IMG/VR virus record: IMGVR_UViG_3300035193_000067
Coordinates: 1 to 64,000 of that record
Length of the DNA stretch: 64,000 bases
DNA from: a virus
Direction: 5' to 3' (one strand)
Shown here: in pieces, positions 1 through 64,000 of the stretch
Numbering within the stretch: the stretch's first letter is position 1
Layout of the letters: every line of letters starts with the position of its first letter
Translations under genes and position numbers: made by a program
Notes under the pieces: generated by a model
Databases searched by the model: none
Seen by the model: the letters and a program-made list of their open reading frames with translations, nothing else
Told to the model about the DNA's origin: nothing

Positions 1-419
1 ACCCCTCTGTCTCCGGCTGTGGCAACACCACTATCGCCTACAACAGCAGTTTGATAGTCCCCTACAGTTACCTCAACACAAGTTACTGTCGCAGAGTTGG
101 CACCTTTTCCAATAATGAAATTTGTAGCCTCTTTACGCCCACCGCAAAACTCTACATACCCTGCACGAAACTTCACAATATTTAAAGTGTTTAACTTCAC
201 CACAGGTCCCACAACCTTTACCACATACCAATTAGCCAAAGGTGATAAATCCATGTTTGCATAAAAGCCTTCACCCCAAAGATGCCCATGGAGACCGTTA
301 CCTGGTTTAAGAGAAGAATCCCAATCAAAAGCCTCTACGTACCCATCAGAAGGAATTTGGTACCTTTCGTTATACACGAAAGTTAGTATTACATACGTAC
401 CGGTCTTTTCAGTAGTCAT
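1..419 (-). CDS. DUF7666-like surface-repeat protein, N-terminal part (partial)
   Basis: The reading frame opens at an ATG (419) behind a strong AAAGGAGG site and runs off the left edge, so only about 139 residues are visible. It contains a GNGLHGHLWG segment, a KWVVV-type strand (here NWYVVKV), a GYVEFCGGRKEATNFII stretch and then the start of a Gly/Ala/Thr repeat (QTAVVGDSGVATAG). The same order of elements occurs in the complete gene at 34955-35599, so the two are paralogues. I recall this layout from phage proteins grouped as DUF7666, but the family name is from memory. Function is unknown; the short Gly-Ala-Thr repeats suggest a stacked-turn fold. Confidence 0.8.
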   Translation of the reverse strand, partial: MTTEKTGTYVILTFVYNERYQIPSDGYVEAFDWDSSLKPGNGLHGHLWGEGFYANMDLSPLANWYVVKVVGPVVKLNTLNIVKFRAGYVEFCGGRKEATNFIIGKGANSATVTCVEVTVGDYQTAVVGDSGVATAGDRG

Positions 420-465
420 GGTAAAGCCTCCTTTTACTCTCGGCAGTTAATGCCTCACTGTCTCA

Positions 466-494
466 AACCTAACACCTGTCTGAGTACCTGTCAA
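466..494 (-). promoter_or_regulatory. Possible sigma70-type promoter in the 420-499 gap
   Basis: TTGACA (489-494) lies just after the DHFR stop codon and is followed after 17 bases by TAGGTT (466-471), a poor -10 match. The -35 is perfect and the spacing right, but the -10 is only half conserved. It would drive the DUF7666-like gene leaving the window. The 80-base gap holds nothing else apart from the SD of that gene. Confidence 0.3.
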
Positions 495-499
495 GAAAT

Positions 500-1069
500 T
501 TATGCAGCAAAATTAATTCTTCTTGAGTATTTTTCAAATGCCAACCCCGGAGTTTGGGCAGGAACTGAGTAATCTCTAACCCATTTCTCTTTATCGAACG
601 AAGGAAAAAAAGTATCGCCTTCAACAACTCTGTCTATTACTGTAAGATAAATTGTAGTTGCAACAGGAAGAGCTGCGGCATATACAGCGGATCCCCCTAT
701 TACAAAAGGAGTCATGTCTTGCAGGTATGCTGCGTTAAGAGCTGATTCAAAACTTGTGTGAATAATGCAACCTTTTGATGAATACCCTTTTTTCCTACTC
801 AAAACATAATTAATTCTACCAGGCAGCATACCACCAATCGATTCATGAGTAACCCTTCCCATAATAACAACATGACCGTATGTTATGCTTTTAAAATGGT
901 TCAAATCTTCAGGAAAACTCCATGGAAGGGAGTTATCAACTCCTATACAGTAATTACTACTCACTGCCGCGATAAGACAAAGTCCAGGGTCTTTTGCATA
1001 AGAAGCGCCACTATACTCAGATAAAACCTTTGGTAGTGACCCAAAACATTTTTTATTTTTATGCAGCAT
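500..1069 (-). CDS. Dihydrofolate reductase
   Basis: Predicted to reduce dihydrofolate to tetrahydrofolate with NADPH, supporting thymidylate synthesis. The fold is recognisable from LCLIAAVSSNYCIG, the substrate-loop PWSFPEDLNHFK with the catalytic acidic residue in EDL, the cofactor-binding VIMGRVTHESIG, LPGRINYVLSR, and VIGGSAVYAAAL. The ATG at 1069 is chosen because GGAG sits 8 bases upstream and it overlaps the stop of the preceding gene; this gives 189 residues with about 28 residues ahead of the usual DHFR start. The C-terminus RRINFAA nearly repeats the end of the upstream protein. The phage also encodes ThyX (53368-54018), which does not generate dihydrofolate, so the pairing is unusual. 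Confidence 0.92.
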   Translation of the reverse strand: MLHKNKKCFGSLPKVLSEYSGASYAKDPGLCLIAAVSSNYCIGVDNSLPWSFPEDLNHFKSITYGHVVIMGRVTHESIGGMLPGRINYVLSRKKGYSSKGCIIHTSFESALNAAYLQDMTPFVIGGSAVYAAALPVATTIYLTVIDRVVEGDTFFPSFDKEKWVRDYSVPAQTPGLAFEKYSRRINFAA

Positions 1070-1562
1070 AATTAATTCTCCGGCAGATCTTTTCAAGATG
1101 CTCTTCTCTCTGAAGATTGTACACATAGACATTGTTGAAGGTAGCTATCGAAATAGCTGTACCGGTTCCTCCGGTCTCCCGAGATCTTTCATAGTGACTG
1201 ATACAGCCGTCAGGAGTCCAGCAGACTACAAACTTGGAAGGAGTCTTCAAATCCGGTCCAAGGATCTGTTTAACGTTTCTCCCATGCAACTTCCTGACAT
1301 ACGGATCCATACCTGACCATTTTGGATGAAATGTCTTGGCAATTCTCAGGCATTCTTCCGTGCAGTCAGCCACTGTAAAGATCTGCTTAGGTCCTGCCCC
1401 ACAACCTGTCTCAAAGGCTGTATCAGCTCCACGAGCTCCACCATATCTCAGACACCACCCCTGAGCTGCCAGAAAGGCTGCCACAGCCTGCATAACCTTC
1501 AGGATGTGCTGAGGTGTCTCCCTGGCACCGATTCCTGCATAATAACCAACCAGACCTTCCAC
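1059..1562 (-). CDS. SLOG/DprA-like nucleotide-binding protein
   Basis: A 167-residue protein with the SLOG-superfamily signatures YYAGIGARETP at the N-terminus and LRYGGARGADTAFE around residue 40, a Rossmann-like fold that binds nucleotides or their derivatives. Family members are common in phage genomes, usually without a proven substrate. The start is a GTG at 1562 with no convincing SD, immediately after the small membrane gene (1565-1660), suggesting translational coupling. The protein ends CRRINYAA, almost the same as the next protein's end (RRINFAA). Role in this phage is unknown. Confidence 0.8.
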   Translation of the reverse strand: MEGLVGYYAGIGARETPQHILKVMQAVAAFLAAQGWCLRYGGARGADTAFETGCGAGPKQIFTVADCTEECLRIAKTFHPKWSGMDPYVRKLHGRNVKQILGPDLKTPSKFVVCWTPDGCISHYERSRETGGTGTAISIATFNNVYVYNLQREEHLEKICRRINYAA

Positions 1563-1564
1563 AG

Positions 1565-1660
1565 CTATGCTCTGTTTATAAGATGGATTACTGCAATAAT
1601 CAAAACCATTACTATTACAGATCTGGCAGCGTCCGGAAGATTTACTAAATACTCAAACAT
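1565..1660 (-). CDS. Small single-pass membrane protein, 31 residues
   Basis: A short reading frame MFEYLVNLPDAARSV followed by a hydrophobic run VIVMVLIIAVIHLI ending NRA. It has a textbook GGAGG six bases before its ATG, which overlaps the preceding stop codon as TAATG. One transmembrane helix from about residue 15 to 28 is evident. The size and topology would fit a holin-like or regulatory peptide, but nothing proves it. Confidence 0.65.
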   Translation of the reverse strand: MFEYLVNLPDAARSVIVMVLIIAVIHLINRA

Positions 1661-1848
1661 TATTCCTCCTTACCTGTACTACTGCTCAACACTGTTTTTA
1701 CAGGTTCTGAACAGTTATCCTGTTTTACGAAGTCGATTTCTCCACTTATTACATCAAAATACAATGTAAAAAGATCTGTAAAAGCTATCAAAGGCATAGG
1801 TTCTTCTTTATGCGTACCTGGTATAATATACCCTTTTTCATACTTCAT
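1660..1848 (-). CDS. Hypothetical protein, 62 residues
   Basis: The protein starts MKYEKGYIIPGTHKEEPMPL and ends in a polar SSSTGKEE tail. The ATG at 1848 is preferred over longer in-frame starts because GAGG lies about seven bases upstream and it overlaps the stop of the preceding gene (TAATG). No family recognised. It sits in a chain of coupled small genes between 1565 and 2254. Confidence 0.6.
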   Translation of the reverse strand: MKYEKGYIIPGTHKEEPMPLIAFTDLFTLYFDVISGEIDFVKQDNCSEPVKTVLSSSTGKEE

Positions 1849-2057
1849 TACCATGCCTCTTCCTCGAACCGAACAGTTCCACAGGAAGGACAAGCGTACA
1901 ACCACCCCTTGATACGATCATCGCTCTGAACACTTTGTGCAGACATCAACTTAATGAAGTCCTTTCCTCCTGGGTTTACTTCCTCGTATGTTTCGATGTA
2001 ATAATCATCACCTACCCAATCCCAACCTTTTTGATAACCACATGCTGTACATTTCAT
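1848..2057 (-). CDS. Small zinc-ribbon protein
   Basis: A 69-residue protein with CTAC (residues 3-6) near the N-terminus and CPSC close to the C-terminus, the spacing of a two-knuckle zinc ribbon that brackets an acidic middle. Starting at the ATG at 2057 puts the first knuckle at the very N-terminus, normal for such proteins. The SD is weak. Such ribbons usually serve in nucleic-acid or protein contacts; a specific role cannot be assigned. Confidence 0.65.
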   Translation of the reverse strand: MKCTACGYQKGWDWVGDDYYIETYEEVNPGGKDFIKLMSAQSVQSDDRIKGWLYACPSCGTVRFEEEAW

Positions 2058-2065
2058 AATTACAC

Positions 2066-2254
2066 TTACCCTTTCCCTACCCAATCTACCCAGACACTCA
2101 GTGAGATGAGCCGCGCCTGAGACTTGCCACACCTGTGACATACTCTCTTTTCACAAGGAGCTGAAACATCAGGAGTTAACTTCCAAGTAGACAGATGATG
2201 AGCCCAATCATGCAAACCTATTTTACAAAGAATTTTACATAACATCTTCATCAT
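2066..2254 (-). CDS. DUF1660-like small zinc-binding protein
   Basis: A 62-residue protein whose N-terminus MLCKILCKIGLHDW and later CHRCGKSQ resemble the DUF1660 phage family, where a Cys near the start, a His before Trp and a CxxCG pair bind a metal. The start ATG overlaps the upstream stop (ATGATGA), so translation is probably coupled. The function of the family is unknown. Assignment is by eye. Confidence 0.6.
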   Translation of the reverse strand: MMKMLCKILCKIGLHDWAHHLSTWKLTPDVSAPCEKRVCHRCGKSQARLISLSVWVDWVGKG

Positions 2255-2700
2255 GGCTTCTTAACCATCTTTTCCATAGTGTCAATAAAATCAGAGAAAA
2301 CTTGTACAGATCTCCGCAATTCTTCCCAATCTACTCCAGAATCTGAAGAGGACCTTACTGGGAGTTTCTTTGGGCAATCAGTAAAACACCCTCTCCAGTT
2401 GGATTTTGCAAGAGTCTCATAAAGACTGCACAGATCTTCAAAACGGACTGCAGACATATCCTCTGGAGAAACAACCTCTAAAGAATTGTCTGAAAACAGC
2501 CACCAGTCCTCTTCCAAATGCTCTATGCCTGGGTAGTTAAACCCTACAATACTAACAACCCCATAGCACTCAACTATATCTTCATATACTGCACACGGAT
2601 CAAAAACCGCCAAAGGAAGAACCACACCAAACTTGTTCAGGCATACATCAGGAGCTCCATCAATATTACTGACTACTTTTACCAACGTTCCAATCTTCAT
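2251..2700 (-). CDS. MKIGT-family protein, copy 3 (149 residues)
   Basis: First residues MKIGTLVKVVSNIDGAP and the segment FGVVLP, then WWLFSDNSLEVVSPEDM, match the two genes directly upstream (2703-3236 and 3247-3834). The N-terminal 60-90 residues look like a small beta-barrel of the KOW/SH3 type (inference from the GTLVKV strand pattern). This copy is the most diverged and has its own C-terminus, rich in Glu and aromatic residues. Function unknown. Confidence 0.7.
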   Translation of the reverse strand: MKIGTLVKVVSNIDGAPDVCLNKFGVVLPLAVFDPCAVYEDIVECYGVVSIVGFNYPGIEHLEEDWWLFSDNSLEVVSPEDMSAVRFEDLCSLYETLAKSNWRGCFTDCPKKLPVRSSSDSGVDWEELRRSVQVFSDFIDTMEKMVKKP

Positions 2701-2702
2701 AA

Positions 2703-3236
2703 TTAAATCTCCTGAAGTTCCTTAAGTCTTTTTACAATTGCTTCAGCCTTTTCCTTCAATACAGAGGTACCGGAAAGGAGATCTTCGACCTGGATGAGAC
2801 GTTTATTGTACTCACCCATAACATTGTCAAATTCTTTCCACAGATCCTGAACAGATCCTTCAGGTGTGTAGTCTTTAGAGCAACCTTCCTTGGAAGAGAA
2901 AGACAGTTCTGCAGGAGCGCCTCGGAAGAGCGCTTTGTGCGCAGCTCTCAGCTTCTTGTAAGAACTGTTCATCCTGTCAAACAGATCCTTTGGCAGATCT
3001 TCTGAGCCTGATACAGGTTGCAGATCATCTTCACAGAAAAACCAAGGTTCACCTTGAAGATCTTCCGAAACATCTGAACCGTATGCAAATAAAACAGCAG
3101 AATCTTCTGCAGCAAAATCTTCTAAATCCCAACCCCACCAAATTTCTGCAGGCATAACAACACCGAACGCACCCAGAACCTCCTCAGATGCCAGTAAACT
3201 GTTTCCTGTCACTTTTACTATCGTTCCGATTTTCAT
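2703..3236 (-). CDS. MKIGT-family protein, copy 2 (177 residues)
   Basis: Begins MKIGTIVKVTGNSLLAS and shares GAFGVVMP, the FFCEDDLQPVSGSEDLPK segment and LFDRMNSSYKKL with the upstream paralogue. The C-terminal 60 residues are highly charged and probably helical or coiled (VEDLLSGTSVLKEKAEAIV). It sits in a head-to-tail triplication with 2-10 base gaps. Function unknown; the shared N-terminal domain is KOW/SH3-like by strand pattern. Confidence 0.72.
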   Translation of the reverse strand: MKIGTIVKVTGNSLLASEEVLGAFGVVMPAEIWWGWDLEDFAAEDSAVLFAYGSDVSEDLQGEPWFFCEDDLQPVSGSEDLPKDLFDRMNSSYKKLRAAHKALFRGAPAELSFSSKEGCSKDYTPEGSVQDLWKEFDNVMGEYNKRLIQVEDLLSGTSVLKEKAEAIVKRLKELQEI

Positions 3237-3246
3237 AGCACGCTCC

Positions 3247-3834
3247 TTAAGGCGTCAAAACATGCCAGGAATTTTCATGGATACACCATCGTATACATGC
3301 TTCAGCAACATCAAACACAGTATTAACCTCGTCTGAAGTCTCCACCCCACAGTATTTTGTAACATCGTGTTTTTTACCACCATGAGTAGAATCTGCATAA
3401 TTGGCAATTATTGCATACAATGTATCACGTGGTACTTTTTCCAAATTCACTTGATCAGACAAAGACGCATTCCCGGTAGTAGAAACCTCAGAAGAACCTT
3501 CCAAGGAAGGAAAGGACAACTCCTCCGGAGCACCTTGAAAAAGTCTTGTGTACCTCAATCTCAACCTTGTGTAGGATCCGTTCATCCTGTCAAACAGATA
3601 CTTTGGCAGATCTTCTGATCCTGAGACAGGCTGTAAGTCTTCTTCAGCAAAAATCCAAGGCATATAATGAAGATCTGAGGATACATCACTGTTGTAACAA
3701 AACAATACCGCAACATTACCCTCAGGAGACACCCACCACACCTCTTCAGGCATAACCACCCCATATGCTCCTACTGTGCATGCAGGTGCTGCCAGGCTGT
3801 TATCCACAACTTTTACTATCGTTCCAATTTTCAT
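3247..3834 (-). CDS. MKIGT-family protein, copy 1 (195 residues)
   Basis: First of three tandem paralogues: MKIGTIVKVVDNSLAAP, GAYGVVMPEEVWW, FAEEDLQPVSGSEDLPK and LFDRMNGSYTRL are nearly shared with the next gene. After residue 115 the sequence is unique, with several Cys and His (CIRWCIHENSWH). A good SD (AAAGGAG) precedes the ATG, and the 3835-3940 gap upstream may hold a promoter, making this the first gene of a small operon. Function unknown. Confidence 0.72.
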   Translation of the reverse strand: MKIGTIVKVVDNSLAAPACTVGAYGVVMPEEVWWVSPEGNVAVLFCYNSDVSSDLHYMPWIFAEEDLQPVSGSEDLPKYLFDRMNGSYTRLRLRYTRLFQGAPEELSFPSLEGSSEVSTTGNASLSDQVNLEKVPRDTLYAIIANYADSTHGGKKHDVTKYCGVETSDEVNTVFDVAEACIRWCIHENSWHVLTP

Positions 3835-3876
3835 AATAATCTCCTTTAAAATCGGGTTTAATTACCCTACACACTC

Positions 3877-3905
3877 AAGGTAATCCTGTTTCAGCAATCT
3901 GTCAA
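3877..3905 (-). promoter_or_regulatory. Possible sigma70-type promoter upstream of the MKIGT cluster
   Basis: A perfect TTGACA (3900-3905) is followed after 17 bases by TACCTT (3877-3882), a weak -10. It is in a 106-base gap that also contains an A/T-rich stretch after the upstream gene's stop. Placement at the head of three tandem genes supports it; the poor -10 argues against it. Confidence 0.3.
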
Positions 3906-3940
3906 GAAAAATAAAGGAAGGTTTTGATGCTTTTTAAAAA

Positions 3941-4150
3941 TTACTCAAGAGAATCCAGAAAATCCTTCACTTTCTTGATAATGCGATCTGTCGAATCTTT
4001 TGTAGACCATTCGATCTCCAACCAGTCTGCCAACATTTTCCAGTAAACTCTTCCCATTTGTTCTTCCATCTTTGCCTCTTTCCAGGTCTTTTTGACCCTT
4101 TTTAAACTCTCTTCAGTAAAAAACACTGAAGAATTATCCCAATCCTGCAT
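3941..4150 (-). CDS. Hypothetical charged protein, 69 residues
   Basis: A mostly helical, Lys/Glu/Trp-rich small protein (KTWKEAKMEEQMGRVYWKML). It lies five bases after the preceding gene. No family recognised. Likely soluble; possibly a small regulatory or host-takeover protein by location only. Confidence 0.5.
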   Translation of the reverse strand: MQDWDNSSVFFTEESLKRVKKTWKEAKMEEQMGRVYWKMLADWLEIEWSTKDSTDRIIKKVKDFLDSLE

Positions 4151-4154
4151 AAGA

Positions 4155-4457
4155 CTACCTTTCCTGGATAGCCTTGGACAGGTAGTTTTGAAGATTGATC
4201 AGCTGATCCCACAGATCCTCTGTAAGCCACCTTTTTTCATCTTCGTCGTGAGAGTCACAACCTTCGAGATGTCTCCAGGTATTTAGAAGGTCTGTTACAT
4301 TGTCATTAGCTGCTATCAGAATATCAAGCAGATCTGTCTCAGGACCTTTTTCAGGAACGGCCGCAGTTTTCTCCCGATTGCAGCCACATTTACGTAACCC
4401 GTCATAATCCTCAAGCCGGTACTCTCCACAATCAAGACAATAATAATTCTTTTCCAT
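4155..4457 (-). CDS. Zinc-ribbon protein with acidic helical C-terminus, 100 residues
   Basis: The N-terminus YYCLDCGEYRLEDY plus CGCNREK gives a four-Cys ribbon within the first 27 residues. The rest is acidic and helical. The ILIAANDNVTDLLN segment resembles DILVAANEKFE in the protein at 9357-9557, hinting that a short helical segment is shared. Its start overlaps the upstream stop by one base. Function unknown. Confidence 0.6.
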   Translation of the reverse strand: MEKNYYCLDCGEYRLEDYDGLRKCGCNREKTAAVPEKGPETDLLDILIAANDNVTDLLNTWRHLEGCDSHDEDEKRWLTEDLWDQLINLQNYLSKAIQER

Positions 4458-4792
4458 TATACATCCCCTTCATATGCTAAAAGAGAATCCAACTTAAAGA
4501 ACCGAGTACGATCACCTGAATACATCGTAAGAACCAAAACCCCTTCTTTATCCTTCCACACCGAAGCGATTCCGCTATCACCCGGTTTACCCCAATCCTC
4601 CACAATCTTACCAAGACCCTCCTTATTAGGCTCATCTTGCTTTCCGTACAGAACCTTAGCCGCCTCATGAACATTGCATATACACCTGCTTACAGTTTTT
4701 TCGCAGAAGTTAAACATTGGACATTTTAAACAGATTTCTGGCTTTACTTTTATAGAACACTCAATAACTACCGCAGCTTCATCTTTAGTCAT
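4457..4792 (-). CDS. Cys-rich hypothetical protein, 111 residues
   Basis: Start at the ATG 4792 because AAGGAG lies seven bases upstream; a TTG seven codons earlier lacks support. Cys residues cluster in residues 12-40 (CLKCPMFNFCEK, CICNVHEA), which could bind zinc or an Fe-S cluster. The C-terminal half reads like a small beta-domain (GVLVLTMYSGDRTRFFKL). No family recognised. Confidence 0.6.
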   Translation of the reverse strand: MTKDEAAVVIECSIKVKPEICLKCPMFNFCEKTVSRCICNVHEAAKVLYGKQDEPNKEGLGKIVEDWGKPGDSGIASVWKDKEGVLVLTMYSGDRTRFFKLDSLLAYEGDV

Positions 4793-4802
4793 TATCTTCT
4801 CC

Positions 4803-5378
4803 TTATAAATCAATTAACCAACGTCCCCATTGATCCGCCATAGCCTGTGCGATTCCGGGAAAGGTTTTTGATCTAAGTTTCGCACGATCTGCTGAAGGCG
4901 GCAGTTTCCATATTCTCTGCTCACGCCCTTCAACAATATCTGTAGGTTTCAGTTTAGGAAACCCATTCAACCATAGACAGGTTGCTTTGGTCTCTCCATG
5001 ACCAAACTGCCAGGGCTGTATGATCTGATCAGGCTTCCTGAAATTTGTCGACATTATCCCGACAGGGTTCTCGATAGCCCATGGATTGGTCAGTTTGGTA
5101 AACTGCAGGAAGAACTCAATTGATTTTTGCTGCCTGCCATCTTCCTGCTTCTGTTTAAACCAGCGAGCACCTGAAACTGCCAAATCTGTACAGGGAGGAA
5201 ATGCTATGACAGCATCCCAGGAGTCCTTCAGTACCTCTGTAACATCTTCCTGAATGTGCCACTCAGGATGTCCTCCAGAGCACTCAAGCAGGTCGCAGGA
5301 GTATGCTTCAAAGCTGTTCATACGAAATGCTGCAGTAACTGCCTGAGACTCTTCACAGGCTATTAGAATCTTTTTCAT
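4803..5378 (-). CDS. DNA cytosine-methyltransferase-like protein
   Basis: A 191-residue protein of the phage group annotated as DNA (cytosine) methyltransferase. It has MKKILIACEESQAVTAAF as the SAM-binding strand-loop, SCDLL as the second acidic motif, AFPPCTDLAVSGARW carrying the PPC motif IV with the presumed catalytic Cys, and AIENPVGIMST. It is shorter than typical C5 methyltransferases (about 300 or more residues) and has no obvious target-recognition domain. It may modify phage DNA or a nucleotide. A strong AGGAGG precedes its ATG inside the end of the upstream gene. Confidence 0.7.
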   Translation of the reverse strand: MKKILIACEESQAVTAAFRMNSFEAYSCDLLECSGGHPEWHIQEDVTEVLKDSWDAVIAFPPCTDLAVSGARWFKQKQEDGRQQKSIEFFLQFTKLTNPWAIENPVGIMSTNFRKPDQIIQPWQFGHGETKATCLWLNGFPKLKPTDIVEGREQRIWKLPPSADRAKLRSKTFPGIAQAMADQWGRWLIDL

Positions 5379-5904
5379 CAGAGACCTCCTTAATTCTCCA
5401 GTAAAGCCTCATTCGCTTATCCACGATCCTGAAAAGCTTCCTTGAGTAGTAAACATCGCAGGTATACCCTGTAGCATAATGAGTAAGCCCTCCGGCAAGA
5501 CCTGCCTGACACTTGTCTATTGAATGTCTTAACCAGTGAGCTCCACAGATTACCTGATCCTTTGGAGACTTTACATCGATACGCCTTCCTTCAAGTCTCC
5601 TGCAGTATGTCACAGCACTTCCATGGATCTGCATAAGCCCAAAAGACTCACAACCATCACTACTTATCACGTTAGGTCTGAAAGCGCTCTCATGCCTGAT
5701 TATAGCTGTTACAAACTCCCAGGGTACCCCAGCCTTCAAAGAGCCATTAACGATAGTGTGAGCCATTCTCATGCGTTTCTCAGGGTATTTGACCATAGGA
5801 TGGTTTGAGTAATCTCCTACAGACATCAAAATAGCCGTATCAGCATGATCATAAGCCACTGCCACAGGTCTGAAAATCATGTATAATGCAAACAGAAATG
5901 TCAA
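5353..5904 (-). CDS. Lytic transglycosylase (SLT domain) with N-terminal hydrophobic segment
   Basis: Predicted to cleave the glycan backbone of peptidoglycan. TAIIRHESAFRPNVIS places the catalytic Glu at residue 72, followed by SFGLMQIHGSAV (about 87-98), both hallmarks of Slt/goose-lysozyme folds. Residues 1-17 (MTFLFALYMIFRPVAVA) are hydrophobic and would act as a signal or membrane anchor. The start is TTG at 5904, overlapping the stop of the 24-residue gene upstream, with AAGGTG as SD. It could be a secreted endolysin or a virion-borne wall-entry enzyme. Confidence 0.85.
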   Translation of the reverse strand: MTFLFALYMIFRPVAVAYDHADTAILMSVGDYSNHPMVKYPEKRMRMAHTIVNGSLKAGVPWEFVTAIIRHESAFRPNVISSDGCESFGLMQIHGSAVTYCRRLEGRRIDVKSPKDQVICGAHWLRHSIDKCQAGLAGGLTHYATGYTCDVYYSRKLFRIVDKRMRLYWRIKEVSDEKDSNSL

Positions 5905-5975
5905 GCATTCACCTTGTAAAAATCTTCAAAGCAGTCAATACACTTGTTAATCATGTGTTTATATTTGTCTTCCAC
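5901..5975 (-). CDS. Very small protein, 24 residues, coupled to the transglycosylase
   Basis: A GTG-started reading frame with a good CGGAG SD five bases upstream, encoding MEDKYKHMINKCIDCFEDFY and four more residues. Its stop TGA overlaps the TTG start of the lytic transglycosylase, so it may mainly serve translational coupling. It has one CxxC pair. No homology can be judged at this length. Confidence 0.45.
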   Translation of the reverse strand: MEDKYKHMINKCIDCFEDFYKVNA

Positions 5976-6004
5976 AATAACTCCGTAAATAGCGTATGAT
6001 TTTG

Positions 6005-6304
6005 CTACGCTTTTTGCTTTTTGAGGGTTTTCAAAACCTCACGTGTTTGCTTTTTAATGGATCTGAGGTCCTCCAGATCATCCTTAGCCAGATTAATCTT
6101 CAAATCAACCAATGTCAACAGCTTTTTCAGAGCATCCGAATATTTAGGAAGCACTGACTCCGCATCTATCAGAAAAGAATCTCCATCAGTATCTCTTACC
6201 CACAACTGAAAATCTTCCTCGTATATTACTTCAAGGGTTAAAACTCGGACATCATCAACGTAATCCCCAGTTACTGTATAAACTTCCTGACCTTTTGTGT
6301 ACAT
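6005..6304 (-). CDS. Hypothetical protein, beta N-terminus and coiled C-terminus, 99 residues
   Basis: MYTKGQEVYTVTGDYVDDV begins a small beta-barrel-like N-terminal half (to about residue 50), followed by a Lys/Leu-rich helix (LKKLLTLVDLKINLAKDDL) that would form a coiled coil. A strong AGGAGG sits before the ATG. No family recognised. Confidence 0.6.
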   Translation of the reverse strand: MYTKGQEVYTVTGDYVDDVRVLTLEVIYEEDFQLWVRDTDGDSFLIDAESVLPKYSDALKKLLTLVDLKINLAKDDLEDLRSIKKQTREVLKTLKKQKA

Positions 6305-6321
6305 AATACCTCCTGGTTAAA

Positions 6322-6507
6322 CTATTTAATAATTATTGAAACATTTTTAGAAATATTTTCAAATACTTCAAGTTTCTGAAGAAAGTTAGGAATGTCATCA
6401 TTTTCGAAAGAAATATCATGAATTTCTATTAAATTAGAATTATTTAATTTAAGTTCTTTTAAGAAATCATTTCTTCTCTTGTCGAATTCTGTTTCTTCCT
6501 GTTTCAT
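6322..6507 (-). CDS. AT-rich hypothetical protein, 61 residues
   Basis: The start ATG overlaps the upstream stop (ATGA) and has GGAGGAAAG immediately ahead, good evidence that it is translated. The sequence is rich in Asn, Ile and Lys, visibly more AT-rich than its neighbours, which suggests a separate origin. No family recognised. Confidence 0.55.
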   Translation of the reverse strand: MKQEETEFDKRRNDFLKELKLNNSNLIEIHDISFENDDIPNFLQKLEVFENISKNVSIIIK

Positions 6508-6701
6508 CTTTCCTCCGCTAAAGCTTGCCAGTAAGATACTGCTTTTCTCAGAGCAGCGTTTTCTTCAAGCAGAAAAAGAATATCTGAATGTGTATATTTA
6601 CTTATACTAGATTTAAAAGAATCTGCATAACCTGCTGCAATATCAATTTGCCTTGTAGCATCAGCTGCCTCACGCGCTTCTTTTATTGAAAAATCACTCA
6701 T
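6504..6701 (-). CDS. Hypothetical helical protein, 65 residues
   Basis: Start at the ATG 6701 (MSDFSIKEAREAADATRQ) because GGAG is eight bases upstream, encoded in the end of the previous gene. The product is Ala/Glu-rich and helical with a C-terminal FLLEENAALRKAV amphipathic stretch. No family recognised. Confidence 0.55.
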   Translation of the reverse strand: MSDFSIKEAREAADATRQIDIAAGYADSFKSSISKYTHSDILFLLEENAALRKAVSYWQALAEER

Positions 6702-7266
6702 AGCCGCCACTCCATAAAGACAACTCTTGCTCAAGGTTCGAGTTCTTCTCTTCCAGGTTTGAGACATCCTGCTCAAGCTCTTTAAGCTTCTCCTTGTACT
6801 CCCCTACAGCCTCTTCAACAGCCTCTCTCACCACCTTGTCATCTATTGCACCATGCTCCGTAAGTATCGTGGAAGCCTTGTAATTCGGATAACTCAACAG
6901 TCCGTCAGTAAGATCATACGTGAGAGTCATCATCTCCTGAATCATGTTGTAATAATCACACAGTTCTTTTTTGACCTGTTCAAGATCCAGTACGCCATCA
7001 GTCTCAACCAGGTGTTTCCAGAACTCGTCATACACCTGCTGATAATTGTTTTCATCAAGCTCCACAGTACTCTGTTCCTTCCTGAAAGTTATTGCATCAA
7101 TTGTGGAAGGCTTAGGGGTCTCCACAGTCTCTTCCTCATACTTCAAAACAGCCTCAACCAGGTCTTTGCGTTCAGTCTTTACGCTTGCAACAGTTTCTTC
7201 CATTGACCAGATCTCGTCAAGTCTTTTCAGTGCCTGTTGATATTCTTCTTCATTTGTTATTTTCAT
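6694..7266 (-). CDS. MKI-NEEEYQ family protein with long coiled coil, 190 residues
   Basis: Starts MKITNEEEYQQALKRLDEIW, the N-terminal module shared with the three genes immediately upstream (7250-7863). The rest is unrelated to those copies and ends in a long Glu/Lys/Leu coiled coil (about residues 145-183). The SD region AAGGAGAACTAA is also copied between this gene and 7250-7432. The N-terminal module recalls the segment found ahead of the helix-turn-helix in some HigA-type antitoxins, but no helix-turn-helix is present here. Function unknown. Confidence 0.65.
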   Translation of the reverse strand: MKITNEEEYQQALKRLDEIWSMEETVASVKTERKDLVEAVLKYEEETVETPKPSTIDAITFRKEQSTVELDENNYQQVYDEFWKHLVETDGVLDLEQVKKELCDYYNMIQEMMTLTYDLTDGLLSYPNYKASTILTEHGAIDDKVVREAVEEAVGEYKEKLKELEQDVSNLEEKNSNLEQELSLWSGGYE

Positions 7267-7432
7267 TTAGTTCTCCTTTTCTGCTGATAACGTATTGCAG
7301 CATTTCTTCTGATAAGATATACGCCTCATCATTGGTAGATTTTAATTTTTCGTCCTGTTCTCTGATAGAGATCAATAATGATTGCAATACTTTAGATGCC
7401 TGTTGGTATTCTTCTTCATTGGTTATTTTCAT
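7250..7432 (-). CDS. MKI-NEEEYQ family protein, 60 residues
   Basis: Begins MKITNEEEYQQASKVLQSLL behind AAGGAGAACTAA, both nearly the same as in the downstream copy. The remaining 40 residues are charged and helical. It overlaps the next gene by 17 bases. One of four consecutive genes that share the first 10-15 residues and then diverge. Confidence 0.6.
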   Translation of the reverse strand: MKITNEEEYQQASKVLQSLLISIREQDEKLKSTNDEAYILSEEMLQYVISRKGELNENNK

Positions 7433-7598
7433 TTAGTTCTCCTTGTTCATAATTATACATAGCTTCACGTATTCTACCTCTACGGTATGTATGAGTCCAG
7501 TTCTCCCATCCATACTTCGCTTGCTTCGAGATATATCTATCAAGATCATTCAGCTCCATCACTGCACCCTGGTATTCTTCTTCATTGGCTATTTTCAT
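7416..7598 (-). CDS. MKI-NEEEYQ family protein, 60 residues
   Basis: Start at the ATG 7598 (MKIANEEEYQGAVMELNDLD), chosen over an upstream in-frame ATG because AAGGA lies seven bases away and the shared family N-terminus begins here. The C-terminus is basic and aromatic. Function unknown. Confidence 0.6.
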   Translation of the reverse strand: MKIANEEEYQGAVMELNDLDRYISKQAKYGWENWTHTYRRGRIREAMYNYEQGELNENNQ

Positions 7599-7611
7599 AG
7601 TTTTTCCTTGT

Positions 7612-7863
7612 TCATACTTTTTCATACGTTATGTTAAACACATCTCCTTCGCATTTCTCAAACTCCCCAATAGACTTCCTTATAATATAATCCCCTTTTG
7701 TAAATAATACAAAACCGTCTAAAGTTTCTACATAAAATGAGTTTGAGCCCATCTCCCCAGGCTTCCATTTAATATTTCGCAGTTTCATAATCTCATCCCA
7801 GGAGGTTTTAGAAGCCTCCCAACGAACAGCCTCCGAGTACCCTTCTTCATTTGCTATTTTCAT
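7612..7863 (-). CDS. MKI-NEEEYQ family protein, 83 residues
   Basis: Start at the ATG 7863 (MKIANEEGYSEAVRWEAS) with AAGGA upstream. This is the first gene of the four-member array. After the shared start it has a beta-rich domain (FYVETLDGFVLFTKGDYIIR), whose GDYIIR segment resembles the GDYIIKGV strand of the protein at 34687-34962. Function unknown. Confidence 0.62.
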   Translation of the reverse strand: MKIANEEGYSEAVRWEASKTSWDEIMKLRNIKWKPGEMGSNSFYVETLDGFVLFTKGDYIIRKSIGEFEKCEGDVFNITYEKV

Positions 7864-7876
7864 AATTTTTCCTTTT

Positions 7877-8188
7877 TCAATAACGCTCACTGTAACGTAA
7901 TTTAAGCTCATTAAATGCTTCAACAGGGGAATTGTTTAACGAAAGTACACTCGGGTCTTCAAAAGACAGTATCTTCTCACCTTCCTCAGGAGTCAGCAGG
8001 AAACAACATTTGAAATAGCTTCTCTGAGGATTCTGCATAACAAATACATTATCCTTCTCTTTTCCGGTATTATGATAATTGACACAGTAATCCAGGAATC
8101 CAATCTGCCACTGATCGTGAGGGTCTCTGTCAGAATACTTACAGCAAAGAACATAATCTCCATGCGCTGCTGAATACACCCTTCTCAT
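7877..8188 (-). CDS. Hypothetical protein, 103 residues
   Basis: Starts MRRVYSAAHGDYVLCCKYSD directly after the stop codon of the upstream gene (TAGATG), using the SD embedded in that gene's last codons. It contains several Cys and aromatic residues and looks globular. No family recognised. Confidence 0.55.
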   Translation of the reverse strand: MRRVYSAAHGDYVLCCKYSDRDPHDQWQIGFLDYCVNYHNTGKEKDNVFVMQNPQRSYFKCCFLLTPEEGEKILSFEDPSVLSLNNSPVEAFNELKLRYSERY

Positions 8189-8356
8189 CTACTCCTCCAA
8201 ATCCTCCGGCAGATCTGTTTCAGTCAGCTGTTCCTCGTTCTCATCATTTTGTATCAGCGCTTTTGACAAGAGGTCTTCAGCTATTAGTGAGAAACCTCTG
8301 TATATATTTACCATACCCATAACCTTACTATAGCTTGTCCTTTTTCTAACCCGCAT
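8189..8356 (-). CDS. Hypothetical protein, 55 residues, DLPEDLEE C-terminus
   Basis: An ATG at 8356 with TTGGAGGAG upstream opens a 55-codon frame (MRVRKRTSYSKVMGMVNIY at the start). It ends TDLPEDLEE, the same C-terminus as the product of 8969-9166. The DNA encoding that end (GGAGGATTTGGAGGAG) doubles as the ribosome-binding site for the next gene, whose ATG follows the stop directly. Confidence 0.65.
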   Translation of the reverse strand: MRVRKRTSYSKVMGMVNIYRGFSLIAEDLLSKALIQNDENEEQLTETDLPEDLEE

Positions 8357-8371
8357 TTACTCCTCCAAATA

Positions 8372-8968
8372 CTACCAGTTTGATTCAGAATGTGCTGCTA
8401 GATATGATTGGTACCATAAATCAGATGCACGATCTTCTGCTTCTTCTGCACGTTTAATTCTACGTTGTTGTTCGCGAGTATACTCATAATACTGAGGAGC
8501 ATAAAGAGTACTGATCTCTGGTGTTTTACGATTATGAGGTAAAAAATTTACATAAGGCATACCACTTTCGATATAACCATAAAAGATTTTCCTATTTCCA
8601 GTTATTCTCGCACAAAATGTGAGTTTTGCATTTCCTCCAATAATAGCATTTTGTTCTACTGTTGCATGTGAATCTAATTCTGCATTATCAGTTACATGAC
8701 AATTTCCACGCAATTTTGCATAACCAGAAATATCTGCGTTTCCCGACACTATTGCATTTTCACTTACTTCAGCGTCTTCGTATACTTTAGCATTATCGTA
8801 AACGAAGCAAGACCCTTCATGAGATAAATTTGACTCCTTACGAATATAACCTCCTACTAAACCGTCCGTAATTCTTCTGATTCTGTATAAAGTACGACCT
8901 TTAAACTCAACTGTTTCACCTGTAAACTCGTATTTCTTTTCTAATTGTTTGTCAGAATTAATTACCAT
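8372..8968 (-). CDS. Hexapeptide-repeat (left-handed beta-helix) protein
   Basis: Residues 55-130 carry successive short repeats such as VYDNAKVYEDAEVSENAIVS, GNADISGYAKLRGN, VTDNAELDSHATVEQNAIIGGNAKL, the pattern of left-handed parallel beta-helix (LbH) proteins. Transferases with this fold exist, but phage and bacterial proteins of this short type are generally uncharacterised and may simply be structural. The C-terminal 50 residues are charged helix. Its SD lies inside the last codons of the gene upstream. Confidence 0.75.
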   Translation of the reverse strand: MVINSDKQLEKKYEFTGETVEFKGRTLYRIRRITDGLVGGYIRKESNLSHEGSCFVYDNAKVYEDAEVSENAIVSGNADISGYAKLRGNCHVTDNAELDSHATVEQNAIIGGNAKLTFCARITGNRKIFYGYIESGMPYVNFLPHNRKTPEISTLYAPQYYEYTREQQRRIKRAEEAEDRASDLWYQSYLAAHSESNW

Positions 8969-9166
8969 CTACTCCTCCAAGTCCTCCGGCAGATCTTCCG
9001 GAGAAGCTACCTGAAGAACAACCATGTTGTCAAGAAACTTGTCAATATCCGACAGTACTGCATCAATGCTCTCCATTTTCCTGGAACGGGCAATCTCACT
9101 GATAATGAGAACGATGAAAACAAACACTGACAGATAATTATTCACTAATTCAATTAAATACTCCAA
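8969..9166 (-). CDS. Small membrane protein with DLPEDLEE C-terminus, 65 residues
   Basis: The best start is a TTG at 9166, six bases after AGGAGG; an earlier TTG in frame has no SD. Residues 10-27 (NYLSVFVFIVLIISEIA) form one transmembrane helix, then a cytoplasmic-looking charged tail ending SPEDLPEDLEE. The tail repeats that of the product of 8189-8356. It is the first gene after a strong promoter (9207-9235). A holin or membrane-anchored regulator are possibilities only. Confidence 0.65.
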   Translation of the reverse strand: MEYLIELVNNYLSVFVFIVLIISEIARSRKMESIDAVLSDIDKFLDNMVVLQVASPEDLPEDLEE

Positions 9167-9206
9167 GATAATCCTCCTGTTTGAGAGCAATTAATACGAC
9201 ACTATT

Positions 9207-9235
9207 TATATAAGGATTGTTTAAAGACTTGTCAA
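9207..9235 (-). promoter_or_regulatory. Strong sigma70-type promoter
   Basis: TTGACA (9230-9235), a 17-base spacer and TATATA (9207-9212) followed by AATAG give a near-consensus bacterial housekeeping promoter reading leftwards. The TTGACA overlaps the stop codon of the gene at 9232-9360. It would drive the accessory cluster from 9166 downwards and is probably recognised by host RNA polymerase, so an early promoter. Confidence 0.7.
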
Positions 9236-9360
9236 GGGAGAGTTTTGATAAATGCGAGAACAAGTACCAGGAACTGGGCAAAAAGAAGACTTGTCCAAAC
9301 CTTGGTCAACGGGCTGTGCCTGTGAAATACTACAATCTTGTTGGCTAGAGATTTCATCAT
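9232..9360 (-). CDS. Small membrane protein, 42 residues
   Basis: An ATG at 9360 with AAGGA five to six bases upstream overlaps the preceding stop (ATGATGA). The product starts MMKSLANKIVVFHRHSPLTK and has one hydrophobic helix (WTSLLFAQFLVLVLAFI) near the C-terminus, preceded by basic residues, implying N-in topology. No family recognised; a small holin-like or membrane regulator is conceivable. Confidence 0.6.
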   Translation of the reverse strand: MMKSLANKIVVFHRHSPLTKVWTSLLFAQFLVLVLAFIKTLP

Positions 9361-9557
9361 AATATTCCTTTTTTGCGCAGATCTGCCAAAACCTGTTGAA
9401 CAAGCTCACGAGACTCAAACTTTTCATTGGCTGCTACAAGTATGTCAAGATCCTCCAATCCTGCATCAATCATTTTAAGAATGAACGATTTTACCACAGG
9501 ATAGGATTCTCGGGAAGTCTGGGCAGATCTGGTTGAGGCGGACATGGTTCTTACCAT
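9357..9557 (-). CDS. Small helical protein with an STRSAQ motif, 66 residues
   Basis: Either of two ATGs (9557 or 9545) may start it; neither has a clear SD. Near the N-terminus it has ASTRSAQTS, matching the ASRRSAQ linkers of the next gene upstream (9551-10453) at both protein and DNA level. The rest is one helical domain (MIDAGLEDLDILVAANEKFE). It looks like a detached module of that protein family. Confidence 0.6.
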   Translation of the reverse strand: MVRTMSASTRSAQTSRESYPVVKSFILKMIDAGLEDLDILVAANEKFESRELVQQVLADLRKKGIL

Positions 9558-10453
9558 GCTTCCAGGAAATCCTGGGCAACTTCCTGCCAGTTTACCTCAG
9601 AAACAGCACCTCTCATAAGGTCTGCATAAACACCATCAAGTTCAGGAGCCATCTCATCAAACATAGACTCAATGTACTGTCCCAGAGCATAAGCATCTTC
9701 TGATTCTGCAGCAGCTTCCTGTACCATATCATACAAGCCTTGATCATTACTGATCCACAAAGCTACCGCCCATGTGGAATAATTCGACCAACCCTGGTAC
9801 TCTTGAGCAGATCTGCGGGAGGCAACCAGACCATAAGCTTGAGCGTAATCGCTCGAAGAATACCCGGCTTCTTCCAGAGCTGACAGTACTTCAGGATTAC
9901 CTGAATCAATTGCCAACCGCATTGCCTCCGCGTCATCAACGGTAGGATCTGCCCCTTGAGAAAGCAGAGAAGCCACCTGTGCAGCATCTCCTGAGTCTAC
10001 AGCCTGTTTAAGCTCGTCATCCAAACCCCACTGATCATAACTGCCCTGATCCCAACCTTCCATCTGTGCCAGCTTGGTAGGTGCACCCTGTGCAGATCTG
10101 CGGGAGGCTCTCATACCTTTACTCTCCCAGAAAGGAGCATACGCAAAAGGAACATCCAACCACCTACCGGATCCATCATCTGCATTGAAGGGCTCATAGC
10201 TATCCCCAAACTCTTCAATTATAGCACGTGCTTCAGGACTGTCTTTTACATACAAATCACTCTCATGATTATCTGTCTCAATACCTGCTTCCTGTAAAGC
10301 CTGATACAGAGAAGATCCACCCTCTTCCTGAGCCTTCTTAGCATAAGGAGAATCTTCCCCATACTGAGCATACCCTTCCCCGGCTTCTGTTGCAATGCGC
10401 TGAATAGCATCAGCTCCCAGCGGTTTACGTTTGTTCAATTGTCTGTAATCCAT
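9551..10453 (-). CDS. Modular protein: N-domain, ankyrin-like module, GW-NY-TW module, 300 residues
   Basis: Three modules are separated by the same linker. Residues 1-115 are acidic with a WLDVPFAYAPFWESKG segment. ASRRSAQ (116-122) precedes an ankyrin-like module (AVDSGDAAQVASLLSQGADP and AIDSGNPEVLSALEEAGY). A second ASRRSAQ (211-217) precedes YQGWSNYSTWAVALWISN up to VNWQEVAQDFLEAW. The last module recurs in 23158-24210 and, diverged, in 19154-21550; I associate the GWxNYxTW motif with a phage domain of unknown function (DUF7249, from memory). The linker could be a processing site. Virion or ejected protein is a guess. Confidence 0.75.
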   Translation of the reverse strand: MDYRQLNKRKPLGADAIQRIATEAGEGYAQYGEDSPYAKKAQEEGGSSLYQALQEAGIETDNHESDLYVKDSPEARAIIEEFGDSYEPFNADDGSGRWLDVPFAYAPFWESKGMRASRRSAQGAPTKLAQMEGWDQGSYDQWGLDDELKQAVDSGDAAQVASLLSQGADPTVDDAEAMRLAIDSGNPEVLSALEEAGYSSSDYAQAYGLVASRRSAQEYQGWSNYSTWAVALWISNDQGLYDMVQEAAAESEDAYALGQYIESMFDEMAPELDGVYADLMRGAVSEVNWQEVAQDFLEAW

Positions 10454-10465
10454 TTTTAAAACCTC

Positions 10466-10909
10466 TTAAAATTTTGTTGAGGGCTTGTTGTATACCCTGT
10501 TAAACACATTTACACTACTCTGCAGTGATCTGTCAAGCAAACCATCCAGCAAATCGATAATTTCTTCCTGAGAAAGTTTATTCAGATCTCCGTATTCCTC
10601 TCTCAGCTGCTGTACAAGCTCCGGAGGTGCATACTGAAGAATCTCACTCTCCAGGACATCCACCAGTCCTTCACCGGTCTCCAGATTGATTTCAGCAGAT
10701 ATTTTCAACTTCTCCTCCATCTGCTCCAACCCGTCATAGTAATCTGAGAACTCCTCCAGATGATCTGTTGCAATCTCCAAAGCAGTCTCAACATCATCAG
10801 TATGCTCAAACTCCACCAGAATACCCTTCAACAGCTGCTTCTGATCATACTTTGACAGATCCTTACCATCCGCCTTGCCGCCTGGTATTTTATCCGTCAA
10901 GACAGGCAT
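10466..10909 (-). CDS. DUF5661-like protein, 147 residues
   Basis: The N-terminal half has KIPGGKADGKDLSKYD, QLLKGILVEFEHTDD and EIATDHLEEFSDYYDGLE, the hallmark order of the DUF5661 family, which is found in phages and environmental bacteria and has no known activity. The His residues in EHT and DHL are candidate metal ligands. A second half of about 70 residues is acidic and helical and is not part of the family domain. It overlaps the upstream gene by one base. Confidence 0.75.
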   Translation of the reverse strand: MPVLTDKIPGGKADGKDLSKYDQKQLLKGILVEFEHTDDVETALEIATDHLEEFSDYYDGLEQMEEKLKISAEINLETGEGLVDVLESEILQYAPPELVQQLREEYGDLNKLSQEEIIDLLDGLLDRSLQSSVNVFNRVYNKPSTKF

Positions 10910-11208
10910 TACTGCACTTCCTCCTGTGTCTGTGTATCTATAGTGTACTGATTGAGTTCCTGGTTGGGTACTGCTGTAGTACCCTCAGGAACCTCTTCTC
11001 CGGCTGGAGCAAGGACTACGTTGGGATCAGTAGGTTCATTTTCAACAACCTGCATCTGATTTCCCATCTGATCTGTGACAATCTGCCCAGGCTGCACCAT
11101 GTTTGGATCTGTTACAGTCTGCTGCTGGGCTAAAAAGGTCCTGCATACATCATCTGCAACAGTTCTTTTATAGGTGTATTTTTTGTTTTTTGACGCCGTT
11201 AATTGCAT
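10909..11208 (-). CDS. Low-complexity Gln/Thr/Pro protein, 99 residues
   Basis: Start at ATG 11208 (MQLTASKNKKYTYKRTVADD) because AGGAGATAAA lies directly ahead. A short basic N-terminus precedes a flexible region rich in Gln, Thr, Val and Pro (TVTDPNMVQPGQIVTDQMGN). Such composition suits a disordered scaffold, linker or internal head peptide. No family recognised. Confidence 0.6.
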   Translation of the reverse strand: MQLTASKNKKYTYKRTVADDVCRTFLAQQQTVTDPNMVQPGQIVTDQMGNQMQVVENEPTDPNVVLAPAGEEVPEGTTAVPNQELNQYTIDTQTQEEVQ

Positions 11209-11279
11209 TTTATCTCCTAAAAAAGACAATGTTTTTATACTACCACAAATCAATGCGAAACACTTAATAAATAAGCTGT

Positions 11280-11519
11280 TTAGTCATTTTCTCTGAAATA
11301 TGACTCGAAATCCAGCTGCTCAGTCTTCCCGCAGCCTTGACAGATCTTTGACAGCTCCACTCCAAAGGCTATACATTTCCAGGTAGCCTCTGCCCAGAAG
11401 TGTCCGCCAACGCTGATACAGTACTCCTGCAGCTCTCTCCAGGAGATCTTGTTAAAGTCTGCGGTAGCCTTGTGGATAAGATCACGCCGTGCCTGATCTA
11501 TCTCAAATTTCTTACGCAA
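11280..11519 (-). CDS. Hypothetical zinc-binding protein, 79 residues
   Basis: The frame opens with a TTG at 11519; the SD is poor, so the exact start is uncertain. It contains a helical N-terminus, then HFWAEATWKCIAFG and KICQGCGKTEQLD, where the Cys residues could form a zinc site. It sits between dUTPase and a low-complexity protein. No family recognised. Confidence 0.5.
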   Translation of the reverse strand: MRKKFEIDQARRDLIHKATADFNKISWRELQEYCISVGGHFWAEATWKCIAFGVELSKICQGCGKTEQLDFESYFREND

Positions 11520-11570
11520 AACCTTTCGGATCCCCTCATGAGACAGTTAAAAACCCTTCCTGAAACAGGA

Positions 11571-12071
11571 TTACTCTTCAGAGACTTCTTCAGTTTCTGC
11601 ATCAGTGCTGCCAAAACCTCCAGTACGTACTTCCGAGACTTCATCATCCTCCACCAAACCATACTGAAGAAAGATTCCCTGCATAAATGCTTTACCGCAT
11701 TCCAACTCCAGGAACTTGCTTTCATTCGTATCGTTGGTAACCTTTGCCCAGATATGCCCCTCATTGTCTGCGTAGAAATAATCAGAATCTATAACACCAA
11801 CTGTGTTATCAAGTTGAATACGGTACTTAAAGCCAAGACTTGAACGAGGAAAAAGCAGCAATACCCATCCCGGATCCATCTCAACCCGTATACCTGTAGG
11901 AATCTTTACAGACTGATTAGGCCCTACAGAGATGGAATAGGGCATGAAGAAGTCATAACCAGCACTTCCGGCAGTAGCTCTTTTTGGCAGTTTGAGGTCT
12001 CTGTACGATCCATGGAACTTTTCTAAATCCTCCAACCACCGCTCTTCACTAACCTTATGAAACTTTAACAT
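11571..12071 (-). CDS. dut: dUTP diphosphatase (trimeric dUTPase)
   Basis: Hydrolyses dUTP to dUMP, keeping uracil out of DNA and feeding thymidylate synthesis. Family motifs are visible in order: AGYDF (37-41), PRSSLG (75-80), NTVGVIDSDY (89-98, with catalytic Asp) and RTGGFGSTD (149-157, the phosphate-capping motif). The 166-residue length is typical. It follows nrdG by 11 bases, forming a nucleotide-metabolism cassette with NrdH, NrdD and NrdG; ThyX at 53368 would use its product. Confidence 0.95.
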   Translation of the reverse strand: MLKFHKVSEERWLEDLEKFHGSYRDLKLPKRATAGSAGYDFFMPYSISVGPNQSVKIPTGIRVEMDPGWVLLLFPRSSLGFKYRIQLDNTVGVIDSDYFYADNEGHIWAKVTNDTNESKFLELECGKAFMQGIFLQYGLVEDDEVSEVRTGGFGSTDAETEEVSEE

Positions 12072-12082
12072 TTTTAACCTTT

Positions 12083-12565
12083 CTATGAAACTTTTACAGC
12101 ATACTGATTTTTTGATGCAAGACGCACACCCAGAACCTCATCAAACACTGATTCAGTATCTGGAATATATCTCCCGAATTTAATAACCACGTTTGGAAAA
12201 TCTGTCAAGAGCTTTAGCATCGCATCTACCTCAGATTCTGTATACCCTGTATAAATTACAAAATCATCAGAAACTCCCTGAGATCTGAAGTAACTCAACA
12301 GATCCAGAACTTCCCAGAACTGATCAAACGGCTCCAGCCCACCAACTACAACAGCCTGTGTCAACGGGTTGGACAGGTACCTCTCCAGAACCTCTTCCTT
12401 TGGGATCTTTACAGTCTTCAAACGTGCCTGAAGAGAGTTCTGACAGATCTCGACAGGGAATCCTCCTTCTTTGCAGCACTTCCAGGTACAACCAATTGAG
12501 ACAAGCAGCATGGATGTCTTTTTGTAATCCTGGAAGACTTCATCAACTATCTGCTTAACTCTCAT
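12083..12565 (-). CDS. nrdG: Anaerobic ribonucleotide reductase activase (radical SAM), variant Cys motif
   Basis: A 160-residue protein that should use SAM and a 4Fe-4S cluster to install the glycyl radical on NrdD, encoded just upstream with a four-base overlap. The cluster region is GCTWKCCKEGGFPVEICQN: Cys26 and Cys30 match the first two ligands of CxxxCxxC, but position 33 is Glu, with Cys31 and Cys41 nearby as alternative third ligands. VVVGGLEPFDQFWEVLDLL corresponds to the GGEP region and VIYTGYTESEV to a following strand. Identity is supported by context. Confidence 0.82.
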   Translation of the reverse strand: MRVKQIVDEVFQDYKKTSMLLVSIGCTWKCCKEGGFPVEICQNSLQARLKTVKIPKEEVLERYLSNPLTQAVVVGGLEPFDQFWEVLDLLSYFRSQGVSDDFVIYTGYTESEVDAMLKLLTDFPNVVIKFGRYIPDTESVFDEVLGVRLASKNQYAVKVS

Positions 12566-14481
12566 TTAAAGAAGTCCTCTTTTATGGAGTACCACTGTCT
12601 CTTGTCAAATTCAATCTTGCGCTCTTTCGAGTACGATGATTGAGGTACAAGAAAGCCTACAACCCGTGAGTAAGTGTCTACCTTTGGCTTACCGCATTCC
12701 GGACAGATCTCCCCGAAGAATCCGTGAGATGCTTCGCAGACTGAAATCCTGGTATTGTATGCATGATAGATAACACCTGAAGCAGCAACATGATTGAGCA
12801 TCTCCCAGGCCTGATCAGTATCTGCAAAAGGTCCGTCAATATTAATGTGAGAGATCTGCCCGCCTCCACACTTCCTGTCAAGAATTGATCCTAAACGGAT
12901 CTTTTCAGCAATTGTACATTTCTCCATCAGAGGTATCCACTGGTTTGAATAGATGAAATGTTGATTGTGTTGAGGATATAACCAGTTGTCTTTGCTGCAC
13001 AGAACCACGTTAGCCCTTTCAGCAGGAACCGCTTCAACATTCAGTGAATAATCAAAAGTGTAGGAGTCCTTTACCTGGTTGATTGTGTCAAGAATCCTTG
13101 AAGCAAACTCAAGACCTTTTTCAGAATAAGACTTGTTGCCAAACAGATCTGTGTCAATGTACCCAAAATGATCAACCGCTTCAAACATTGCAGTAATACC
13201 GATAGTGTTGTACTGCTTACTCAACTCTATCAACCCGTGAGTATAATTTGGAAGAAGACCCTTTTCAATATTTCTTCTGATGATATTTCGCACAACATCC
13301 AAAACCGTAATGCAGATGTCCAAACGATCTTTCAGTATACTGATGAAGGCTTCCTCAGATCTGGATTCCAGTGCAATTCTCCTGAGGTTGATTGTATTGA
13401 CCTTTACGCTTCCAATTGACAGAGAAGTACCGCCGATAGAGTTAATGAATGCATCCAGTTTCGTGAGATCTGTAGTAAGTCTGCAGCAGGAACTTAAGCT
13501 GGTGACAGATTCTCCTACATAGAAATTGGAATCGTACCAAAGAGTATTGTGATCACTGCACCATCTCGCAAACTCTTCATCCACAAACTTACCATCCTGA
13601 TAGAGCAATGAAAAAGTCAGTACAGGGAACGTAAACATGTGTTTTCTGCGGACTTCTGCAACAACCTCCATAAAAGCTTTCTGATGCTCAATGATACCTT
13701 CTATGTGGTCTATTACGTACTCACCGTTTGGAAACTTCCTGCCTCCAAACAGCTCTGTCAGATACTCCCTGTCCATAATTGTGATATTCGTAAAGGCGCA
13801 TTCAGTTACTCTCAAATATTCCTGATTCAGATCGTAAAGAGTCTTCTGGAAACACTGTCTGCGATAGTATTCAGGATCTTTCAGATAGAATCCTTCAGAC
13901 ACGTCCTTGTGCCAGAAATAGTAAGAGTATAGCAGGTAACTGGGAAGACCCACAGCTCCGGCAGTTCTGTTTGCAGTCCAGCTGACAAACTCCAGCACAT
14001 GATCGCTGAAAGTTGTTAGGTGTTGAGGAGGATCTGTCTTCATATTGTTCATAAAGAACAGTCCTTTCTCAACAACCTGATCAAGATCATACGCGTAACA
14101 GTATGAAATCATTGAAGAATTTGAGCTATCGTGAATATATAAAGACCCGTTCCATTCCTCTTCCAGCCACTGCTCAGCCTTCTTCAAACTGTAAAGTTTT
14201 GATATTTCGTAAAAAATCTTGTTGAAAGAAAGCAGTTTTGTGTGAGGCTTCACCATATCTGAAAGAAGGGTTCTAATGTCGTGCGTACTGCTGTTTGCAT
14301 TTGCATCAATGGTAGTGTCTGCCACTGTATCAGCATCAATAAAATTATCTATGAAATCTGTAAAGTTTAAGTTCTCTGTATGGAAGCCATTCATTCTCTC
14401 GAAGTCTTCCCCGTATTTCTCCTTCATTCTGTTGAGAGCTGTCACAAAAGGCTTGTATAATTTTAAAGACTTAATGTCCAT
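12562..14481 (-). CDS. nrdD: Anaerobic (class III) ribonucleoside-triphosphate reductase
   Basis: Reduces ribonucleotides to deoxyribonucleotides by glycyl-radical chemistry. At the C-terminus a zinc motif CPEC (about 593-596) precedes SRVVGFLVP, whose Gly609 is the expected radical site. TGITAMFEAVDHFG-type (here IGITAMFEAVDHFGY) and VNLPR-like core segments such as SLSSCCRLTTDL fit the barrel. At 639 residues it is near T4 NrdD size, and there is no N-terminal ATP-cone, so allosteric activity control is probably absent. It is translated with NrdH (TAATG overlap). It implies an at least partly anaerobic host. Confidence 0.95.
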   Translation of the reverse strand: MDIKSLKLYKPFVTALNRMKEKYGEDFERMNGFHTENLNFTDFIDNFIDADTVADTTIDANANSSTHDIRTLLSDMVKPHTKLLSFNKIFYEISKLYSLKKAEQWLEEEWNGSLYIHDSSNSSMISYCYAYDLDQVVEKGLFFMNNMKTDPPQHLTTFSDHVLEFVSWTANRTAGAVGLPSYLLYSYYFWHKDVSEGFYLKDPEYYRRQCFQKTLYDLNQEYLRVTECAFTNITIMDREYLTELFGGRKFPNGEYVIDHIEGIIEHQKAFMEVVAEVRRKHMFTFPVLTFSLLYQDGKFVDEEFARWCSDHNTLWYDSNFYVGESVTSLSSCCRLTTDLTKLDAFINSIGGTSLSIGSVKVNTINLRRIALESRSEEAFISILKDRLDICITVLDVVRNIIRRNIEKGLLPNYTHGLIELSKQYNTIGITAMFEAVDHFGYIDTDLFGNKSYSEKGLEFASRILDTINQVKDSYTFDYSLNVEAVPAERANVVLCSKDNWLYPQHNQHFIYSNQWIPLMEKCTIAEKIRLGSILDRKCGGGQISHINIDGPFADTDQAWEMLNHVAASGVIYHAYNTRISVCEASHGFFGEICPECGKPKVDTYSRVVGFLVPQSSYSKERKIEFDKRQWYSIKEDFFK

Positions 14482-14693
14482 TATTTACCCCCGTTGGCAG
14501 CAACCCAGGCAACCGCATCTCTGAATAGTAATCTCTCTCCTTTTACGTTCAGCACCGGTACTGATTTTACTCCTATCGATATTAAATAATCCTTGTCGGT
14601 AACTTCTGTGTAGGACACTTCAGCAGCATCCAGCTTCTCCTGCAGAACTTTGCATTTTGGACATCCTGTATGGTACAGCACTATTTCAGACAT
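14481..14693 (-). CDS. Glutaredoxin/NrdH-like thiol reductant
   Basis: A 70-residue thioredoxin-fold protein with the redox pair in LYHTGCPKCKVLQ near the N-terminus and the cis-Pro segment VKSVPVLNVKGERLLF. It begins at the ATG 14693, behind AAGG, rather than at a TTG eight codons earlier. Being first in the NrdH-NrdD-NrdG run, it probably reduces the reductase's active-site cysteines. A 14-bp inverted repeat lies in its leader. Confidence 0.85.
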   Translation of the reverse strand: MSEIVLYHTGCPKCKVLQEKLDAAEVSYTEVTDKDYLISIGVKSVPVLNVKGERLLFRDAVAWVAANGGK

Positions 14694-14730
14694 TAAAAAA
14701 ACCTTTCTATTGAGCAAACGCTACCACAGA

Positions 14731-14769
14731 CTTAAACAGACCTGCCGCATACTGACAGATCTGTTTAAG
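14731..14769 (-). repeat. 14-bp inverted repeat in the nrdH-nrdD-nrdG leader
   Basis: Arms CTTAAACAGACCTG (14731-14744) and CAGATCTGTTTAAG (14756-14769) are inverted copies with one mismatch that would be a G-U pair in the transcript, and flank an 11-base loop. No T-run follows, so it does not look like a terminator. It lies about 38 bases before the nrdH start and could be a protein operator or RNA regulatory hairpin. Confidence 0.75.
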
Positions 14770-14785
14770 CAAAATTAACAGTATC

Positions 14786-14813
14786 TATTTAAATATTATT
14801 TTGACTTTGTCAA
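14786..14813 (-). promoter_or_regulatory. Possible promoter for the ribonucleotide reductase cassette
   Basis: TTGACA (14808-14813) overlaps the end of the preceding gene, and TAAATA (14786-14791) follows after 16 bases in an A/T-rich stretch. The inverted repeat at 14731-14769 would then lie just downstream of the start point, a common place for an operator. The -10 matches only in part. Confidence 0.4.
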
Positions 14814-15998
14814 GCTCTTCCCAGGAACCTTGGTAAGAGTCATCTTCCCTTTATCATCCTTCAGGTTCACAAGATAAACAAGATTAGCCTTGTCATACAG
14901 ATCATCAACAACCCCTTTGGTACCCTTAGGGAATTTCTTTGAAGTACCCCAGCCTCTGACAATAACTTCCTTGGTTAAAGACACTTTGTCACCATTGTTC
15001 CAGGACTTTCCTTCAGGATACTCGACCTCTGCAGGGTCAAGACCTTCGGTATACTCACCCAGTTCCTCCACACGCTCCTCCACAGGCACGTAATCATCCT
15101 TCTCATCCTCTTTGGTAGTTTTTGAAGCTGTCAGTACGTCTGCCATAGGAACGAGCTCAGAACCCAAACTGATGCCTGACATCATCTCTGCAACATCAAC
15201 AGCCATTCCAGGAAACGCTTCCATCCCTTCCGTAGGAATTTTGGCATCCACAACAGCCTGAAGAGATTCAAGAGAAAGTGCTTTCATTTGTCCTTTAATC
15301 TCAGACAGGGAGTCCCAGACATCTCCGGCAGACTCTTCATGAACATTGATAGCTTCACAGATGTCAAGATACTCAGAAATGAGACGAACCGCTTCAGGTT
15401 CCTGGGCAGATCCTTCAAACTTGTCCAAATATGCTGCAATGTCTTCAGCTTCATAAATATTGGAAGACTTGCTGAAAGCCTGGATAACAATTATCTGAGG
15501 AGCTACCGGAGAGTTTTTCATTCTTTCGAGATTGAGTTTTTTCAGCTTGTACTCCATCTCATCCTTCTGCTTATACAGATCCTTCAGCTCAGATCCTGAA
15601 AAACCTTCATATTCTGTATCAAGATAGCTGTTTAGAAGGTTGTATGCCTGTTCTTCGTAAGGGGTACCTTTAAGACTCAGGAACCACTCCTCTCCGAAAC
15701 AATCCAAATATGATTTCTTTTTCATCTTTTTCCTTTTAGCCTGAGCACCCATTCCAAGAGTACCCCGCTCAGCTTCGTACAGGTCTATGGCAGCCTGTGC
15801 CACATCTTCAAGTATCTGCTCTTCTGTTTCGTCAGGATCTGCAGACGAGTTTGGAATTTCTCTTTTAAATACAGGAGCCCCACCTTCCTCCAGAATAACT
15901 GAATAGTACTCAGGGTTCTCTTCCGAAGGTTTAACGGTTACGTTGTACCCTTTCAGAAGCAGTTGGTAGTCTGTATCGTATGTGTATGAGCCTGCCAT
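14796..15998 (-). CDS. Hypothetical modular protein with SH3/KOW-like C-terminus, 400 residues
   Basis: An acidic protein with an N-terminal beta segment (MAGSYTYDTDYQLLLKGYNV), a basic patch GMGAQAKRKKMKKKSYLD near residue 85, a helical middle, and a C-terminal domain of about 65 residues (WNNGDKVSLTKEVIVRGWGT) that looks SH3/KOW-like. It contains LTASKTT and MGAQAK, near-matches to the AQ linkers of neighbours. The N-terminal part recalls phage modules annotated only as hypothetical. It overlaps the upstream gene by one base. Confidence 0.6.
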   Translation of the reverse strand: MAGSYTYDTDYQLLLKGYNVTVKPSEENPEYYSVILEEGGAPVFKREIPNSSADPDETEEQILEDVAQAAIDLYEAERGTLGMGAQAKRKKMKKKSYLDCFGEEWFLSLKGTPYEEQAYNLLNSYLDTEYEGFSGSELKDLYKQKDEMEYKLKKLNLERMKNSPVAPQIIVIQAFSKSSNIYEAEDIAAYLDKFEGSAQEPEAVRLISEYLDICEAINVHEESAGDVWDSLSEIKGQMKALSLESLQAVVDAKIPTEGMEAFPGMAVDVAEMMSGISLGSELVPMADVLTASKTTKEDEKDDYVPVEERVEELGEYTEGLDPAEVEYPEGKSWNNGDKVSLTKEVIVRGWGTSKKFPKGTKGVVDDLYDKANLVYLVNLKDDKGKMTLTKVPGKSLTKSK

Positions 15999-17494
15999 TA
16001 CTTGTACATTTTCTTGAACGTGCTGGGGAGAGGGTCTACCGCATCAACTTCAACACGATATTCCATCCCTTTTGATTTGACGATGAGATAATCATTGGCA
16101 TCATCAATCTCCACAATTACTCCACGAGTCCGGTTTTTAGGCTCACCAAAACGAACACCATCCTCAAGCTCTATAGGAGTCTTTGTATCTCGGTAGAAAC
16201 GGGAAGGTTTGACAGGTTCTTCAGAAACCTCCATTTCAATTTCCTTCTCCATCTGCTGAGCTCTTTTAAACCTGTCCAGCTCCTGAAGAGAAGATGCCTT
16301 ACGTGTTCTCAGGTTCTGTCCATAGGGATTCAGGCAGAAACCTTCATTAATCAAGTGAGGCATCCAGGCATCCTGAGAAGCCGTATTAACAACATTCAGG
16401 ACGTAATTTCTCAGGATATGGATCCAGGGACGAGGGAAAGTATCTGTACCATCCTTTTCAGCCTTCTCAAGCAGCTCTTTTACAGCTGCATAAGCAGAAG
16501 GAGCAGTTCTGGCTGCTCGCTTACCTCTTACAGGATACTGACGCTCATACAAATCTTCGTAATCAGTGGTATCCAGCTGATCCTTGGTAAGAACCACCTG
16601 AGTCTCCATTACAAGAGGCTCCTGACCCATTTCAACATCCATCAGTTCTGCAACAACCTCTGAAGGAGTGGAAGTCAGCTTTATCTCAGTGGATTCATCC
16701 GATGTGGTTACGATTACTTCATCCGTATCGAGAACATCAACATCACCTAGAGTAAAGCCATAGCCCTGAGCAAAGTCCTGGAGATTTTCCTTGATTGCAT
16801 CAATGTTCTCAGGAATGTTAATGGGATTCTCATCATCAGCACTCCAAAACTCTGCAAGCTTGACATTTTCAGGATCCTTGCTTTGATTCTTACGGCTCAT
16901 GTAATTTTTGAAATTGCTGGTGTTAGGTCTCCAGCCTGTATCATTGCGCACTTCAGTAGCAAGAGCCCGTTCATCAGATCTTAGAGGAAGCTCATATCCT
17001 TCTCGTACAGAAGGAAGTACATAGGATGTTGCATTCTCCAGCATACCTTCCACGGCATGAGCAGAGATTACTGAAACTGTGTTATCCACTTCCATAACGG
17101 AAGGAGGTGTCACTTCCCCATCAATAACTGTAACAGGAACTGTAGCAACCCTTTTAACGTTTGTAGCAGTGCGGAAGGTTACTGAAAAGTCCAGAGTGCT
17201 TGAATCAATCTGTCCCTGAGAAGCATACCTGGTGTCTCTGTTGTTCAGGAATCGTACTTCAGGCATTGTAGGCAGATCAAAGGCTGCAAAAGCATCCTGC
17301 ACTGCATAAGTGGCATCTGCCACAACACTGCGAAGATCTCTGGATTTCTTTTTACCGTAGGACTTACCCATCTCTGAAAAGATATCAGTCAGCTCATCGG
17401 CTTCTTCCCAGTTTTCCTCTTCCCAGGAGGAATACCCTGCCAGAAGAGGATGAGAAGCTACTCGCTTATCTTTAATTAGTTTATCAAATTTCAT
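15998..17494 (-). CDS. Hypothetical protein, 498 residues, SH3-like C-terminus
   Basis: No family recognised. The N-terminal third is mixed (MKFDKLIKDKRVASHPLLAG, AYAVQDAFAAFDLP-like helix here TYAVQDAFAAFDLP), the middle is rich in Thr, Val and Glu, residues about 330-400 are helical and aromatic (PWIHILRNYVLNVVNTASQD), and the C-terminus (GVIVEIDDANDYLIVKSKGM) resembles an SH3-type barrel. FKRAQQMEK just before the C-terminal domain matches the linker motif seen between modules in neighbouring genes. Likely part of the same functional block. Confidence 0.6.
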   Translation of the reverse strand: MKFDKLIKDKRVASHPLLAGYSSWEEENWEEADELTDIFSEMGKSYGKKKSRDLRSVVADATYAVQDAFAAFDLPTMPEVRFLNNRDTRYASQGQIDSSTLDFSVTFRTATNVKRVATVPVTVIDGEVTPPSVMEVDNTVSVISAHAVEGMLENATSYVLPSVREGYELPLRSDERALATEVRNDTGWRPNTSNFKNYMSRKNQSKDPENVKLAEFWSADDENPINIPENIDAIKENLQDFAQGYGFTLGDVDVLDTDEVIVTTSDESTEIKLTSTPSEVVAELMDVEMGQEPLVMETQVVLTKDQLDTTDYEDLYERQYPVRGKRAARTAPSAYAAVKELLEKAEKDGTDTFPRPWIHILRNYVLNVVNTASQDAWMPHLINEGFCLNPYGQNLRTRKASSLQELDRFKRAQQMEKEIEMEVSEEPVKPSRFYRDTKTPIELEDGVRFGEPKNRTRGVIVEIDDANDYLIVKSKGMEYRVEVDAVDPLPSTFKKMYK

Positions 17495-17499
17495 AATAT

Positions 17500-17847
17500 T
17501 TACCTATCCCGTCGAATAGACCGCCCAACACTCTTAGGAGGAGCTTGAGCAGGTTTAGTGTTGCCGTTAAATACGGATGCTACCAGTACTCCCTTACGAT
17601 CTTCAATCAATAACGGATCTTTGGATAGAGCATCAATCGCTACAATTTTGCTGGAGTCCACTACAGCAGATTTTACTTTGTTCTGATGATCGGTAAACAA
17701 CCAGAAAGAAGGAAACCCTGTTTTTACGAAATCAAAAGCTGCCACATCATCCTTCTCAGGAAGTAAAGCTTTAAAGACATGACCACCTTCACAGAAAACT
17801 CGATATGTGTACAGAGGAACATTGATGAACTGTTTAACAGTACTCAT
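17500..17847 (-). CDS. Hypothetical protein, 115 residues
   Basis: A compact protein with aromatic beta segments (VPLYTYRVFCEGGHVFKALL, FPSFWLFTDHQNKVKSAV) and a basic, proline-rich C-terminal tail (PAQAPPKSVGRSIRRDR). The tail could contact nucleic acid or be disordered. It overlaps the upstream DUF192-like gene by four bases. No family recognised. Confidence 0.55.
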   Translation of the reverse strand: MSTVKQFINVPLYTYRVFCEGGHVFKALLPEKDDVAAFDFVKTGFPSFWLFTDHQNKVKSAVVDSSKIVAIDALSKDPLLIEDRKGVLVASVFNGNTKPAQAPPKSVGRSIRRDR

Positions 17848-18470
17848 AGCAGCTCATAATCCACTTCTGAAGTAATGGAAGGACAGTAGCCCTTGCCTGC
17901 GGCAGTTTGGAAGTACTCTTCTTCCTCTACTGGTTTCTGTTTTGCAAAATCTGCAATATCCTTGGCAGTCAATCCAATAAAAGCAATTGTATCTCCTACC
18001 TGTACATCATTGACCTGACAAAAACCTCCCTGAACCTCCACCACTGCATCACAGGATGAACAGGACCATTTATCAGAACTGCCCGGCTTCGTATCCGCCT
18101 GAATCTTAACAACCTCATCATTCCTGATGAATAGAATGTCAAGCGGATAAGAAACGCTTCCTTGATGAAATGTTACATCAGCGCTGGGGGCATACGGAAA
18201 ATACATCCCTCTGTTTGCAGGAAGCTCCGGCGTATTCTGAAGACCTGCCATTTTTTCCGAGTGAGTATAAGCCACTTCACAAGCAATTTTAACATCCTTG
18301 TCAACCCACCAGCATACCATACGCTCAATAGGCTTCATTCTAGCTTGTTTATTTCTCATACGTGATGTCAATTTAATCTCATCTTCTGTATACGCATAAA
18401 AGGACAGGGAGTTGTCTGAGCCCTTCCACGCATAAATTTCATTACCATCTCCCTGAAGACGACACAGCAT
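17844..18470 (-). CDS. DUF192-domain protein, 208 residues
   Basis: Residues about 65-165 follow the DUF192 pattern: VAYTHSEKMAGLQNTPELP, GMYFPYAP, a short strand with VSYPLDILFIRNDEVVKI, and a C-terminal GFCQVNDVQVGDTIAFIG. DUF192 proteins in bacteria and archaea are mostly exported and of unknown function. This copy has no signal peptide, an extra CSSC pair inside the domain, and an N-terminal extension of about 60 residues. A phage-borne version among structural-like genes is unusual. Confidence 0.75.
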   Translation of the reverse strand: MLCRLQGDGNEIYAWKGSDNSLSFYAYTEDEIKLTSRMRNKQARMKPIERMVCWWVDKDVKIACEVAYTHSEKMAGLQNTPELPANRGMYFPYAPSADVTFHQGSVSYPLDILFIRNDEVVKIQADTKPGSSDKWSCSSCDAVVEVQGGFCQVNDVQVGDTIAFIGLTAKDIADFAKQKPVEEEEYFQTAAGKGYCPSITSEVDYELL

Positions 18471-19139
18471 CTACCTTTTGCCGTATTTCTTCTTGGATTT
18501 TTTAGGAGACTTTGTAACAGCTTTCTTTTTCGGTGTTACTTTCTTTTCAGTAGTATCTTCCAGATCTGCAAAAATCTCAGACTCATCAATAACGTCCTCG
18601 GAGCTTACTGCATCAGGGTGTTCAACAGACTCTTCTTCAATAATGGCAGGAGCAGCCTCCTCCAGAGCAGTCTTGATTCCTGAAATAGCATCCAGGAGAT
18701 CTGCATCAGCTTCTTCAGAATCCTTGGTGGATACTTCAACAGTAACTTCTACAGGTGCTTCCACTGGCTCTACAGATGCTTCCACGGGTACAACTTCCTC
18801 TTTAACCTCTTCAGGTACATCTACAGGAACTGAAGTGCCAGGTGCGCCGATCTTGAACCTTTCAGTGTTAGCTTCATTGACAACTATCAGTTTGTTGGTC
18901 TTCAGAGCTGCCTGAACCTCAGGACTTAACTGAACGTCCATAGCAGTGTAGCCAGTCTCTTTGACAAGATCAACAGCATGTACAGCAGGAACAGTTACGC
19001 TGGCAGTCTTCCCTTTGAGAGATCTGCGTCTGTGGTGAGATGACTGTTCAAGTATTGGCAAGATTTTAGTCATCTCTTTAACAATAAGCGAAAGATTCTT
19101 TTTACCTGGATTAAATACTACAAATGCTTCCTTTTTCAT
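18471..19139 (-). CDS. Protein with acidic disordered middle and basic tail, 222 residues
   Basis: The N-terminal 95 residues look folded (MKKEAFVVFNPGKKNLSLIV, LKTNKLIVVNEAN). Residues about 105-195 are Glu/Val/Pro-rich and likely disordered (VPEEVKEEVVPVEASVEPVE). The last 25 residues are strongly basic (KKKAVTKSPKKSKKKYGKR), typical of DNA-binding tails. A DNA-condensing or scaffold role is possible but unproven. Confidence 0.6.
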   Translation of the reverse strand: MKKEAFVVFNPGKKNLSLIVKEMTKILPILEQSSHHRRRSLKGKTASVTVPAVHAVDLVKETGYTAMDVQLSPEVQAALKTNKLIVVNEANTERFKIGAPGTSVPVDVPEEVKEEVVPVEASVEPVEAPVEVTVEVSTKDSEEADADLLDAISGIKTALEEAAPAIIEEESVEHPDAVSSEDVIDESEIFADLEDTTEKKVTPKKKAVTKSPKKSKKKYGKR

Positions 19140-19153
19140 AAAATACCTCCTGT

Positions 19154-21550
19154 TTATGATTTAAAAAGATCAGCCAAATTATCTTTTCCCAGAAACTTTT
19201 TCAGCTCTTCAGGAGGCATACCAACCTCAGATAGAACTCGCTGAGAAAGCATCAACGCTTTGCTCATAGCAATCTCTGTCTCATTGGATGCGGGAACATC
19301 CGCGCTTTCCACGTCTTTATATATCTTAAGAACCTGTCCTTCCTGCGAATTAGGATCTACTAGAGGATCTGCAGCAGGTGCCGCAGGAGCTGCCGGAGCA
19401 GCAGGAGCTTCCGCAGGTGCTTCAGCAGGAGCTTCCGCAGGAGCTGCCGGAGCAACTTCTTCCTGTGCAGACTTCAACAGTTTCTGAAAAGCTTTACGCT
19501 TCTTCTGAGCTTCAGCAGCCTCACGCAGAACTCTGGCAGCTGTTGGAGCAGGCTGTGCAGGAGCTGCCGGAGCCGCCGGGGCAGCAGGCGCTTGAGGTGC
19601 CGCAGGTGCTGCGGGAGCCTTTGGAGCAGGTGTTACAGGTGCGGGTTTAGCATTTCCTGCAGGAGCTGTACCAGGTTTCTGCAACTGAATCTGTATAATT
19701 TTCTGTTTCTGATCAGGCTGCATCCCCATAATGTCTTCCGCAGTCCACCCAAGAGTCTTCAAACCTTCATCACCAGCACCTGCCGCAGGGGTTGGTGCAG
19801 GAGCTGCCGGAGCTGCAGGAGCCTTTGGAGCAGGTGTCTTCTTGTCACCACCAGCAGGGGCTGCAGGAGCTGCAGGAGCAGGTGTCTGAGGTGCAGCAGG
19901 AGCTGCCTGAGCTTTAATAGGATTCTTGGGCAGTTTCTGCTGACCATGAGTTTCAGGAGTTGTTTGAATCTCCGGTTCATAAACCTTGGCAGAATCTCCT
20001 TCACCTTTATTACCACGATCCTCATCTTTGTTCGAATCATCTTTATCAGGAGCTGAAACATCTACTCCCATGTCATCCGTCAGATCTTCACCGTACCACC
20101 CAAAATAACCTGCCCAATAATCCTGGGCAAACTCATCAGCAGCTGTTTTAGTGGCTGTTATGCCATAAGTCTGAGCAACTTCACTCCAGTTTACAGAATC
20201 CAAAGAATTTTCCGCAAGGTCTGCGTAAAAACCTTCCAATTCAGGAGCACCTTCACTCACAGCAGCAACTACCGCATTCTGTATACTCAACTCAATACTC
20301 TGAGACCCATCAGATTCAACAGCACTCTGGACACGCTGTCTTAGATCATCATCATGCATAACCCATGCAGCTACTATTTTAGTAGAATCATTAGACAAAC
20401 TATCATATACCTGCGCTGTTTTAGCCTGTACTTCACCCATCTCCTCAGACGTAGCATCTCCAGGCATTCTTGGGGCAAGTTTTGACCAATCATAGTCATC
20501 TTCCGTACCCATCGATCTCACCAGGTGATACAGCTCTTCTGCAGATTCTGCTTCAAGATCCCGCATATACTGACCGGAATCTCCCCAATTCTCTTTGATC
20601 TTTACTGAAGTTTTACCCTGTTGCTTGTTGTAGGTGTCCCAGGCAAGTGCATAAGGATTGTCAACATCAGGATCCTTTTTCAGTTTCTTAACCAGTTCTT
20701 CCATTCCAGGAGGTGCTACAGATGCCTTGTCACAAACTGTATCACTTTTGGAATCCATCATCTCTGCTACACGATCCAGCATCCATGATTCAGGATCTGT
20801 GATATTGACCAGATATTTGTTATCCGGTACAGCAGCCACTCTCTGGTCATAAGACATACCTCTGCGAGGAGCCGCAAAAGTGTCTACAATTAAGGAAGAA
20901 CGTTTGGCAGTTAAAGGAGACTCATCTTCTTCGTCTTCTTCGTCTTCTTCATAAGGATCTGTATCTTCCTCATCCTCCACACCTTCAAAATCTTCCACCA
21001 GCTCATACATGTCCTCAAGGTGCTCCTCCATCTCTTCAATGAAGTCTTCCTCATACTCGTCATCCATGTCTTCCTGAGCAAACCTGCTGTAAGCCTTCAT
21101 CTCTCGGGAATCACTGTCTCTCCCCAGATCTGTATCAGTAAACCCACCACGCTCCACTGAAGTCTGTGGATTCTTATTGACTGCAGGACTCTTGAAGACA
21201 ATACTGCCGGTATCTGCTCCAGTTCCTTTTTCAACAGAAACCTGATCAGCTTTGGGACCCTTGTCAACCTTGGGAGACTTGAAAGCCTCGTCAGTGCTTG
21301 TGTCAGGCCCCAGAACGCCTTTAGGAGGTGCTGGGTAGGTAACAGGCTTGGGAGTCTTCTCCGGGATTCCAGCAGCCTTGCAGAAGTCTTTTACAGAACT
21401 CTCGAAATGGAAAAATGAAGATTTCCTGGAGGCTCCGGAAGGATCGGTCAAAACAACCTGGTCATCAGCATTGACCGAAATTGACCATTTGTTGTGAGAG
21501 ACTTTGTTGCCTTTAAGCAAATCACTTTTTACTGTATTATATGTTTTCAT
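19154..21550 (-). CDS. Large modular Pro/Ala-rich protein, 798 residues
   Basis: Domain order by eye: 1-60 folded start; 70-150 Lys/Pro-rich linker; SRFAQ at 155-159; 160-212 very acidic run; 215-360 mixed, including NPYALAWDTYNKQQGK; KTAQ (377-380) followed by a diverged GW-NY-TW module ending VNWSEVAQ (453-460); a YWAGYFGWYGEDLTDDM element (478-494); then several hundred residues of proline-alanine repeats (PAAPQTPAPAAPAAPAGG) with a second basic AQKKRKAFQKLLKSAQ segment; and an 85-residue helical C-terminus. It shares modules with 9551-10453 and 23158-24210. The composition suggests a long flexible protein, perhaps packaged with DNA. Confidence 0.7.
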   Translation of the reverse strand: MKTYNTVKSDLLKGNKVSHNKWSISVNADDQVVLTDPSGASRKSSFFHFESSVKDFCKAAGIPEKTPKPVTYPAPPKGVLGPDTSTDEAFKSPKVDKGPKADQVSVEKGTGADTGSIVFKSPAVNKNPQTSVERGGFTDTDLGRDSDSREMKAYSRFAQEDMDDEYEEDFIEEMEEHLEDMYELVEDFEGVEDEEDTDPYEEDEEDEEDESPLTAKRSSLIVDTFAAPRRGMSYDQRVAAVPDNKYLVNITDPESWMLDRVAEMMDSKSDTVCDKASVAPPGMEELVKKLKKDPDVDNPYALAWDTYNKQQGKTSVKIKENWGDSGQYMRDLEAESAEELYHLVRSMGTEDDYDWSKLAPRMPGDATSEEMGEVQAKTAQVYDSLSNDSTKIVAAWVMHDDDLRQRVQSAVESDGSQSIELSIQNAVVAAVSEGAPELEGFYADLAENSLDSVNWSEVAQTYGITATKTAADEFAQDYWAGYFGWYGEDLTDDMGVDVSAPDKDDSNKDEDRGNKGEGDSAKVYEPEIQTTPETHGQQKLPKNPIKAQAAPAAPQTPAPAAPAAPAGGDKKTPAPKAPAAPAAPAPTPAAGAGDEGLKTLGWTAEDIMGMQPDQKQKIIQIQLQKPGTAPAGNAKPAPVTPAPKAPAAPAAPQAPAAPAAPAAPAQPAPTAARVLREAAEAQKKRKAFQKLLKSAQEEVAPAAPAEAPAEAPAEAPAAPAAPAAPAADPLVDPNSQEGQVLKIYKDVESADVPASNETEIAMSKALMLSQRVLSEVGMPPEELKKFLGKDNLADLFKS
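19371..19940 (-). repeat. Degenerate Pro/Ala-coding repeat
   Basis: Within the 798-residue protein, short GC-richer units coding for PAAP, APAA and AEAP recur many times with variation (for example GGAGCTGCCGGAGC on the plus strand). The array is split by a basic coding segment at about 19460-19530. Such repeats probably change length by slippage. Confidence 0.65.
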
Positions 21551-21561
21551 TACTGTATCCT

Positions 21562-22806
21562 TTAAAGATATTCTGCTCGTTCTATGTAATCTTCTACACC
21601 AAACTCTTTGATAGCCTCTACTGCCTGCATAATAACTTCCAAAGGCTGATCTTCTATTGAATCATACTCTCCAAAACCACTTGCATCGTAGATAGACCCA
21701 TCAACTTCATCAATCTTACTCTGAACCTCTTCCAAGCTCATGTCCGATAGGTCTAACCAGAAGCTGGAAACATCTCCTTCAGGGGTTTTATGTGCTATCT
21801 CTATACTAGGAGGACCTTCTTCAGCTCCATCCTCATCATCCCAGTCCGCATCCCATCCTTGAGCTTTCTTGTCAGACGATCCAGTTTTACCATAAACTTC
21901 TTCAAAACCAGCCATTGAGTAACCGTACTCTTCAAACAAAGACACAAACTTATCAAAAGGATAGGGATAGCTACCCTGAGAAGCGTCTTGCATCTTAAAC
22001 ATCGTCATAAAAGCTTCTGCACCATTTGCTGAAGGATCTGCACCCCTATCCAGATAACGTTTTGCAGCGCCAAGATCCATATCCTTAACCGCATCAACAA
22101 GAGCCCAGTCAAGATCATCCTGAGTAGACTCTTCTTCAGGAGAATCCCATTCTGCGTACTGCTCAGGATCCCAACCTTCCATCTGTGCACGCTTGTTTAC
22201 CATCTCAATAATAAAGTCACGAGCTTTCTTGTTTTGAGGATTGTTCACCGACAGACCATTAACACGCATCATGTAGTCAAAATCATCCTGATCATGAATG
22301 GAAGCAGCAATTCCCATCAGTTTGGTCATATCCAGCTTCACGTACCCATTGGCTGCAGAATTCTCCAGGCAGTCAACTGCTGCAGATTTGGGGAATCTTG
22401 CACTATAATGATCACGAATCTCTGCAAAGGTTGCATAATCCACAGAACCTGTCCGATTCTTCTCCCACAGTTTCTTCACATGAGCATACAGAGCTTTCAG
22501 CCCCACATCCCGCTTATCCGCTGTCATAGCCTGTTTCACAGCATTATGCAGATCAAAGGTGGATACTACCGGAAGATCTCCATCAATCTCAGAAGCCTCC
22601 TCCTCAACCCGCTCAGCCAGCTTCTCCCGCAACATGGACAGTTTGTCCATTGTGTTGTCAGGCTCATAATAAGATCTCATACGAGCCTCATCACGTTCTT
22701 CAGCAGCTTTGATGTCAGAAGCATAATGCTGAGACAATTTCCCAAAATCCAAAAGGTCGAAAGACTCTCCTGAATATTCCTTTAGTTTACTTAAAACAGA
22801 TTTCAT
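21562..22806 (-). CDS. Modular protein with ankyrin-like module, 414 residues
   Basis: Residues 1-200 are mainly helical and charged (EKLAERVEEEASEIDGDLPV). NKRAQ (204-208) precedes MEGWDPEQYAEW and an ankyrin-like module (AVKDMDLGAAKRYLDRGADP, YGYSMAGFEEVYGKTG) that parallels residues 131-210 of the product of 9551-10453. DKKAQ (312-316) then precedes an acidic C-terminal domain (GWDADWDDEDGAEEGPPS). The same [RK]xAQ linker flanks the module on both sides, as in its paralogue. Function unknown. Confidence 0.68.
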   Translation of the reverse strand: MKSVLSKLKEYSGESFDLLDFGKLSQHYASDIKAAEERDEARMRSYYEPDNTMDKLSMLREKLAERVEEEASEIDGDLPVVSTFDLHNAVKQAMTADKRDVGLKALYAHVKKLWEKNRTGSVDYATFAEIRDHYSARFPKSAAVDCLENSAANGYVKLDMTKLMGIAASIHDQDDFDYMMRVNGLSVNNPQNKKARDFIIEMVNKRAQMEGWDPEQYAEWDSPEEESTQDDLDWALVDAVKDMDLGAAKRYLDRGADPSANGAEAFMTMFKMQDASQGSYPYPFDKFVSLFEEYGYSMAGFEEVYGKTGSSDKKAQGWDADWDDEDGAEEGPPSIEIAHKTPEGDVSSFWLDLSDMSLEEVQSKIDEVDGSIYDASGFGEYDSIEDQPLEVIMQAVEAIKEFGVEDYIERAEYL

Positions 22807-22840
22807 TTATTATCTCCGTAAAATTAAAAAATCCTGTACA

Positions 22841-22849
22841 ATTCTAGCA
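22841..22849 (-). promoter_or_regulatory. Possible extended -10 promoter
   Basis: In the 60-base gap before the gene ending at 21562, the minus strand reads TGCTAGAAT, an extended -10 element (TGn plus TAGAAT), about 35 bases before the ATG at 22806. There is no good -35. It could start transcription of 22806 and the genes after it. Confidence 0.35.
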
Positions 22850-22866
22850 CAATCACTGACGAAAAA

Positions 22867-23112
22867 CTAAGAAGCCTTCAACAAATCAACAAGACTGGAT
22901 TGCTGTCCACAGGAACTGCACACAACTTGAAGAGGTGCAGTCCCTGGAACAATACTGACTGATTTCTGACAGCACCTTGAAAGCAACTCACCACAATCCT
23001 CTGTCTCGCAGGGATCATTGTTTTGAGATCTTTTCATGAGATCTGTCAAAACATGGTCAAGCTGTTCAAGTTCTTCCGGGAAATCAGTCATCTCTTTAGC
23101 AGACCTTATCAA
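22867..23112 (-). CDS. Small Cys-rich (zinc-ribbon) protein, 81 residues
   Basis: Cys residues occur as CETEDCGELLSRCC and VVCSSCGQQSS, enough for a zinc ribbon in the C-terminal half. The start could be the TTG at 23112 or the ATG at 23091; neither has a clean SD. If the TTG is used, the start overlaps the small gene at 23096-23155. No family recognised. Confidence 0.55.
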   Translation of the reverse strand: MIRSAKEMTDFPEELEQLDHVLTDLMKRSQNNDPCETEDCGELLSRCCQKSVSIVPGTAPLQVVCSSCGQQSSLVDLLKAS

Positions 23113-23155
23113 GCTTAATCAGGTTGAACAGATCTTTTTCATTAAAAGTTTTCAT
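23096..23155 (-). CDS. Possible 19-residue peptide or leader
   Basis: An ATG at 23155 sits six bases after a GGAG encoded at the end of the upstream gene and opens a 19-codon frame (MKTFNEKDLFNLIKLDKVC). Its end overlaps the TTG start of 22867-23112. It may be a true microprotein or a coupling leader; length prevents homology judgement. Confidence 0.4.
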   Translation of the reverse strand: MKTFNEKDLFNLIKLDKVC

Positions 23156-23157
23156 TG

Positions 23158-24210
23158 TTACTCCGTGAGGAAATCCTGGGCAACTTCCTGCCAATTTACC
23201 GCAGAGATAGACTCTTCATTGATAGCATCAGAGAAGGCTTCCAATACCCCGAAGTTGTCTTCTGACAAAGACTTTATATACTCAGCAAGACTCTGCACAT
23301 CTCCTTCAGCTGCAACACCCTGTACCTGCTTGTAAATCTCATACTCATTGTTGATCCACAAAGCTACTGCCCATGTAGCATAATTTGTCCAGCCCTGATA
23401 TTCCTGAGTTTCCCAATCCTCTTGAGCTTTTTTAGACTGTGCTTTCTTACGGTCCTTAACATCCTTGGTCATATCTGCCCCGTAACCAGTATCTGAATAA
23501 TAAGCCGACCAGTACTCTGCAGCAGCTTCATCTACACCCTGCTTAACCATCCACAGCTTCACCAGATCTGCCTTAACTCTCTTCTTGACTTCCTTAACCA
23601 GAGACTCCCCAAAAGGCCCATAATAAGCCTTGTAGTACTCTGCAGCAGCCTGATCAATAGCAATCTTCGGAATAGAGCTGGACAGGACCTGTCTTACTTT
23701 TTTGACAAGTGCTTTAGGTGCTGAAGAGGTCTTACCTTCTTTAACTGTATCAACAATCTCCTTCAAAACAGCTGTCCCAACCTTTTCCCAGTCTTCAACC
23801 AGATCTGCCGCCATTACAAAAGGAATGTTCAGTTCTTTGGAAGCCAAACGAGCTTTCATACCAAACTCAACGCTTTCCTTCACAGAAGCTACTTTATCCG
23901 CGCCAAAAGCCTTGCTCAGCTTTGCCCAGGACATTACCTTCGGAGCAGTCTCTCCGGCATCCTGCAGCTCTTTAGCAACTTTTGAATAATGTTTGGAAGC
24001 ATTGTGAGGCAATCGAGAGAACTGCCGCAGATCGGTCATGGAAGCTCCCCACATGCCAAGACTTGCCGCAGCCTTTGCCTGATACAGCTCCAGATCGTCA
24101 AGATCCTCTCGCTCAGCCTTGGTACGATTAACGATGACGTCTCCATCACGTGTGGCATTCGACTGCCAGAGATGATGAGACTGTTTAGTTGTTTTACGCC
24201 TTTTAACCAT
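23158..24210 (-). CDS. Modular protein: two YY-AYY modules and a GW-NY-TW module, 350 residues
   Basis: Residues 1-180 are basic and helical. AAAEYYKAYYGPFGESLVKE (188-207) and AAAEYWSAYYSDTGYGADMT (229-248) are two copies of one module, also seen once in 19154-21550. Twin linkers KKAQSKKAQ (255-263) lead to YQGWTNYATWAVALWINN and end VNWQEVAQDFL, closely matching the C-terminus of 9551-10453. The repeat of the same linker and modules across three separate genes argues for module shuffling. Function unknown. Confidence 0.72.
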   Translation of the reverse strand: MVKRRKTTKQSHHLWQSNATRDGDVIVNRTKAEREDLDDLELYQAKAAASLGMWGASMTDLRQFSRLPHNASKHYSKVAKELQDAGETAPKVMSWAKLSKAFGADKVASVKESVEFGMKARLASKELNIPFVMAADLVEDWEKVGTAVLKEIVDTVKEGKTSSAPKALVKKVRQVLSSSIPKIAIDQAAAEYYKAYYGPFGESLVKEVKKRVKADLVKLWMVKQGVDEAAAEYWSAYYSDTGYGADMTKDVKDRKKAQSKKAQEDWETQEYQGWTNYATWAVALWINNEYEIYKQVQGVAAEGDVQSLAEYIKSLSEDNFGVLEAFSDAINEESISAVNWQEVAQDFLTE

Positions 24211-24222
24211 TTTTTTACTCCA

Positions 24223-24546
24223 TTAATAAAAATTACCAGGGTTGTACACATTATTGGGATAACCTGAATCATCCCAGGAAGCAGCCCCATACTCTGTGAT
24301 TTGCTTCTGCTTGTCTGCCTCATTTTTCTTGTCCTGAGCCCAGACCTGCAGCATTTTGATGATGGCAGTGAGTTTAATGTCGAAAGATGCCAACGCTACC
24401 ATTTCAAGACCCTTAAGAGCGCCCATAATCAAACGAGCATGCATATCGTTCTCCATAGGATTCATAAAAGCTTTTTTGGCAGGAAGATCTTCCCAACCAT
24501 TCTCAATTGCCACTTTCCTTAAAAATTTTGAATATGATTTATCCAT
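24223..24546 (-). CDS. Hypothetical helical protein, 107 residues
   Basis: Start at ATG 24546 (MDKSYSKFLRKVAIENGWED), which avoids overlap with the upstream gene, although its SD is weak. It has a central helical region (LIMGALKGLEMVALASFDIK) and a Gly/Asn/Tyr-rich tail (AASWDDSGYPNNVYNPGNFY). No family recognised; it belongs to the same run as the modular proteins. Confidence 0.55.
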   Translation of the reverse strand: MDKSYSKFLRKVAIENGWEDLPAKKAFMNPMENDMHARLIMGALKGLEMVALASFDIKLTAIIKMLQVWAQDKKNEADKQKQITEYGAASWDDSGYPNNVYNPGNFY

Positions 24547-24580
24547 AGTATACCAGTTTACCACACCGCGCTTCGAAAAA

Positions 24581-25204
24581 CTAAAGCCGATCAAAATGCA
24601 CAGGAGTATAACCCCGTACAACAGTTATGCTGGAAAAGTTAATAATTCTAACAGGTTTTGCATGAAAAAACTTCACAGGTGATGGTGACATTGCATAATA
24701 TCCATCAGAGATCTTTTTCAGTTCAGGACTTCCTGAAAGAAGCTCCCGCAGTTCATTGATGGTAGCACTTGTCATAATGTACGAAGAATTCATCGAATTG
24801 ATGCAGGCGCATTTGCCTTTATTTCTAATCTTCCGTACAATGTAATCAGGTCTGTGGTAGGTACTCTTTCGAATGTCCAAGAGAATGCAACGCTTGGGTT
24901 TGCAGATGTAATCTCTGCGAAACTCCTGAAAAGTCATCCCCTCTCCCTCTTCATTCAAAAAATACTTCCTGATCCAATCATACAGGGTCACAAAAGTAAC
25001 CCCGATGTAATCAGCCATTCCGTTGGCATTTTTAAAAATTCTGGAATCCAGAATAATCTCTCTGATAGGTTTTTCATGCTCTACCTGAAGCATGAGGACG
25101 TTCTTGCTATGTGCGCTGCGGCAATCTTCGCAAAAATAATAATCTTCAACAGATTTTAAGTTGGAAGTATTGAGGCACCCTGGGGAGTTGCATGTGATAG
25201 TCAA
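24581..25204 (-). CDS. Zinc-ribbon plus helix-turn-helix protein, probably DNA-binding, 207 residues
   Basis: The start is a TTG (25204) with AAGGAG six bases upstream, and that SD lies in one arm of a perfect inverted repeat. N-terminal CNSPGC and CEDC (residues 5-30) form a probable zinc ribbon. The segment GMADYIGVTFVTLYDWIRKY (about 82-101) looks like a helix-turn-helix, followed by FQEFRRDYICKPKRC. The C-terminal half has no recognisable domain. It could be a regulator or a free-standing endonuclease remnant. Confidence 0.6.
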   Translation of the reverse strand: MTITCNSPGCLNTSNLKSVEDYYFCEDCRSAHSKNVLMLQVEHEKPIREIILDSRIFKNANGMADYIGVTFVTLYDWIRKYFLNEEGEGMTFQEFRRDYICKPKRCILLDIRKSTYHRPDYIVRKIRNKGKCACINSMNSSYIMTSATINELRELLSGSPELKKISDGYYAMSPSPVKFFHAKPVRIINFSSITVVRGYTPVHFDRL

Positions 25205-25205
25205 A

Positions 25206-25259
25206 AGGATCTCCTTATGAAAAATATTCTACTCATGACTTACCACGTAAGGAGATCCT
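25206..25259 (-). promoter_or_regulatory. Perfect 12-bp inverted repeat that includes a ribosome-binding site
   Basis: Arms AGGATCTCCTTA (25206-25217, plus strand) and TAAGGAGATCCT (25248-25259) are exact inverted copies with a 30-base loop. In the transcript the promoter-proximal arm would pair with the SD AAGGAG of the TTG-started gene at 25204 and hide it. After the stem come only four U residues, so termination is a weaker alternative. Confidence 0.75.
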
Positions 25260-25269
25260 CATTGAAAAA

Positions 25270-26406
25270 TTAAAGTGATACGTTATCTACCATATGCTTC
25301 AGCAGGTCCTCATGCTTAATATCAGCAGAGAGTCCCCAGACATTTATATAACAACTCATTGCCATCATGTCAACCGTCTGCTTATAGATCTGTTGACCTA
25401 CATAACGTAACAATTCAGGATCTTCCGACTGCTGCCCACTCAGCATCTTGTTAATGCTCACATCAATAAATCTTTCAGGAATAGGATCCATCTCAGCATT
25501 GTTCAAAATGAAATTTACTACGGTGTCGTAGACGTGTCCTTCAATTGCATTTTTGGTATAGCTTGAGTACTGATCCTCAAAAGATTTGACAAAACTCTCC
25601 CGATCACTGAAACCTGCTTTAATATATAGATCATCCTTATTAGGATCGAGGTACTGAAGCGAGTAAATACCACGGATTGTCACTTCAGCTTTAACCGTGC
25701 ACTCTTTCCCTTCAACAGCTTCATCAAAATGTACTATAACACACTCATCCACTTTCAATCCTGGAACATTCTCTTTAAGCTCTGCCGGAGTGATTTCAGA
25801 TACACGGCATCTGGTCAGCTTTGTCATACCTTTCTCATACCGCTCTCCGTTCACTGAAGTATATACATCAAATACCACTTCGCTGTCTTCAGTAACCTCT
25901 TCAGCACTTGTACGAATCGGATGTTCTTCCTGCAATTCCTTAATACGCTGATCCAGAGACTCCTGCAAACTGGGGAGATCCAAATCATCCGCTTTCAGGG
26001 ACTTCAACAGATCTGCATTAGCCTCAGACAGCCTGCACTCAGGCCAGGCAAACACTTCCATACTCAGATAAGGAGACTCTGTATCTTCTCCCTGCAACCT
26101 GCAAGTATTTACAAGCATTACACGAGTATCTGTGCTTTCCTCAATAAGAGAGCTGCCGTACATTGCCAATTCAGATCCATACACCTGGTAGAAACCCAAA
26201 GCCTTTTCAACCGCTCCACGTGCCTGAGAGTAATTAACCTTACCACCTTTACCTTTTTTACCTTTGTACTTGGCAGCTTTTGTCAAATGTTCCTTGTGCT
26301 GTTCCCACACCTCATCACAAACTTTAGTGATCTCCTCTTTCTTCACAGGTACAGTGAAGTGGTAAGGTGTTGCCTTAGGTGTGTATTTAATGCCTCTTTT
26401 TTCCAT
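25270..26406 (-). CDS. Trigger-factor-like chaperone, 378 residues
   Basis: The three-part layout of bacterial trigger factor is visible. Residues 14-125 match the N-domain (YHFTVPVKKEEITKVCDEVW; then a Lys/Gly-rich loop KGKKGKGGKVNYSQARGAVE where the family has its ribosome-docking GFRxGxxP loop; then VYGSELAMYGSSLIEES). Residues 165-250 match the FKBP-type domain (EDSEVVFDVYTSVNGERYEK, NVPGLKVDECVIVHF). Residues 255-378 match the helical C-domain (AGFSDRESFVKSFEDQ, NNAEMDPIPERFIDVSINKM). The predicted role is folding of nascent phage proteins. Homology is by eye. A strong AGGAGG precedes the ATG. Confidence 0.72.
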   Translation of the reverse strand: MEKRGIKYTPKATPYHFTVPVKKEEITKVCDEVWEQHKEHLTKAAKYKGKKGKGGKVNYSQARGAVEKALGFYQVYGSELAMYGSSLIEESTDTRVMLVNTCRLQGEDTESPYLSMEVFAWPECRLSEANADLLKSLKADDLDLPSLQESLDQRIKELQEEHPIRTSAEEVTEDSEVVFDVYTSVNGERYEKGMTKLTRCRVSEITPAELKENVPGLKVDECVIVHFDEAVEGKECTVKAEVTIRGIYSLQYLDPNKDDLYIKAGFSDRESFVKSFEDQYSSYTKNAIEGHVYDTVVNFILNNAEMDPIPERFIDVSINKMLSGQQSEDPELLRYVGQQIYKQTVDMMAMSCYINVWGLSADIKHEDLLKHMVDNVSL

Positions 26407-26909
26407 TAGTCCTCCTGAAAATAATCCTTTGTCGGATCATACGGCCGTATTATAAACTCTGATCTCTCCTCATCATCCCACTTCTCATCCCCTTTTACTA
26501 TTTTTTCCTCCATCTGAAAACGTACAAGTTTGTCATCCATCAAAGTCTTGTCCAGAACATCATATACCTGTTTACCATTTTCATCCTTCACAAGTCTGTT
26601 ATTCTCCTTCCGTTTAACCTTCCTTCCTTGCATGGCATCCAGAAGCACTGCAGGAAGATTGTCCAGATCCGGCTCCCACTGCCGTCTGTGGTAGAATTTA
26701 TACCAGATCTCAACCAGGTAGTCAATAGGAGCTTCACCACCCTGCTCAAGGAACTGTTGGTGAATATCTGCACAGATCTCATCACGTCTCTTGGTAAAGT
26801 CTGAAGAATGCCCTACCGCATAATGTTTTCCTCTCTTCTGAACCTTGATATTATTCTTTTGAGAGAGCGGTCTTCCGTATACTACGAACTTGTAAACTCG
26901 ATCTTTCAT
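26406..26909 (-). CDS. RusA-like Holliday junction resolvase
   Basis: Starts at ATG 26909, which overlaps the upstream stop (CAATGA). KFVVYGRPLSQKNNIKV matches the RusA entry strand and loop, and EPDLDNLPAVLLDAMQG with a later LMDDKLVRF supplies the conserved Asp residues that bind metal. Predicted to cut four-way junctions during recombination or before packaging. At 167 residues it is longer than RusA (about 120), with a Lys-rich insertion around residues 107-125. Confidence 0.8.
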   Translation of the reverse strand: MKDRVYKFVVYGRPLSQKNNIKVQKRGKHYAVGHSSDFTKRRDEICADIHQQFLEQGGEAPIDYLVEIWYKFYHRRQWEPDLDNLPAVLLDAMQGRKVKRKENNRLVKDENGKQVYDVLDKTLMDDKLVRFQMEEKIVKGDEKWDDEERSEFIIRPYDPTKDYFQED

Positions 26910-27181
26910 TGTGGAATCTCTGAGGTACAGAGAAGACCTCTGCCGTACAAAGCTGCCCACTCCGGAGCTTTCTTTGTAGTCAGCTTTTTACCAGCAGGAT
27001 CCATAAAGATAATATCTACGCTATCATCAACTTTAGAGAACATAAAAGAAGCATTACCTTTTGTTTCTCTGCATTCTTTAAAATCCTCCCCAAAAAAATC
27101 ACACCATACCTTTAATGCATCTTCCGCACTATACGCTATTACAGTATTCCAAACATTAGACCAAACACTCAACTTTTTCAT
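26906..27181 (-). CDS. MKKLSVW-family protein, copy 3
   Basis: Start at ATG 27181, with the leader AAGGTGTTGTGCAAA shared by the two tandem copies. The product begins MKKLSVWSNVWNTVIAYSAE and contains DALKVWCDFFGEDF and YGRGLLCTSE near its end. It is about 90 residues of alternating strand and helix. Function unknown; the triplication suggests dosage or diversification. Confidence 0.65.
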   Translation of the reverse strand: MKKLSVWSNVWNTVIAYSAEDALKVWCDFFGEDFKECRETKGNASFMFSKVDDSVDIIFMDPAGKKLTTKKAPEWAALYGRGLLCTSEIPQ

Positions 27182-27197
27182 TTTGCACAACACCTTT

Positions 27198-27458
27198 CTA
27201 AAACTCCGAGGTACAAAGAATACCTCTGCCGTTTAAACCTACCCACTCACAAGCTTTCATGGTAGTTCTCCCTTCCGTATCAAGATCCATAATTGTAATC
27301 TCTTGATCATCAGGTACTTCAGAAAATACATAACCTATCCTTCCTTCGAACGCAATAAAGTCCTCACCAAAGAAATCACACCATACAGTTAATGCATCTT
27401 CTGCACTGTACGCGACAATACTATCCATTTCACTTTTCCAAACACTCAACTTTTTCAT
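27198..27458 (-). CDS. MKKLSVW-family protein, copy 2
   Basis: MKKLSVWKSEMDSIVAYSAE, then DALTVWCDFFGEDF and NGRGILCTSEF at the C-terminus closely match copy 3. Start at ATG 27458 by the shared leader. 86 residues. Function unknown. Confidence 0.65.
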   Translation of the reverse strand: MKKLSVWKSEMDSIVAYSAEDALTVWCDFFGEDFIAFEGRIGYVFSEVPDDQEITIMDLDTEGRTTMKACEWVGLNGRGILCTSEF

Positions 27459-27474
27459 TTTGCACAACACCCTT

Positions 27475-27735
27475 CTAAAACTCCGAGATGCAAAGAAGAC
27501 CACGACCGTTCAGAGCAACCCATTCATAAGCTTTCATCGTAACCTCTTCTTTTGTATTTCTGTCAAAAATTGACAAATCTACACTATCTGCAACTTCAGT
27601 AAAAACGTACTTAACTTTACCGTCAAACAAATCGTACTTACCTCTGAATAAACCTTCCCATAAAGACAGAGCATCATCCTCGCTGTAAGCTGCCACAACT
27701 CCCACTGCACACACCCAAACACTCAACTTTTTCAT
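27475..27735 (-). CDS. MKKLSVW-family protein, copy 1
   Basis: MKKLSVWVCAVGVVAAYSED, DALSLWEGLFRGKYD and NGRGLLCISEF define the family; this first copy is the most diverged in the middle. The ATG at 27735 overlaps the upstream stop (ATGA), and the leader SD is encoded by the last codons of that gene. Function unknown. Confidence 0.65.
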   Translation of the reverse strand: MKKLSVWVCAVGVVAAYSEDDALSLWEGLFRGKYDLFDGKVKYVFTEVADSVDLSIFDRNTKEEVTMKAYEWVALNGRGLLCISEF

Positions 27736-27980
27736 TTTGCACAACACCTTACTAAAATCTCCCTGGCAGCAGGGTCTTTTTTCCAAAACTCCTTAAACAA
27801 AAAATCACGATCATCAGCAGTACCGTTTTTCCAAAGATCCGTTATCTTACGATCTGTATAAGGACCTGTAATAATAACAATATCACCATCAATGTACCTG
27901 TAGGCAGTCTTGGATTTAGACTGTCCAGCCGCCTGTGCACGCTTGTGTGCTTCGTGATTATATGTTGGTTTATTTTCCAC
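27732..27980 (-). CDS. Hypothetical protein, 82 residues
   Basis: A GTG start at 27980 overlaps the end of the upstream gene by 11 bases and has no clear SD, so coupling is likely. Contains a basic N-terminus (HKRAQAAGQSKSKTAYRY) and a beta segment DIVIITGPYTDRKITDLW. The KRAQ at the N-terminus resembles the linker motif of the modular proteins. No family recognised. Confidence 0.5.
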   Translation of the reverse strand: MENKPTYNHEAHKRAQAAGQSKSKTAYRYIDGDIVIITGPYTDRKITDLWKNGTADDRDFLFKEFWKKDPAAREILVRCCAK

Positions 27981-28515
27981 TGTGAATCGTTGCCATGTCA
28001 GAAGAAGATGGTGTTACCAAACCACTCTTTCGAGTTCTTACCTCCACCAAGCTGTTCACATAGGATTCATACAACTTTAAATCATCCTGACTGGATCTTC
28101 TGAGCATGTACAGAAAATCGAAATCAATAAACACTTCTTCAAACAAAAAACCTGCCTTATGAATAGTGGTAATTGCTACCTGCAAGGAAGGACCTTCTGA
28201 AGGAACTGCTGAAGACTCAACCCATTCAATATACAGCATTGGGTATTTGTAGTAACCACTCTCTTCAGTCAGACACGCCAGGTAATCAACTCCTTCAGAC
28301 TTACCAAACAGAACAGGACAACCTTCAAACAAAAGAGCATCTTCAAGCAGGGAAGAATCCTTAGAGTCTGATTCAGAACTGTCACCAGGCCCTATATTTG
28401 ACTCTTTGAAGGAGTATGTACTACTTTCCTTGGAAGGAGCTGCCTGAGCTTTACTGGCAGCTGCAGCAGTTCTTTCTTCATATCGTCTCAACATCTCACT
28501 AACTTTATCATCCAT
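27970..28515 (-). CDS. Hypothetical protein, 181 residues
   Basis: Start at ATG 28515 (MDDKVSEMLRRYEERTAAAA), which has AAAGGT seven bases ahead. The first 60 residues are low-complexity Ser/Ala/Glu (AAASKAQAAPSKESSTYSFK); the rest appears globular, with VLFGKSEGVDYLACL and MLYIEWVESS strands. No family recognised. Lies directly downstream of the SbcC-like gene. Confidence 0.55.
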   Translation of the reverse strand: MDDKVSEMLRRYEERTAAAASKAQAAPSKESSTYSFKESNIGPGDSSESDSKDSSLLEDALLFEGCPVLFGKSEGVDYLACLTEESGYYKYPMLYIEWVESSAVPSEGPSLQVAITTIHKAGFLFEEVFIDFDFLYMLRRSSQDDLKLYESYVNSLVEVRTRKSGLVTPSSSDMATIHSGK

Positions 28516-28543
28516 AATATTCACCTTTCAACTAACGTACACT

Positions 28544-30643
28544 TTACTGTACAGCTGATCCAATTTCTATCTGAGTACATCCATTGGACTTACGAGCTGT
28601 CCAGGTACCATTAAACGTAACCAGATCTCGAACCTTGTCACTGTTGTCTGTCAAAAACACAGTACCTTTGGTAAGCATTGCCTGAAGACTCTGTGCAACC
28701 CTCTGAGCATTATTCCCATCCATGTAGCCAAAGATCTCATCAAGCAGCATCAAATTACAGCCCTGACCGGACTTCCTTGCCATCTCATACATAGCCTTGG
28801 CAACCGCAAGAGACACTTTGGCAATCTCCCCTTCAGAATACAACTTGGGATGGATATTCTTCTTACCATCATAGATCTCCAGCTTTACTTCATTCTTCAA
28901 CAGATCCATGGTGGAAGCTGCATTCCTGGAAGAGGACTTCTCATTAAATGCTGAAACATTGACTCTCATCGAATCCCCCATATTTGACAGAAACTCATTG
29001 GCCAGATCTGTAATATCCTTCATGGATTCAGACAGCTTCAGCAGCTTTATTGAAGGTATGTTGGAGATAAGCCACTCATACAGCGCAACTTCCTTCAACA
29101 GCTCCTGCATGGATCCCTTGTGCTGCTTAATTCCTTTTCCTCTTTCCTGAATCTGTATCTCAAGAGAATTTATGTCATTGATCTTTTGCTCTATCAAAAC
29201 CACTTCAGATTTTTTGTTGGATCCCAGCTGACGAATCCTACCCAGATCCTCCTGAGCTTCCTGGACAGCCTCTCCAGCCTCTCTAATAACTCCATCATAT
29301 GCAGAATAAGCTTCGTACTCACTGGTAAGTCTTTTACCCAGATCCTGAAGAGATCCTCTCAGCTCCTGAGCACGCAAGTACAGCGAATTAACCCGAGACT
29401 CTTCTTCCGAGGTTTTCTTATCAAGATCCTGCTGCATACAGGTCTGCTTTTTTGCAATCTCCTCATTAAGCTGATTGATCCTTTCCTGATAAGCTTCCAC
29501 ACGAGTCTGACGCTCATTTAGTATTGACTGCTTCTTGTCGGAAGAGATACCCTGTGCACACACTGGACAGGTATCTATTGACAGGATGTTATCTCCTTCA
29601 TGCAAAGCAGAATTCAGAGTTCCCTGGGTGCGGTGCAGATCTCTGGTAAGGTCATTCAACTCTTTTTGCAGATTAGGATCAGCACTTACAGGACGGGATA
29701 CCATCGATCTCTCAACGCCTGCCAGATCTGTCTTGATTGAAAGCTCTTCCTGATTAAGCTGATTAATGATGTCCACATTTAAAGTGGATTTGCGCTTCTC
29801 CTCCAAATCTGTATAAGCAGCTTTTTTGCTCTTCAGCAAAGTCTCTCCTGCTGCATACTCATCACGGAGATCCTGCAGTTCCTTTTTCGCCTCGGACAAC
29901 TTACCTACATAGTCAAGAGATCTTAATGACTCCAGTTGAGATTTAAGAGTGTCGACAGATCCCTGCTCATGAGAAATCTTCAGATTTAACTGAGTGATCT
30001 GATCCTGCAGCTGTTTTCGGCTTTTTCTGGCCTTGTCCTGTATTGAATCCCATTCTTCCACTCCAGTAATACCTGAAAGAAGTGTCATTCGCTCCTTATT
30101 GGTTCCTCTTAAGAACCTGGAACCCACTCTGGGAGACAGAAAAGAGATAGCCAGAAAATTTGCATAAGAAATCCCAATAATCTCCTTGATCTTCTCTTTT
30201 GTTTGAGGCATGCCGGATCCTCTGCAATCAATCCACTGACGAGCCTCTGAATCAAATCTGTCAAGGTATAGACCGGTTCCTACATAATTGGTTGAAGTAT
30301 CATTATCAACTTCGTAAAAAGCCTTTTTCCACTTCCTGGTGTATGTGATCCTCCAGTGCGTTTGATCTGTAGTAGTAAACAACAACCTTCCTGCCATACC
30401 CTGACCCCAAACAGAATTAATGACATCGTCACCTTTCATTTCTGTGGGATTGTCCTGAAACAGCATTTCACATATTGCATAGAACAGAGAAGACTTCCCG
30501 GATCCGTTGCTGTCACCACCTTTATCATCATTCACTCCCTGAAGATGAATCAAACCCTTGTTCATCAAATGAACAGGTTGTGGGCAGAGTCCGTAGGAAA
30601 ACATCCCGGTTGGGTTTACTGCATGAATGGTTAGTACACTCAT
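28544..30643 (-). CDS. SbcC/gp46-like recombination nuclease ATPase subunit
   Basis: A 699-residue SMC-type ATPase. Walker A GDSNGSGKSS is at 43-52, a zinc-hook CPVC near residue 358 sits between two long coiled-coil arms, and Walker B LMLLDEIFGYMD is near 632. With the SbcD-like subunit encoded upstream it should form the end-resection complex (T4 gp46/gp47 equivalent) that prepares DNA for RecA-type recombination. It starts with an ATG overlapping the stop of the small zinc protein at 30640. Length fits phage versions, shorter than bacterial SbcC. Confidence 0.93.
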   Translation of the reverse strand: MSVLTIHAVNPTGMFSYGLCPQPVHLMNKGLIHLQGVNDDKGGDSNGSGKSSLFYAICEMLFQDNPTEMKGDDVINSVWGQGMAGRLLFTTTDQTHWRITYTRKWKKAFYEVDNDTSTNYVGTGLYLDRFDSEARQWIDCRGSGMPQTKEKIKEIIGISYANFLAISFLSPRVGSRFLRGTNKERMTLLSGITGVEEWDSIQDKARKSRKQLQDQITQLNLKISHEQGSVDTLKSQLESLRSLDYVGKLSEAKKELQDLRDEYAAGETLLKSKKAAYTDLEEKRKSTLNVDIINQLNQEELSIKTDLAGVERSMVSRPVSADPNLQKELNDLTRDLHRTQGTLNSALHEGDNILSIDTCPVCAQGISSDKKQSILNERQTRVEAYQERINQLNEEIAKKQTCMQQDLDKKTSEEESRVNSLYLRAQELRGSLQDLGKRLTSEYEAYSAYDGVIREAGEAVQEAQEDLGRIRQLGSNKKSEVVLIEQKINDINSLEIQIQERGKGIKQHKGSMQELLKEVALYEWLISNIPSIKLLKLSESMKDITDLANEFLSNMGDSMRVNVSAFNEKSSSRNAASTMDLLKNEVKLEIYDGKKNIHPKLYSEGEIAKVSLAVAKAMYEMARKSGQGCNLMLLDEIFGYMDGNNAQRVAQSLQAMLTKGTVFLTDNSDKVRDLVTFNGTWTARKSNGCTQIEIGSAVQ

Positions 30644-30819
30644 GCGTCTCTCCAGCGCTCTCGTTGGCAGTTGTTCTTGACATTAAGACCTTTTTGAAGT
30701 ACTCCTCCACACTTCTCACAACGCCTGTCCAGATGCTCTGCAGGCACCTCTGTGTCGTTGTAGATTTCCTCCACAGGATTGGAGCATTCAAGACAAAAAT
30801 ATTCCACAAGCTTTGCCAT
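30640..30819 (-). CDS. Small zinc-ribbon protein between sbcD- and sbcC-like genes, 59 residues
   Basis: An ATG at 30819 with GAGAGG upstream encodes MAKLVEYFCLECSNPVEEIY and then RRCEKCGGVLQKGL: two CxxC knuckles in an FmdB-like arrangement. Its stop overlaps the SbcC-like start (ATGA), so the three genes are translated together. Possibly an accessory factor of the nuclease; unproven. Confidence 0.7.
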   Translation of the reverse strand: MAKLVEYFCLECSNPVEEIYNDTEVPAEHLDRRCEKCGGVLQKGLNVKNNCQRERWRDA

Positions 30820-30837
30820 CTTATTAACCTCTCAATT

Positions 30838-31938
30838 CTACGATTTTTTCAATTCTATAACTTTTTCAATAATAGCGACTTTAGACAAGCTGCCTATACA
30901 GGAAAAATTACTATCAATGTATCTTTCAACATCATCTTCAGGAGACCCGTCTTTTTCCAAATCACACACTGATTCATATCTCTGAGCAGAGTATCCACGA
31001 AGGACATCCACTCTACGGGCATTTAACTGCCTGCTTAGCTTATTCCAATAATCATCATCTGCCAATCTGTCAACATCGCTTTTATCTCCATATAGACGAA
31101 CCTCAACCAGCTGATCCACCACCTGATCATCAGGTATGGTCAGATCTGTTATAGCAGTAGCGGCAGTTACGTCAAAAGAGACCTTGGTGAAGAAATTTCG
31201 AATAGGCTGAAAACGTTCTTCTATTTCCCATGTGCTTCCTGGTGTTTTTCTTGTGATAGTATACTCTGTCCAACCTCTTTCAACATTGGCATCCGCTTTA
31301 TTGCGCTGTATTGCAGACCCTAAATACCTGCCTTTAGTATTGTTTAAGTTAAGCACCTGACGGATATGAATATCACCTGCCAGAACAAGATCAAACTCAG
31401 GCAGATCTATTAAAGATGGATCAAGACCTCCATCAGAGGATCTAACATGATCTTCATCAAAGAAGCAACCTCTTAAGGAATCATGAAAAGTGAACAGATT
31501 GAAGCAATCCAGATCAATTTCATATGCAGACTTGTCCATCCTGAAATCTGCAGGAAGTGCATGAATCCTTATATTCTTAAAAGGATACGTCTTTGATTCA
31601 TCCATTACCACTACATTGTTGTAGCTCTTAAGAGACTCTGAAGTATGCCAGCGCATTGTGGCATCCACCCAGTCATGGTTACCGATCAGATGGTAATGAG
31701 GGATCTTTCCAGTATGCACGTTCTCTTCAATGACTCTATCAGCTCTCACCTTAACTTCATCATGAGGCTCTCTTTTTAGATACCGATCACCTGGAAAGAG
31801 TGTAAAATCAGCTCCCCATTCCCTGGCTCTGTTGAAGATGGCGGTTTCCAGTGCAACTGTGTCATTGATAGTAATACACTTAGCCCCGTTTTCATCATGG
31901 TGTATATCTGACCAGGCTATAAACTTATAGCATTCCAT
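30838..31938 (-). CDS. SbcD/gp47-like recombination nuclease subunit
   Basis: A 366-residue calcineurin-like phosphoesterase. Metal-binding motifs run in order: SDIHH (10-14), GD (50-51), GNHDW (86-90), FHDS around 151-154 and GDIH (188-191). Predicted Mn-dependent exo/endonuclease that partners the SbcC-like ATPase encoded just downstream. The C-terminal 120 residues would bind the coiled-coil base of the partner. Confidence 0.93.
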   Translation of the reverse strand: MECYKFIAWSDIHHDENGAKCITINDTVALETAIFNRAREWGADFTLFPGDRYLKREPHDEVKVRADRVIEENVHTGKIPHYHLIGNHDWVDATMRWHTSESLKSYNNVVVMDESKTYPFKNIRIHALPADFRMDKSAYEIDLDCFNLFTFHDSLRGCFFDEDHVRSSDGGLDPSLIDLPEFDLVLAGDIHIRQVLNLNNTKGRYLGSAIQRNKADANVERGWTEYTITRKTPGSTWEIEERFQPIRNFFTKVSFDVTAATAITDLTIPDDQVVDQLVEVRLYGDKSDVDRLADDDYWNKLSRQLNARRVDVLRGYSAQRYESVCDLEKDGSPEDDVERYIDSNFSCIGSLSKVAIIEKVIELKKS

Positions 31939-31952
31939 AAAACAGAACCTCC

Positions 31953-32234
31953 TTAAAACACTATATCCATGCTACATTTTTCAGCATCTTTTTCCAAAGA
32001 CTCCGCTAGCCTGTAACACCACTCTGAAAGCTTAAGCATAGCTTCTTTTGTTGTAGGCTTCTCACACTCAGTAATATGCAGCTCAGCTTTTACACAAGGC
32101 TTTTCGCAGTAATGACCATAAATCTTTAAAGACATGTCCTGACTAAGAGTATTGTCGTCATTAGTATGCAGCACTTCATAATCCAGGCGTAAGATCTCTC
32201 CAGAAGCCTTCTCTATGTTTTTCAGCTTAATCAT
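31953..32234 (-). CDS. Hypothetical protein, 93 residues
   Basis: Begins MIKLKNIEKASGEILRLDYE behind AAGGAGG. Two beta segments then a helical C-terminus (EAMLKLSEWCYRLAESLEKD). Sits between recA and the sbcD-like gene, so a recombination link is plausible by position alone. No family recognised. Confidence 0.55.
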   Translation of the reverse strand: MIKLKNIEKASGEILRLDYEVLHTNDDNTLSQDMSLKIYGHYCEKPCVKAELHITECEKPTTKEAMLKLSEWCYRLAESLEKDAEKCSMDIVF

Positions 32235-32248
32235 TGCGTAGCCCCTCC

Positions 32249-33256
32249 TTAAAAGCCGTAGTGCTCTTTTACGCCCTTTTCAAGCACTGCAAACACTTCA
32301 GGAGCCTCTTTTAGCGCTTCAACAAAATTACCCAAACCCTGTGCTTTCAACTCCCCATAGGAATACCAACCACCACCACTTTTACTTACTAAATCAAGCC
32401 CTTCAGCAAGATCAACAATCTCCTCTTCATAAGGAATACCTTCCCCGTACCTGACAATAGTCGAAGCTTCCCTGAATGGAGGTGCCAATTTGTTTTTGAT
32501 AAACTTAACACGTACGTCATTATGGGTAGCAATACCGTCCTTGTCCTTATGTGTTTTGGTTCTTCGAATATCCAACCGCATAGAAGCAAAAAACTTAAGA
32601 GCATTTCCCCCAGAGGTTGTTTCATTACTTCCGTACGTAACCCCTAGCTTACTTCTAATCTGATTAACCCATAAAAGAATCACACCAGAACTGCCAACAA
32701 TGGAATTGAGCTTTCTGCATGCCTGGGACATCAACCGTGCCTGCGCACCCATTTGAGCATCACCCATCTCCCCATTAATTTCAGAGACAGGAGTAATAGC
32801 TGCAACAGAATCAATCACAATAATATCACCTTCACCAAAAACCTTGCACATATCCTCAACAGAGTTCAAGCCCTGCTCACCTGAATCAGGCTGAAGGAGT
32901 AACGCTTTGCTTAAATCAAACCCGAGATTGGAACAGTAGGAAGGATCCAAAGCATGCTCGAAATCGCAGTAAAAAACCATCCCACCTTTCTTTTGCACTT
33001 CTGCACAGGTCTGGATACAGATTGTGCTTTTCCCTGAACTCTCCGGTCCAAAGATCTCCACCATCCTCCCATGAGGTGCTCCACCGATTCCTGATGCAAT
33101 ATCCAGTTTCAGAGATCCGAAAGAGGTGTGCGGGACTTCATTTTTAATATCCGTCTCATCCATTACCATAATCTCTGTTTTATTCAACTTATTGAACTGC
33201 TGCAAAATATCCTGTACAGATCGTGTTGCAACTTTTTCACTCTTTTTCTTAGCCAT
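32249..33256 (-). CDS. recA: RecA-family recombinase
   Basis: Strand exchange ATPase, bacterial RecA type rather than T4 UvsX type. Walker A GPESSGKS (70-77), the following FYCDFEHALDPSY, Walker B DIIVIDSVAAITP (about 143-155), GDAQMGAQARLMSQA (L1 region), and INQIR-like VNQIRSKLGV plus TSGGNALKFFASMRLDIRR (L2 and after) are all present. At 335 residues it lacks part of the C-terminal domain of bacterial RecA. It has a strong AGGAGG, and a terminator-like hairpin separates it from the SSB gene upstream. Confidence 0.95.
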   Translation of the reverse strand: MAKKKSEKVATRSVQDILQQFNKLNKTEIMVMDETDIKNEVPHTSFGSLKLDIASGIGGAPHGRMVEIFGPESSGKSTICIQTCAEVQKKGGMVFYCDFEHALDPSYCSNLGFDLSKALLLQPDSGEQGLNSVEDMCKVFGEGDIIVIDSVAAITPVSEINGEMGDAQMGAQARLMSQACRKLNSIVGSSGVILLWVNQIRSKLGVTYGSNETTSGGNALKFFASMRLDIRRTKTHKDKDGIATHNDVRVKFIKNKLAPPFREASTIVRYGEGIPYEEEIVDLAEGLDLVSKSGGGWYSYGELKAQGLGNFVEALKEAPEVFAVLEKGVKEHYGF

Positions 33257-33271
33257 AAAGACCTCCTGAAA

Positions 33272-33322
33272 GGAAAAACACAGGTCTTGAGGTACCTATT
33301 GAGTTAGTACCAAAAGACCTGC
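33272..33322 (-). terminator. Rho-independent terminator or attenuator between SSB and recA
   Basis: On the minus strand CAGGTCTT pairs with AAGACCTG (8 bp) and, after a two-base internal loop, GGTAC pairs with GTACC around an 11-base loop; the stem is followed by TGTTTTT. It begins about 17 bases after the SSB stop codon and ends about 15 bases before the recA start. It should cut read-through and lower RecA output relative to SSB. Confidence 0.8.
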
Positions 33323-33339
33323 ATTATTTTATTGAAAAA

Positions 33340-34674
33340 TTACCATTTTTCAGGCTGGTCGCCTGCTTCACCCCTGTCAGGAAGATCAAACACATCAGGC
33401 TCAGCGTCTGCAGACATTCCAGGAACACTGGGAACCATAGGAGGAGCTGTCTGAGCTACAGGAGGAGCTGTCTGAGCTACAGGAGGAGCTGTCTGAGCTA
33501 CAGGAGGAGCTGTTTGAGCTACAGGAGGAGCTGTCTGAGCTACAGGAGGAGCTGTTTGAGCTACAGGAGGTGCTGTCTGAGCTACAGGAGGTGCTGTCAT
33601 ACCTGGAACCATAGGAGGTGCTGCAGGAGCTGCCACAGCTGCCTGTTTAGGGATATACGCGTTCATACTCTGGGCAGGAACGTTGGCAGACGAAGAAGAC
33701 CCCCCAATGTACTGCTGCATTTCTTCAGCAGTGAGGATGCTAATAATCTCTGAAGGATCAGCCATGTTGGAAAGGCTTGTCATATAGGTCTTCCAAGCCT
33801 CTTCAGGTTGCACATAATCCCCGAGAGTTACTGTATAATCAGTATCTCTGAAATTATTATTGCTGCATTTGGTTGTATCCTTATCTACTTCAATCAAACG
33901 CAACCCTTCTGGATCATCAAAAACAAAAAACGGAAGATGGCCTTTATCAGCTGCTTTCTCATAAAACTTGTTAAGCATTTTAACAATGCTTGTAGGAGTA
34001 ATCCAGTACTGATAGCCTGCATCTTCCCCCTCAGGGATCTGAACAGTTCCTTTGATTCGTCCGTAGTCAACTACCTGAGTAATATACTTGTCAGATACTT
34101 CATACGTCCTGGTAGCAGCGATAAAAGTCTCACTGAGAATCGGATCAGAATCAACAATGGATTTGTAAGCCTTTCCTTTAGGCTTCTCTATCAGTCCACG
34201 ATCCTCCAGTACCTGTGTCCAGCGCTCATTGTGATCATCCCAGGCCTGTTTACGTGCTTTACAGAACGGGCAGGACCCGTCCTTGAACATCTTGGATTTT
34301 CCCCAGACCTGAGTAAGGTACTTGTTGAACTCATTGGGACAAATGAAAGTATGGAAACCTGTAGACCCGTCCTCACGCTCGTACTTGTCAATGGAGTGTA
34401 CAGGAATCTTGAAGTGATAGGTGTAGACAGGATCCTCTCCCTGACGAGGTGCCAGTGGGTTTCCTGCAACAAGGCCCAGTGCTTCCGCCTCTTCAGGTGT
34501 CTTGTTAAAGATCTTCCACATATCCGGTTGATACAGAGGAATATACAGTTCATTGGTGAATGATTTACCCGTCTGATGGGGCAGGGGTTTATACATTCTG
34601 GTCAGTTTTGTTGCGGAGGAAGTACCTTCAACTTCAGTACGTGCTGCCGCAGGTGCGTTGTAAGTTATTTTCAT
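33340..34674 (-). CDS. Single-stranded DNA-binding protein, gp32-like with repeat tail, 444 residues
   Basis: The core (about 1-320) contains the zinc segment CPFCKARKQAWDDHNERW used by gp32-type proteins, preceded by YHFKIPVHSIDKYERE and FICPNEFNKYL. After residue 330 the protein becomes a flexible linker with seven copies of APPVAQT, then an acidic end (DAEPDVFDLPDRGEAGDQPE) as expected for an SSB tail that recruits partners. It precedes recA, consistent with a replication and recombination role. The linker repeat is much longer than in T4 gp32. Confidence 0.78.
   Translation of the reverse strand: MKITYNAPAAARTEVEGTSSATKLTRMYKPLPHQTGKSFTNELYIPLYQPDMWKIFNKTPEEAEALGLVAGNPLAPRQGEDPVYTYHFKIPVHSIDKYEREDGSTGFHTFICPNEFNKYLTQVWGKSKMFKDGSCPFCKARKQAWDDHNERWTQVLEDRGLIEKPKGKAYKSIVDSDPILSETFIAATRTYEVSDKYITQVVDYGRIKGTVQIPEGEDAGYQYWITPTSIVKMLNKFYEKAADKGHLPFFVFDDPEGLRLIEVDKDTTKCSNNNFRDTDYTVTLGDYVQPEEAWKTYMTSLSNMADPSEIISILTAEEMQQYIGGSSSSANVPAQSMNAYIPKQAAVAAPAAPPMVPGMTAPPVAQTAPPVAQTAPPVAQTAPPVAQTAPPVAQTAPPVAQTAPPVAQTAPPMVPSVPGMSADAEPDVFDLPDRGEAGDQPEKW
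33440..33597 (-). repeat. 21-bp tandem repeat (APPVAQT x7) in the SSB linker
   Basis: Seven 21-base units, each coding APPVAQT, follow each other with only a few base differences (GTCTGA versus GTTTGA, GGAGGA versus GGAGGT). The near-identity shows recent expansion, and copy number is likely to vary between isolates. Confidence 0.9.
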
Positions 34675-34686
34675 AAAATACTCCTT

Positions 34687-34962
34687 TTAGATAACCTTGT
34701 CATAGGTTTGTTCAAAAATGTCAGGCTTGCAGGGATAGAATTCACCCTGTACACCTTTAATTATATAATCACCAATAGATGCAACCATTACCCCTTCCAG
34801 AGTGGTAATCTTAAACTGACCATCCGCAGGATCAATTCCGTAACCACATTCATGAAAAGCTCCCAAGCCTTTCACTCCCATAAAATCAAGGACATCCTCA
34901 ACATTATGAGTGTTTAATTTTATTGCATCAACTTCTACAGGCTTCTTTCTGTACTTAGCCAT
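34687..34962 (-). CDS. Conserved phage protein with GDYIIKGVQGEFYPC motif, 91 residues
   Basis: MAKYRKKPVEVDAIKLNTHN at the start and IGDYIIKGVQGEFYPCKPDI near the end identify a small beta-rich protein that is very common in tailed phages of many hosts; its role is unknown. 91 residues is the usual size. It overlaps the start of the upstream gene by eight bases. Confidence 0.8.
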   Translation of the reverse strand: MAKYRKKPVEVDAIKLNTHNVEDVLDFMGVKGLGAFHECGYGIDPADGQFKITTLEGVMVASIGDYIIKGVQGEFYPCKPDIFEQTYDKVI

Positions 34963-35599
34963 TGTTTACCTCATTTTCTACAGGAATGAAATCATTTTCT
35001 TCATTCAGTTTGTATAGTACATTAGGGAGAAGTCCGTTCTCTCCGATATACCCTGTCTTTAACCGGTAACGACCTTCCTCATAATCTGCATATACAATAG
35101 AAACCATCCCCCTCCACCCAGCAGAAACAGATCCACCTAACCCCGCTGTAGCAAACCCATAGAACCCCGCTTTAGCAACCCCTCCAAACCCAGCTGTTGC
35201 AAACCCCCCATAACCTACAACAGCTGTTTGGTTATCTGCAACAGCAATTATTGCACCTGCAACATTGGCAGGGTCAGCCCCTTTCTCGATAATAAAATCT
35301 GTGGCAGCTTTGCGGTCCCCGCAGAACTCTACATAACCTGATTTAAATTTTACCATACCATTCAGACCTACAACACCGCCATCCACACGAACAACCACCC
35401 ACTTAGCGTTAGGAGACCAGTCTAATGCTACACCTGCACCAGAGCCCCACAACAATCCGTGGAGACCTTTACCGAAGATGGGTTCAGGATCCCAGTCAGG
35501 AGCTTCCACGTAACCGTAGGAAGGCCATTGGAAACCGTTATAAGATGTCAAGTCCTCATTGCAGGTCCTTAAAACATACACTGGTTTGTTTTCTTTCAT
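34955..35599 (-). CDS. DUF7666-like repeat protein, 214 residues
   Basis: Complete paralogue of the partial gene at 1-419: GKGLHGLLWGSG, AKWVVVRVDGG, GYVEFCGDRKAATDFIIEKG, then a Gly/Ala/Phe repeat (GFATAGFGGVAKAGFYGFAT) at about 125-165. The repeat has a period of seven to eight residues, compatible with a beta-solenoid or stacked turns. Family recall (DUF7666) is tentative. Function unknown. Confidence 0.72.
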   Translation of the reverse strand: MKENKPVYVLRTCNEDLTSYNGFQWPSYGYVEAPDWDPEPIFGKGLHGLLWGSGAGVALDWSPNAKWVVVRVDGGVVGLNGMVKFKSGYVEFCGDRKAATDFIIEKGADPANVAGAIIAVADNQTAVVGYGGFATAGFGGVAKAGFYGFATAGLGGSVSAGWRGMVSIVYADYEEGRYRLKTGYIGENGLLPNVLYKLNEENDFIPVENEVNNG

Positions 35600-35603
35600 T
35601 ACA

Positions 35604-36269
35604 TTACCTCATCTTCGGTGCAAAAGACTGCATCGATTGTGCACGATCAACATCTGACATAGGTCCTACATTTCCGTGCTTTTCCATTACCAATTCTTTC
35701 AAATCCTTCATGTGGAAAGATCTGGCTTCCAGACGCTTTGCTATATTCTGAAGAGTTTCCACCTGCTTCTTCATCTCTGACAAGGATCTCACCAAAGCTT
35801 CATAATACCAGACAGAAGTACCGGACACATACTTATACATGTCTTCAGAGAAATCCTCAAAAGTATCATGATGCACTCCACCACGCTTGGAGTAAGCATC
35901 GTATGCAAGCATGGCATACTTCTGTCTCAAAGACTCTGCAGTATTCTCTGAATAAATCATGATTACGTTGTCTTTAATAGATTCCATCGTAGGAGTCTTC
36001 TCACCATACGCTAGAGACAGCAATTTAGCAAATTTCTTATTATGTGCCCACCAGCTCTTCTCAAATTCGTTTTTAAAAAGGTCATAGCGGTTGTTATAAT
36101 TGATTGCCAGTTGCTCCCAACGTGCCTGGACAGCTGCATGAGTCTTGTACAGAGACTCTATCTGAGTTTCATCAAACTCAAGCAGATCGATGATATCCGT
36201 CTCAGGGACTTCCTCTTCAGACACTAAAGAGAATATCCCATTAGTGATTGCTACACGGAAGTTGCTCAT
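35604..36269 (-). CDS. Possible UvsY-like recombination mediator, 221 residues
   Basis: A helical protein. Its last 75 residues (SVWYYEALVRSLSEMKKQVE, then ARSFHMKDLKELVM) resemble the C-terminal part of T4 UvsY, where a helix ends in a conserved SRGFxIKxI-type segment. The position two genes before the SSB and three before recA fits a mediator that loads RecA on SSB-coated DNA. The similarity is weak and by eye; it could be unrelated. Confidence 0.4.
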   Translation of the reverse strand: MSNFRVAITNGIFSLVSEEEVPETDIIDLLEFDETQIESLYKTHAAVQARWEQLAINYNNRYDLFKNEFEKSWWAHNKKFAKLLSLAYGEKTPTMESIKDNVIMIYSENTAESLRQKYAMLAYDAYSKRGGVHHDTFEDFSEDMYKYVSGTSVWYYEALVRSLSEMKKQVETLQNIAKRLEARSFHMKDLKELVMEKHGNVGPMSDVDRAQSMQSFAPKMR

Positions 36270-36784
36270 CAGTCAGATTCCTCCATTATCATATCGGAAA
36301 TAGCTCCAGCAGTCCAATAAGGCCCAAAACGATTAACCAGTACTGAAAAATCCTCCAGATCATGAGGTACAAGCTTATCACCGCTTGGATCGATATGCAT
36401 CAGCTCGTGTACCAGTGTCAGATCCTCCACCTGATCAGGGTTGTCCTGTACCATGTTCAACTTGTCATCATTCAATGCAATGAGAAAACGCAAATCAAAC
36501 AAATCCTCATCCACATTAGATACCGCTGAAAGATTCAACATGTTGTTTTGAGCCAGGAAACCTATGACGTACTTTGAGATAAGTGTCATAGGAGCTTTAC
36601 CAAAGTAGAAGCATTTACCCATCCATTTTGCTTTAGTGTTGCTAATTCTGACAAAGATCACCTGATCCAGATCCACATGACTGATCAGATCAATGTAGTC
36701 AGTATCCTGCTGCAGCTGCCTTGCACGGTTTTTCAGACCCATGTCAACTTCCCAAACTGCCCCTGATTTATCGATATCTTTCAT
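36269..36784 (-). CDS. Putative phage metallopeptidase
   Basis: Contains VHELMHIDPSGDKLVPHDLE, an HExxH zinc motif followed by a His-Asp pair, and FGPYW, the pattern of a family known as putative phage metallopeptidase. The start is ATG 36784, six to seven bases after AGGAGG. 171 residues is the family length. Substrate unknown; bacterial relatives are rare, and the phage proteins usually lie among replication genes, as here. Confidence 0.75.
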   Translation of the reverse strand: MKDIDKSGAVWEVDMGLKNRARQLQQDTDYIDLISHVDLDQVIFVRISNTKAKWMGKCFYFGKAPMTLISKYVIGFLAQNNMLNLSAVSNVDEDLFDLRFLIALNDDKLNMVQDNPDQVEDLTLVHELMHIDPSGDKLVPHDLEDFSVLVNRFGPYWTAGAISDMIMEESD

Positions 36785-36795
36785 AACCAAACCTC

Positions 36796-37182
36796 CTAGA
36801 AAGGAATACTATCCTCTTCTGTAAATGACTCTTTTGAGCCAATATATTTCTCAAATATTATTTTCAACGTTTTCTTCTGAGGACCTGAAAAATCTGTCTT
36901 TCTTCGCAGATCTTCCTGACACCTTAGCAGAAACGCCCTGTCCTGCACAGTAACTGATGTAGTCCTGTCCATTAAAGCTTTCAGCTCTACAAGCATCCTC
37001 TCAGAGTCAACCTGCGAAACAAAAGTAAGCATGTCTTTTTGAAAGTCAACAAGCCGATCCACAACTTCGTAACTCAGAAAAAGTGAAACATCTCCAGTAT
37101 CCAGCATGACTCCGTTTATCTCATCAAAATTGGTACTGCGCATATTCTTAATATCAGATCCTTTTACTATCAGAGACAACAT
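36796..37182 (-). CDS. Hypothetical protein, 128 residues
   Basis: Beta-rich start (MLSLIVKGSDIKNMRSTNFD) and helical C-terminal half with basic patches (FLLRCQEDLRRKTDFSGPQK). It immediately follows the clamp-loader gene. No family recognised; a replication accessory role is only inferred from location. Confidence 0.55.
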   Translation of the reverse strand: MLSLIVKGSDIKNMRSTNFDEINGVMLDTGDVSLFLSYEVVDRLVDFQKDMLTFVSQVDSERMLVELKALMDRTTSVTVQDRAFLLRCQEDLRRKTDFSGPQKKTLKIIFEKYIGSKESFTEEDSIPF

Positions 37183-38274
37183 CTAATTGTTACCAAATGC
37201 AGCAGCAAAAAACATGGTGAAAATACTTTTTGGGTAACCAGATTCTTCCATCATAGAAGAGAACTCCTTCCATACATTTGTTAAATACTTGATATGATCA
37301 GCGTTTAATTTCATCTTCTTCCTAAAAGATTCCACAGGAATTCCTGACAAAAAAGGAGGAGCCTTCCCATCAAAACCGTTCAAATAAAGCAACATGTCTC
37401 TCAGCAAGTTAGGAATTCCGTCAAGATACAACTTCTGCAGATCAACCCCATTTGAATACCAGTTCTCCAGAGTTTGCAATGCGTACTTAACGTTCCAAAA
37501 ATTAAGAACCCCTGCCAGATCCCTGTAAACACTTCCTGAGAGAATACCAAACATACTCTCCAACAAACCAGAATCCAAAGTATCCCCGTTCGATGCCAGA
37601 ATAACCTGATCAAGATATTGCTGGACGTCCCTTAAAGATCCGTCACTCAGTAAAGATATGTCAGAGATAAAAGAATCTGTAAAGGGGATATTTTCACTCT
37701 GAAGAATTCTTTTTACTGATTCTGCCACACCTTCCACCGTAAGAGGAGTTAAAGGCATGGACAGACACCTGGAACGCACTGTTCTGACAAGCTTTTCAGG
37801 ATCTGTGGTTACCAGAATGAAAGTAACACCCTGAGGCGGCTCTTCAAGCAGTTTCAGGAAAGCTGCCTGAGCCTGAGGAGTGAACATGTGCACTTCATCG
37901 AAAATAAACACTTTCCTGTTGTAGGTCTTGACACGTAACACGTAATCCTCGAAGGATCGGACAAAATCAACCCCGTTGTTTGAGGCTGCATCAAACTCAA
38001 AAATATCCGGATGAGTGTCGTTTTCAGCATCTATACAAGACGGGCAGGTTCTGCAAGGATCTTCCCCAGGAGGAGAACTCTGGCAGTTTAATGACTTTGC
38101 GTAAATTCTTGCCAGAGTCGTCTTACCTGTACCACGTACCCCTGAGATAAGCATACCTGAAGGAACTCTGCCCATTTTAATGGAGTTCTTCATAATGGTA
38201 ACTGAGACATCCTGCCCGATTACCTCTGAATATACCTGTGGCCTATACTTCCTGGCAAGAACCTGATAAGACAC
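37183..38274 (-). CDS. dnaX: Clamp-loader subunit, DnaX (gamma/tau)-like
   Basis: AAA+ ATPase that loads the sliding clamp. SYQVLARKYRPQVYSEVIGQ is the standard DnaX start; Walker A GVRGTGKT (45-52), a zinc finger from Cys64, Cys74, Cys77 and Cys80, Walker B DEVHMF (126-131) and the arginine-finger SRC (168-170) are all present. It is short (363 residues), close to the gamma form, without tau's C-terminal extension. No delta or delta-prime gene is visible, so it may act as a homo-oligomer or with host subunits. Confidence 0.95.
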   Translation of the reverse strand: MSYQVLARKYRPQVYSEVIGQDVSVTIMKNSIKMGRVPSGMLISGVRGTGKTTLARIYAKSLNCQSSPPGEDPCRTCPSCIDAENDTHPDIFEFDAASNNGVDFVRSFEDYVLRVKTYNRKVFIFDEVHMFTPQAQAAFLKLLEEPPQGVTFILVTTDPEKLVRTVRSRCLSMPLTPLTVEGVAESVKRILQSENIPFTDSFISDISLLSDGSLRDVQQYLDQVILASNGDTLDSGLLESMFGILSGSVYRDLAGVLNFWNVKYALQTLENWYSNGVDLQKLYLDGIPNLLRDMLLYLNGFDGKAPPFLSGIPVESFRKKMKLNADHIKYLTNVWKEFSSMMEESGYPKSIFTMFFAAAFGNN

Positions 38275-38276
38275 TT

Positions 38277-38546
38277 CTAATACCTCACGTGCTCTCTATT
38301 GATTCTTGTTTGAGCCTCTGTCAGTTCCTTACAGCAACCTCCACAGGAGCACTCGTCAGACTCTTCTTCAAGGTCACAGAACTCAGTCAGCTCATAAATG
38401 CCCTGTTCCCCATCAAGATCAACAAGAACCTTCAGGTAAAAATTATTAGGTTGTGCACCCAGCTCCAGAACTTCATAAGAAGCTCCTGCAGCATCAAGAG
38501 CTGTATATAAGAGTCTCTGTAACTTATCAAACTGTTTTCCACTCAT
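38277..38546 (-). CDS. Cys-rich hypothetical protein, 89 residues
   Basis: Helical N-terminus (FDKLQRLLYTALDAAGASYE), beta middle, and a Cys cluster DECSCGGCCKE near residue 65 that may bind a metal. It overlaps the endolysin stop by one base. No family recognised. Confidence 0.5.
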   Translation of the reverse strand: MSGKQFDKLQRLLYTALDAAGASYEVLELGAQPNNFYLKVLVDLDGEQGIYELTEFCDLEEESDECSCGGCCKELTEAQTRINREHVRY

Positions 38547-39409
38547 TAGAATTTCTCCACAAATTTGTAAAACTGATTAGCAACATCAGTTTGGAATTTT
38601 TCCAGATCCTGAATACCTGCAAGATCCCACTTTGATTTTTTGGAATTTGCATGAAGAAGCTGACCCTCATGATGCTTGTAGTCTGGTGAGAAGTCCTTCA
38701 AGACTGATCCATTTCCTGAAGGATTTCTCATGAAATACGGAGGTACCGGATCTTTGAAGTTCAGAATATCTTCATAAGCCAGAGCTGCCCAGATACCTGC
38801 TGTCAACTTAATCAGGCATTCAAGCTGCTTCTCAGTCAGTAGAAATACTTTATGAGTGCTTCCCTGAATATACACCTTACCAACTTCATGAGGATCCAAA
38901 CCAAGCCTTTTACAGCGCTCTTCCGAGTATGCTTCAGGTTTTGTAGCAGCACTTGGGTACAGAGCATTCTCAATTCCTATTGAAGTCCTGTTAAGATCTC
39001 CGGCATGCCAGGCACATTCTACTGCATCAAGAGGCTGATAAATAACCCCTTTATCATCTGTCAAAAACTGAACAGATAACTTTCTTTCGAAATGCAGTGT
39101 ATTAAAGGCCTGACGAGCAGTGAAGCCTCCAGTATGGTGCTGGACTATCTGTTTGATGGCTGCAAGACCACCTTTTCGCTTACTGTAGCGCTTTCCCTTA
39201 ATTGAATGCTTAATGCGTTTTCCTGTTTTTCGACAGTCTTCATACCAGACACGTTTAGACGTATCATAACTGTTCAAACCCATTGCATCATCCCATTTAA
39301 GAACTTTTGTACCAATGTCGTAATAAACGCCATTCACACAAATAGCATTGTCACGATTAAAAGGCTCTCCTGTAAAGGATACAAACTTCTCATTTAATTC
39401 TTTTTTCAT
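38546..39409 (-). CDS. N-acetylmuramoyl-L-alanine amidase (endolysin)
   Basis: Amidase_2/PGRP fold that cuts the bond between muramic acid and the stem peptide. QIVQHHTGG (88-95) gives the first zinc His, AWHAGD (133-138) and SIGIEN (143-148) complete the usual core, and HHEGQLLHANSKKSKWDLAG near residue 250 carries the later His and Lys. 287 residues, with about 80 extra residues at the N-terminus and no export signal, so a holin would be needed. It sits in the replication region rather than beside the transglycosylase at 5353. Confidence 0.88.
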   Translation of the reverse strand: MKKELNEKFVSFTGEPFNRDNAICVNGVYYDIGTKVLKWDDAMGLNSYDTSKRVWYEDCRKTGKRIKHSIKGKRYSKRKGGLAAIKQIVQHHTGGFTARQAFNTLHFERKLSVQFLTDDKGVIYQPLDAVECAWHAGDLNRTSIGIENALYPSAATKPEAYSEERCKRLGLDPHEVGKVYIQGSTHKVFLLTEKQLECLIKLTAGIWAALAYEDILNFKDPVPPYFMRNPSGNGSVLKDFSPDYKHHEGQLLHANSKKSKWDLAGIQDLEKFQTDVANQFYKFVEKF

Positions 39410-39430
39410 GTAAAATTCCTTCTCAAAATG

Positions 39431-40207
39431 TTAAAATATTTCATTAGACCACAACCACCACACATACCACTGACTCAACATTTGTGGATACAGATGAGGT
39501 TTAGAAAAACCATAAAGACCACAGGAGTAAAAATTATGAACTTCTATAACATACAGATTCCCATTGTAAACTCCTATATCTAAAGTGTACGCAGAAGGAT
39601 ATTCTGTAGGCTTTACCTTCTCGTATTCACGATCACATTCACGTGCAAAAGCCTGAATATCACAAGCCTGTTTAAACAGTTCTCCTTCATACTGCTTTAT
39701 GTCCAAAAGTAAACCGTTAAAAATAAAACATCGATACTCTGCATCAAAACCTGAAGGCAAGTATTCTGTTACCTGCCATCTTCCTGCAGGAATGTCAACA
39801 GACACTCCATTTAAAGGATGTTTTATCTTCTCCATAGACTTAATAAACACAGGAGCACTATATCCACATAGAGGCACATCCTGCTGGTTAAACACAGAGA
39901 TATCTTTCACAGCAATATAAGGATTCAAACCATAAAGATAAAGAGCTTTAGGAACATTTACAGGAGAAGGTACAGGTATATCGTTTAACTCAAAAAACCT
40001 GTGAACAAATTCAACAGATCCTACAGGCACACTACTGCAGACATCTTCCACTTTTTCAGGAGCTATACACAACTCCCACACCTTCTCCTTGTAAGAAGTA
40101 AGCGCACCATCATATACTCTATTCTGATACTTAATAGAATTAATAAGCTCCACCTGCCAATCAAACATAGGTAATCCATCAGTATCGCATTGAATTAAAA
40201 ACCTCAT
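39431..40207 (-). CDS. ATP-grasp protein (DUF4343/R2K-like), 258 residues
   Basis: Motifs of the ATP-grasp superfamily appear in order: PVFIKSMEKIKHPLNG (ATP-binding lysines), WQVTEYLPSGFDAEYRCFIF, QYEGELF, then YTLDIGVYNGNLYVIEVHNF with the metal-binding Asp and Glu/Asn, and CGLYGF. It matches phage ATP-grasp proteins grouped as DUF4343 or R2K. These enzymes join a carboxylate to an amine; the substrate of the phage version is unknown. It lies between polymerase and amidase genes. Confidence 0.7.
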   Translation of the reverse strand: MRFLIQCDTDGLPMFDWQVELINSIKYQNRVYDGALTSYKEKVWELCIAPEKVEDVCSSVPVGSVEFVHRFFELNDIPVPSPVNVPKALYLYGLNPYIAVKDISVFNQQDVPLCGYSAPVFIKSMEKIKHPLNGVSVDIPAGRWQVTEYLPSGFDAEYRCFIFNGLLLDIKQYEGELFKQACDIQAFARECDREYEKVKPTEYPSAYTLDIGVYNGNLYVIEVHNFYSCGLYGFSKPHLYPQMLSQWYVWWLWSNEIF

Positions 40208-42396
40208 TTATCACCCCAGCATTTGTGAACTTCCAGATCTGCAATAAGAGGAACTGAAAACCCTGTAAAATCTCTGAGCCAGTCTGTCATGTAGTACTGC
40301 ATTATCTGACCAACCCTCTCAACCTCATCCTTATGAGTAATGCAGCAAATTTCGTCATGCACAATATTACCTACCGCAGATCTCAGCTTCTCTTTCCTAA
40401 TCTGTTCATCAATTTTAATCAAAGATAATGCCGCCATGTCTGAAGCAGATCCCTGTACAATTGTATTAACTGACTGTCTGAGTGCATGCTTCTTCGTTTG
40501 GTCAATGTAACGAGTCTCCGAGTTTGGAAAACAACTTCCCAGGTACTGACAGTCTGCACACTTAAAGTAGTGAGGCTTCCCGGAAGATTTAATCATTCTT
40601 TTCAAACTGTCAAGATCAACTTCGTACGCATCGTTCTGGCTCAACCCGATATCCATAGGTTTGATGCAGAATTTGTAGCACTCAGGGCGATCATTGTACT
40701 TTGGCATACTCCTGTAATGAGGTACCTGTAGCTGTGCTGTGGGCAGGTGTCTACGTCTGCCGAACATATTGACTACATATCCGTTTTCCTGAACGAAAGA
40801 ATGAATGTAATCAATCCATTCTTTCAGCACAGGCGCGTTTCCAAAATAGTCCACATTTACAAGCTTTTCAGCTTCCTCTATCTCCATATCAAGAGACTTT
40901 GACAAAGACCATACGCTCTCTCCGTAAATAATACCAAAGTTAATAGTTTTTGCACGGCTTCTCAAGTGACTGGGGACCTCTGCAACATCACAATCAAGCT
41001 TGAATACAGATTTTGCTGTAGCTGAGTGCATATCTTCACCACGATTAAATGAATCAATCCACACAGGCTCCTGAGATACATGAGCAGCTACCCGCAACTC
41101 CATCTGCGAAAAGTCACTGAAAATAAAAACATAGTCATCCGGACACTCCCACATACCTTTAACGATCTTTCCTCCGTTCTCTTTCCGGGGAAGATTCATC
41201 AGGTTTGGATCACTACCTTTCAACCGGCCTGTCAGAGAATCCATAAACACAGAAGGATGCACCCATCCAACCTTTCCACCATCTGAGACTTCATCAACCT
41301 TTACAATAGCAGGTGAAGCGTATGTAGACTGAATCTGTTGAGCTCTTCTGTATTTGGACAGAGGCTCTTTGACAGGATGTTCCAGCTCCTTCAGAACGGA
41401 ATCATCCACAACCCAACCATGTTTATTACGCCGTCCACCAGGAAGCTGCAAGTCCTCAAACAGAACCTTACCGAGCTGAGGATTGGAAGAAACCTTGAAC
41501 TCCTGTCCTGTCAGCTCCCAGATTTCTGCCTCAAGACTCTTCATATCTCGAAGCATGTTTGATTCCACTTCCCTGGCCTTTTGAATATTTAGAGGCATTC
41601 CTTTGGACTCCATACGCACCAAAGCGTCAGACAAAGGAAGAGAAATGTTATTAAACACCCAGTAAGTCTTCTCCTCAATAAGACGAGGACGCATAATGAA
41701 CATCAGAGACAATGTCAAATCAGCATCTGCGCAAGCATATGGATACAAAACCTCCAAAGGAACTTTGTGATACCTCTTCAGATCAGGATCAAAATGAACC
41801 AAAGCATCCTGAAGATCTTCTTTAAACGCTGAAGCGCCTAAATCCAGGTACTTATCCGCCATTCCCAATTTGGTTACTTTTCCATCAGGGGCAAAATCTG
41901 ATTTCAAAGCATGTGAGCACTCTCTGCGCTCTTCGTCCAGGAGAGCATGTGCAAGCATTGTGTCAAACTTAAAATTCTGAACCTCAATGCCTTTTTTTCT
42001 GAGCAGTTCCCTAGAGTCGAATTTCCCATTATGAGCCACCTTTGCAACAGGACTCTCCAAAATACCTTTTAAGGCCTTATCAACGTTCTTTTGATTAGAA
42101 CGCCAGAAAGGAGATTCATCCATACGTATTAAAGGTAAATAAGCCCCTGTACCAGGCTCCCAGGGAGTACTTACAGAGGTTCTTCCCCATGAAAACGCCA
42201 CACCAGCAACTCTAACAGGAGTTCCCGAAACATAATCCTGTTTTTTATCCTTACTCTTAACTGTTGGATGTGTTGTTTCAATATCATACGCCATGTAAGG
42301 AGTCTTCAATAGAGTATTGTACATCCATGACAGCTTCTTTGGCGTGTCGACAAGATGGTAACTCTTAGGGATCTTTAGTTTGTTAAAAAAATTCAT
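40204..42396 (-). CDS. DNA polymerase, family A, with 3'-5' exonuclease and a Cys-rich insertion
   Basis: 730 residues. The exonuclease motifs are AYDIETT (36-42), NGKFDSRE, and YACADADLT. The polymerase motifs are FSDFSQMELRVAAH (motif A), RSRAKTINFGIIYGES (motif B), and IVHDEI (motif C, with the catalytic Asp). Between FGRRRHLP and TIVQGSASDM is an extra segment of roughly 75 residues (about 560-635) with Cys pairs CYKFC and CADCQYLGSC. No 5' nuclease domain; that activity is on 54809-56290. This is the replicative polymerase. Confidence 0.95.
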   Translation of the reverse strand: MNFFNKLKIPKSYHLVDTPKKLSWMYNTLLKTPYMAYDIETTHPTVKSKDKKQDYVSGTPVRVAGVAFSWGRTSVSTPWEPGTGAYLPLIRMDESPFWRSNQKNVDKALKGILESPVAKVAHNGKFDSRELLRKKGIEVQNFKFDTMLAHALLDEERRECSHALKSDFAPDGKVTKLGMADKYLDLGASAFKEDLQDALVHFDPDLKRYHKVPLEVLYPYACADADLTLSLMFIMRPRLIEEKTYWVFNNISLPLSDALVRMESKGMPLNIQKAREVESNMLRDMKSLEAEIWELTGQEFKVSSNPQLGKVLFEDLQLPGGRRNKHGWVVDDSVLKELEHPVKEPLSKYRRAQQIQSTYASPAIVKVDEVSDGGKVGWVHPSVFMDSLTGRLKGSDPNLMNLPRKENGGKIVKGMWECPDDYVFIFSDFSQMELRVAAHVSQEPVWIDSFNRGEDMHSATAKSVFKLDCDVAEVPSHLRSRAKTINFGIIYGESVWSLSKSLDMEIEEAEKLVNVDYFGNAPVLKEWIDYIHSFVQENGYVVNMFGRRRHLPTAQLQVPHYRSMPKYNDRPECYKFCIKPMDIGLSQNDAYEVDLDSLKRMIKSSGKPHYFKCADCQYLGSCFPNSETRYIDQTKKHALRQSVNTIVQGSASDMAALSLIKIDEQIRKEKLRSAVGNIVHDEICCITHKDEVERVGQIMQYYMTDWLRDFTGFSVPLIADLEVHKCWGDK

Positions 42397-42866
42397 GAAT
42401 TTCTGATAATTTTGAAGAAAGCATATTTTGAAATTTCATCATCCTGAGGTTCCTGAAGAATTTCATTATGCTTATCAATTATCACATCCCATGTACCAGG
42501 CTCATAAACTCTCGGCTCATCTCTTCTACGATCCTTGGCAGTATCAATGTCAGTAATAACCCAAATAAGCCAGGACTCCACACCCATTTCTTCAGCAACG
42601 GCTACCAGAGAAAGACGGGAGGACTCAAACACGTTCGTTTCATCCACAATAACACTAAATCCATCCTCCAGAGCTTTTTTGATTGCGTACCTGTCAAGAT
42701 CCTTAATGAAAGGCTCATACTTGTCATCAAACACATATTCACCACGGATCATTTCTCTCAAGGAATCTCTGCTGATAATAACGGTATTCTCGTCAAGATA
42801 TTTTTTGGCATGTGTGGATTTTCCAGATCCAGGAACTCCCATCATCAAAATAAGTTTCTGTTTCAT
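42393..42866 (-). CDS. P-loop kinase (polynucleotide-kinase-like)
   Basis: Walker A MGVPGSGKSTHAKK at residues 9-22, then SRDSLREM and VIVDETNVF (Walker-B-like) in the layout of T4 Pnk-type and zeta-toxin-type kinases, and DRRRDEP as the lid arginines. No phosphatase domain, unlike T4 PseT. Predicted to phosphorylate 5'-OH ends or a small metabolite. Overlaps the polymerase start by four bases. Confidence 0.75.
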   Translation of the reverse strand: MKQKLILMMGVPGSGKSTHAKKYLDENTVIISRDSLREMIRGEYVFDDKYEPFIKDLDRYAIKKALEDGFSVIVDETNVFESSRLSLVAVAEEMGVESWLIWVITDIDTAKDRRRDEPRVYEPGTWDVIIDKHNEILQEPQDDEISKYAFFKIIRNS

Positions 42867-43546
42867 TTTTTCCCCCGTCTTTTAAAAGTTGAACAAAACT
42901 TCTTCAGTTCTTCCTGAGTTACATACTCCTTACCGTCTGACTCCACTGTAGTAGCGATCCGCCCATCCTTAGAAGCTTTTTTCATCGTTGGATAAGAGAT
43001 ACTCTCCTGAATACCGGCTTTCCATAATGTAATCGGATCTTCACTAGAGGTTTTCTCTTCAGGCACATCTTCTTCAACAGGCTCTTTCACTTCTTCAGGA
43101 GCAGTCTCACTCAAAACCTCCTGAACAAACTCTGCCAGCCCACTGCTTTTAGGAAGTGCATCTATACCACAGGAAAGCACCAGAGTTACTTCATCATACA
43201 ACTGTTCAGGAGTTCTCTTATACAGATTCCTGTGCAAGGCTTTTTCAAAATCCTCTCCTCCAATTCCCAACCTGTATGCATAAGTAGCCAAGCAAAAGGT
43301 CTGAACATCACAGGAAATTGCACAAGGCACATCCACGTTACCACGACATTCTGAACACTGTCGGTTTCCTGGGAGCATCACTCTTGAATTGCAGGCATGC
43401 TGCTCCAATGCTGGCTCAGAAAAAAGATTGCAGGGTTTGAAGTCAGGACTCTCAAAAGGATCTTTTTTAAGCTTGTAGTATGCCACAATTCTTTTTAGGA
43501 TATCCGGAGCCATTTTAATTATTTGCTTTGTAGTAGGTTCTGTCAT
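42863..43546 (-). CDS. Cys-rich hypothetical protein with acidic linker, 227 residues
   Basis: The first half holds seven or more Cys (RQCSECRGNVDVPCAISC, VQTFC), enough for a metal cluster. An acidic Pro/Glu linker (EEVKEPVEEDVPEEKTSSED) follows, then a C-terminal segment SYPTMKKASKDGRIATTV that reads like a small DNA-binding or zinc-free winged element. No family recognised. Located between clamp and kinase genes. Confidence 0.55.
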   Translation of the reverse strand: MTEPTTKQIIKMAPDILKRIVAYYKLKKDPFESPDFKPCNLFSEPALEQHACNSRVMLPGNRQCSECRGNVDVPCAISCDVQTFCLATYAYRLGIGGEDFEKALHRNLYKRTPEQLYDEVTLVLSCGIDALPKSSGLAEFVQEVLSETAPEEVKEPVEEDVPEEKTSSEDPITLWKAGIQESISYPTMKKASKDGRIATTVESDGKEYVTQEELKKFCSTFKRRGKK

Positions 43547-44703
43547 ATTGCCGCCTTTACGAGTAATGAGACCCTGTACCCTTCCGCATCAGTAAAAGCC
43601 GCTACAGAGGAGTTTAGATCACATAAATATATTTCATCCTTAAACAGGTTTAAAGCCTTTGACAGCCTTTCCTTGTTTAACATAAACCCTTCAACAACCT
43701 TCCCGTGAGAGCTCAGTATTTTCTCTGAAACCTCCACACCTTTGTGAGATTTTCCTGAAATCTCCCACACAAGACTGTCACCGGATTGTCCGAGTATCTT
43801 AAAAGTTATCCAGGAATCAGTAGGACCTAATGAAGAAGTGACCAAATCAACTGCTGAAGCCAATGCTGAAGCGTCCAGTTTGTAGCACTCTCTTAGCTCC
43901 TGCAAACGTGAATTGTTGGTTAGTGAGAAATGGCTTGCATATTCCAACGGGTATGAATCATGAGGAACAGGTAGAGTTATCAAAGTACCATTGGTGAGCT
44001 CAACTCCGGCAATATTGGTGGAGGAAGAAAGCACTATGCTCTTTACAGACTTTTTAAAAGATCTGCACACCTTTGCCAACGTATCAGGAAGAATAAACCG
44101 AGAATCCCCAGTAAATAATGCATTTCCTGTTTTAAGATAAAAGGATATTTGAGAGAATTTACAGATCCTGCTGACACCCCCTTTAGTATCCACAAGAATT
44201 CCTGCAAATTTATTGACAGATCCCTTTTTTGAAGTCTCGGAAATGGCAGACAAACAATCTCCAACACCTTCAACTATCCATTGACAGGAATCTCCTTCAA
44301 TCCTATTGAGCTCAGGTAATCTAATTCTTCTCTTTTTCGCCACAACCACAAAAGATGCTTTTATGTTGTCTTCCTTAAATTCTACCGTATTGCCTTTTTT
44401 GTTGTTTTTCAGAGTAATAGTGACTTCACCTGGATACAGTTTTTTAAAAAATGCAACAACACGCTCTGCATCCACTCCAAAGTAAAAAGGCTCACATGCT
44501 GCAGGTACTTTGGTATTCAAAGATACAGATACTCCTGCAGAGATTCCGTCAATCTTGTCTTCAGAGTACATTGAAAGAGTGTTGTCTTCAACTGATATGT
44601 AAACAATTCCTTTGTCAGCAATGGAGGTATCCACAGCTTTGAAGAAATCTGAAAAGAAATCGAATGACCCTTTTATCTTTTTATCAGCAATAACTAAACT
44701 CAT
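43543..44703 (-). CDS. Sliding clamp, DnaN-like (divergent)
   Basis: A 386-residue protein of DnaN length with repeated beta-alpha units: N-terminal FFKAVDTSIADKGIVYISVE, middle KFAGILVDTKGG followed by SRFILPDTLAKVCRSF, and C-terminal SVAAFTDAEGYRVSLLVKA, which mirrors the end of bacterial beta clamps. Clamp loader, polymerase and a possible sigma factor nearby support this. Overlaps both neighbours by four bases. Divergent enough that structure comparison would be needed for certainty. Confidence 0.68.
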   Translation of the reverse strand: MSLVIADKKIKGSFDFFSDFFKAVDTSIADKGIVYISVEDNTLSMYSEDKIDGISAGVSVSLNTKVPAACEPFYFGVDAERVVAFFKKLYPGEVTITLKNNKKGNTVEFKEDNIKASFVVVAKKRRIRLPELNRIEGDSCQWIVEGVGDCLSAISETSKKGSVNKFAGILVDTKGGVSRICKFSQISFYLKTGNALFTGDSRFILPDTLAKVCRSFKKSVKSIVLSSSTNIAGVELTNGTLITLPVPHDSYPLEYASHFSLTNNSRLQELRECYKLDASALASAVDLVTSSLGPTDSWITFKILGQSGDSLVWEISGKSHKGVEVSEKILSSHGKVVEGFMLNKERLSKALNLFKDEIYLCDLNSSVAAFTDAEGYRVSLLVKAAI

Positions 44704-45515
44704 CTCAGCACCGTATCCGTGTTGAAAAATACAGGAGACCTTCCTCCCAGACCAACCATAAGTTCTTTTTGATCATTGTCAACATCTGAAAACATCACTT
44801 TGTTGAATACTCTGTGCACTTCCGCTTCAGCGTGCCGCAGTTCCTTCATGTAAAGCTTTGATGGTTTTGACCAACCCTCAAGAGGACCTGGTGGAAGGTA
44901 TTCAATCATGTCAAGGTACCTTTTAGCTTTATTTGACAAACGTTGATATAATTTTTCCCGGATCTCTTCACAGATCAGGATGCTCTCAGGATCCCCTTTG
45001 TCACCCTGTGTTACATCCATTAAAGTGTAACCGTCATCATCGTCTGAACAGGAACTGGTGTCCAATGAGTAGATGTCAACCTTTGAACCTCTTTTTTCCC
45101 TGTTACAGTATGCTGCATAATCTGCACACATCTGACCAATACGTCGATAAAAGAATGCAACATATATTTTCCAGGTAGCAGGAAAAACCTGATCCTTTGG
45201 TACAATGCTCTTAATCTTGTGATGCTGCACGTAAACACCCTCAGGAGTCTCTCCAAGCTTCCGACAAACCACACCATCCACCAGCACGTTCTTGTCGTAA
45301 AAACCGCCCATATCCTCCCACAGACGTATTACAAGGTACTGCAGTATCTCATCAGGATCTGTTTTGAACTGACGAGCAGTTATAAGTGCTTTTTTAACCA
45401 TAACCTTCTGATGCTCCATAACCGCCTTACGGAAGGAATCATCAAAGTCTTTTGATTTTGAGATGGCTTTAAGATATGATGCCATCCGGGACAATAAATC
45501 TTCTGAAAATTTCAC
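44700..45515 (-). CDS. Possible sigma-factor-like transcription protein, 271 residues
   Basis: DPDEILQYLVIRLWEDMGGF resembles sigma region 2.1-2.2 (core binding), and FFYRRIGQMCADYAAYCNRE resembles region 2.3-2.4. After an acidic linker (SCSDDDDGYTLMDV) comes EEIREKLYQRLSNKAKRYLD and a last helical part reminiscent of region 4. The match is weak. Direct overlap with the clamp gene recalls T4, where the late sigma gp55 works with the clamp. Confidence 0.42.
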   Translation of the reverse strand: MKFSEDLLSRMASYLKAISKSKDFDDSFRKAVMEHQKVMVKKALITARQFKTDPDEILQYLVIRLWEDMGGFYDKNVLVDGVVCRKLGETPEGVYVQHHKIKSIVPKDQVFPATWKIYVAFFYRRIGQMCADYAAYCNREKRGSKVDIYSLDTSSCSDDDDGYTLMDVTQGDKGDPESILICEEIREKLYQRLSNKAKRYLDMIEYLPPGPLEGWSKPSKLYMKELRHAEAEVHRVFNKVMFSDVDNDQKELMVGLGGRSPVFFNTDTVLR

Positions 45516-46447
45516 AAGAGCTCCTTTAGTATTTGCTGAAACTGATCATGAGTAAGGTCTCCAGGATCACCTGTTTCAAGCCTGACTATTTTAGGACCAA
45601 GACCCATCGCCTCAATCTCATAATATAATTTCTGTGCAGCTTCCCATGCATCTGAGTCGAGACAAACTACAGGCACCTTGTGATACAGTCTGCAAAGAGT
45701 TAGAAGGCGCTTCATCTGTCCTGGGGAAGCTTCTTTGGTATTCAGTCCCACCGCTTGTCCTCCCAGAGAAGCAACTTTCCAGGTGTCGGAAGCGCCTTCC
45801 ACAACAAAAAGATAACCACCTTCCGAGATAAGCCAACCCCCGTAAAGTAAATCTTGTATAGGCGATTCTTCAGGATTCTTCCATCTGACATATGCCTTTT
45901 CAGATATGCACCTTAACTGAAAAGTTCTGTACTCTCCGTCAATATCCCAAACAGGTGCTACTATAGTCTGCCAAAGACTTATCCCTTTATGCTCACCGAT
46001 CTCACCATACCTTCCGCCTTTCCCGTACTGCAGACCGAACTCACGAATAATGTTCTCATCAAGACCTCTGTCAGCAAGATACTTTACTACTGACAAAGGC
46101 TCCAGACAGGCCTGATTAGGGAACTCATTGATGATCTTGTCAGATTTTCTGAAGCCTTTTTTAGCTCCAAACAGATCTTCGAATTTAAAATCTGTGGAGG
46201 TCTCCTTGAGCCTGTCAAAAACCTCCCGCCAGTTGGACAGGTTCTCTGACAGTTTGTAAAACAGAGGGAAAGTTCCACGGACTCCACAGGAGCTTGATCC
46301 GCAGATAAACAGACCATCATCAACATTTATGGAGAATGACGGACGACTGTCATTATGAAAAGGGCAGTACGTGTGAATCTTCCCACTGTGGTTTGGAGAA
46401 GCATCAGGAAACTTGGAGATAATGTATGAAGAGATGTCAACGCTCAT
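45512..46447 (-). CDS. DNA primase, DnaG-type
   Basis: 311 residues. Zinc-binding domain CPFHNDSRPSF with Cys28 and His31, and CGSSSCG with Cys49 and Cys54. TOPRIM motifs YLFVVEGASDTWKVASLGG (catalytic Glu) and PVVCLDSDAWEAAQ (Asp-x-Asp) follow. It lacks the C-terminal helicase-binding domain of bacterial DnaG, so contact with the phage DnaB-like helicase must differ. Makes RNA primers for lagging-strand synthesis. Confidence 0.92.
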   Translation of the reverse strand: MSVDISSYIISKFPDASPNHSGKIHTYCPFHNDSRPSFSINVDDGLFICGSSSCGVRGTFPLFYKLSENLSNWREVFDRLKETSTDFKFEDLFGAKKGFRKSDKIINEFPNQACLEPLSVVKYLADRGLDENIIREFGLQYGKGGRYGEIGEHKGISLWQTIVAPVWDIDGEYRTFQLRCISEKAYVRWKNPEESPIQDLLYGGWLISEGGYLFVVEGASDTWKVASLGGQAVGLNTKEASPGQMKRLLTLCRLYHKVPVVCLDSDAWEAAQKLYYEIEAMGLGPKIVRLETGDPGDLTHDQFQQILKELL

Positions 46448-46862
46448 GTTTAATAATACTAGATAGTCGAGGATAAGGGTTTGTTACAAGGTAACCAGAA
46501 CTTCTATGTACGTTAATAGCCTCAATTAAATCGTTGGGTTGATACACCTCCTTAATATACTTCTCCTTAAGACAAGGAGGTCGCTTTAACCACCATACAA
46601 AACGGTTAAAACAATTTATAGTATGCTGTGATTCTTCTTGTAAAATATCAAACAAATTATGCTCTACCTGAGCAAAAGGGTTAGCACAATAGTCATAATC
46701 ATATGAATAATAACCCTCCGTACCTCTATTATACCCACACATTGTCTGCCACAGGAACAAGGTCTTTCTCTGAAGGTAATATTTATCCTCTAAACCTGCA
46801 TTAAAGCAAATTACGCGATATCTAAGGTTATCTCTTTCATTAACGAACTGTAGCTTTTCCAT
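46437..46862 (-). CDS. Hypothetical protein, 141 residues
   Basis: Rich in Tyr, Asn and Cys (YYSYDYDYCANPFAQ), with helical segments around it (HTINCFNRFVWWLKRPPCLK). It overlaps the primase start by 11 bases. No family recognised; composition differs from neighbours. Confidence 0.5.
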   Translation of the reverse strand: MEKLQFVNERDNLRYRVICFNAGLEDKYYLQRKTLFLWQTMCGYNRGTEGYYSYDYDYCANPFAQVEHNLFDILQEESQHTINCFNRFVWWLKRPPCLKEKYIKEVYQPNDLIEAINVHRSSGYLVTNPYPRLSSIIKHER

Positions 46863-46879
46863 CTATTTACCTCTTCTGC

Positions 46880-47350
46880 TTATAAAAATTTAATAGGATC
46901 GGTATGCACGCGGACAGTACCGGCTTTACTGTTATATTCTTTCCTGTAATATTCCTGCTCTTGAGCAAAATGGTCTATGAATATTTCTCTGAAGTTGTAA
47001 CCTACTAAGTTTCTTGACCATGTGGAAAAAATAACCTTAGTATGGTTATCGAAAGACCCTCCAGACATTATAGGCACATAAATGCAGTGACCACAAGGTT
47101 CTTTCTGAGCATTAACGCCCCAGAACCACCTTGACGTACCTACACCAGGTATATCAAGATTAGGAAACTCATGGCCTTTACACAATCCTAAAAACCTCAT
47201 AGCAAGATCCTTGGCATAATGGTCAGAATGAGCGATCACAAGAATTGGATACTCCTCTATACCCTCCGGCAGGAGACTCAGCACATCAATAAGCATCCTG
47301 GTAGTATTGCCTCTTACTTCTGAATATTCAGTAACTTCTTCATGTATCAT
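46880..47350 (-). CDS. P-loop-like NTPase fragment, 156 residues
   Basis: Start at ATG 47350, overlapping the helicase stop (ATGA). VRGNTTRMLIDVLSLLPEGI followed by YPILVIAHSDHYAKDLAMRF matches small phage ATPases with a GxTTRM phosphate loop, and REIFIDHFAQEQE could be a Walker-B-like strand. It lacks the Lys of a standard P-loop. Adjacent to the helicase, so a replication role is possible. Assignment is by eye. Confidence 0.45.
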   Translation of the reverse strand: MIHEEVTEYSEVRGNTTRMLIDVLSLLPEGIEEYPILVIAHSDHYAKDLAMRFLGLCKGHEFPNLDIPGVGTSRWFWGVNAQKEPCGHCIYVPIMSGGSFDNHTKVIFSTWSRNLVGYNFREIFIDHFAQEQEYYRKEYNSKAGTVRVHTDPIKFL

Positions 47351-48714
47351 ATATGTACTTCCTTTGCTATCTCCCACAGGTAATCAACATCTCGGGAGAC
47401 CATCATCTTTGGAATGTCACAGTCCAAATAAACTTCTCGCTGTTTAATATCACCATCACGCACAAGCAACGCCTCAAGCATGATTATCTGCTCCTCTTTC
47501 TCCTGAGGAGTCTGATTAATGGCAAAAGTATAATCCACTGCCTGGGAAATATCAATAGCCTTTCCCTGGTGAGTAGAGTCAACACGCTTTTTGGTCAGCT
47601 CATTTTTGGAAATCTGACGTACTGCCTTATTCCCTTCCTGGTTTGTCTGAGTCGCTGTAAAGAATGGACACTTCCTTTTCTCAACCAGGTATTTAATGTC
47701 CCACAGAATCTGCCCCTGCTTCAGGTTTTCCTCACGTATGGATCTATCTGAACATGCAAGAATGTTCGCATAGTCAAGAGTTACCACGTCAGGTACAAAT
47801 CCTTCCTTCTCCTCAAGACGTGCCAATCTGTCTTCAATATCATAAATATTGGTTTTCTTGGAAACGCCTTTAATGATCTTCAGCCGGTTTGACCAGCTGT
47901 TCACCCAACCCATACGCTCTTTCAGCGTACCCAGCTCATCAGGAGTCAAAGCACCTGCCTTCAACCTATCGTAGTTAATCTGATTGAAATACGCATCATA
48001 TCTGTTCTGAGTCATCTCAACAGAGTTTTCGAGAATTATGTGAACAACGTTGAACCCCTGCATAAGAGCCGCAGCACTGATATCATTGAGAAATATGGAC
48101 TTGTATGATTTGAACGGTGCCAGAAAGTTGACAATTACAGCACCTTTTATCTCAAACTGGTCATCCATTTCTCTAAAACCCATTTTAACAACGGGATTCA
48201 CATCAGGGTTATCCCGCAAATACAAACGCTCTTTCTGACGCTCATCAAAACCATCCGCATAATCCACCACTTCTATTCCAGATCCCTCAAGAATAGATCT
48301 ACCACTTGCCAACTCCTTATTGATTCCATGAAACAGAAAATCAGCTCTGTTTGATTTCTCGAAGGAATCAAAGGAATCCTTGATACCTGCCTTTACTTTT
48401 GAGACTGCAACAAACTGAACAAAATCCCGTACTGCATCTTCCTTGAAAGTAAGTTCTCTTCCATACAGATTCCATATCTGATTTCTGTAGACTTCCAGTT
48501 TGTCTTCATCCTCTTTAAAAGACTCAACCAGCAACGGATCTACATACTCCCAGACAACAGGCTGCCACTTACGATCTTTTAGAATCTTCACAAGCCATTT
48601 ATAAGAATCCACATTAAAAAAACCAGGCTCTACATGAGAGAGAACATCTCTGTCAGAGAAGTCACCTTTTAAAACAGCTGCCAGGATCTCTGATTGAATA
48701 TTTACATGAAGCAA
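47347..48714 (-). CDS. Replicative DNA helicase, DnaB-like, aberrant Walker A
   Basis: 455 residues: N-terminal helical domain (IQSEILAAVLKGDFSDRDVL), then a RecA-like motor. The phosphate loop reads FLAPFKSYKSIFLND (about residues 196-210) where the family has GxxGxGKT/S, so the Lys-Ser pair remains but the glycines are gone. DVVTLDYANIL is Walker B, FTATQTNQEGNK is the H3 sensor region and SQAVDYTFAI the following strand. Loader and primase genes are adjacent. It may still hydrolyse NTP; this needs testing. Confidence 0.85.
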   Translation of the reverse strand: MLHVNIQSEILAAVLKGDFSDRDVLSHVEPGFFNVDSYKWLVKILKDRKWQPVVWEYVDPLLVESFKEDEDKLEVYRNQIWNLYGRELTFKEDAVRDFVQFVAVSKVKAGIKDSFDSFEKSNRADFLFHGINKELASGRSILEGSGIEVVDYADGFDERQKERLYLRDNPDVNPVVKMGFREMDDQFEIKGAVIVNFLAPFKSYKSIFLNDISAAALMQGFNVVHIILENSVEMTQNRYDAYFNQINYDRLKAGALTPDELGTLKERMGWVNSWSNRLKIIKGVSKKTNIYDIEDRLARLEEKEGFVPDVVTLDYANILACSDRSIREENLKQGQILWDIKYLVEKRKCPFFTATQTNQEGNKAVRQISKNELTKKRVDSTHQGKAIDISQAVDYTFAINQTPQEKEEQIIMLEALLVRDGDIKQREVYLDCDIPKMMVSRDVDYLWEIAKEVHI

Positions 48715-48715
48715 A

Positions 48716-49438
48716 TTAAACCTCCCACTGTGACAAGGACAGTCTCAAATCTTCAGCACCAGACACTTTAACAGCTCTGTAATACTGTCCACCCATATCC
48801 CCGGAAGGCTGTATCTCCAACAGGCTGTCAAGGACTCCTTCATACCTACCGCTCAGATCACCTGGTGAATAGTTGGAAGTAATTACCGTAGGAAGCTGAT
48901 GGTTCCTTCTATACTGCAGCATCTTCTGAAGTTCTGAAATCATCTGATCCTTCTTCCAGGCAGGAGTGGAAGGCTCGTTCCCCAGGTCATCCAAAACATA
49001 CCATACTGCATGAAAGGGTTTGTCACCTGACTCATCCCTGGAATTAACCAAAAATGAATGAGCATCTTCAAACGCATAACTTCTATGGGAACTGTACAGA
49101 GACAAGTTTGAAAAACATCCTACCACTTTACTCATAATGAAATGTGCCAGAGTTGTTTTACCTCTACCACGATCTTTAGAGTAAATGTACAGACTCAGAC
49201 CCTTTTTATCAACTTCAACGATATTGTTCAAAAAATACTTTACAAAATTCTCTCCAGACTCAATCTCAGGCCACTCATAGTTATCGTAGACAATATCCAG
49301 CGAGTTCTTGTAGAAACCACCATCAATAAGACGGTTGTACACCCTGAAGCGCTTCATGCACTCACAAGGTACAAGTCTGTCAATGAACCCGTCCGAGCAC
49401 TTAGTGCAGGCTCCTACAATTTCATCCTTTAAGCTCAT
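48716..49438 (-). CDS. Helicase loader, DnaC-like AAA+ ATPase
   Basis: 240 residues from ATG 49438, which overlaps the upstream stop as TAATG with GGAG six bases ahead. An N-terminal zinc site (Cys11, Cys14, Cys25, Cys27) precedes Walker A DRGRGKTTLA (89-98) and Walker B VWYVLDDLGNEPS (145-157), with VITSNYSPGDL as sensor 1. Predicted to load the DnaB-like helicase encoded next. Confidence 0.88.
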   Translation of the reverse strand: MSLKDEIVGACTKCSDGFIDRLVPCECMKRFRVYNRLIDGGFYKNSLDIVYDNYEWPEIESGENFVKYFLNNIVEVDKKGLSLYIYSKDRGRGKTTLAHFIMSKVVGCFSNLSLYSSHRSYAFEDAHSFLVNSRDESGDKPFHAVWYVLDDLGNEPSTPAWKKDQMISELQKMLQYRRNHQLPTVITSNYSPGDLSGRYEGVLDSLLEIQPSGDMGGQYYRAVKVSGAEDLRLSLSQWEV

Positions 49439-50094
49439 TAGAGAGACTCCAGGTACAGCTTTGACCAATCTGTTAAGGAATCAGGAGATTTCAAAAGATC
49501 CTCCCGACAGAACCACTCAAGAGTTTTGCTGTCTGAAGAAAAATCAATGCGTCTCTTAATGTCTTCACTTACTTTTATCAAGTAGACGATGCCTAAATGA
49601 TTGGATGCATCAAAAGAACCATCTGCAGCAAAATCCGAATAAATAAAACAAGTAGGGTGTCTAAAATTTGCCTTCATCATTAAATCATCAAAAGGTACAC
49701 TATCCTTTATTGAAAACTCATTAGAGAACCTGCGGTAAACTGCATTGGTTATATAGGAGTACATGTCACGATTTCCAGGCATCTTATCAAGATCTGTTAC
49801 ATGGCAGGAGATGCCTATGGAAATTTTCCCGTAATTACGACTGGTAGACTTTTCAACCGAATGAATTGCATACAAGTCTCCATAATTCAGTACCAAGTAA
49901 GGAACAAACTGCTTGAACTCTAACTCCTTTTCTGCAAAAGTTCTGTCCATGAAATATGCATGCGTAGTTATATACTTAAAGTAATTAATGTCCCTGGAGC
50001 AACCTGTAAAATATATATTCTCAGTTCTTTCCATGTCGAAGAAACCTGTCATAAACTTACCATCAAAACCAAGCACCAAATCCAAATTTTTCAT
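49438..50094 (-). CDS. Nudix-superfamily-like protein with degenerate box, 218 residues
   Basis: From ATG 50094 (GGAG six bases upstream, ATGA overlap). The middle (FKQFVPYLVLNYGDLYAIHS, YGKISIGISCHV, then NAVYRRFSNEFSI) follows the order of Nudix proteins annotated as phosphoesterases, where GHV...REL.EEL occurs. Here the Glu residues of the REL-EE box are replaced (YRRFSNEF), so catalysis is doubtful. It may serve as a binding domain. Lies between the loader gene and an unknown gene. Confidence 0.5.
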   Translation of the reverse strand: MKNLDLVLGFDGKFMTGFFDMERTENIYFTGCSRDINYFKYITTHAYFMDRTFAEKELEFKQFVPYLVLNYGDLYAIHSVEKSTSRNYGKISIGISCHVTDLDKMPGNRDMYSYITNAVYRRFSNEFSIKDSVPFDDLMMKANFRHPTCFIYSDFAADGSFDASNHLGIVYLIKVSEDIKRRIDFSSDSKTLEWFCREDLLKSPDSLTDWSKLYLESL

Positions 50095-51131
50095 TTCTTT
50101 CTCCATGTAACAGGTTTTCCTCTCTCGTTTATACTGGATCCGTCTTCAGCCCAGTATTTATCTTCAGGACCATATTTTGAATACTCTTCCCAGGTTGGCA
50201 TTTTAGCCAACAGACGTGGATCATCCCATGAGCCTTTAAATTCTTCAAAGTTTTCAGGAGTGCAGTTTATTACCATATAAGCGTTATTCATATAATGTCT
50301 CTTACCCCTCCTTTGCGAACCATCAGGGTAATAGTAATAACCATCCTTTGTTATTTTGACAATATCCTCAATCTTATCTCTGTCACCTGATGCAGGTCTC
50401 CAGCCTTTTGGGACAGTTCCATCAGGAAATTCACAAGACAAAGACACCCCTAAAAACTGTCGAACACCTCTCCATGCATCATTGGCTTCCAGCTTCAACT
50501 TTTTCATATCAGGTTCAAGCGAATTGTTATTAGCAAGTACTGAAAATGCTATATTATCCTTAAATGCTTTGATACATTTTTCGTATTTAGCAACGATCCA
50601 CAATTTAGGGTCAACCCGATCCTCCTTCAGATCAGAAATCCTGTCAACAAGCGTGTAATATGTCTGAAGATACTTTGCTCCTCTTTCAGAGTTACTTCCC
50701 AGGAAGACATCAACATCCTTCAGCAGGTTATTGAACGTAAAAAACACTGATTTATGATCACCTGGTGGAAGGTTCCCTTGATACTCCAATAGATGGTAAA
50801 TTAATCCAGCAACTTCAACAAAGCTCTCAGAGCTCCCACAATACTCCCTGAGCCCTTTTAACTGTTCCATAAGGTCTACTCTTCCGTAAAGCCTCATAGG
50901 GCTGCGAAAGTGCTCGGAACGTGCCAGAGTGCATGCCAGTATACAGTAGGAAGGTAGATCAAGATCATGATCAGACAGATACTGATAGAACTCTCCTATA
51001 TGCTTTTTGTACTGGGTTTGGTTAAAGTGGTATTCAGCCTTGTCATGCCACCCAGAACCTTTTGCAGATCCCCGCAGCAATGTGTACATTGTCCTTGATA
51101 TTCCTGTCATTATTTGTTGATAACTGTCCAC
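50091..51131 (-). CDS. Hypothetical protein, 346 residues
   Basis: A GTG start at 51131 follows AGGAGG closely. The protein is helical in its first two thirds (HIGEFYQYLSDHDLDLPSYC, LMEQLKGLREYCGSSESF) with a Trp/Tyr-rich C-terminus (GYYYYPDGSQRRGKRHYMNN). No family recognised. Located after the SNF2-type helicase gene. Confidence 0.55.
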   Translation of the reverse strand: MDSYQQIMTGISRTMYTLLRGSAKGSGWHDKAEYHFNQTQYKKHIGEFYQYLSDHDLDLPSYCILACTLARSEHFRSPMRLYGRVDLMEQLKGLREYCGSSESFVEVAGLIYHLLEYQGNLPPGDHKSVFFTFNNLLKDVDVFLGSNSERGAKYLQTYYTLVDRISDLKEDRVDPKLWIVAKYEKCIKAFKDNIAFSVLANNNSLEPDMKKLKLEANDAWRGVRQFLGVSLSCEFPDGTVPKGWRPASGDRDKIEDIVKITKDGYYYYPDGSQRRGKRHYMNNAYMVINCTPENFEEFKGSWDDPRLLAKMPTWEEYSKYGPEDKYWAEDGSSINERGKPVTWRKK

Positions 51132-51139
51132 AGATCCTC

Positions 51140-52939
51140 CTACAGAAATTTAGAAATTGATTTTTTGGATATTGAAGGCGTTACTGTTTCAGACATCGAA
51201 TCCTTCTCCCTCATTCTCTCAGCAATGTACTCATCCACAGTACCTTTAGCCTGCAGCTGAATAATGGTACAAGGTTGTGCTCGCATCTTGTCCAACCAGG
51301 TCAACTCTCCCTCTGTTTTCACTCTTCTGTGAATCCTGTCAATAGACTGGTTCTTCTCTGTTGAAGACCTGATATAGTCTATAAAAACGCTTGTACGAGC
51401 TCTTGCCAGAAAATCCACACCTGTACCTGCTTTCTTAGGAAGTGCTGCCGCAATCCTAATCTCATTACCGTATACAAACTTTTTCTCAAGATCCTCATCG
51501 ATGTCAACTCCACCGTACAGCTTCATTACACCATACTGATCATTCCACAGCTCATGAATCAGATCTACCGCAGCTCTGTATTCTGTCCACAGTATTATCT
51601 TCTGATCAGGATCTGAAAGGACCTCCTCCAGGATCTCAGACAAGGCTTCATATTTGGCGGACTTCGTAGCTTCACCGATTAACCTTGGATGGTTAAGCAG
51701 CTGTATCAACCTGATCCCTGCATTATTGACAGAAAAAAACGTATCCAGATCTTCCCGATCTGTCAAGGAGCTTTTAACGCCATCAGACAGATCCTTGTAC
51801 AAGGTTTTCTGCCTTCCTGAGAGTATTACAGTTCTTGTCTGCATTGTCTTGTCAGGGAAACCTTTCAGATCTGCTTTGGTTCTCCGGATAGAGCAGGACT
51901 CCAACCTCTCTCTGAGAATATCAAGATTTTTGTAGCCAACCACTTTAGGTATACTGATCTTGTAGGTCTTGCCTGTCTTAGGATCCATACGAGGTACCTG
52001 TATTTCCTTAATAATATTAAAATACTTCTCGTACTTTACCTGTGTCGGAAGGTTACCGTTACCCATAATCTGAAGAGCAAAGTATGCATTCAATGGATTC
52101 TCAGACACAAGAGTACCTGTCATAGGATGCACCCTGGGAGGTTTACCTTCCAAAGTCTTTATGCGCCTGAGCATGCTTGACAGAACTTTCGATCTCTTTG
52201 CATCAGTATTTTTATACCAATGGAACTCGTCTATCAGTACTGTCTCAAAAGGAATCCTGCAAATAATACCGGTAAGTTCACTCTCAAGTTCTTTTTTATA
52301 CCCTATGATATTTTCAGGATGAACAAGCAGCACATTCCAGTCACCTTTTAAGTTCTTCTTGAGAGCTTTAGCAGCTGCCTTGCGCCCTGAAGGTACTACG
52401 TAAGGTTTCAAATAGGTATGCTCTAGTACTTCCTTCTCAAAACCCAGAAGTACCGGCAGAGGGGCTACTACAAGCGTCCTGGATGACTCTGAGGATACTA
52501 TAGCAGATACTGCCAGGGCTTGTAGAGTCTTACCAATACCCATTGAATCCATAAGCATGCTTCTAGGATTTTTGTACAGGAAAGCAATACCTGATAGCTG
52601 ATCCTCATAAGGTACGGTTTTTAGCTTACCGTCAAGCAGTTCCAGAACCTTACCGTTGTACTCTCCATGCTTTAATCTCTGGTTGAAAGCTTCCATCTTG
52701 GAATAATGCTTCAGCAATGCAAATGCCTCAGAGGAAGCTGTACGACCTTCAACCAGACCAGCTTCATCAAGTTTTCGTTTCAGTACTTTAAAATCCGCAT
52801 AATCCACTACCCACTCACCTGTTACATTCTCATACGTCGATAACAGTGATCGTATAATCATGTAACAGGTCCTGTAATTAGGATCAGCAGGATCAATTTT
52901 TACAAGAAAAAATTTCCCGTCAGTTCTGGTTTGCAGCAC
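51140..52939 (-). CDS. SNF2-type helicase (UvsW-like role)
   Basis: 599 residues, superfamily 2. Q-motif-like YEDQLSGIAFLYKNPRSMLM leads to Walker A DSMGIGKT (131-138), DEFH box (237-240), MTGTLVSENPLNAY (motif III region), and C-terminal KAGTGVDFLARARTSVFIDY and QSIDRIHRR (motif VI). The first 60 residues are an extra beta-rich domain. Predicted to remodel forks or recombination intermediates using ATP. Flanked by replication genes. Confidence 0.88.
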   Translation of the reverse strand: MLQTRTDGKFFLVKIDPADPNYRTCYMIIRSLLSTYENVTGEWVVDYADFKVLKRKLDEAGLVEGRTASSEAFALLKHYSKMEAFNQRLKHGEYNGKVLELLDGKLKTVPYEDQLSGIAFLYKNPRSMLMDSMGIGKTLQALAVSAIVSSESSRTLVVAPLPVLLGFEKEVLEHTYLKPYVVPSGRKAAAKALKKNLKGDWNVLLVHPENIIGYKKELESELTGIICRIPFETVLIDEFHWYKNTDAKRSKVLSSMLRRIKTLEGKPPRVHPMTGTLVSENPLNAYFALQIMGNGNLPTQVKYEKYFNIIKEIQVPRMDPKTGKTYKISIPKVVGYKNLDILRERLESCSIRRTKADLKGFPDKTMQTRTVILSGRQKTLYKDLSDGVKSSLTDREDLDTFFSVNNAGIRLIQLLNHPRLIGEATKSAKYEALSEILEEVLSDPDQKIILWTEYRAAVDLIHELWNDQYGVMKLYGGVDIDEDLEKKFVYGNEIRIAAALPKKAGTGVDFLARARTSVFIDYIRSSTEKNQSIDRIHRRVKTEGELTWLDKMRAQPCTIIQLQAKGTVDEYIAERMREKDSMSETVTPSISKKSISKFL

Positions 52940-53361
52940 TAGAACCCCTCATTTAAAAAATCTTCAATTTCCTGTTCGCGCTCATCTGCTGCACTGAAGG
53001 AATACACCTCCTGCAACCTACCTTTAAGAAGAGGATAACCCCGTTTACCCACTTTCGGGTTAGAGATCTCCTCTACATCCACTGAAGAGTTGACATAATA
53101 TACATTCTCAAACGTCAAGTCTTCATCTTTCCCCGCATCAGTAATGAACGTTTTAACAACTAGTTTAATCTGATCCCCGTCTTCCAAATCAAACTTTGAC
53201 ATATACCAACGAAGACCTCTCTGCTGAGCTTCTGCAAAAGATGTTATGAATTTCCCTTCACCGGAGTCCCAGGAAACCGGTTCATCATTTACAAAAGCTT
53301 CCACAATCTGAGTCCGTTTTCTCGACCTTTCGCTTCCTATTTGTACGATAATTTTAGTCAT
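52939..53361 (-). CDS. Hypothetical protein, 140 residues
   Basis: Starts MTKIIVQIGSERSRKRTQIV and seems a single beta-rich domain with an acidic C-terminal end (DEREQEIEDFLNEGF) that could bind a partner such as the clamp or SSB. It overlaps the SNF2-like gene by one base. No family recognised. Confidence 0.55.
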   Translation of the reverse strand: MTKIIVQIGSERSRKRTQIVEAFVNDEPVSWDSGEGKFITSFAEAQQRGLRWYMSKFDLEDGDQIKLVVKTFITDAGKDEDLTFENVYYVNSSVDVEEISNPKVGKRGYPLLKGRLQEVYSFSAADEREQEIEDFLNEGF

Positions 53362-53367
53362 TGCAAA

Positions 53368-54018
53368 CTACCGTTCATGAATTCTGTCAGAGAACAAAAA
53401 CTTATGATCCTCAGGCAGCATGTCTACCATTTCATAAGCAATATCGCGAATCTCCCACAGGGCTCTGTTTGAAGTCCGTAGGCAAAACCAGTTCCGGAGA
53501 CTTCTGGCATTTACTGTCCATTGCACCTGCGTTTTAAAAGCTTCGGGCAGTGCATATTTAATAATATCATTAGGTTTACGATCCCACTTTTCAGCATTCG
53601 ACCATTTGGCTATTTGCCAAATCTGAGACCTTACTGATTCATCTATCTCAGCATCTCCGGTATGAGTAAAGAAAGCATCCAGTTTGTCGGGAGAAGCGTT
53701 TTTAAGTACTCGCTTTAATGCCCACCTGGTACTCTCCACACTAGGAGACGCTATACGATGTTTTGCCAGCTGCTGAAGTACTGCACGTGAAAAATCCATA
53801 CCAAATGTGTAAACAGCATGTTCAAGCACTGATTCATGAGGAGGATTGAGAGGATCGAAGTCTTTACCTCTCTGCAGAATTCTTTCCTCAATTACTTTTC
53901 GATCCTTCAGACCTAAGTAATCGACTGTAGAATCCATTTTACTCAAAGTACCAGTACAGAGCCGTACAGCTCTGGCAACCAAATAAACAGGACTGTTATA
54001 AATTAATTCAACACTCAT
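53368..54018 (-). CDS. thyX: Flavin-dependent thymidylate synthase
   Basis: Methylates dUMP to dTMP using FAD, NADPH and methylene-tetrahydrofolate. HESVLEHAVYTF (61-72), the signature KHRIASPSVESTRW (86-99, first Arg of RHRxxSxNxxSxR replaced by Lys) and VQWTVNARSLRNWF with RTSNRALWEIRDIA are present. 216 residues is the normal size. Works with dUTPase (11571). Overlaps the upstream gene by four bases. Confidence 0.95.
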   Translation of the reverse strand: MSVELIYNSPVYLVARAVRLCTGTLSKMDSTVDYLGLKDRKVIEERILQRGKDFDPLNPPHESVLEHAVYTFGMDFSRAVLQQLAKHRIASPSVESTRWALKRVLKNASPDKLDAFFTHTGDAEIDESVRSQIWQIAKWSNAEKWDRKPNDIIKYALPEAFKTQVQWTVNARSLRNWFCLRTSNRALWEIRDIAYEMVDMLPEDHKFLFSDRIHER

Positions 54019-54812
54019 TTTACCCTCTCAAACAATTCATTCAAGTCTACCTGCCAAACCCACTTACCTGTCAAAGCTCTGACAAAATAATTAATAGCCT
54101 TCTTCAGCTCCTTCTCCCAATCGTTGTCTTTTTTAAGACCAAGTCTGATTAAGTGTTTAATACCCATGCAGACGAGATACCGAGACTTTACAGGAACATC
54201 CACATTGTTCTCCATTATCTGCTCAGCAATATCAGTGGCCTGAATATTCATTTTCCTGTAATGATTGTCAGATACCTGGGTAGGAGATTCAAGCTCGTAT
54301 GGAAGTACTTCTACTACGCTTTCTTTAATGACACCATCCTCCTTTTTCTCAGAAATTGGATTTCCCCCACAAACGTCACAGATTAACTCATCTCTACATG
54401 AAGTATCATGAGTGTTTGCATGATCTGTCGAAGAAGGCTCTGATGTATCTATATGAAAAGTAGTACTACCGTCCCAAGGATAGCTTACCGACAAACTTTC
54501 CAAAACACCATCCTTATGGGAAAATTTAATGGAATGTAATTCTTTAAGTTGTTTTCCAGATAACCACTTGCGCACTAGCGAAGCAACCCTCCCTACTAAA
54601 AAAACATACTCAGGGTGGATAAAATATTCAACTACAGAACACCGTCTCAAACCTCTCCTCCAATAAACAAGCCCTTTTTGCGCTAAAGATTTCACCTCAT
54701 CAAACCTTTGATCCTCTGACTTAAAACTTCCGTAAGTTCCCTCAAAAGCTCTATTAAGTATGAAAAACTCATCACCCGTTAATGTTACATCTTTTACCAA
54801 ATCTTCACTCAT
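54015..54812 (-). CDS. DUF3310-like protein with zinc motif, 265 residues
   Basis: N-terminal 90 residues look like a winged-helix (DEFFILNRAFEGTYGSFKSE, VKSLAQKGLVYWRRGL). A CDVCGG pair near residue 145 may bind zinc. Residues about 182-255 (NHYRKMNIQATDIAEQIMEN, then CMGIKHLIRLGLKKDNDWEK and AINYF) follow the DUF3310 pattern of phage nucleotide-metabolism neighbours. The family's function is not established. Placed next to thyX, in line with a nucleotide-related role. Confidence 0.6.
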   Translation of the reverse strand: MSEDLVKDVTLTGDEFFILNRAFEGTYGSFKSEDQRFDEVKSLAQKGLVYWRRGLRRCSVVEYFIHPEYVFLVGRVASLVRKWLSGKQLKELHSIKFSHKDGVLESLSVSYPWDGSTTFHIDTSEPSSTDHANTHDTSCRDELICDVCGGNPISEKKEDGVIKESVVEVLPYELESPTQVSDNHYRKMNIQATDIAEQIMENNVDVPVKSRYLVCMGIKHLIRLGLKKDNDWEKELKKAINYFVRALTGKWVWQVDLNELFERVK

Positions 54813-56290
54813 TGCTGCTCCCTTTTCTTTCTAAAAAATTCCATAACCTTCTGCACACCAAACATCCAATCAACCCTTCGCTGATCACTCCTCAATGCCA
54901 GATCAGGATCTATAAGCACTGAAACAATACTGTCAACCTTTCCAAAGATTCCTTCAGGCCTGTCAAGGATCTCACCGGAGTGCTTTGAAGGCCTTCCTTT
55001 CAAAGGAGTGAGCACTGACATAGCTTCCAACCCCAGAGCAAAAATCATCTTAGGTTTAATGCTGTGGATTTCCGTCATCAAAAAATCTGAACAGCACTTC
55101 ATTCTTCCGTAAGTCAAAGGTAGCTTTCCAGGGCATTTACTGACATACGTCCACCAAACCCTCTCAGGAGCTATCTCAAGCCCGTCAAGAACTTTCTGCA
55201 CCATAGACCTGTCTGAGGAAGATGAGCGTGTTACAACCATAAAATCAGCGCCTACACGACCTTCAGGAAGAACAGGTTTAACACCTGTCATGCACCGTTG
55301 GCAGGAAGCAATACATCTGTCAAGGTCCTTCAAAAGGAGATCTATGTAAACCCTAAAAGGATTCAACCAGGTTTTGGAGAACTCCTGCAGTTCTGCATCA
55401 AGACCACTAAAACCATCTCGGGGACAATTGCCCATTGAGATTCCAAGAAGGTCCGCTTCTGTACGAGCTCTGATTAAATCCTTCGATAGAACCCTGGTAC
55501 ATTGATCTTTCAAGGAATCCAATTCTTCATCGTTGAGGTAATAAGAGAAATTATACAGATTTGGTAATTTTACCAATTGATAGGAGAGCTCCATATCCTC
55601 CGACAGGTTGAGAATCTTTTCAGTTGTCTTTCTCTTCTTCAGTTCCTTGGCATTCTCTGCTGACATAAGACCCTCCAGACCACCAAAATCCTGAAGAAGT
55701 TTACCTGCTGTTTTCTCCCCGATCCCTTTGACGCCTTTAATGTTGTCTGACGGATCTCCCACAAGGGCTTTGATGCTTCCAATCTCCTCAGGTCCTGCTG
55801 AAAAGTATTCATGGACCCCATTCAGATCTGTATAAGATCTCCCCATTGGATCGTAAAGAGATACCGATCCTGTTACCAGCTGCCACAGATCGTGATCCTT
55901 TGATGCGATAATAACCTGATCATAATTCAAACATTTGGAAAAGTACTCTGAAAGTACTGCTATTACGTCATCCGCCTCCACACCATTTACGCAGAGATTG
56001 CGTAAACCAAAGTACTCCAGATACTTCCTGGCATCGTTTTTCTGCCTCTTAAGCTCTGCCATATCAAAGTTTTTCTTGGTCTCCTCCCTGTGCTCCTTGT
56101 ACTGCGTATAATGATCAGATCTCCAACGAGATTTACCCTCATCCCAAAATACGATAAACTCAAAGTCAGAAAAAGTACCTACTATATTGAAAAAATACTT
56201 CAGGATGTTCTCAGTAACCGTAGAAACCCCTTTGGAATATGCAGCTCTCCACATTAAAGGGTTGCCATCAACCAACACTATTCGCTTCAT
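54809..56290 (-). CDS. 5'-3' exonuclease (FEN) fused to a UDG-like Fe-S domain
   Basis: 493 residues. Residues 1-285 are a PolA-type 5' nuclease: VLVDGNPLMWRA, VEADDVIAVLSEYF (104-117), ASKDHDLWQLV, and helix-hairpin-helix GVKGIGEKTAGKLL (186-199). Residues 315-493 resemble family-4 uracil-DNA glycosylases: Cys330 and Cys333, then WWTYVSKCPGKLP (Cys386), Cys399/400, and IKPKMIFALGLEAM. The position of the catalytic GEAPG loop reads VVTRSSSSDRS, so the UDG part is probably inactive. Expected to remove RNA primers and flaps. Overlaps its neighbours by four bases. Confidence 0.85.
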   Translation of the reverse strand: MKRIVLVDGNPLMWRAAYSKGVSTVTENILKYFFNIVGTFSDFEFIVFWDEGKSRWRSDHYTQYKEHREETKKNFDMAELKRQKNDARKYLEYFGLRNLCVNGVEADDVIAVLSEYFSKCLNYDQVIIASKDHDLWQLVTGSVSLYDPMGRSYTDLNGVHEYFSAGPEEIGSIKALVGDPSDNIKGVKGIGEKTAGKLLQDFGGLEGLMSAENAKELKKRKTTEKILNLSEDMELSYQLVKLPNLYNFSYYLNDEELDSLKDQCTRVLSKDLIRARTEADLLGISMGNCPRDGFSGLDAELQEFSKTWLNPFRVYIDLLLKDLDRCIASCQRCMTGVKPVLPEGRVGADFMVVTRSSSSDRSMVQKVLDGLEIAPERVWWTYVSKCPGKLPLTYGRMKCCSDFLMTEIHSIKPKMIFALGLEAMSVLTPLKGRPSKHSGEILDRPEGIFGKVDSIVSVLIDPDLALRSDQRRVDWMFGVQKVMEFFRKKREQQ

Positions 56291-57513
56291 TCACCCTCCT
56301 TCACAGCATCTATCCGTTTCACAGTAAGATCACGAACAGGCTTTAGTGTCTTTTTATATTCAAGCATTTCAATTTCGTCCTCTGTAAAGACTCCCCGCTT
56401 CTTCAAATCTCTCCAGAGCTGCTCATCAACAACATACTCTGTCTTCATCAAATGACGCAAGCCTTTATTTTTTAAAGTTGCAATTAATGCGTCAGTTCTA
56501 ACCATAGGCTTGGTACGACCTTCTTCATATGAATAATAGGCTTCAAAGCCTGAGTCTTTAATCAGGCGATCTTTACCACCTTCTGCCAGAGGCAGCCCGT
56601 ACTCTTCCAGGTAATCTTTTATAATATAACCTGTCTGATATTTCACCCAATCCCAATGTTTCTTTGCTGACTCATATCGATCCTGAGCCTCATAATAATG
56701 ATTCAATGCATTATAGAACTTAAGAGACTCTGCATCGGTCCCAATTGATTTTTTAGTATACAGATCCTTATGCTCACCATACTGAAGAATCTTTATCTGT
56801 GACTCCCCAAAAACAGGTATCACCAGCAACTCACTGACAACAAAAACCCCGTCGTCTGTAGACACGTCCAGGTAAATAACATCCTGAGCGTCTGCCCATC
56901 TCCTGGAAACCAGTCCGACAGTAGGGGAATCAATATCTGTATAAGTAAATGAGTTATCGGGAGACTTCACCAACACCCTCCCCAGCAGCCTGAGAACAGT
57001 ACCTGGGTGAACGGCTTTAATGCCACAAACAACAGGATCTATAAAAGTCTCTTTCTTTTCTTTCTCAACCAAATCAGAAATGTACAGCTCTTTCCTTAGT
57101 TCTGACTTGTCTTCTTCAGATAAAACTGGTATTTTCTCCGCAAGCCTCGCAACGGTCTCCAGCTCCTGAGTCTTCAAATAGATATTACGATGTCTATCCT
57201 TCATCGCCTTATCCACCATCTTTTTCAGAACTTTCTCAGTATTGGGAGACTCCGGCTGCACTGAAGCAGCACTGGACTCCACTTCAACAGTAGATGGCAG
57301 ATCTGGGGCAATGAGCTGCTTAAAAGCTTCCTTACGGGCTGCCTCTACCCTTTCCTGCATCGCTTTATCTGGTTTAGCAGACCAATGATGTGCACGTGTT
57401 TTGTGCCTCTGAAGGCCTCCTTCTGTTGAATAAGTGCTGCCGCAGCTCTTGCACGTCAAAAATTCCTTTTCCCATTTTGTCAGTTTTTTGTTTTTATCTT
57501 TAGCTTTTCGCAA
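56287..57513 (-). CDS. C2H2 zinc-finger protein, 408 residues
   Basis: Residues 21-42 form a classical finger, CKSCGSTYSTEGGLQRHKTR plus AHH (Cys21, Cys24, His37, His42; spacing C-x2-C-x12-H-x4-H). A basic N-terminus precedes it. Residues 50-160 are charged and helical; 165-260 beta-rich (VHPGTVLRLLGRVLVKSPDN); 270-330 coiled (NALNHYYEAQDRYESAKKHW). No wider family recognised. It is the first gene of the replication run and probably binds nucleic acid. Confidence 0.65.
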   Translation of the reverse strand: MRKAKDKNKKLTKWEKEFLTCKSCGSTYSTEGGLQRHKTRAHHWSAKPDKAMQERVEAARKEAFKQLIAPDLPSTVEVESSAASVQPESPNTEKVLKKMVDKAMKDRHRNIYLKTQELETVARLAEKIPVLSEEDKSELRKELYISDLVEKEKKETFIDPVVCGIKAVHPGTVLRLLGRVLVKSPDNSFTYTDIDSPTVGLVSRRWADAQDVIYLDVSTDDGVFVVSELLVIPVFGESQIKILQYGEHKDLYTKKSIGTDAESLKFYNALNHYYEAQDRYESAKKHWDWVKYQTGYIIKDYLEEYGLPLAEGGKDRLIKDSGFEAYYSYEEGRTKPMVRTDALIATLKNKGLRHLMKTEYVVDEQLWRDLKKRGVFTEDEIEMLEYKKTLKPVRDLTVKRIDAVKEGE

Positions 57514-57527
57514 AACGATAGACCTCC

Positions 57528-57567
57528 TTAAGCTGTTAAAGCTTAACCACTACACAAAAAATGTCAA
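57528..57567 (-). promoter_or_regulatory. Possible promoter and small hairpin ahead of the replication run
   Basis: TTGACA (57562-57567) is followed after 16 bases by TAAGCT (57540-57545), a partial -10. The -10 falls in a 7-bp inverted repeat (TTAAGCT, GTTAA, AGCTTAA; 57528-57546), which abuts the AGGAGG of the zinc-finger gene. The hairpin might be an operator or a weak RNA structure. Confidence 0.4.
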
Positions 57568-57582
57568 GAGTTTTAAAAAAGA

Positions 57583-60500
57583 TTACCAGGGAGCTACTAA
57601 AACTGCATCAGTATTAGTACCTAGAGAGAATATTGAACTATAATCACTAACCACTGCAACATGTGAGGACCCAATTACTTCTGTCTGATGAGTAATATTA
57701 TTGGAAATCACATATCTGGCCGTACCTGCTGAAGGAAGTGGAAGATCCGCGAAATAGATAACAGTAGGCTCGTTGGCAGAGTTGTATAAAACAGGCAAAG
57801 AACCACCTACATAATTTCCTCCTACAATAGTATTCCCTTGTACCGAAATTGCATGAGTTCTTGCTGAATTGTAGTAGGCACCTACTGTAAAATAAATACC
57901 GGACATGGAATAGTTTCCTGAGTTGGTACCCTGACTGACCATATCTAAATAATTATTATCGACTACATACATTCGTCCTACAGAAGCGGATACAGAATCA
58001 CCAATCTCTGCAATAATATGATATGCTTTGTACGTAGCCGTTGGAAGGTTACCTCCTATACGCTCAACAGTATCTGTAGTAGATGTATGATTACGAGAAA
58101 TATTAAAACCTCCCCGAGAGAATACTCCAATACACCACGCTCCGTTAGGTACATTATTCAAACCAGCAGAAGGGTAATCTGCCCTCGGAATAAGCGCTAC
58201 ATCGTTATCACATACTTCAACAAAACCTGTATTGAAAGACGCAAATATCCCTGAAGTACTGCTCTGTATTTTATTAGAAAGAACCCGCACACCATTACAC
58301 TCATTTAACGTAATACCCCACTGATGAGCTTTTATAGAGTTTCCTCTGATCTCTCCTGTAGCCAAGGCTTCTTCAATTACAATACCGCCCCCACTCAAAG
58401 CATAATAAGATCCTGAGTCCAGGTAATCTATAACATTATCTGCCAAAAGAAATTCCAAAAAGCCAGAAAGCTTTAATGCAACAGGCTTGTATGATGCAGA
58501 AGAAGTATCTACATAGGAAGATTTAACATTTATTGTATTCCCTTGAACAACCGCCTTCCCTGCACTTGAATTACCTGCTAACGAAATGCCATATGACTGA
58601 ACACTGTCTGCTCCAGTGTCATTGAATATAGTGTACCCAATAGAATTACCTTCCACTGTAAACGTTGATTTTGTACCTGACGAAGGGTTGCTTAACAGAT
58701 TCATCATAGTTACATGATAATTTGTAGAAAAGAACCCGGAAAATATATTTTTAGAAATATCTACATTATAAATATTAACTCCATTTATCGCTGCCGAAAT
58801 TCCATATAAAGGAAGTTTTGAAGAAGAGGTATACTCAAAAGAATCAAAAACATTACTGTTTATTGTTATTGACCTAGTATTACATTGGGAACTGCAGTTG
58901 ATGAGTATACCGCCTAAGGACACATCAGATGACTGGAAATCTGACAGGTTGTTCCCTGATATAACCAACCCATCAACGGAAGAACCAACCCCCCCAACTG
59001 CCACTCTTATTCCTGCTATATAAGGGTAGGAAGATAATGAAGAGGAGCTGTACCTGAAATCGCTTGCGGTGTTGTTCGAGATAGAAACACCTGAACAAGT
59101 GATCGCAGCTACGTTTACCATACTACCGTACATCTCTCTAAAATTATTTGAAGAGATAGATACATTATACAGCGCTGCATCGTACTCAAACAATACACCA
59201 GTATGCAACCCTCGGAAAGTGTTTCCTGTAATCGATAAATCCGTAATATCAGAAGTATCATAAGCATAAACGCCTATAGCTGCACGAGTAGTACTGGAAG
59301 AGTACCTGCTTACAACATTCCCGCTGATATTTACTGAGGTTGTTTCCTTCAGTATTATAGCAGGCTCTTCGACAGAACCAGAACTCTCATCTATTTCAAT
59401 AGTATTCCCTGTAATGCTGACATTTGATGATGTGTACAGAGATATTGCACCTCCTACAAAACTACCCTTACCTTCAACAAAAAACGTATTGTTGGAAATA
59501 GTTGAGTTGGAAAAAGGTCCTGCAACCAACCCTGCATATTGAACAGTAAAACCTGTATTAGATGTGTAAAAAGTATTTCCAGAGACAACCCAATAATCCG
59601 CCTTGCTGGGAGAAAAAGTGTTTGGATTTACCAACCCCTGTGCTTCAACGGTATTATTAACAAAACGAACGCTATCTACAGTAGCGACTGAAGCTCCGTT
59701 AAACACAAAAGTATCATAAGTACAAGATATGACACAGTTTTGAATAGAAACCTTTGTATTTATCCCGAAAATGTACTCAACGTTACTCACAGTAGAAGAT
59801 ATTGACAAATCTTTTACAATACTACCGCTAGATAAACGCCACACATAATTAGAAGGAGTCCATGTTCCATAATTAGCAAATGACACTGAAGCGTCTGCGG
59901 AGGTACCGGACACTGTAACGTGAGAAGGTTGGGTGATTTCTTCTTTGACAACAACATCTCCCAGTACCTTAATCTCTACACAAGATCCATCATAAAGGTT
60001 TGCATAAAGAAAGGCAGCCTCCAGAGAAGTAAATGCAGTTTTAAAAGAAGACCCTACACTCCAGATATCCGAAACCTCATTAACATTTCTCACCAGTTCT
60101 ATTGTAGCAGTAACGTCTAATGAGGATGAATCTGTGGTAAATATATGAAGAGGTACACCTCTTTCAGGACTACCCTGCCCTGCATACACAGCTGTAGCAG
60201 TATAATCGGAAGAAACATTAGGCCTAAAAGATCCATCTCCTACGAGATACCTCAAAGCCTCCAATCGAGATCCTGCAAAATCATCTGTTATATTCAAATA
60301 CTGCAAAGATCCTGTACCCGCCTCAACATATGTCATAAACTCTTTATTAGCCAAGAGTGTTAGTACAGTATCTTCTGAAGATAGTCTTTTTCCTCTACAA
60401 TAAGAGCTGCCTCCTTTTACTGAAACAGAAAAACCAGTGGTGTTCACATAGGAAAAACTGTGATACCCTTTAGAGTCCCTCTCCAGAAGTACCCCTGAAG

Positions 60501-62250
60501 CACTTAACTCATCGTTTGCGTGATAAATGTAATCCTGAAGAAAAGAATCACTAATATTATCAGCACAAATATTACCAAATACCCTTCTATCTACAACAGA
60601 TCTGGCCACAGAATACGGAGCATAACCGACAAAAGTTTGTAAAGTAACTGCGTCATACCAGTATGGAATATTTCCCAGCAAAAGATTATCATTCCACGAA
60701 GGAGAGTCATATACCGTAATAGAATCTTGATAGGTTCCTGGTGAGGAAGGGAGATATGCATCAGTTATCCCGGAAGAAGCTGTGCGAACCCATATATCAA
60801 TGTACTGATAACCGTTTGCTGAGTAAAGACGTATTACCTGATCTGCTGATCCTTCTTTTATAAGAACGCTAGGACCACCATCCCACGAAAAAAAGAAGCT
60901 TAACGGGGATGTTCCTGATACAACAACTTTTAGTAAATAAGACCCTGCAGGGTAGTTATCCGAGGAATTAACTATCCAAGTCCCTCTAAGCAGACGCGCT
61001 GGAGGATATTCCATTTTTTTATTAACATCTGCACCACCTTCATCTGTAGCATACACCTCCCACATGGAGCTGACAACACCAGCAGTAGCAGGAGTAAATG
61101 CAAAAGATGAAGCATCTAGATCTGTTAATTTTTTTCCATTAATATAATAAAGATCACCTGTTGCAGGAACGTTTATGCCAAGAGTATCATAAGGTGACGA
61201 AGGGATAACATAAGGTAGAAGTACTGTACTCGTAGAGCCTTTCCATACTCCGTTGCAATGCATTACATCCTGATGCTCATCCAGTAAAAACAAAGACTCT
61301 CCAGATAAATCATTCAGACTGGATCCGTGAGGATTCTTTTCAGAAACGATACCTGTACCACGTAATTTCCTATGAAGCCAATCCTCTGCTGTATTTCTAG
61401 GGACATCTTGTTTATATAAATCTACAATCTCAATTAACTCAACAAAAGGAAAGGTTCCAGTGGTGCTCATTTGAGAGATTGCCATATAAACGGATATGTA
61501 TCTACCTGATGCATCTGTTACTGTTTTTTCCCCATCCACAGTCCAATTCACCCAAGCACCTGCAACATTACCAGGTGATGCCCACCTCAACTGATAACCG
61601 GATAATGTGTACTGATACTCAAGAGTTCCTGTGCCTGTTTCCGTAAGAACATCTACAAATTGAATATTCACACCTGCCATAGAAGGGATATCTACAGGAT
61701 TGGTATACAAAAGATTGTTAAAAGGGATAGGCCCTTCAATATTGGCAGCAGTCAGAGATCCTCCTGTCGCAGTTACTATACCCAACAAAAGCGCTCTGTC
61801 AACAGCATTGTTAGCTAAGTTATTGTCAGAAGGTGAGATCTCTGAAGGATTGTTATACTCTGCTTCTGTCAGCACTACGATCCTGTATGAAGCGTTTATA
61901 TGAGTAGAATAAGTCAACCCGTTAGACTCATGAGGCTTGCTGCCTGTAAGAATTTCCGTATATATCGCAAGAACGTAGTTACGAGTGCCTGCAACGCTGC
62001 TGGAGAGTGGTACATTGTTTGTAGCAGCAGTAGCGCTGACATAATCACCTCTAGGAGTATAACCAGAGAACGCAGCAATATCAACCCTATCCGTATTAAG
62101 AGCATTTACAGTTATAGAACCACCACTAACAACACCACGAGACGCCAGGTCATACCTAGTACGCAGTATCTGAGAACCTTTGGCAGCTTCACTGCGATCA
62201 AGGTCAACCTCGGTCACCAACACGCCATTTTTAAAATTAGTACCTTCCAT
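57583..62250 (-). CDS. Tail spike/fibre with parallel beta-helix, 1555 residues
   Basis: The N-terminal 200 residues (MEGTNFKNGVLVTEVDLDRS) look like a particle-anchoring region. Residues about 200-275 carry a module (AGVNIQFVDV, GTGTLEYQYT, LRWASPG) also found in the upstream tail protein. From about 760 to 1540 the chain is a run of beta-helix turns recognisable by N-x-I-S-G-N patterns (WVVSGNTFYTSNTGF, SITGNTIEIDE, SISNNTASDF), as in host-surface polysaccharide-binding or -cleaving spikes. No catalytic residues can be assigned. Likely sets host range. Confidence 0.85.
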   Translation of the reverse strand: MEGTNFKNGVLVTEVDLDRSEAAKGSQILRTRYDLASRGVVSGGSITVNALNTDRVDIAAFSGYTPRGDYVSATAATNNVPLSSSVAGTRNYVLAIYTEILTGSKPHESNGLTYSTHINASYRIVVLTEAEYNNPSEISPSDNNLANNAVDRALLLGIVTATGGSLTAANIEGPIPFNNLLYTNPVDIPSMAGVNIQFVDVLTETGTGTLEYQYTLSGYQLRWASPGNVAGAWVNWTVDGEKTVTDASGRYISVYMAISQMSTTGTFPFVELIEIVDLYKQDVPRNTAEDWLHRKLRGTGIVSEKNPHGSSLNDLSGESLFLLDEHQDVMHCNGVWKGSTSTVLLPYVIPSSPYDTLGINVPATGDLYYINGKKLTDLDASSFAFTPATAGVVSSMWEVYATDEGGADVNKKMEYPPARLLRGTWIVNSSDNYPAGSYLLKVVVSGTSPLSFFFSWDGGPSVLIKEGSADQVIRLYSANGYQYIDIWVRTASSGITDAYLPSSPGTYQDSITVYDSPSWNDNLLLGNIPYWYDAVTLQTFVGYAPYSVARSVVDRRVFGNICADNISDSFLQDYIYHANDELSASGVLLERDSKGYHSFSYVNTTGFSVSVKGGSSYCRGKRLSSEDTVLTLLANKEFMTYVEAGTGSLQYLNITDDFAGSRLEALRYLVGDGSFRPNVSSDYTATAVYAGQGSPERGVPLHIFTTDSSSLDVTATIELVRNVNEVSDIWSVGSSFKTAFTSLEAAFLYANLYDGSCVEIKVLGDVVVKEEITQPSHVTVSGTSADASVSFANYGTWTPSNYVWRLSSGSIVKDLSISSTVSNVEYIFGINTKVSIQNCVISCTYDTFVFNGASVATVDSVRFVNNTVEAQGLVNPNTFSPSKADYWVVSGNTFYTSNTGFTVQYAGLVAGPFSNSTISNNTFFVEGKGSFVGGAISLYTSSNVSITGNTIEIDESSGSVEEPAIILKETTSVNISGNVVSRYSSSTTRAAIGVYAYDTSDITDLSITGNTFRGLHTGVLFEYDAALYNVSISSNNFREMYGSMVNVAAITCSGVSISNNTASDFRYSSSSLSSYPYIAGIRVAVGGVGSSVDGLVISGNNLSDFQSSDVSLGGILINCSSQCNTRSITINSNVFDSFEYTSSSKLPLYGISAAINGVNIYNVDISKNIFSGFFSTNYHVTMMNLLSNPSSGTKSTFTVEGNSIGYTIFNDTGADSVQSYGISLAGNSSAGKAVVQGNTINVKSSYVDTSSASYKPVALKLSGFLEFLLADNVIDYLDSGSYYALSGGGIVIEEALATGEIRGNSIKAHQWGITLNECNGVRVLSNKIQSSTSGIFASFNTGFVEVCDNDVALIPRADYPSAGLNNVPNGAWCIGVFSRGGFNISRNHTSTTDTVERIGGNLPTATYKAYHIIAEIGDSVSASVGRMYVVDNNYLDMVSQGTNSGNYSMSGIYFTVGAYYNSARTHAISVQGNTIVGGNYVGGSLPVLYNSANEPTVIYFADLPLPSAGTARYVISNNITHQTEVIGSSHVAVVSDYSSIFSLGTNTDAVLVAPW

Positions 62251-62293
62251 TATATCTCCTTAAAGAGCTCACCCGCAAATACGAGGGTATTTT

Positions 62294-62330
62294 AAATAAA
62301 CAAGTGGTCTTACTATAATCAGCAAACCAC
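62294..62330 (-). terminator. Possible terminator between the two tail genes
   Basis: On the minus strand GTGGTTT (62324-62330) pairs with AAGACCAC (62304-62311; one G-U) around a 13-base loop, followed by TTGTTTATTT. It starts ten bases after the stop of the upstream tail gene. The stem is short, so termination may be partial. Confidence 0.45.
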
Positions 62331-62340
62331 GAAAAAATAA

Positions 62341-64000
62341 TCAGGAACCTATCCATGTAGTTGTAGAGGTCAACCCCGGAATTGCAGATACACCTCCTGA
62401 CATACTGAGACCTTTAATAGACATTGATCTCATTTTAAAATCCCTAAGATCACGTATACCTGAAATACTCAACCTTAGCTGATGGTATCCATGAGGAGTT
62501 GTCTGATAAATATCTACAATAGAATTCTTACTTACAGTGGACCATGCAGCAGAAACACAATCAACAGCGGTAGCTCCTGACCTGTGCTCAAAAGTAATGT
62601 TTAACCTACTCTGCTCATATACACGAGATTCCTGATGCTGTAAAAAGTACTGGCCGTTAACGAGATAGTTTAAATCAATCTCTACAGTAGTATCATCCAC
62701 AAAACGCCAATAAGACTTCGGGATCTCTCTTTGGATTTCCGCCTGTTGCAGCAGTAAATTACTTCTACTTTTATTTGCCGCAGATCTCTTATCCAGAACA
62801 GCTCTCCCAGTATCCTGATTAAAAAACAACTGAGAAGTGGCATCGAATTCTCCCTGAACACTGTCGTACCTTTCGTATATGCTATAATCAACCCACCATG
62901 CATAATCATGCCAGGAAGCATTTACAATAGGCATATCCAGAACCGTTGAAGTAACCTGATAAATTAGGTGGTAGTCTATAGTGTAAGAAGAAGAAATACT
63001 TAAATGCCCCGCAGTAATAACAGATGCAGGTATACTGACAGTGTTACCTGCGGAAAAACTCCACCAGGTATTTGGAACAGGTATGCCATTTTCGTAAAGA
63101 GTAGCCTCAACCTGATCTGAATTACTGTAATAGGACAGCGTAGCCTCATAGCTCAAACCTACCAGAGAAAAAGTTAGTTGCTCCCCTCTGACTGGACTTT
63201 CAAATTCTGGATAGACAAATGCATACTTGAAAGGATCTCTAGGAGAGATATCACAATTGACCAACCCGCATAGAGAAAAGTCATCTTCTCCAATCACTCC
63301 TATTAAATTCTTGCACAACCCACCAGTGCCATACTCTGAAACATCATGAATAGACAAAGAAGTATAACAAGGGCTTATCTCTCTTGTCTGCCCTCTGTAT
63401 GTGGTTTCATCTGAGATAACAAGAACTCTGCTCCTACTATCTGTAGGTAGAATATTGTATGTGCAGTTTACCTGTAGGTAACTACCATCCGGAGCAGTAA
63501 GTGTATATACACCATCAGCAGTAACAGTAACATAACCAACACCAGACCCCCAAACAGTACCGTAAGGAGTCCAACGCAATTTTTTAATAGTGGACAAAGA
63601 AGTGTATTCATACTCCATGGTACCATTACCTGCAGGGGTATCTAAAGACACATGAGTTATTGAGACTCCTGCATAAGGAGTTGTTTTATTGACTATCTTG
63701 TGAGGAAGCCCTAAGTATTTTTTCTCATTAAGTGACAATGGATCTTTTGACCAGACAAAAGTTAAATCTTCCATATACTGACTATGAAGGCTTCGGGGAA
63801 CTGTAGCATTTCCCAAAAAACCTGAAGATATATATTTTACCTGGGCATTGACACAATCAGTTATTACATCTATATTGCCAGTAAGCTTCTCAAACAGAAC
63901 AGATACCAGAACATCACCTGTACAAGGCTGTATCGGAGTGACAAACTCAATATAAGTAAAATCTGCTGCAAACAACCCGCCAGTGTCCGTATTGACAACT
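62341..64000 (-). CDS. Tail/baseplate-type protein, C-terminal part (partial)
   Basis: The frame stays open to the right edge (codons for VVNTDTGGLFAADFTYIEF at the end), so the true start is outside the window; a TTG at 63975 is unlikely to be it. The visible 553 residues are beta-rich with Ser/Thr/Tyr bias. The segment AGVSITHVSLDTPAGNGTME plus KKLRWTPYGTVWGS matches a module in the next tail protein. The C-terminus ends ISGIRDLRDFKMRSMSIKGL plus a Gly/Ser tail. Probably part of the adsorption apparatus. Confidence 0.75.
   Translation of the reverse strand, partial: VVNTDTGGLFAADFTYIEFVTPIQPCTGDVLVSVLFEKLTGNIDVITDCVNAQVKYISSGFLGNATVPRSLHSQYMEDLTFVWSKDPLSLNEKKYLGLPHKIVNKTTPYAGVSITHVSLDTPAGNGTMEYEYTSLSTIKKLRWTPYGTVWGSGVGYVTVTADGVYTLTAPDGSYLQVNCTYNILPTDSRSRVLVISDETTYRGQTREISPCYTSLSIHDVSEYGTGGLCKNLIGVIGEDDFSLCGLVNCDISPRDPFKYAFVYPEFESPVRGEQLTFSLVGLSYEATLSYYSNSDQVEATLYENGIPVPNTWWSFSAGNTVSIPASVITAGHLSISSSYTIDYHLIYQVTSTVLDMPIVNASWHDYAWWVDYSIYERYDSVQGEFDATSQLFFNQDTGRAVLDKRSAANKSRSNLLLQQAEIQREIPKSYWRFVDDTTVEIDLNYLVNGQYFLQHQESRVYEQSRLNITFEHRSGATAVDCVSAAWSTVSKNSIVDIYQTTPHGYHQLRLSISGIRDLRDFKMRSMSIKGLSMSGGVSAIPGLTSTTTWIGS

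What the first reader, a model, noticed from the sequence alone, without database searches (positions are those of the whole stretch)
9357..24210. [RK]xAQ linkers punctuate shuffled modules: candidate maturation-protease sites
Five modular proteins and one small one carry the same short motif exactly at module boundaries: ASTRSAQ (9357-9557), ASRRSAQ twice (9551-10453), NKRAQ and DKKAQ (21562-22806), KKAQSKKAQ (23158-24210), SRFAQ and KTAQ (19154-21550); FKRAQ occurs before the last domain of 15998-17494. Flanking modules are reused in different orders while the linker stays. Phage head proteases cut at short consensus sites, and a [RK]xAQ site is not one I know. The block could encode polyproteins or propeptides cut during virion assembly. 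Cleavage is inference.
Basis: partly seen in the sequence, partly recalled or inferred. Interest (0 to 1): 0.8.

Follow-up and report, generated by a model that had tools for sequence, protein, structure and literature searches.

The report
Protease-cut modular cargo in phage heads
This large phage and its relatives string small protein modules together with a short repeated tag that also marks the places where the phage's own head-maturation protease should cut itself and the scaffold, so the modules are probably packed into the virus head as long chains, cut apart there, and possibly injected into the host.

Summary
[KR]xAQ occurs 14 times in the 9.3-24.2 kb block (4,835 aa) against 10 times in the other 46,437 aa. 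Apart from a Pro/Ala repeat it is the top pattern of an unbiased motif scan, here and in a relative. It sits in disordered linkers at module joints. In more distant orthologues the proteins end where the linker begins, and the same module recurs behind the same tag in unrelated proteins.

The contig encodes a head maturation protease and an HK97-type capsid protein. In 15 relatives a [KR]xA tripeptide is invariant, in register, near the scaffold N-terminus, and recurs at the scaffold C-terminal site, the protease's own N-terminus and (less strictly) the capsid N-extension. Where protease and scaffold are fused, full [KR]xAQ motifs cluster at the protease boundaries (P = 0.0005). In three relatives an N-terminal leader GI[SP]D[SEA]GL[KR]R[IV]A...AQ carries unrelated small proteins, like T4 capsid-targeting sequences.

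Best explanation: capsid-targeted internal proteins and polyproteins cut at [KR]xA|Q, a specificity unlike the Glu sites of T4, phiKZ and SPN3US. Cleavage and injection are untested.

The parts
9357..9557 (-). small protein: N-terminal ASTRSAQ tag + module (homologous to the C-terminus of G001 127227-127793)
9519..9530 (-). predicted site RSAQ (residues 10-13)
9551..10453 (-). three-module protein with four [KR]xAQ sites; weak leader-like N-terminus GADAIQRIA
   Evidence: pLDDT<50 segment 1-47
10100..10327 (-). 'HESDLY' module (residues 43-118); recurs behind KKAQ in G001 126341-126814 and G005 22174-24531
   Evidence: folded 48-103
10088..10099 (-). predicted site RSAQ (119-122)
   Evidence: pLDDT<50 segment 104-142
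10064..10075 (-). predicted site KLAQ (127-130)
9815..10063 (-). ankyrin-like module 'MEGW' (131-213); recurs behind KRAQ in 21562-22806
9803..9814 (-). predicted site RSAQ (214-217)
   Evidence: pLDDT<50 segment 201-220
9554..9802 (-). DUF7249 module (218-300), Pfam PF23907 E 6e-13
10466..10909 (-). DUF5661 protein (PF18905 E 5e-11), block member without the motif
15998..17494 (-). conserved two-domain protein; interdomain linker carries the site in G000, G001 and G005
16256..16267 (-). predicted site KRAQ (410-413)
17545..17556 (-). KPAQ near the C-terminus of 17500-17847; uncertain site
19154..21550 (-). large modular protein with Pro/Ala-rich tail
21074..21085 (-). predicted site RFAQ (156-159)
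20411..20422 (-). predicted site KTAQ (377-380)
20150..20410 (-). divergent DUF7249-like module, absent from the G001 orthologue
19463..19474 (-). KSAQ (693-696), not at an indel edge
21562..22806 (-). conserved N-terminal core (22195-22806) + ankyrin-like module (21871-22182) + C-terminal module
22183..22194 (-). predicted site KRAQ (205-208); orthologues in G004 and G005 end here
21859..21870 (-). predicted site KKAQ (313-316)
23158..24210 (-). conserved core (23449-24210) + linker + DUF7249 module (23161-23421)
23422..23448 (-). double site KKAQ-S-KKAQ (255-263); orthologues in G004 and G005 end here, G001 has three other modules here

Best explanation
The block encodes internal head proteins built as chains of small modules. 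They are taken into the prohead, in relatives by an N-terminal leader (GI[SP]D[SEA]GL[KR]R[IV]A...). There the phage's own prohead serine protease, which also cuts itself, the scaffold and probably the capsid protein at [KR]-x-A, cuts the chains in the disordered linkers at [KR]-x-A|Q, so that each module ends up as a separate packaged and probably injected protein. Shown by sequence: the motif, its position, its conservation, module reuse, the leader family, and the matching motif at protease, scaffold and capsid processing positions. Inferred: cleavage itself, the scissile bond (after Ala rather than after Gln), packaging, and injection.
For: 1) Enrichment and unbiased motif rank; enrichment again in blocks of G001, G005, G010, G011, G012 and G014, marginal in G018. 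2) Sites at joints: indel-edge test P = 0.0004; orthologues of 23158 and 21562 in G004 and G005 stop where the linker begins. 3) The same module behind the same tag in different proteins and genomes: DUF7249, HESDLY, ankyrin-like, YGTEDGF. 4) AlphaFold model of 9551-10453: all four sites lie in pLDDT<50 linkers between folded modules. 5) Protease found: phrog_18299; its fold matches prohead serine proteases, PaBG and phage G gp19; core 41-258 is flanked by disordered ends that hold K22-S-A and K266-A-A. 6) [KR]xA invariant in register near the scaffold N-terminus, 15 of 15, with free P2 and P1'; in register at the scaffold C-terminal GNF site in 10 of 13; [KR]-x-[ASG] in all 16 protease N-termini; [KR]xA in the capsid N-extension in 9 of 13 in register (my counts on the alignments). 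7) Fused protease-scaffold proteins: [KR]xAQ concentrated at the protease boundaries, Fisher P = 0.0005. 8) Leader family: 14 N-terminal occurrences, 0 elsewhere in 168,000 aa of three genomes; leader-KAQ-DUF7249 in two relatives. 9) In Rctr197k the block lies directly before terminase, portal, protease and capsid genes; in G021 and G025 homologues also precede them.
Against: No protein data. The window genome itself has no strict copy of the leader, only a weak form in 9551-10453. The structural sites lack the Gln that marks the cargo sites, so the two signals are not identical. [KR]xAQ also occurs in ordered domains of the portal and DNA polymerase, so the tetrapeptide alone is not sufficient. 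The capsid site is not perfectly conserved and the protease C-terminal site varies. G004, with homologous block proteins, has few such linkers. No fold match to a solved protease structure in the PDB. The boundary windows of the fused-protein test were chosen after seeing some of those sequences.
Confidence: 0.72

Rival explanations
1. The tag is a capsid-targeting or cargo-docking peptide (binding the scaffold or core) that is repeated with each module but not cut; proteins stay full length.
For: The leader family directs unrelated small proteins and often ends at the same AQ; the basic stretch before the site could bind acidic scaffold regions; encapsulin-like cargo peptides work this way (general knowledge).
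Against: Internal repeats between modules are not needed for targeting; the same tripeptide is invariant at the scaffold end sites and protease boundaries, where cutting is expected.
Confidence: 0.13
2. The linkers are recombination scars: short homologous tracts at which phage modules are exchanged, conserved because they guide recombination or are copied with the modules; no protein-level function.
For: Modules are clearly shuffled and the tag travels with them; three tandem copies in G001 84725-86095.
Against: Across diverged genomes the residues P3 and P1 are fixed while P2 and flanks vary; the tripeptide is also found at scaffold and protease ends that are not shuffled.
Confidence: 0.07
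3. Ordinary flexible linkers: Lys/Arg/Ala/Gln/Ser-rich sequence is simply what disordered linkers look like in this genome.
For: Sites lie in low-confidence segments.
Against: Composition-preserving shuffles give 1.9 instead of 14; A and Q are each enriched about 5-fold given the rest of the motif; replicated in independent genomes.
Confidence: 0.05
4. The sites are cut by a host protease after injection rather than by the prohead protease in the head.
For: Nothing in the sequence fixes the time of cutting; Gln at P1' distinguishes cargo from structural sites.
Against: The shared [KR]xA core with scaffold and protease ends points to one phage enzyme.
Confidence: 0.03

Closest known systems
T4 internal proteins and Alt with capsid-targeting sequence, cut by gp21 (PMC5694885, PMC10052503 and references there)
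   Same: Short conserved N-terminal leader on unrelated small proteins, predicted removal by the prohead protease, link to the head genes in relatives.
   Different: Leader sequence unrelated; T4 sites end in Glu, here [KR]xA|Q; T4 internal proteins are single units, here there are also multi-module chains with several internal sites.
Giant phage SPN3US/phiKZ/201phi2-1 head protein processing (AxE, SxE sites)
   Same: Many head proteins with propeptides, protease self-cleavage, multiple motifs per protein.
   Different: Different motif class (no Glu), different capsid/protease lineage (PaBG/phage G/Rctr197k type).
Polyvalent proteins (Iyer et al. 2017, PMC5512222)
   Same: Phage multidomain proteins with shuffled modules near head genes, proposed to be packaged and injected.
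   Different: Those are large enzyme-domain proteins, some with built-in peptidases and some packaged whole; here the modules are small, mostly uncharacterised, and joined by a repeated tag matching the phage protease's own sites. Only weak Tpt1/KptA-type and ParB_N hits were seen in one leader protein.
Prohead serine proteases of the HK97/COG3740/XkdF type
   Same: Fold match in BFVD, conserved His and Ser-x-Gly, gene order portal-protease-scaffold-capsid.
   Different: No Pfam or solved-structure match; predicted specificity [KR]xA is not described in the papers found.

Membership tests
Prohead serine protease (HK97/COG3740-like) | fold of known prohead proteases | tested here: met
   BFVD Foldseek E 8.5e-19 to PaBG, 1e-15 to phage G gp19, 1e-8 to 1e-5 to proteins named prohead protease; no PDB match
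Prohead serine protease (HK97/COG3740-like) | conserved catalytic His and Ser | tested here: met
   H110, H114, H130 and S186-M-G invariant in 16 homologues; S186 region aligns with HK97 gp4 MSVG, weak E 0.13
Prohead serine protease (HK97/COG3740-like) | gene position between portal and capsid genes | tested here: met
Prohead serine protease (HK97/COG3740-like) | proteolytic activity | not testable with these tools
   needs biochemistry
T4-type capsid-targeted internal proteins | shared N-terminal leader on otherwise unrelated proteins | tested here: inconclusive
   met in relatives G001, G005, G014 (14 N-terminal, 0 elsewhere); not met in the window genome itself with the strict pattern
T4-type capsid-targeted internal proteins | T4 leader sequence and (L/I)xE cut site | tested here: not met
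   leader and motif are different
T4-type capsid-targeted internal proteins | presence in virions and injection | not testable with these tools
   uncultured phages
Polyvalent proteins | several disparate domains in one polypeptide with shuffled architecture | tested here: met
Polyvalent proteins | recognised enzymatic/anti-defence domains | tested here: not met
   Pfam finds only DUF7249, DUF5661, ankyrin-like, KTSC and weak ParB_N/PTS_2-RNA

The most novel reading that the evidence does not exclude
A clade of uncultured large myophages uses a two-part code, a targeting leader GI[SP]D[SEA]GL[KR]R[IV]A and a cutting tag [KR]xA|Q, to pack and separate arbitrary small protein modules in the head; modules move between single-gene (leader-tag-module) and polyprotein (tag-module-tag-module) formats. 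The injected proteome of the whole clade could then be read from sequence, and the protease has a new specificity.
Probability: 0.5. Interest if true: 0.85.

Novelty: new variant of a known kind. Interest (0 to 1): 0.72.

Why it matters
The prohead protease sites characterised in T4, phiKZ and SPN3US end in Glu, and the internal proteins of most large phages are unknown. A sequence tag that predicts both the cut sites and the packaged cargo would let one list candidate injected proteins, many of them DUFs such as DUF7249, across a whole phage clade. It also gives modular head polyproteins a simple logic: shuffle modules, keep the tag.

Tried and rejected
HMM for Peptidase_S78 in the genome gave nothing, yet PHROGs and fold comparison found the protease. 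tblastn of 23158-24210 in annotated phages: no match. PDB fold and sequence searches with the protease: no match, so herpesvirus-type membership is not claimed. hhalign against T4 gp21: nothing; against HK97 gp4: only the Ser motif. The idea that the protease's C-terminal KAA[SQ] is an exact conserved site was weakened: relatives vary there. Cleavage after Gln was considered; cleavage after Ala is preferred because the structural sites keep Ala without Gln and some leaders have Gly-Gln. Literature search found no [KR]xA(Q) prohead protease, but only open-access text was searched.
Full report
What the window is. The window is bases 1-64000 of a 163,407-base virus record (G000). I read the rest of the contig in pieces. 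It is a myophage: terminase 106215-108383, portal 96163-97962, head maturation protease 93731-94657, scaffold-like 92007-93734, capsid protein 90013-91179 and sheath 81119-83596, all on the minus strand. Protease and capsid protein match phrog_18299 (E 8e-28) and phrog_2522 (E 1.5e-56). The nearest named record is Virus Rctr197k, capsid protein 57% identical; PaBG, Lu11 and phage G are more distant.

Observation. The block has 14 [KR]xAQ in 4,835 aa; the rest of the genome has 10 in 46,437 aa; composition-preserving shuffles of the block give 1.9 on average. In an unbiased scan of gapped patterns [KR]xAQ ranks first after the Pro/Ala repeat, in this genome and again in relative G001. Blocks of G005, G010, G011, G012 and G014 are enriched too, G018 only marginally.

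Position. Orthologues of five block proteins were aligned from G000, G001, G004 and G005. The 25 motifs lie a median 9 aa from an indel edge, against 38 for random positions (P = 0.0004). The orthologues of 23158-24210 and 21562-22806 in G004 and G005 end where the linker starts in the window. In G001 the DUF7249 module of 23158-24210 is replaced by three copies of another module, each behind RKKAQ or SKKAQ. Module reuse across non-orthologous proteins, with the tag in front each time, was found for DUF7249, the HESDLY module and the ankyrin-like module. A model of 9551-10453 shows folded stretches at about 48-103, 143-200 and 221-300; all four tags are in segments with pLDDT below 50, and pTM is 0.33.

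The protease and its own sites. The protease model has a folded core (41-258) with disordered ends. Its fold matches predicted prohead proteases in BFVD but no PDB entry. A scan with a protease alignment gave 37 loci. In 15 close relatives the scaffold has [KR]-x-A in exact register before P-x-G-F, with P2 and P1' free. At the scaffold C-terminal site before GNF it is in register in 10 of 13, the protease N-terminus has [KR]-x-[ASG] in all 16, and the capsid N-extension has [KR]xA in register in 9 of 13, by my count on the alignments. In eight relatives with protease and scaffold fused, full [KR]xAQ motifs concentrate in the N-terminal 60 residues and the 75 residues after the protease domain: 9 in 1,080 against 10 in 6,692 residues, P = 0.0005 (the windows were chosen after a first look at these sequences). 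These are the places where a maturation protease is expected to cut itself free.

Leader. In G001, G005 and G014 a pattern of the form G-I-S/P-D-x-G-L-x-R-I/V-A stands at the N-terminus of 14 otherwise unrelated small proteins and nowhere else in 168,000 aa; AQ or GQ often follows at once or within about ten residues. A scan of 2.9 million viral contigs with a degenerate pattern gave 23 stretches; those with a start codon immediately upstream come mainly from contigs of this family, the rest look like chance. Two relatives encode MERGIADEGLKRVAKQVKAQ directly followed by a DUF7249-like module, the module that in the window sits behind RSAQ, KKAQ and KTAQ inside larger proteins. In G005 a leader-like N-terminus with KMAQ precedes a KTSC domain (PF13619) whose homologues in G000 and G001 have no leader. 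One G014 leader protein has weak ParB_N and Tpt1/KptA-type matches. The window genome has no strict leader; the N-terminus of 9551-10453 (GADAIQRIA) is a weak form.

Context. In Rctr197k the block lies directly before terminase, portal, protease and capsid genes. In G021 and G025 block homologues also precede terminase. This links the block to head assembly, although in the window genome it is far from those genes.

Mechanism. Most likely the block proteins enter the prohead and are cut by the phage protease at [KR]xA|Q in the linkers. Shown: motif, position, conservation, shared motif at structural processing positions, leader family. Inferred: cutting, the exact bond, packaging, injection. 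Cutting after Ala is preferred because the structural sites keep Ala without Gln and some leaders have Gly-Gln; cutting after Gln remains possible.

Compared with what is known. T4, phiKZ and SPN3US proteases cut after Glu (PMC5694885, PMC10052503). T4 internal proteins carry a capsid-targeting sequence that permits proteolytic processing (Mullaney and Black 1996, cited in PMC10052503). Polyvalent proteins (PMC5512222) are multidomain proteins proposed to be injected, some processed by built-in peptidases. The present system works like a mixture of these, with an unrelated leader, an unrelated cut site and small modules. I file it as a new variant of a known kind. I found no description of this motif in the open-access text searched.

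Limits. ORFs are mechanical. Relatives are uncultured. [KR]xAQ also occurs in the portal and DNA polymerase, probably without being cut. Gln marks cargo sites but not scaffold sites, which is unexplained.

Noticed in passing
L025:2458-7329 and G001 98606-101476: G001 portal gene carries what look like three intein-like (HINT) insertions, and its ribonucleotide reductase one; the L036 reductase also.
   Followed up: no
window 3-419, 34955-35599; G000 108391, 120045, 132554, 147147, 153044: Family of paralogous proteins starting VYVLRTCNEDLTSYNGFQWPESG followed by Gly/Ala/Thr-rich short repeats; several copies in one genome.
   Followed up: no
window 33340-34674: Single-strand-binding-like protein with a TAPPVAQ repeat of about eight copies in its tail.
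   Followed up: no
portal genes of G000 (96163-97962), G001, G005, G014: KRT[AG]QE is conserved inside the portal protein of several relatives, apparently in a conserved domain; could be a site or coincidence.
   Followed up: partly
L009:46139-49999 (Rctr197k): Long ORF between terminase and portal with ART-like and phosphoribosyltransferase-like stretches, resembling a polyvalent protein (by eye only).
   Followed up: no
L130, L119, L135 leader proteins: Several leader-bearing cargo proteins have motifs such as YHATPFRLVDRILREG and YHVTYYRNLDGISEEGL that look like ADP-ribosyltransferase-fold starts, as in T4 Alt (by eye; weak Pfam support).
   Followed up: partly
window 27732-27980: Small protein with KRAQ at residues 13-16 outside the block; possible further tagged protein.
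   Followed up: no
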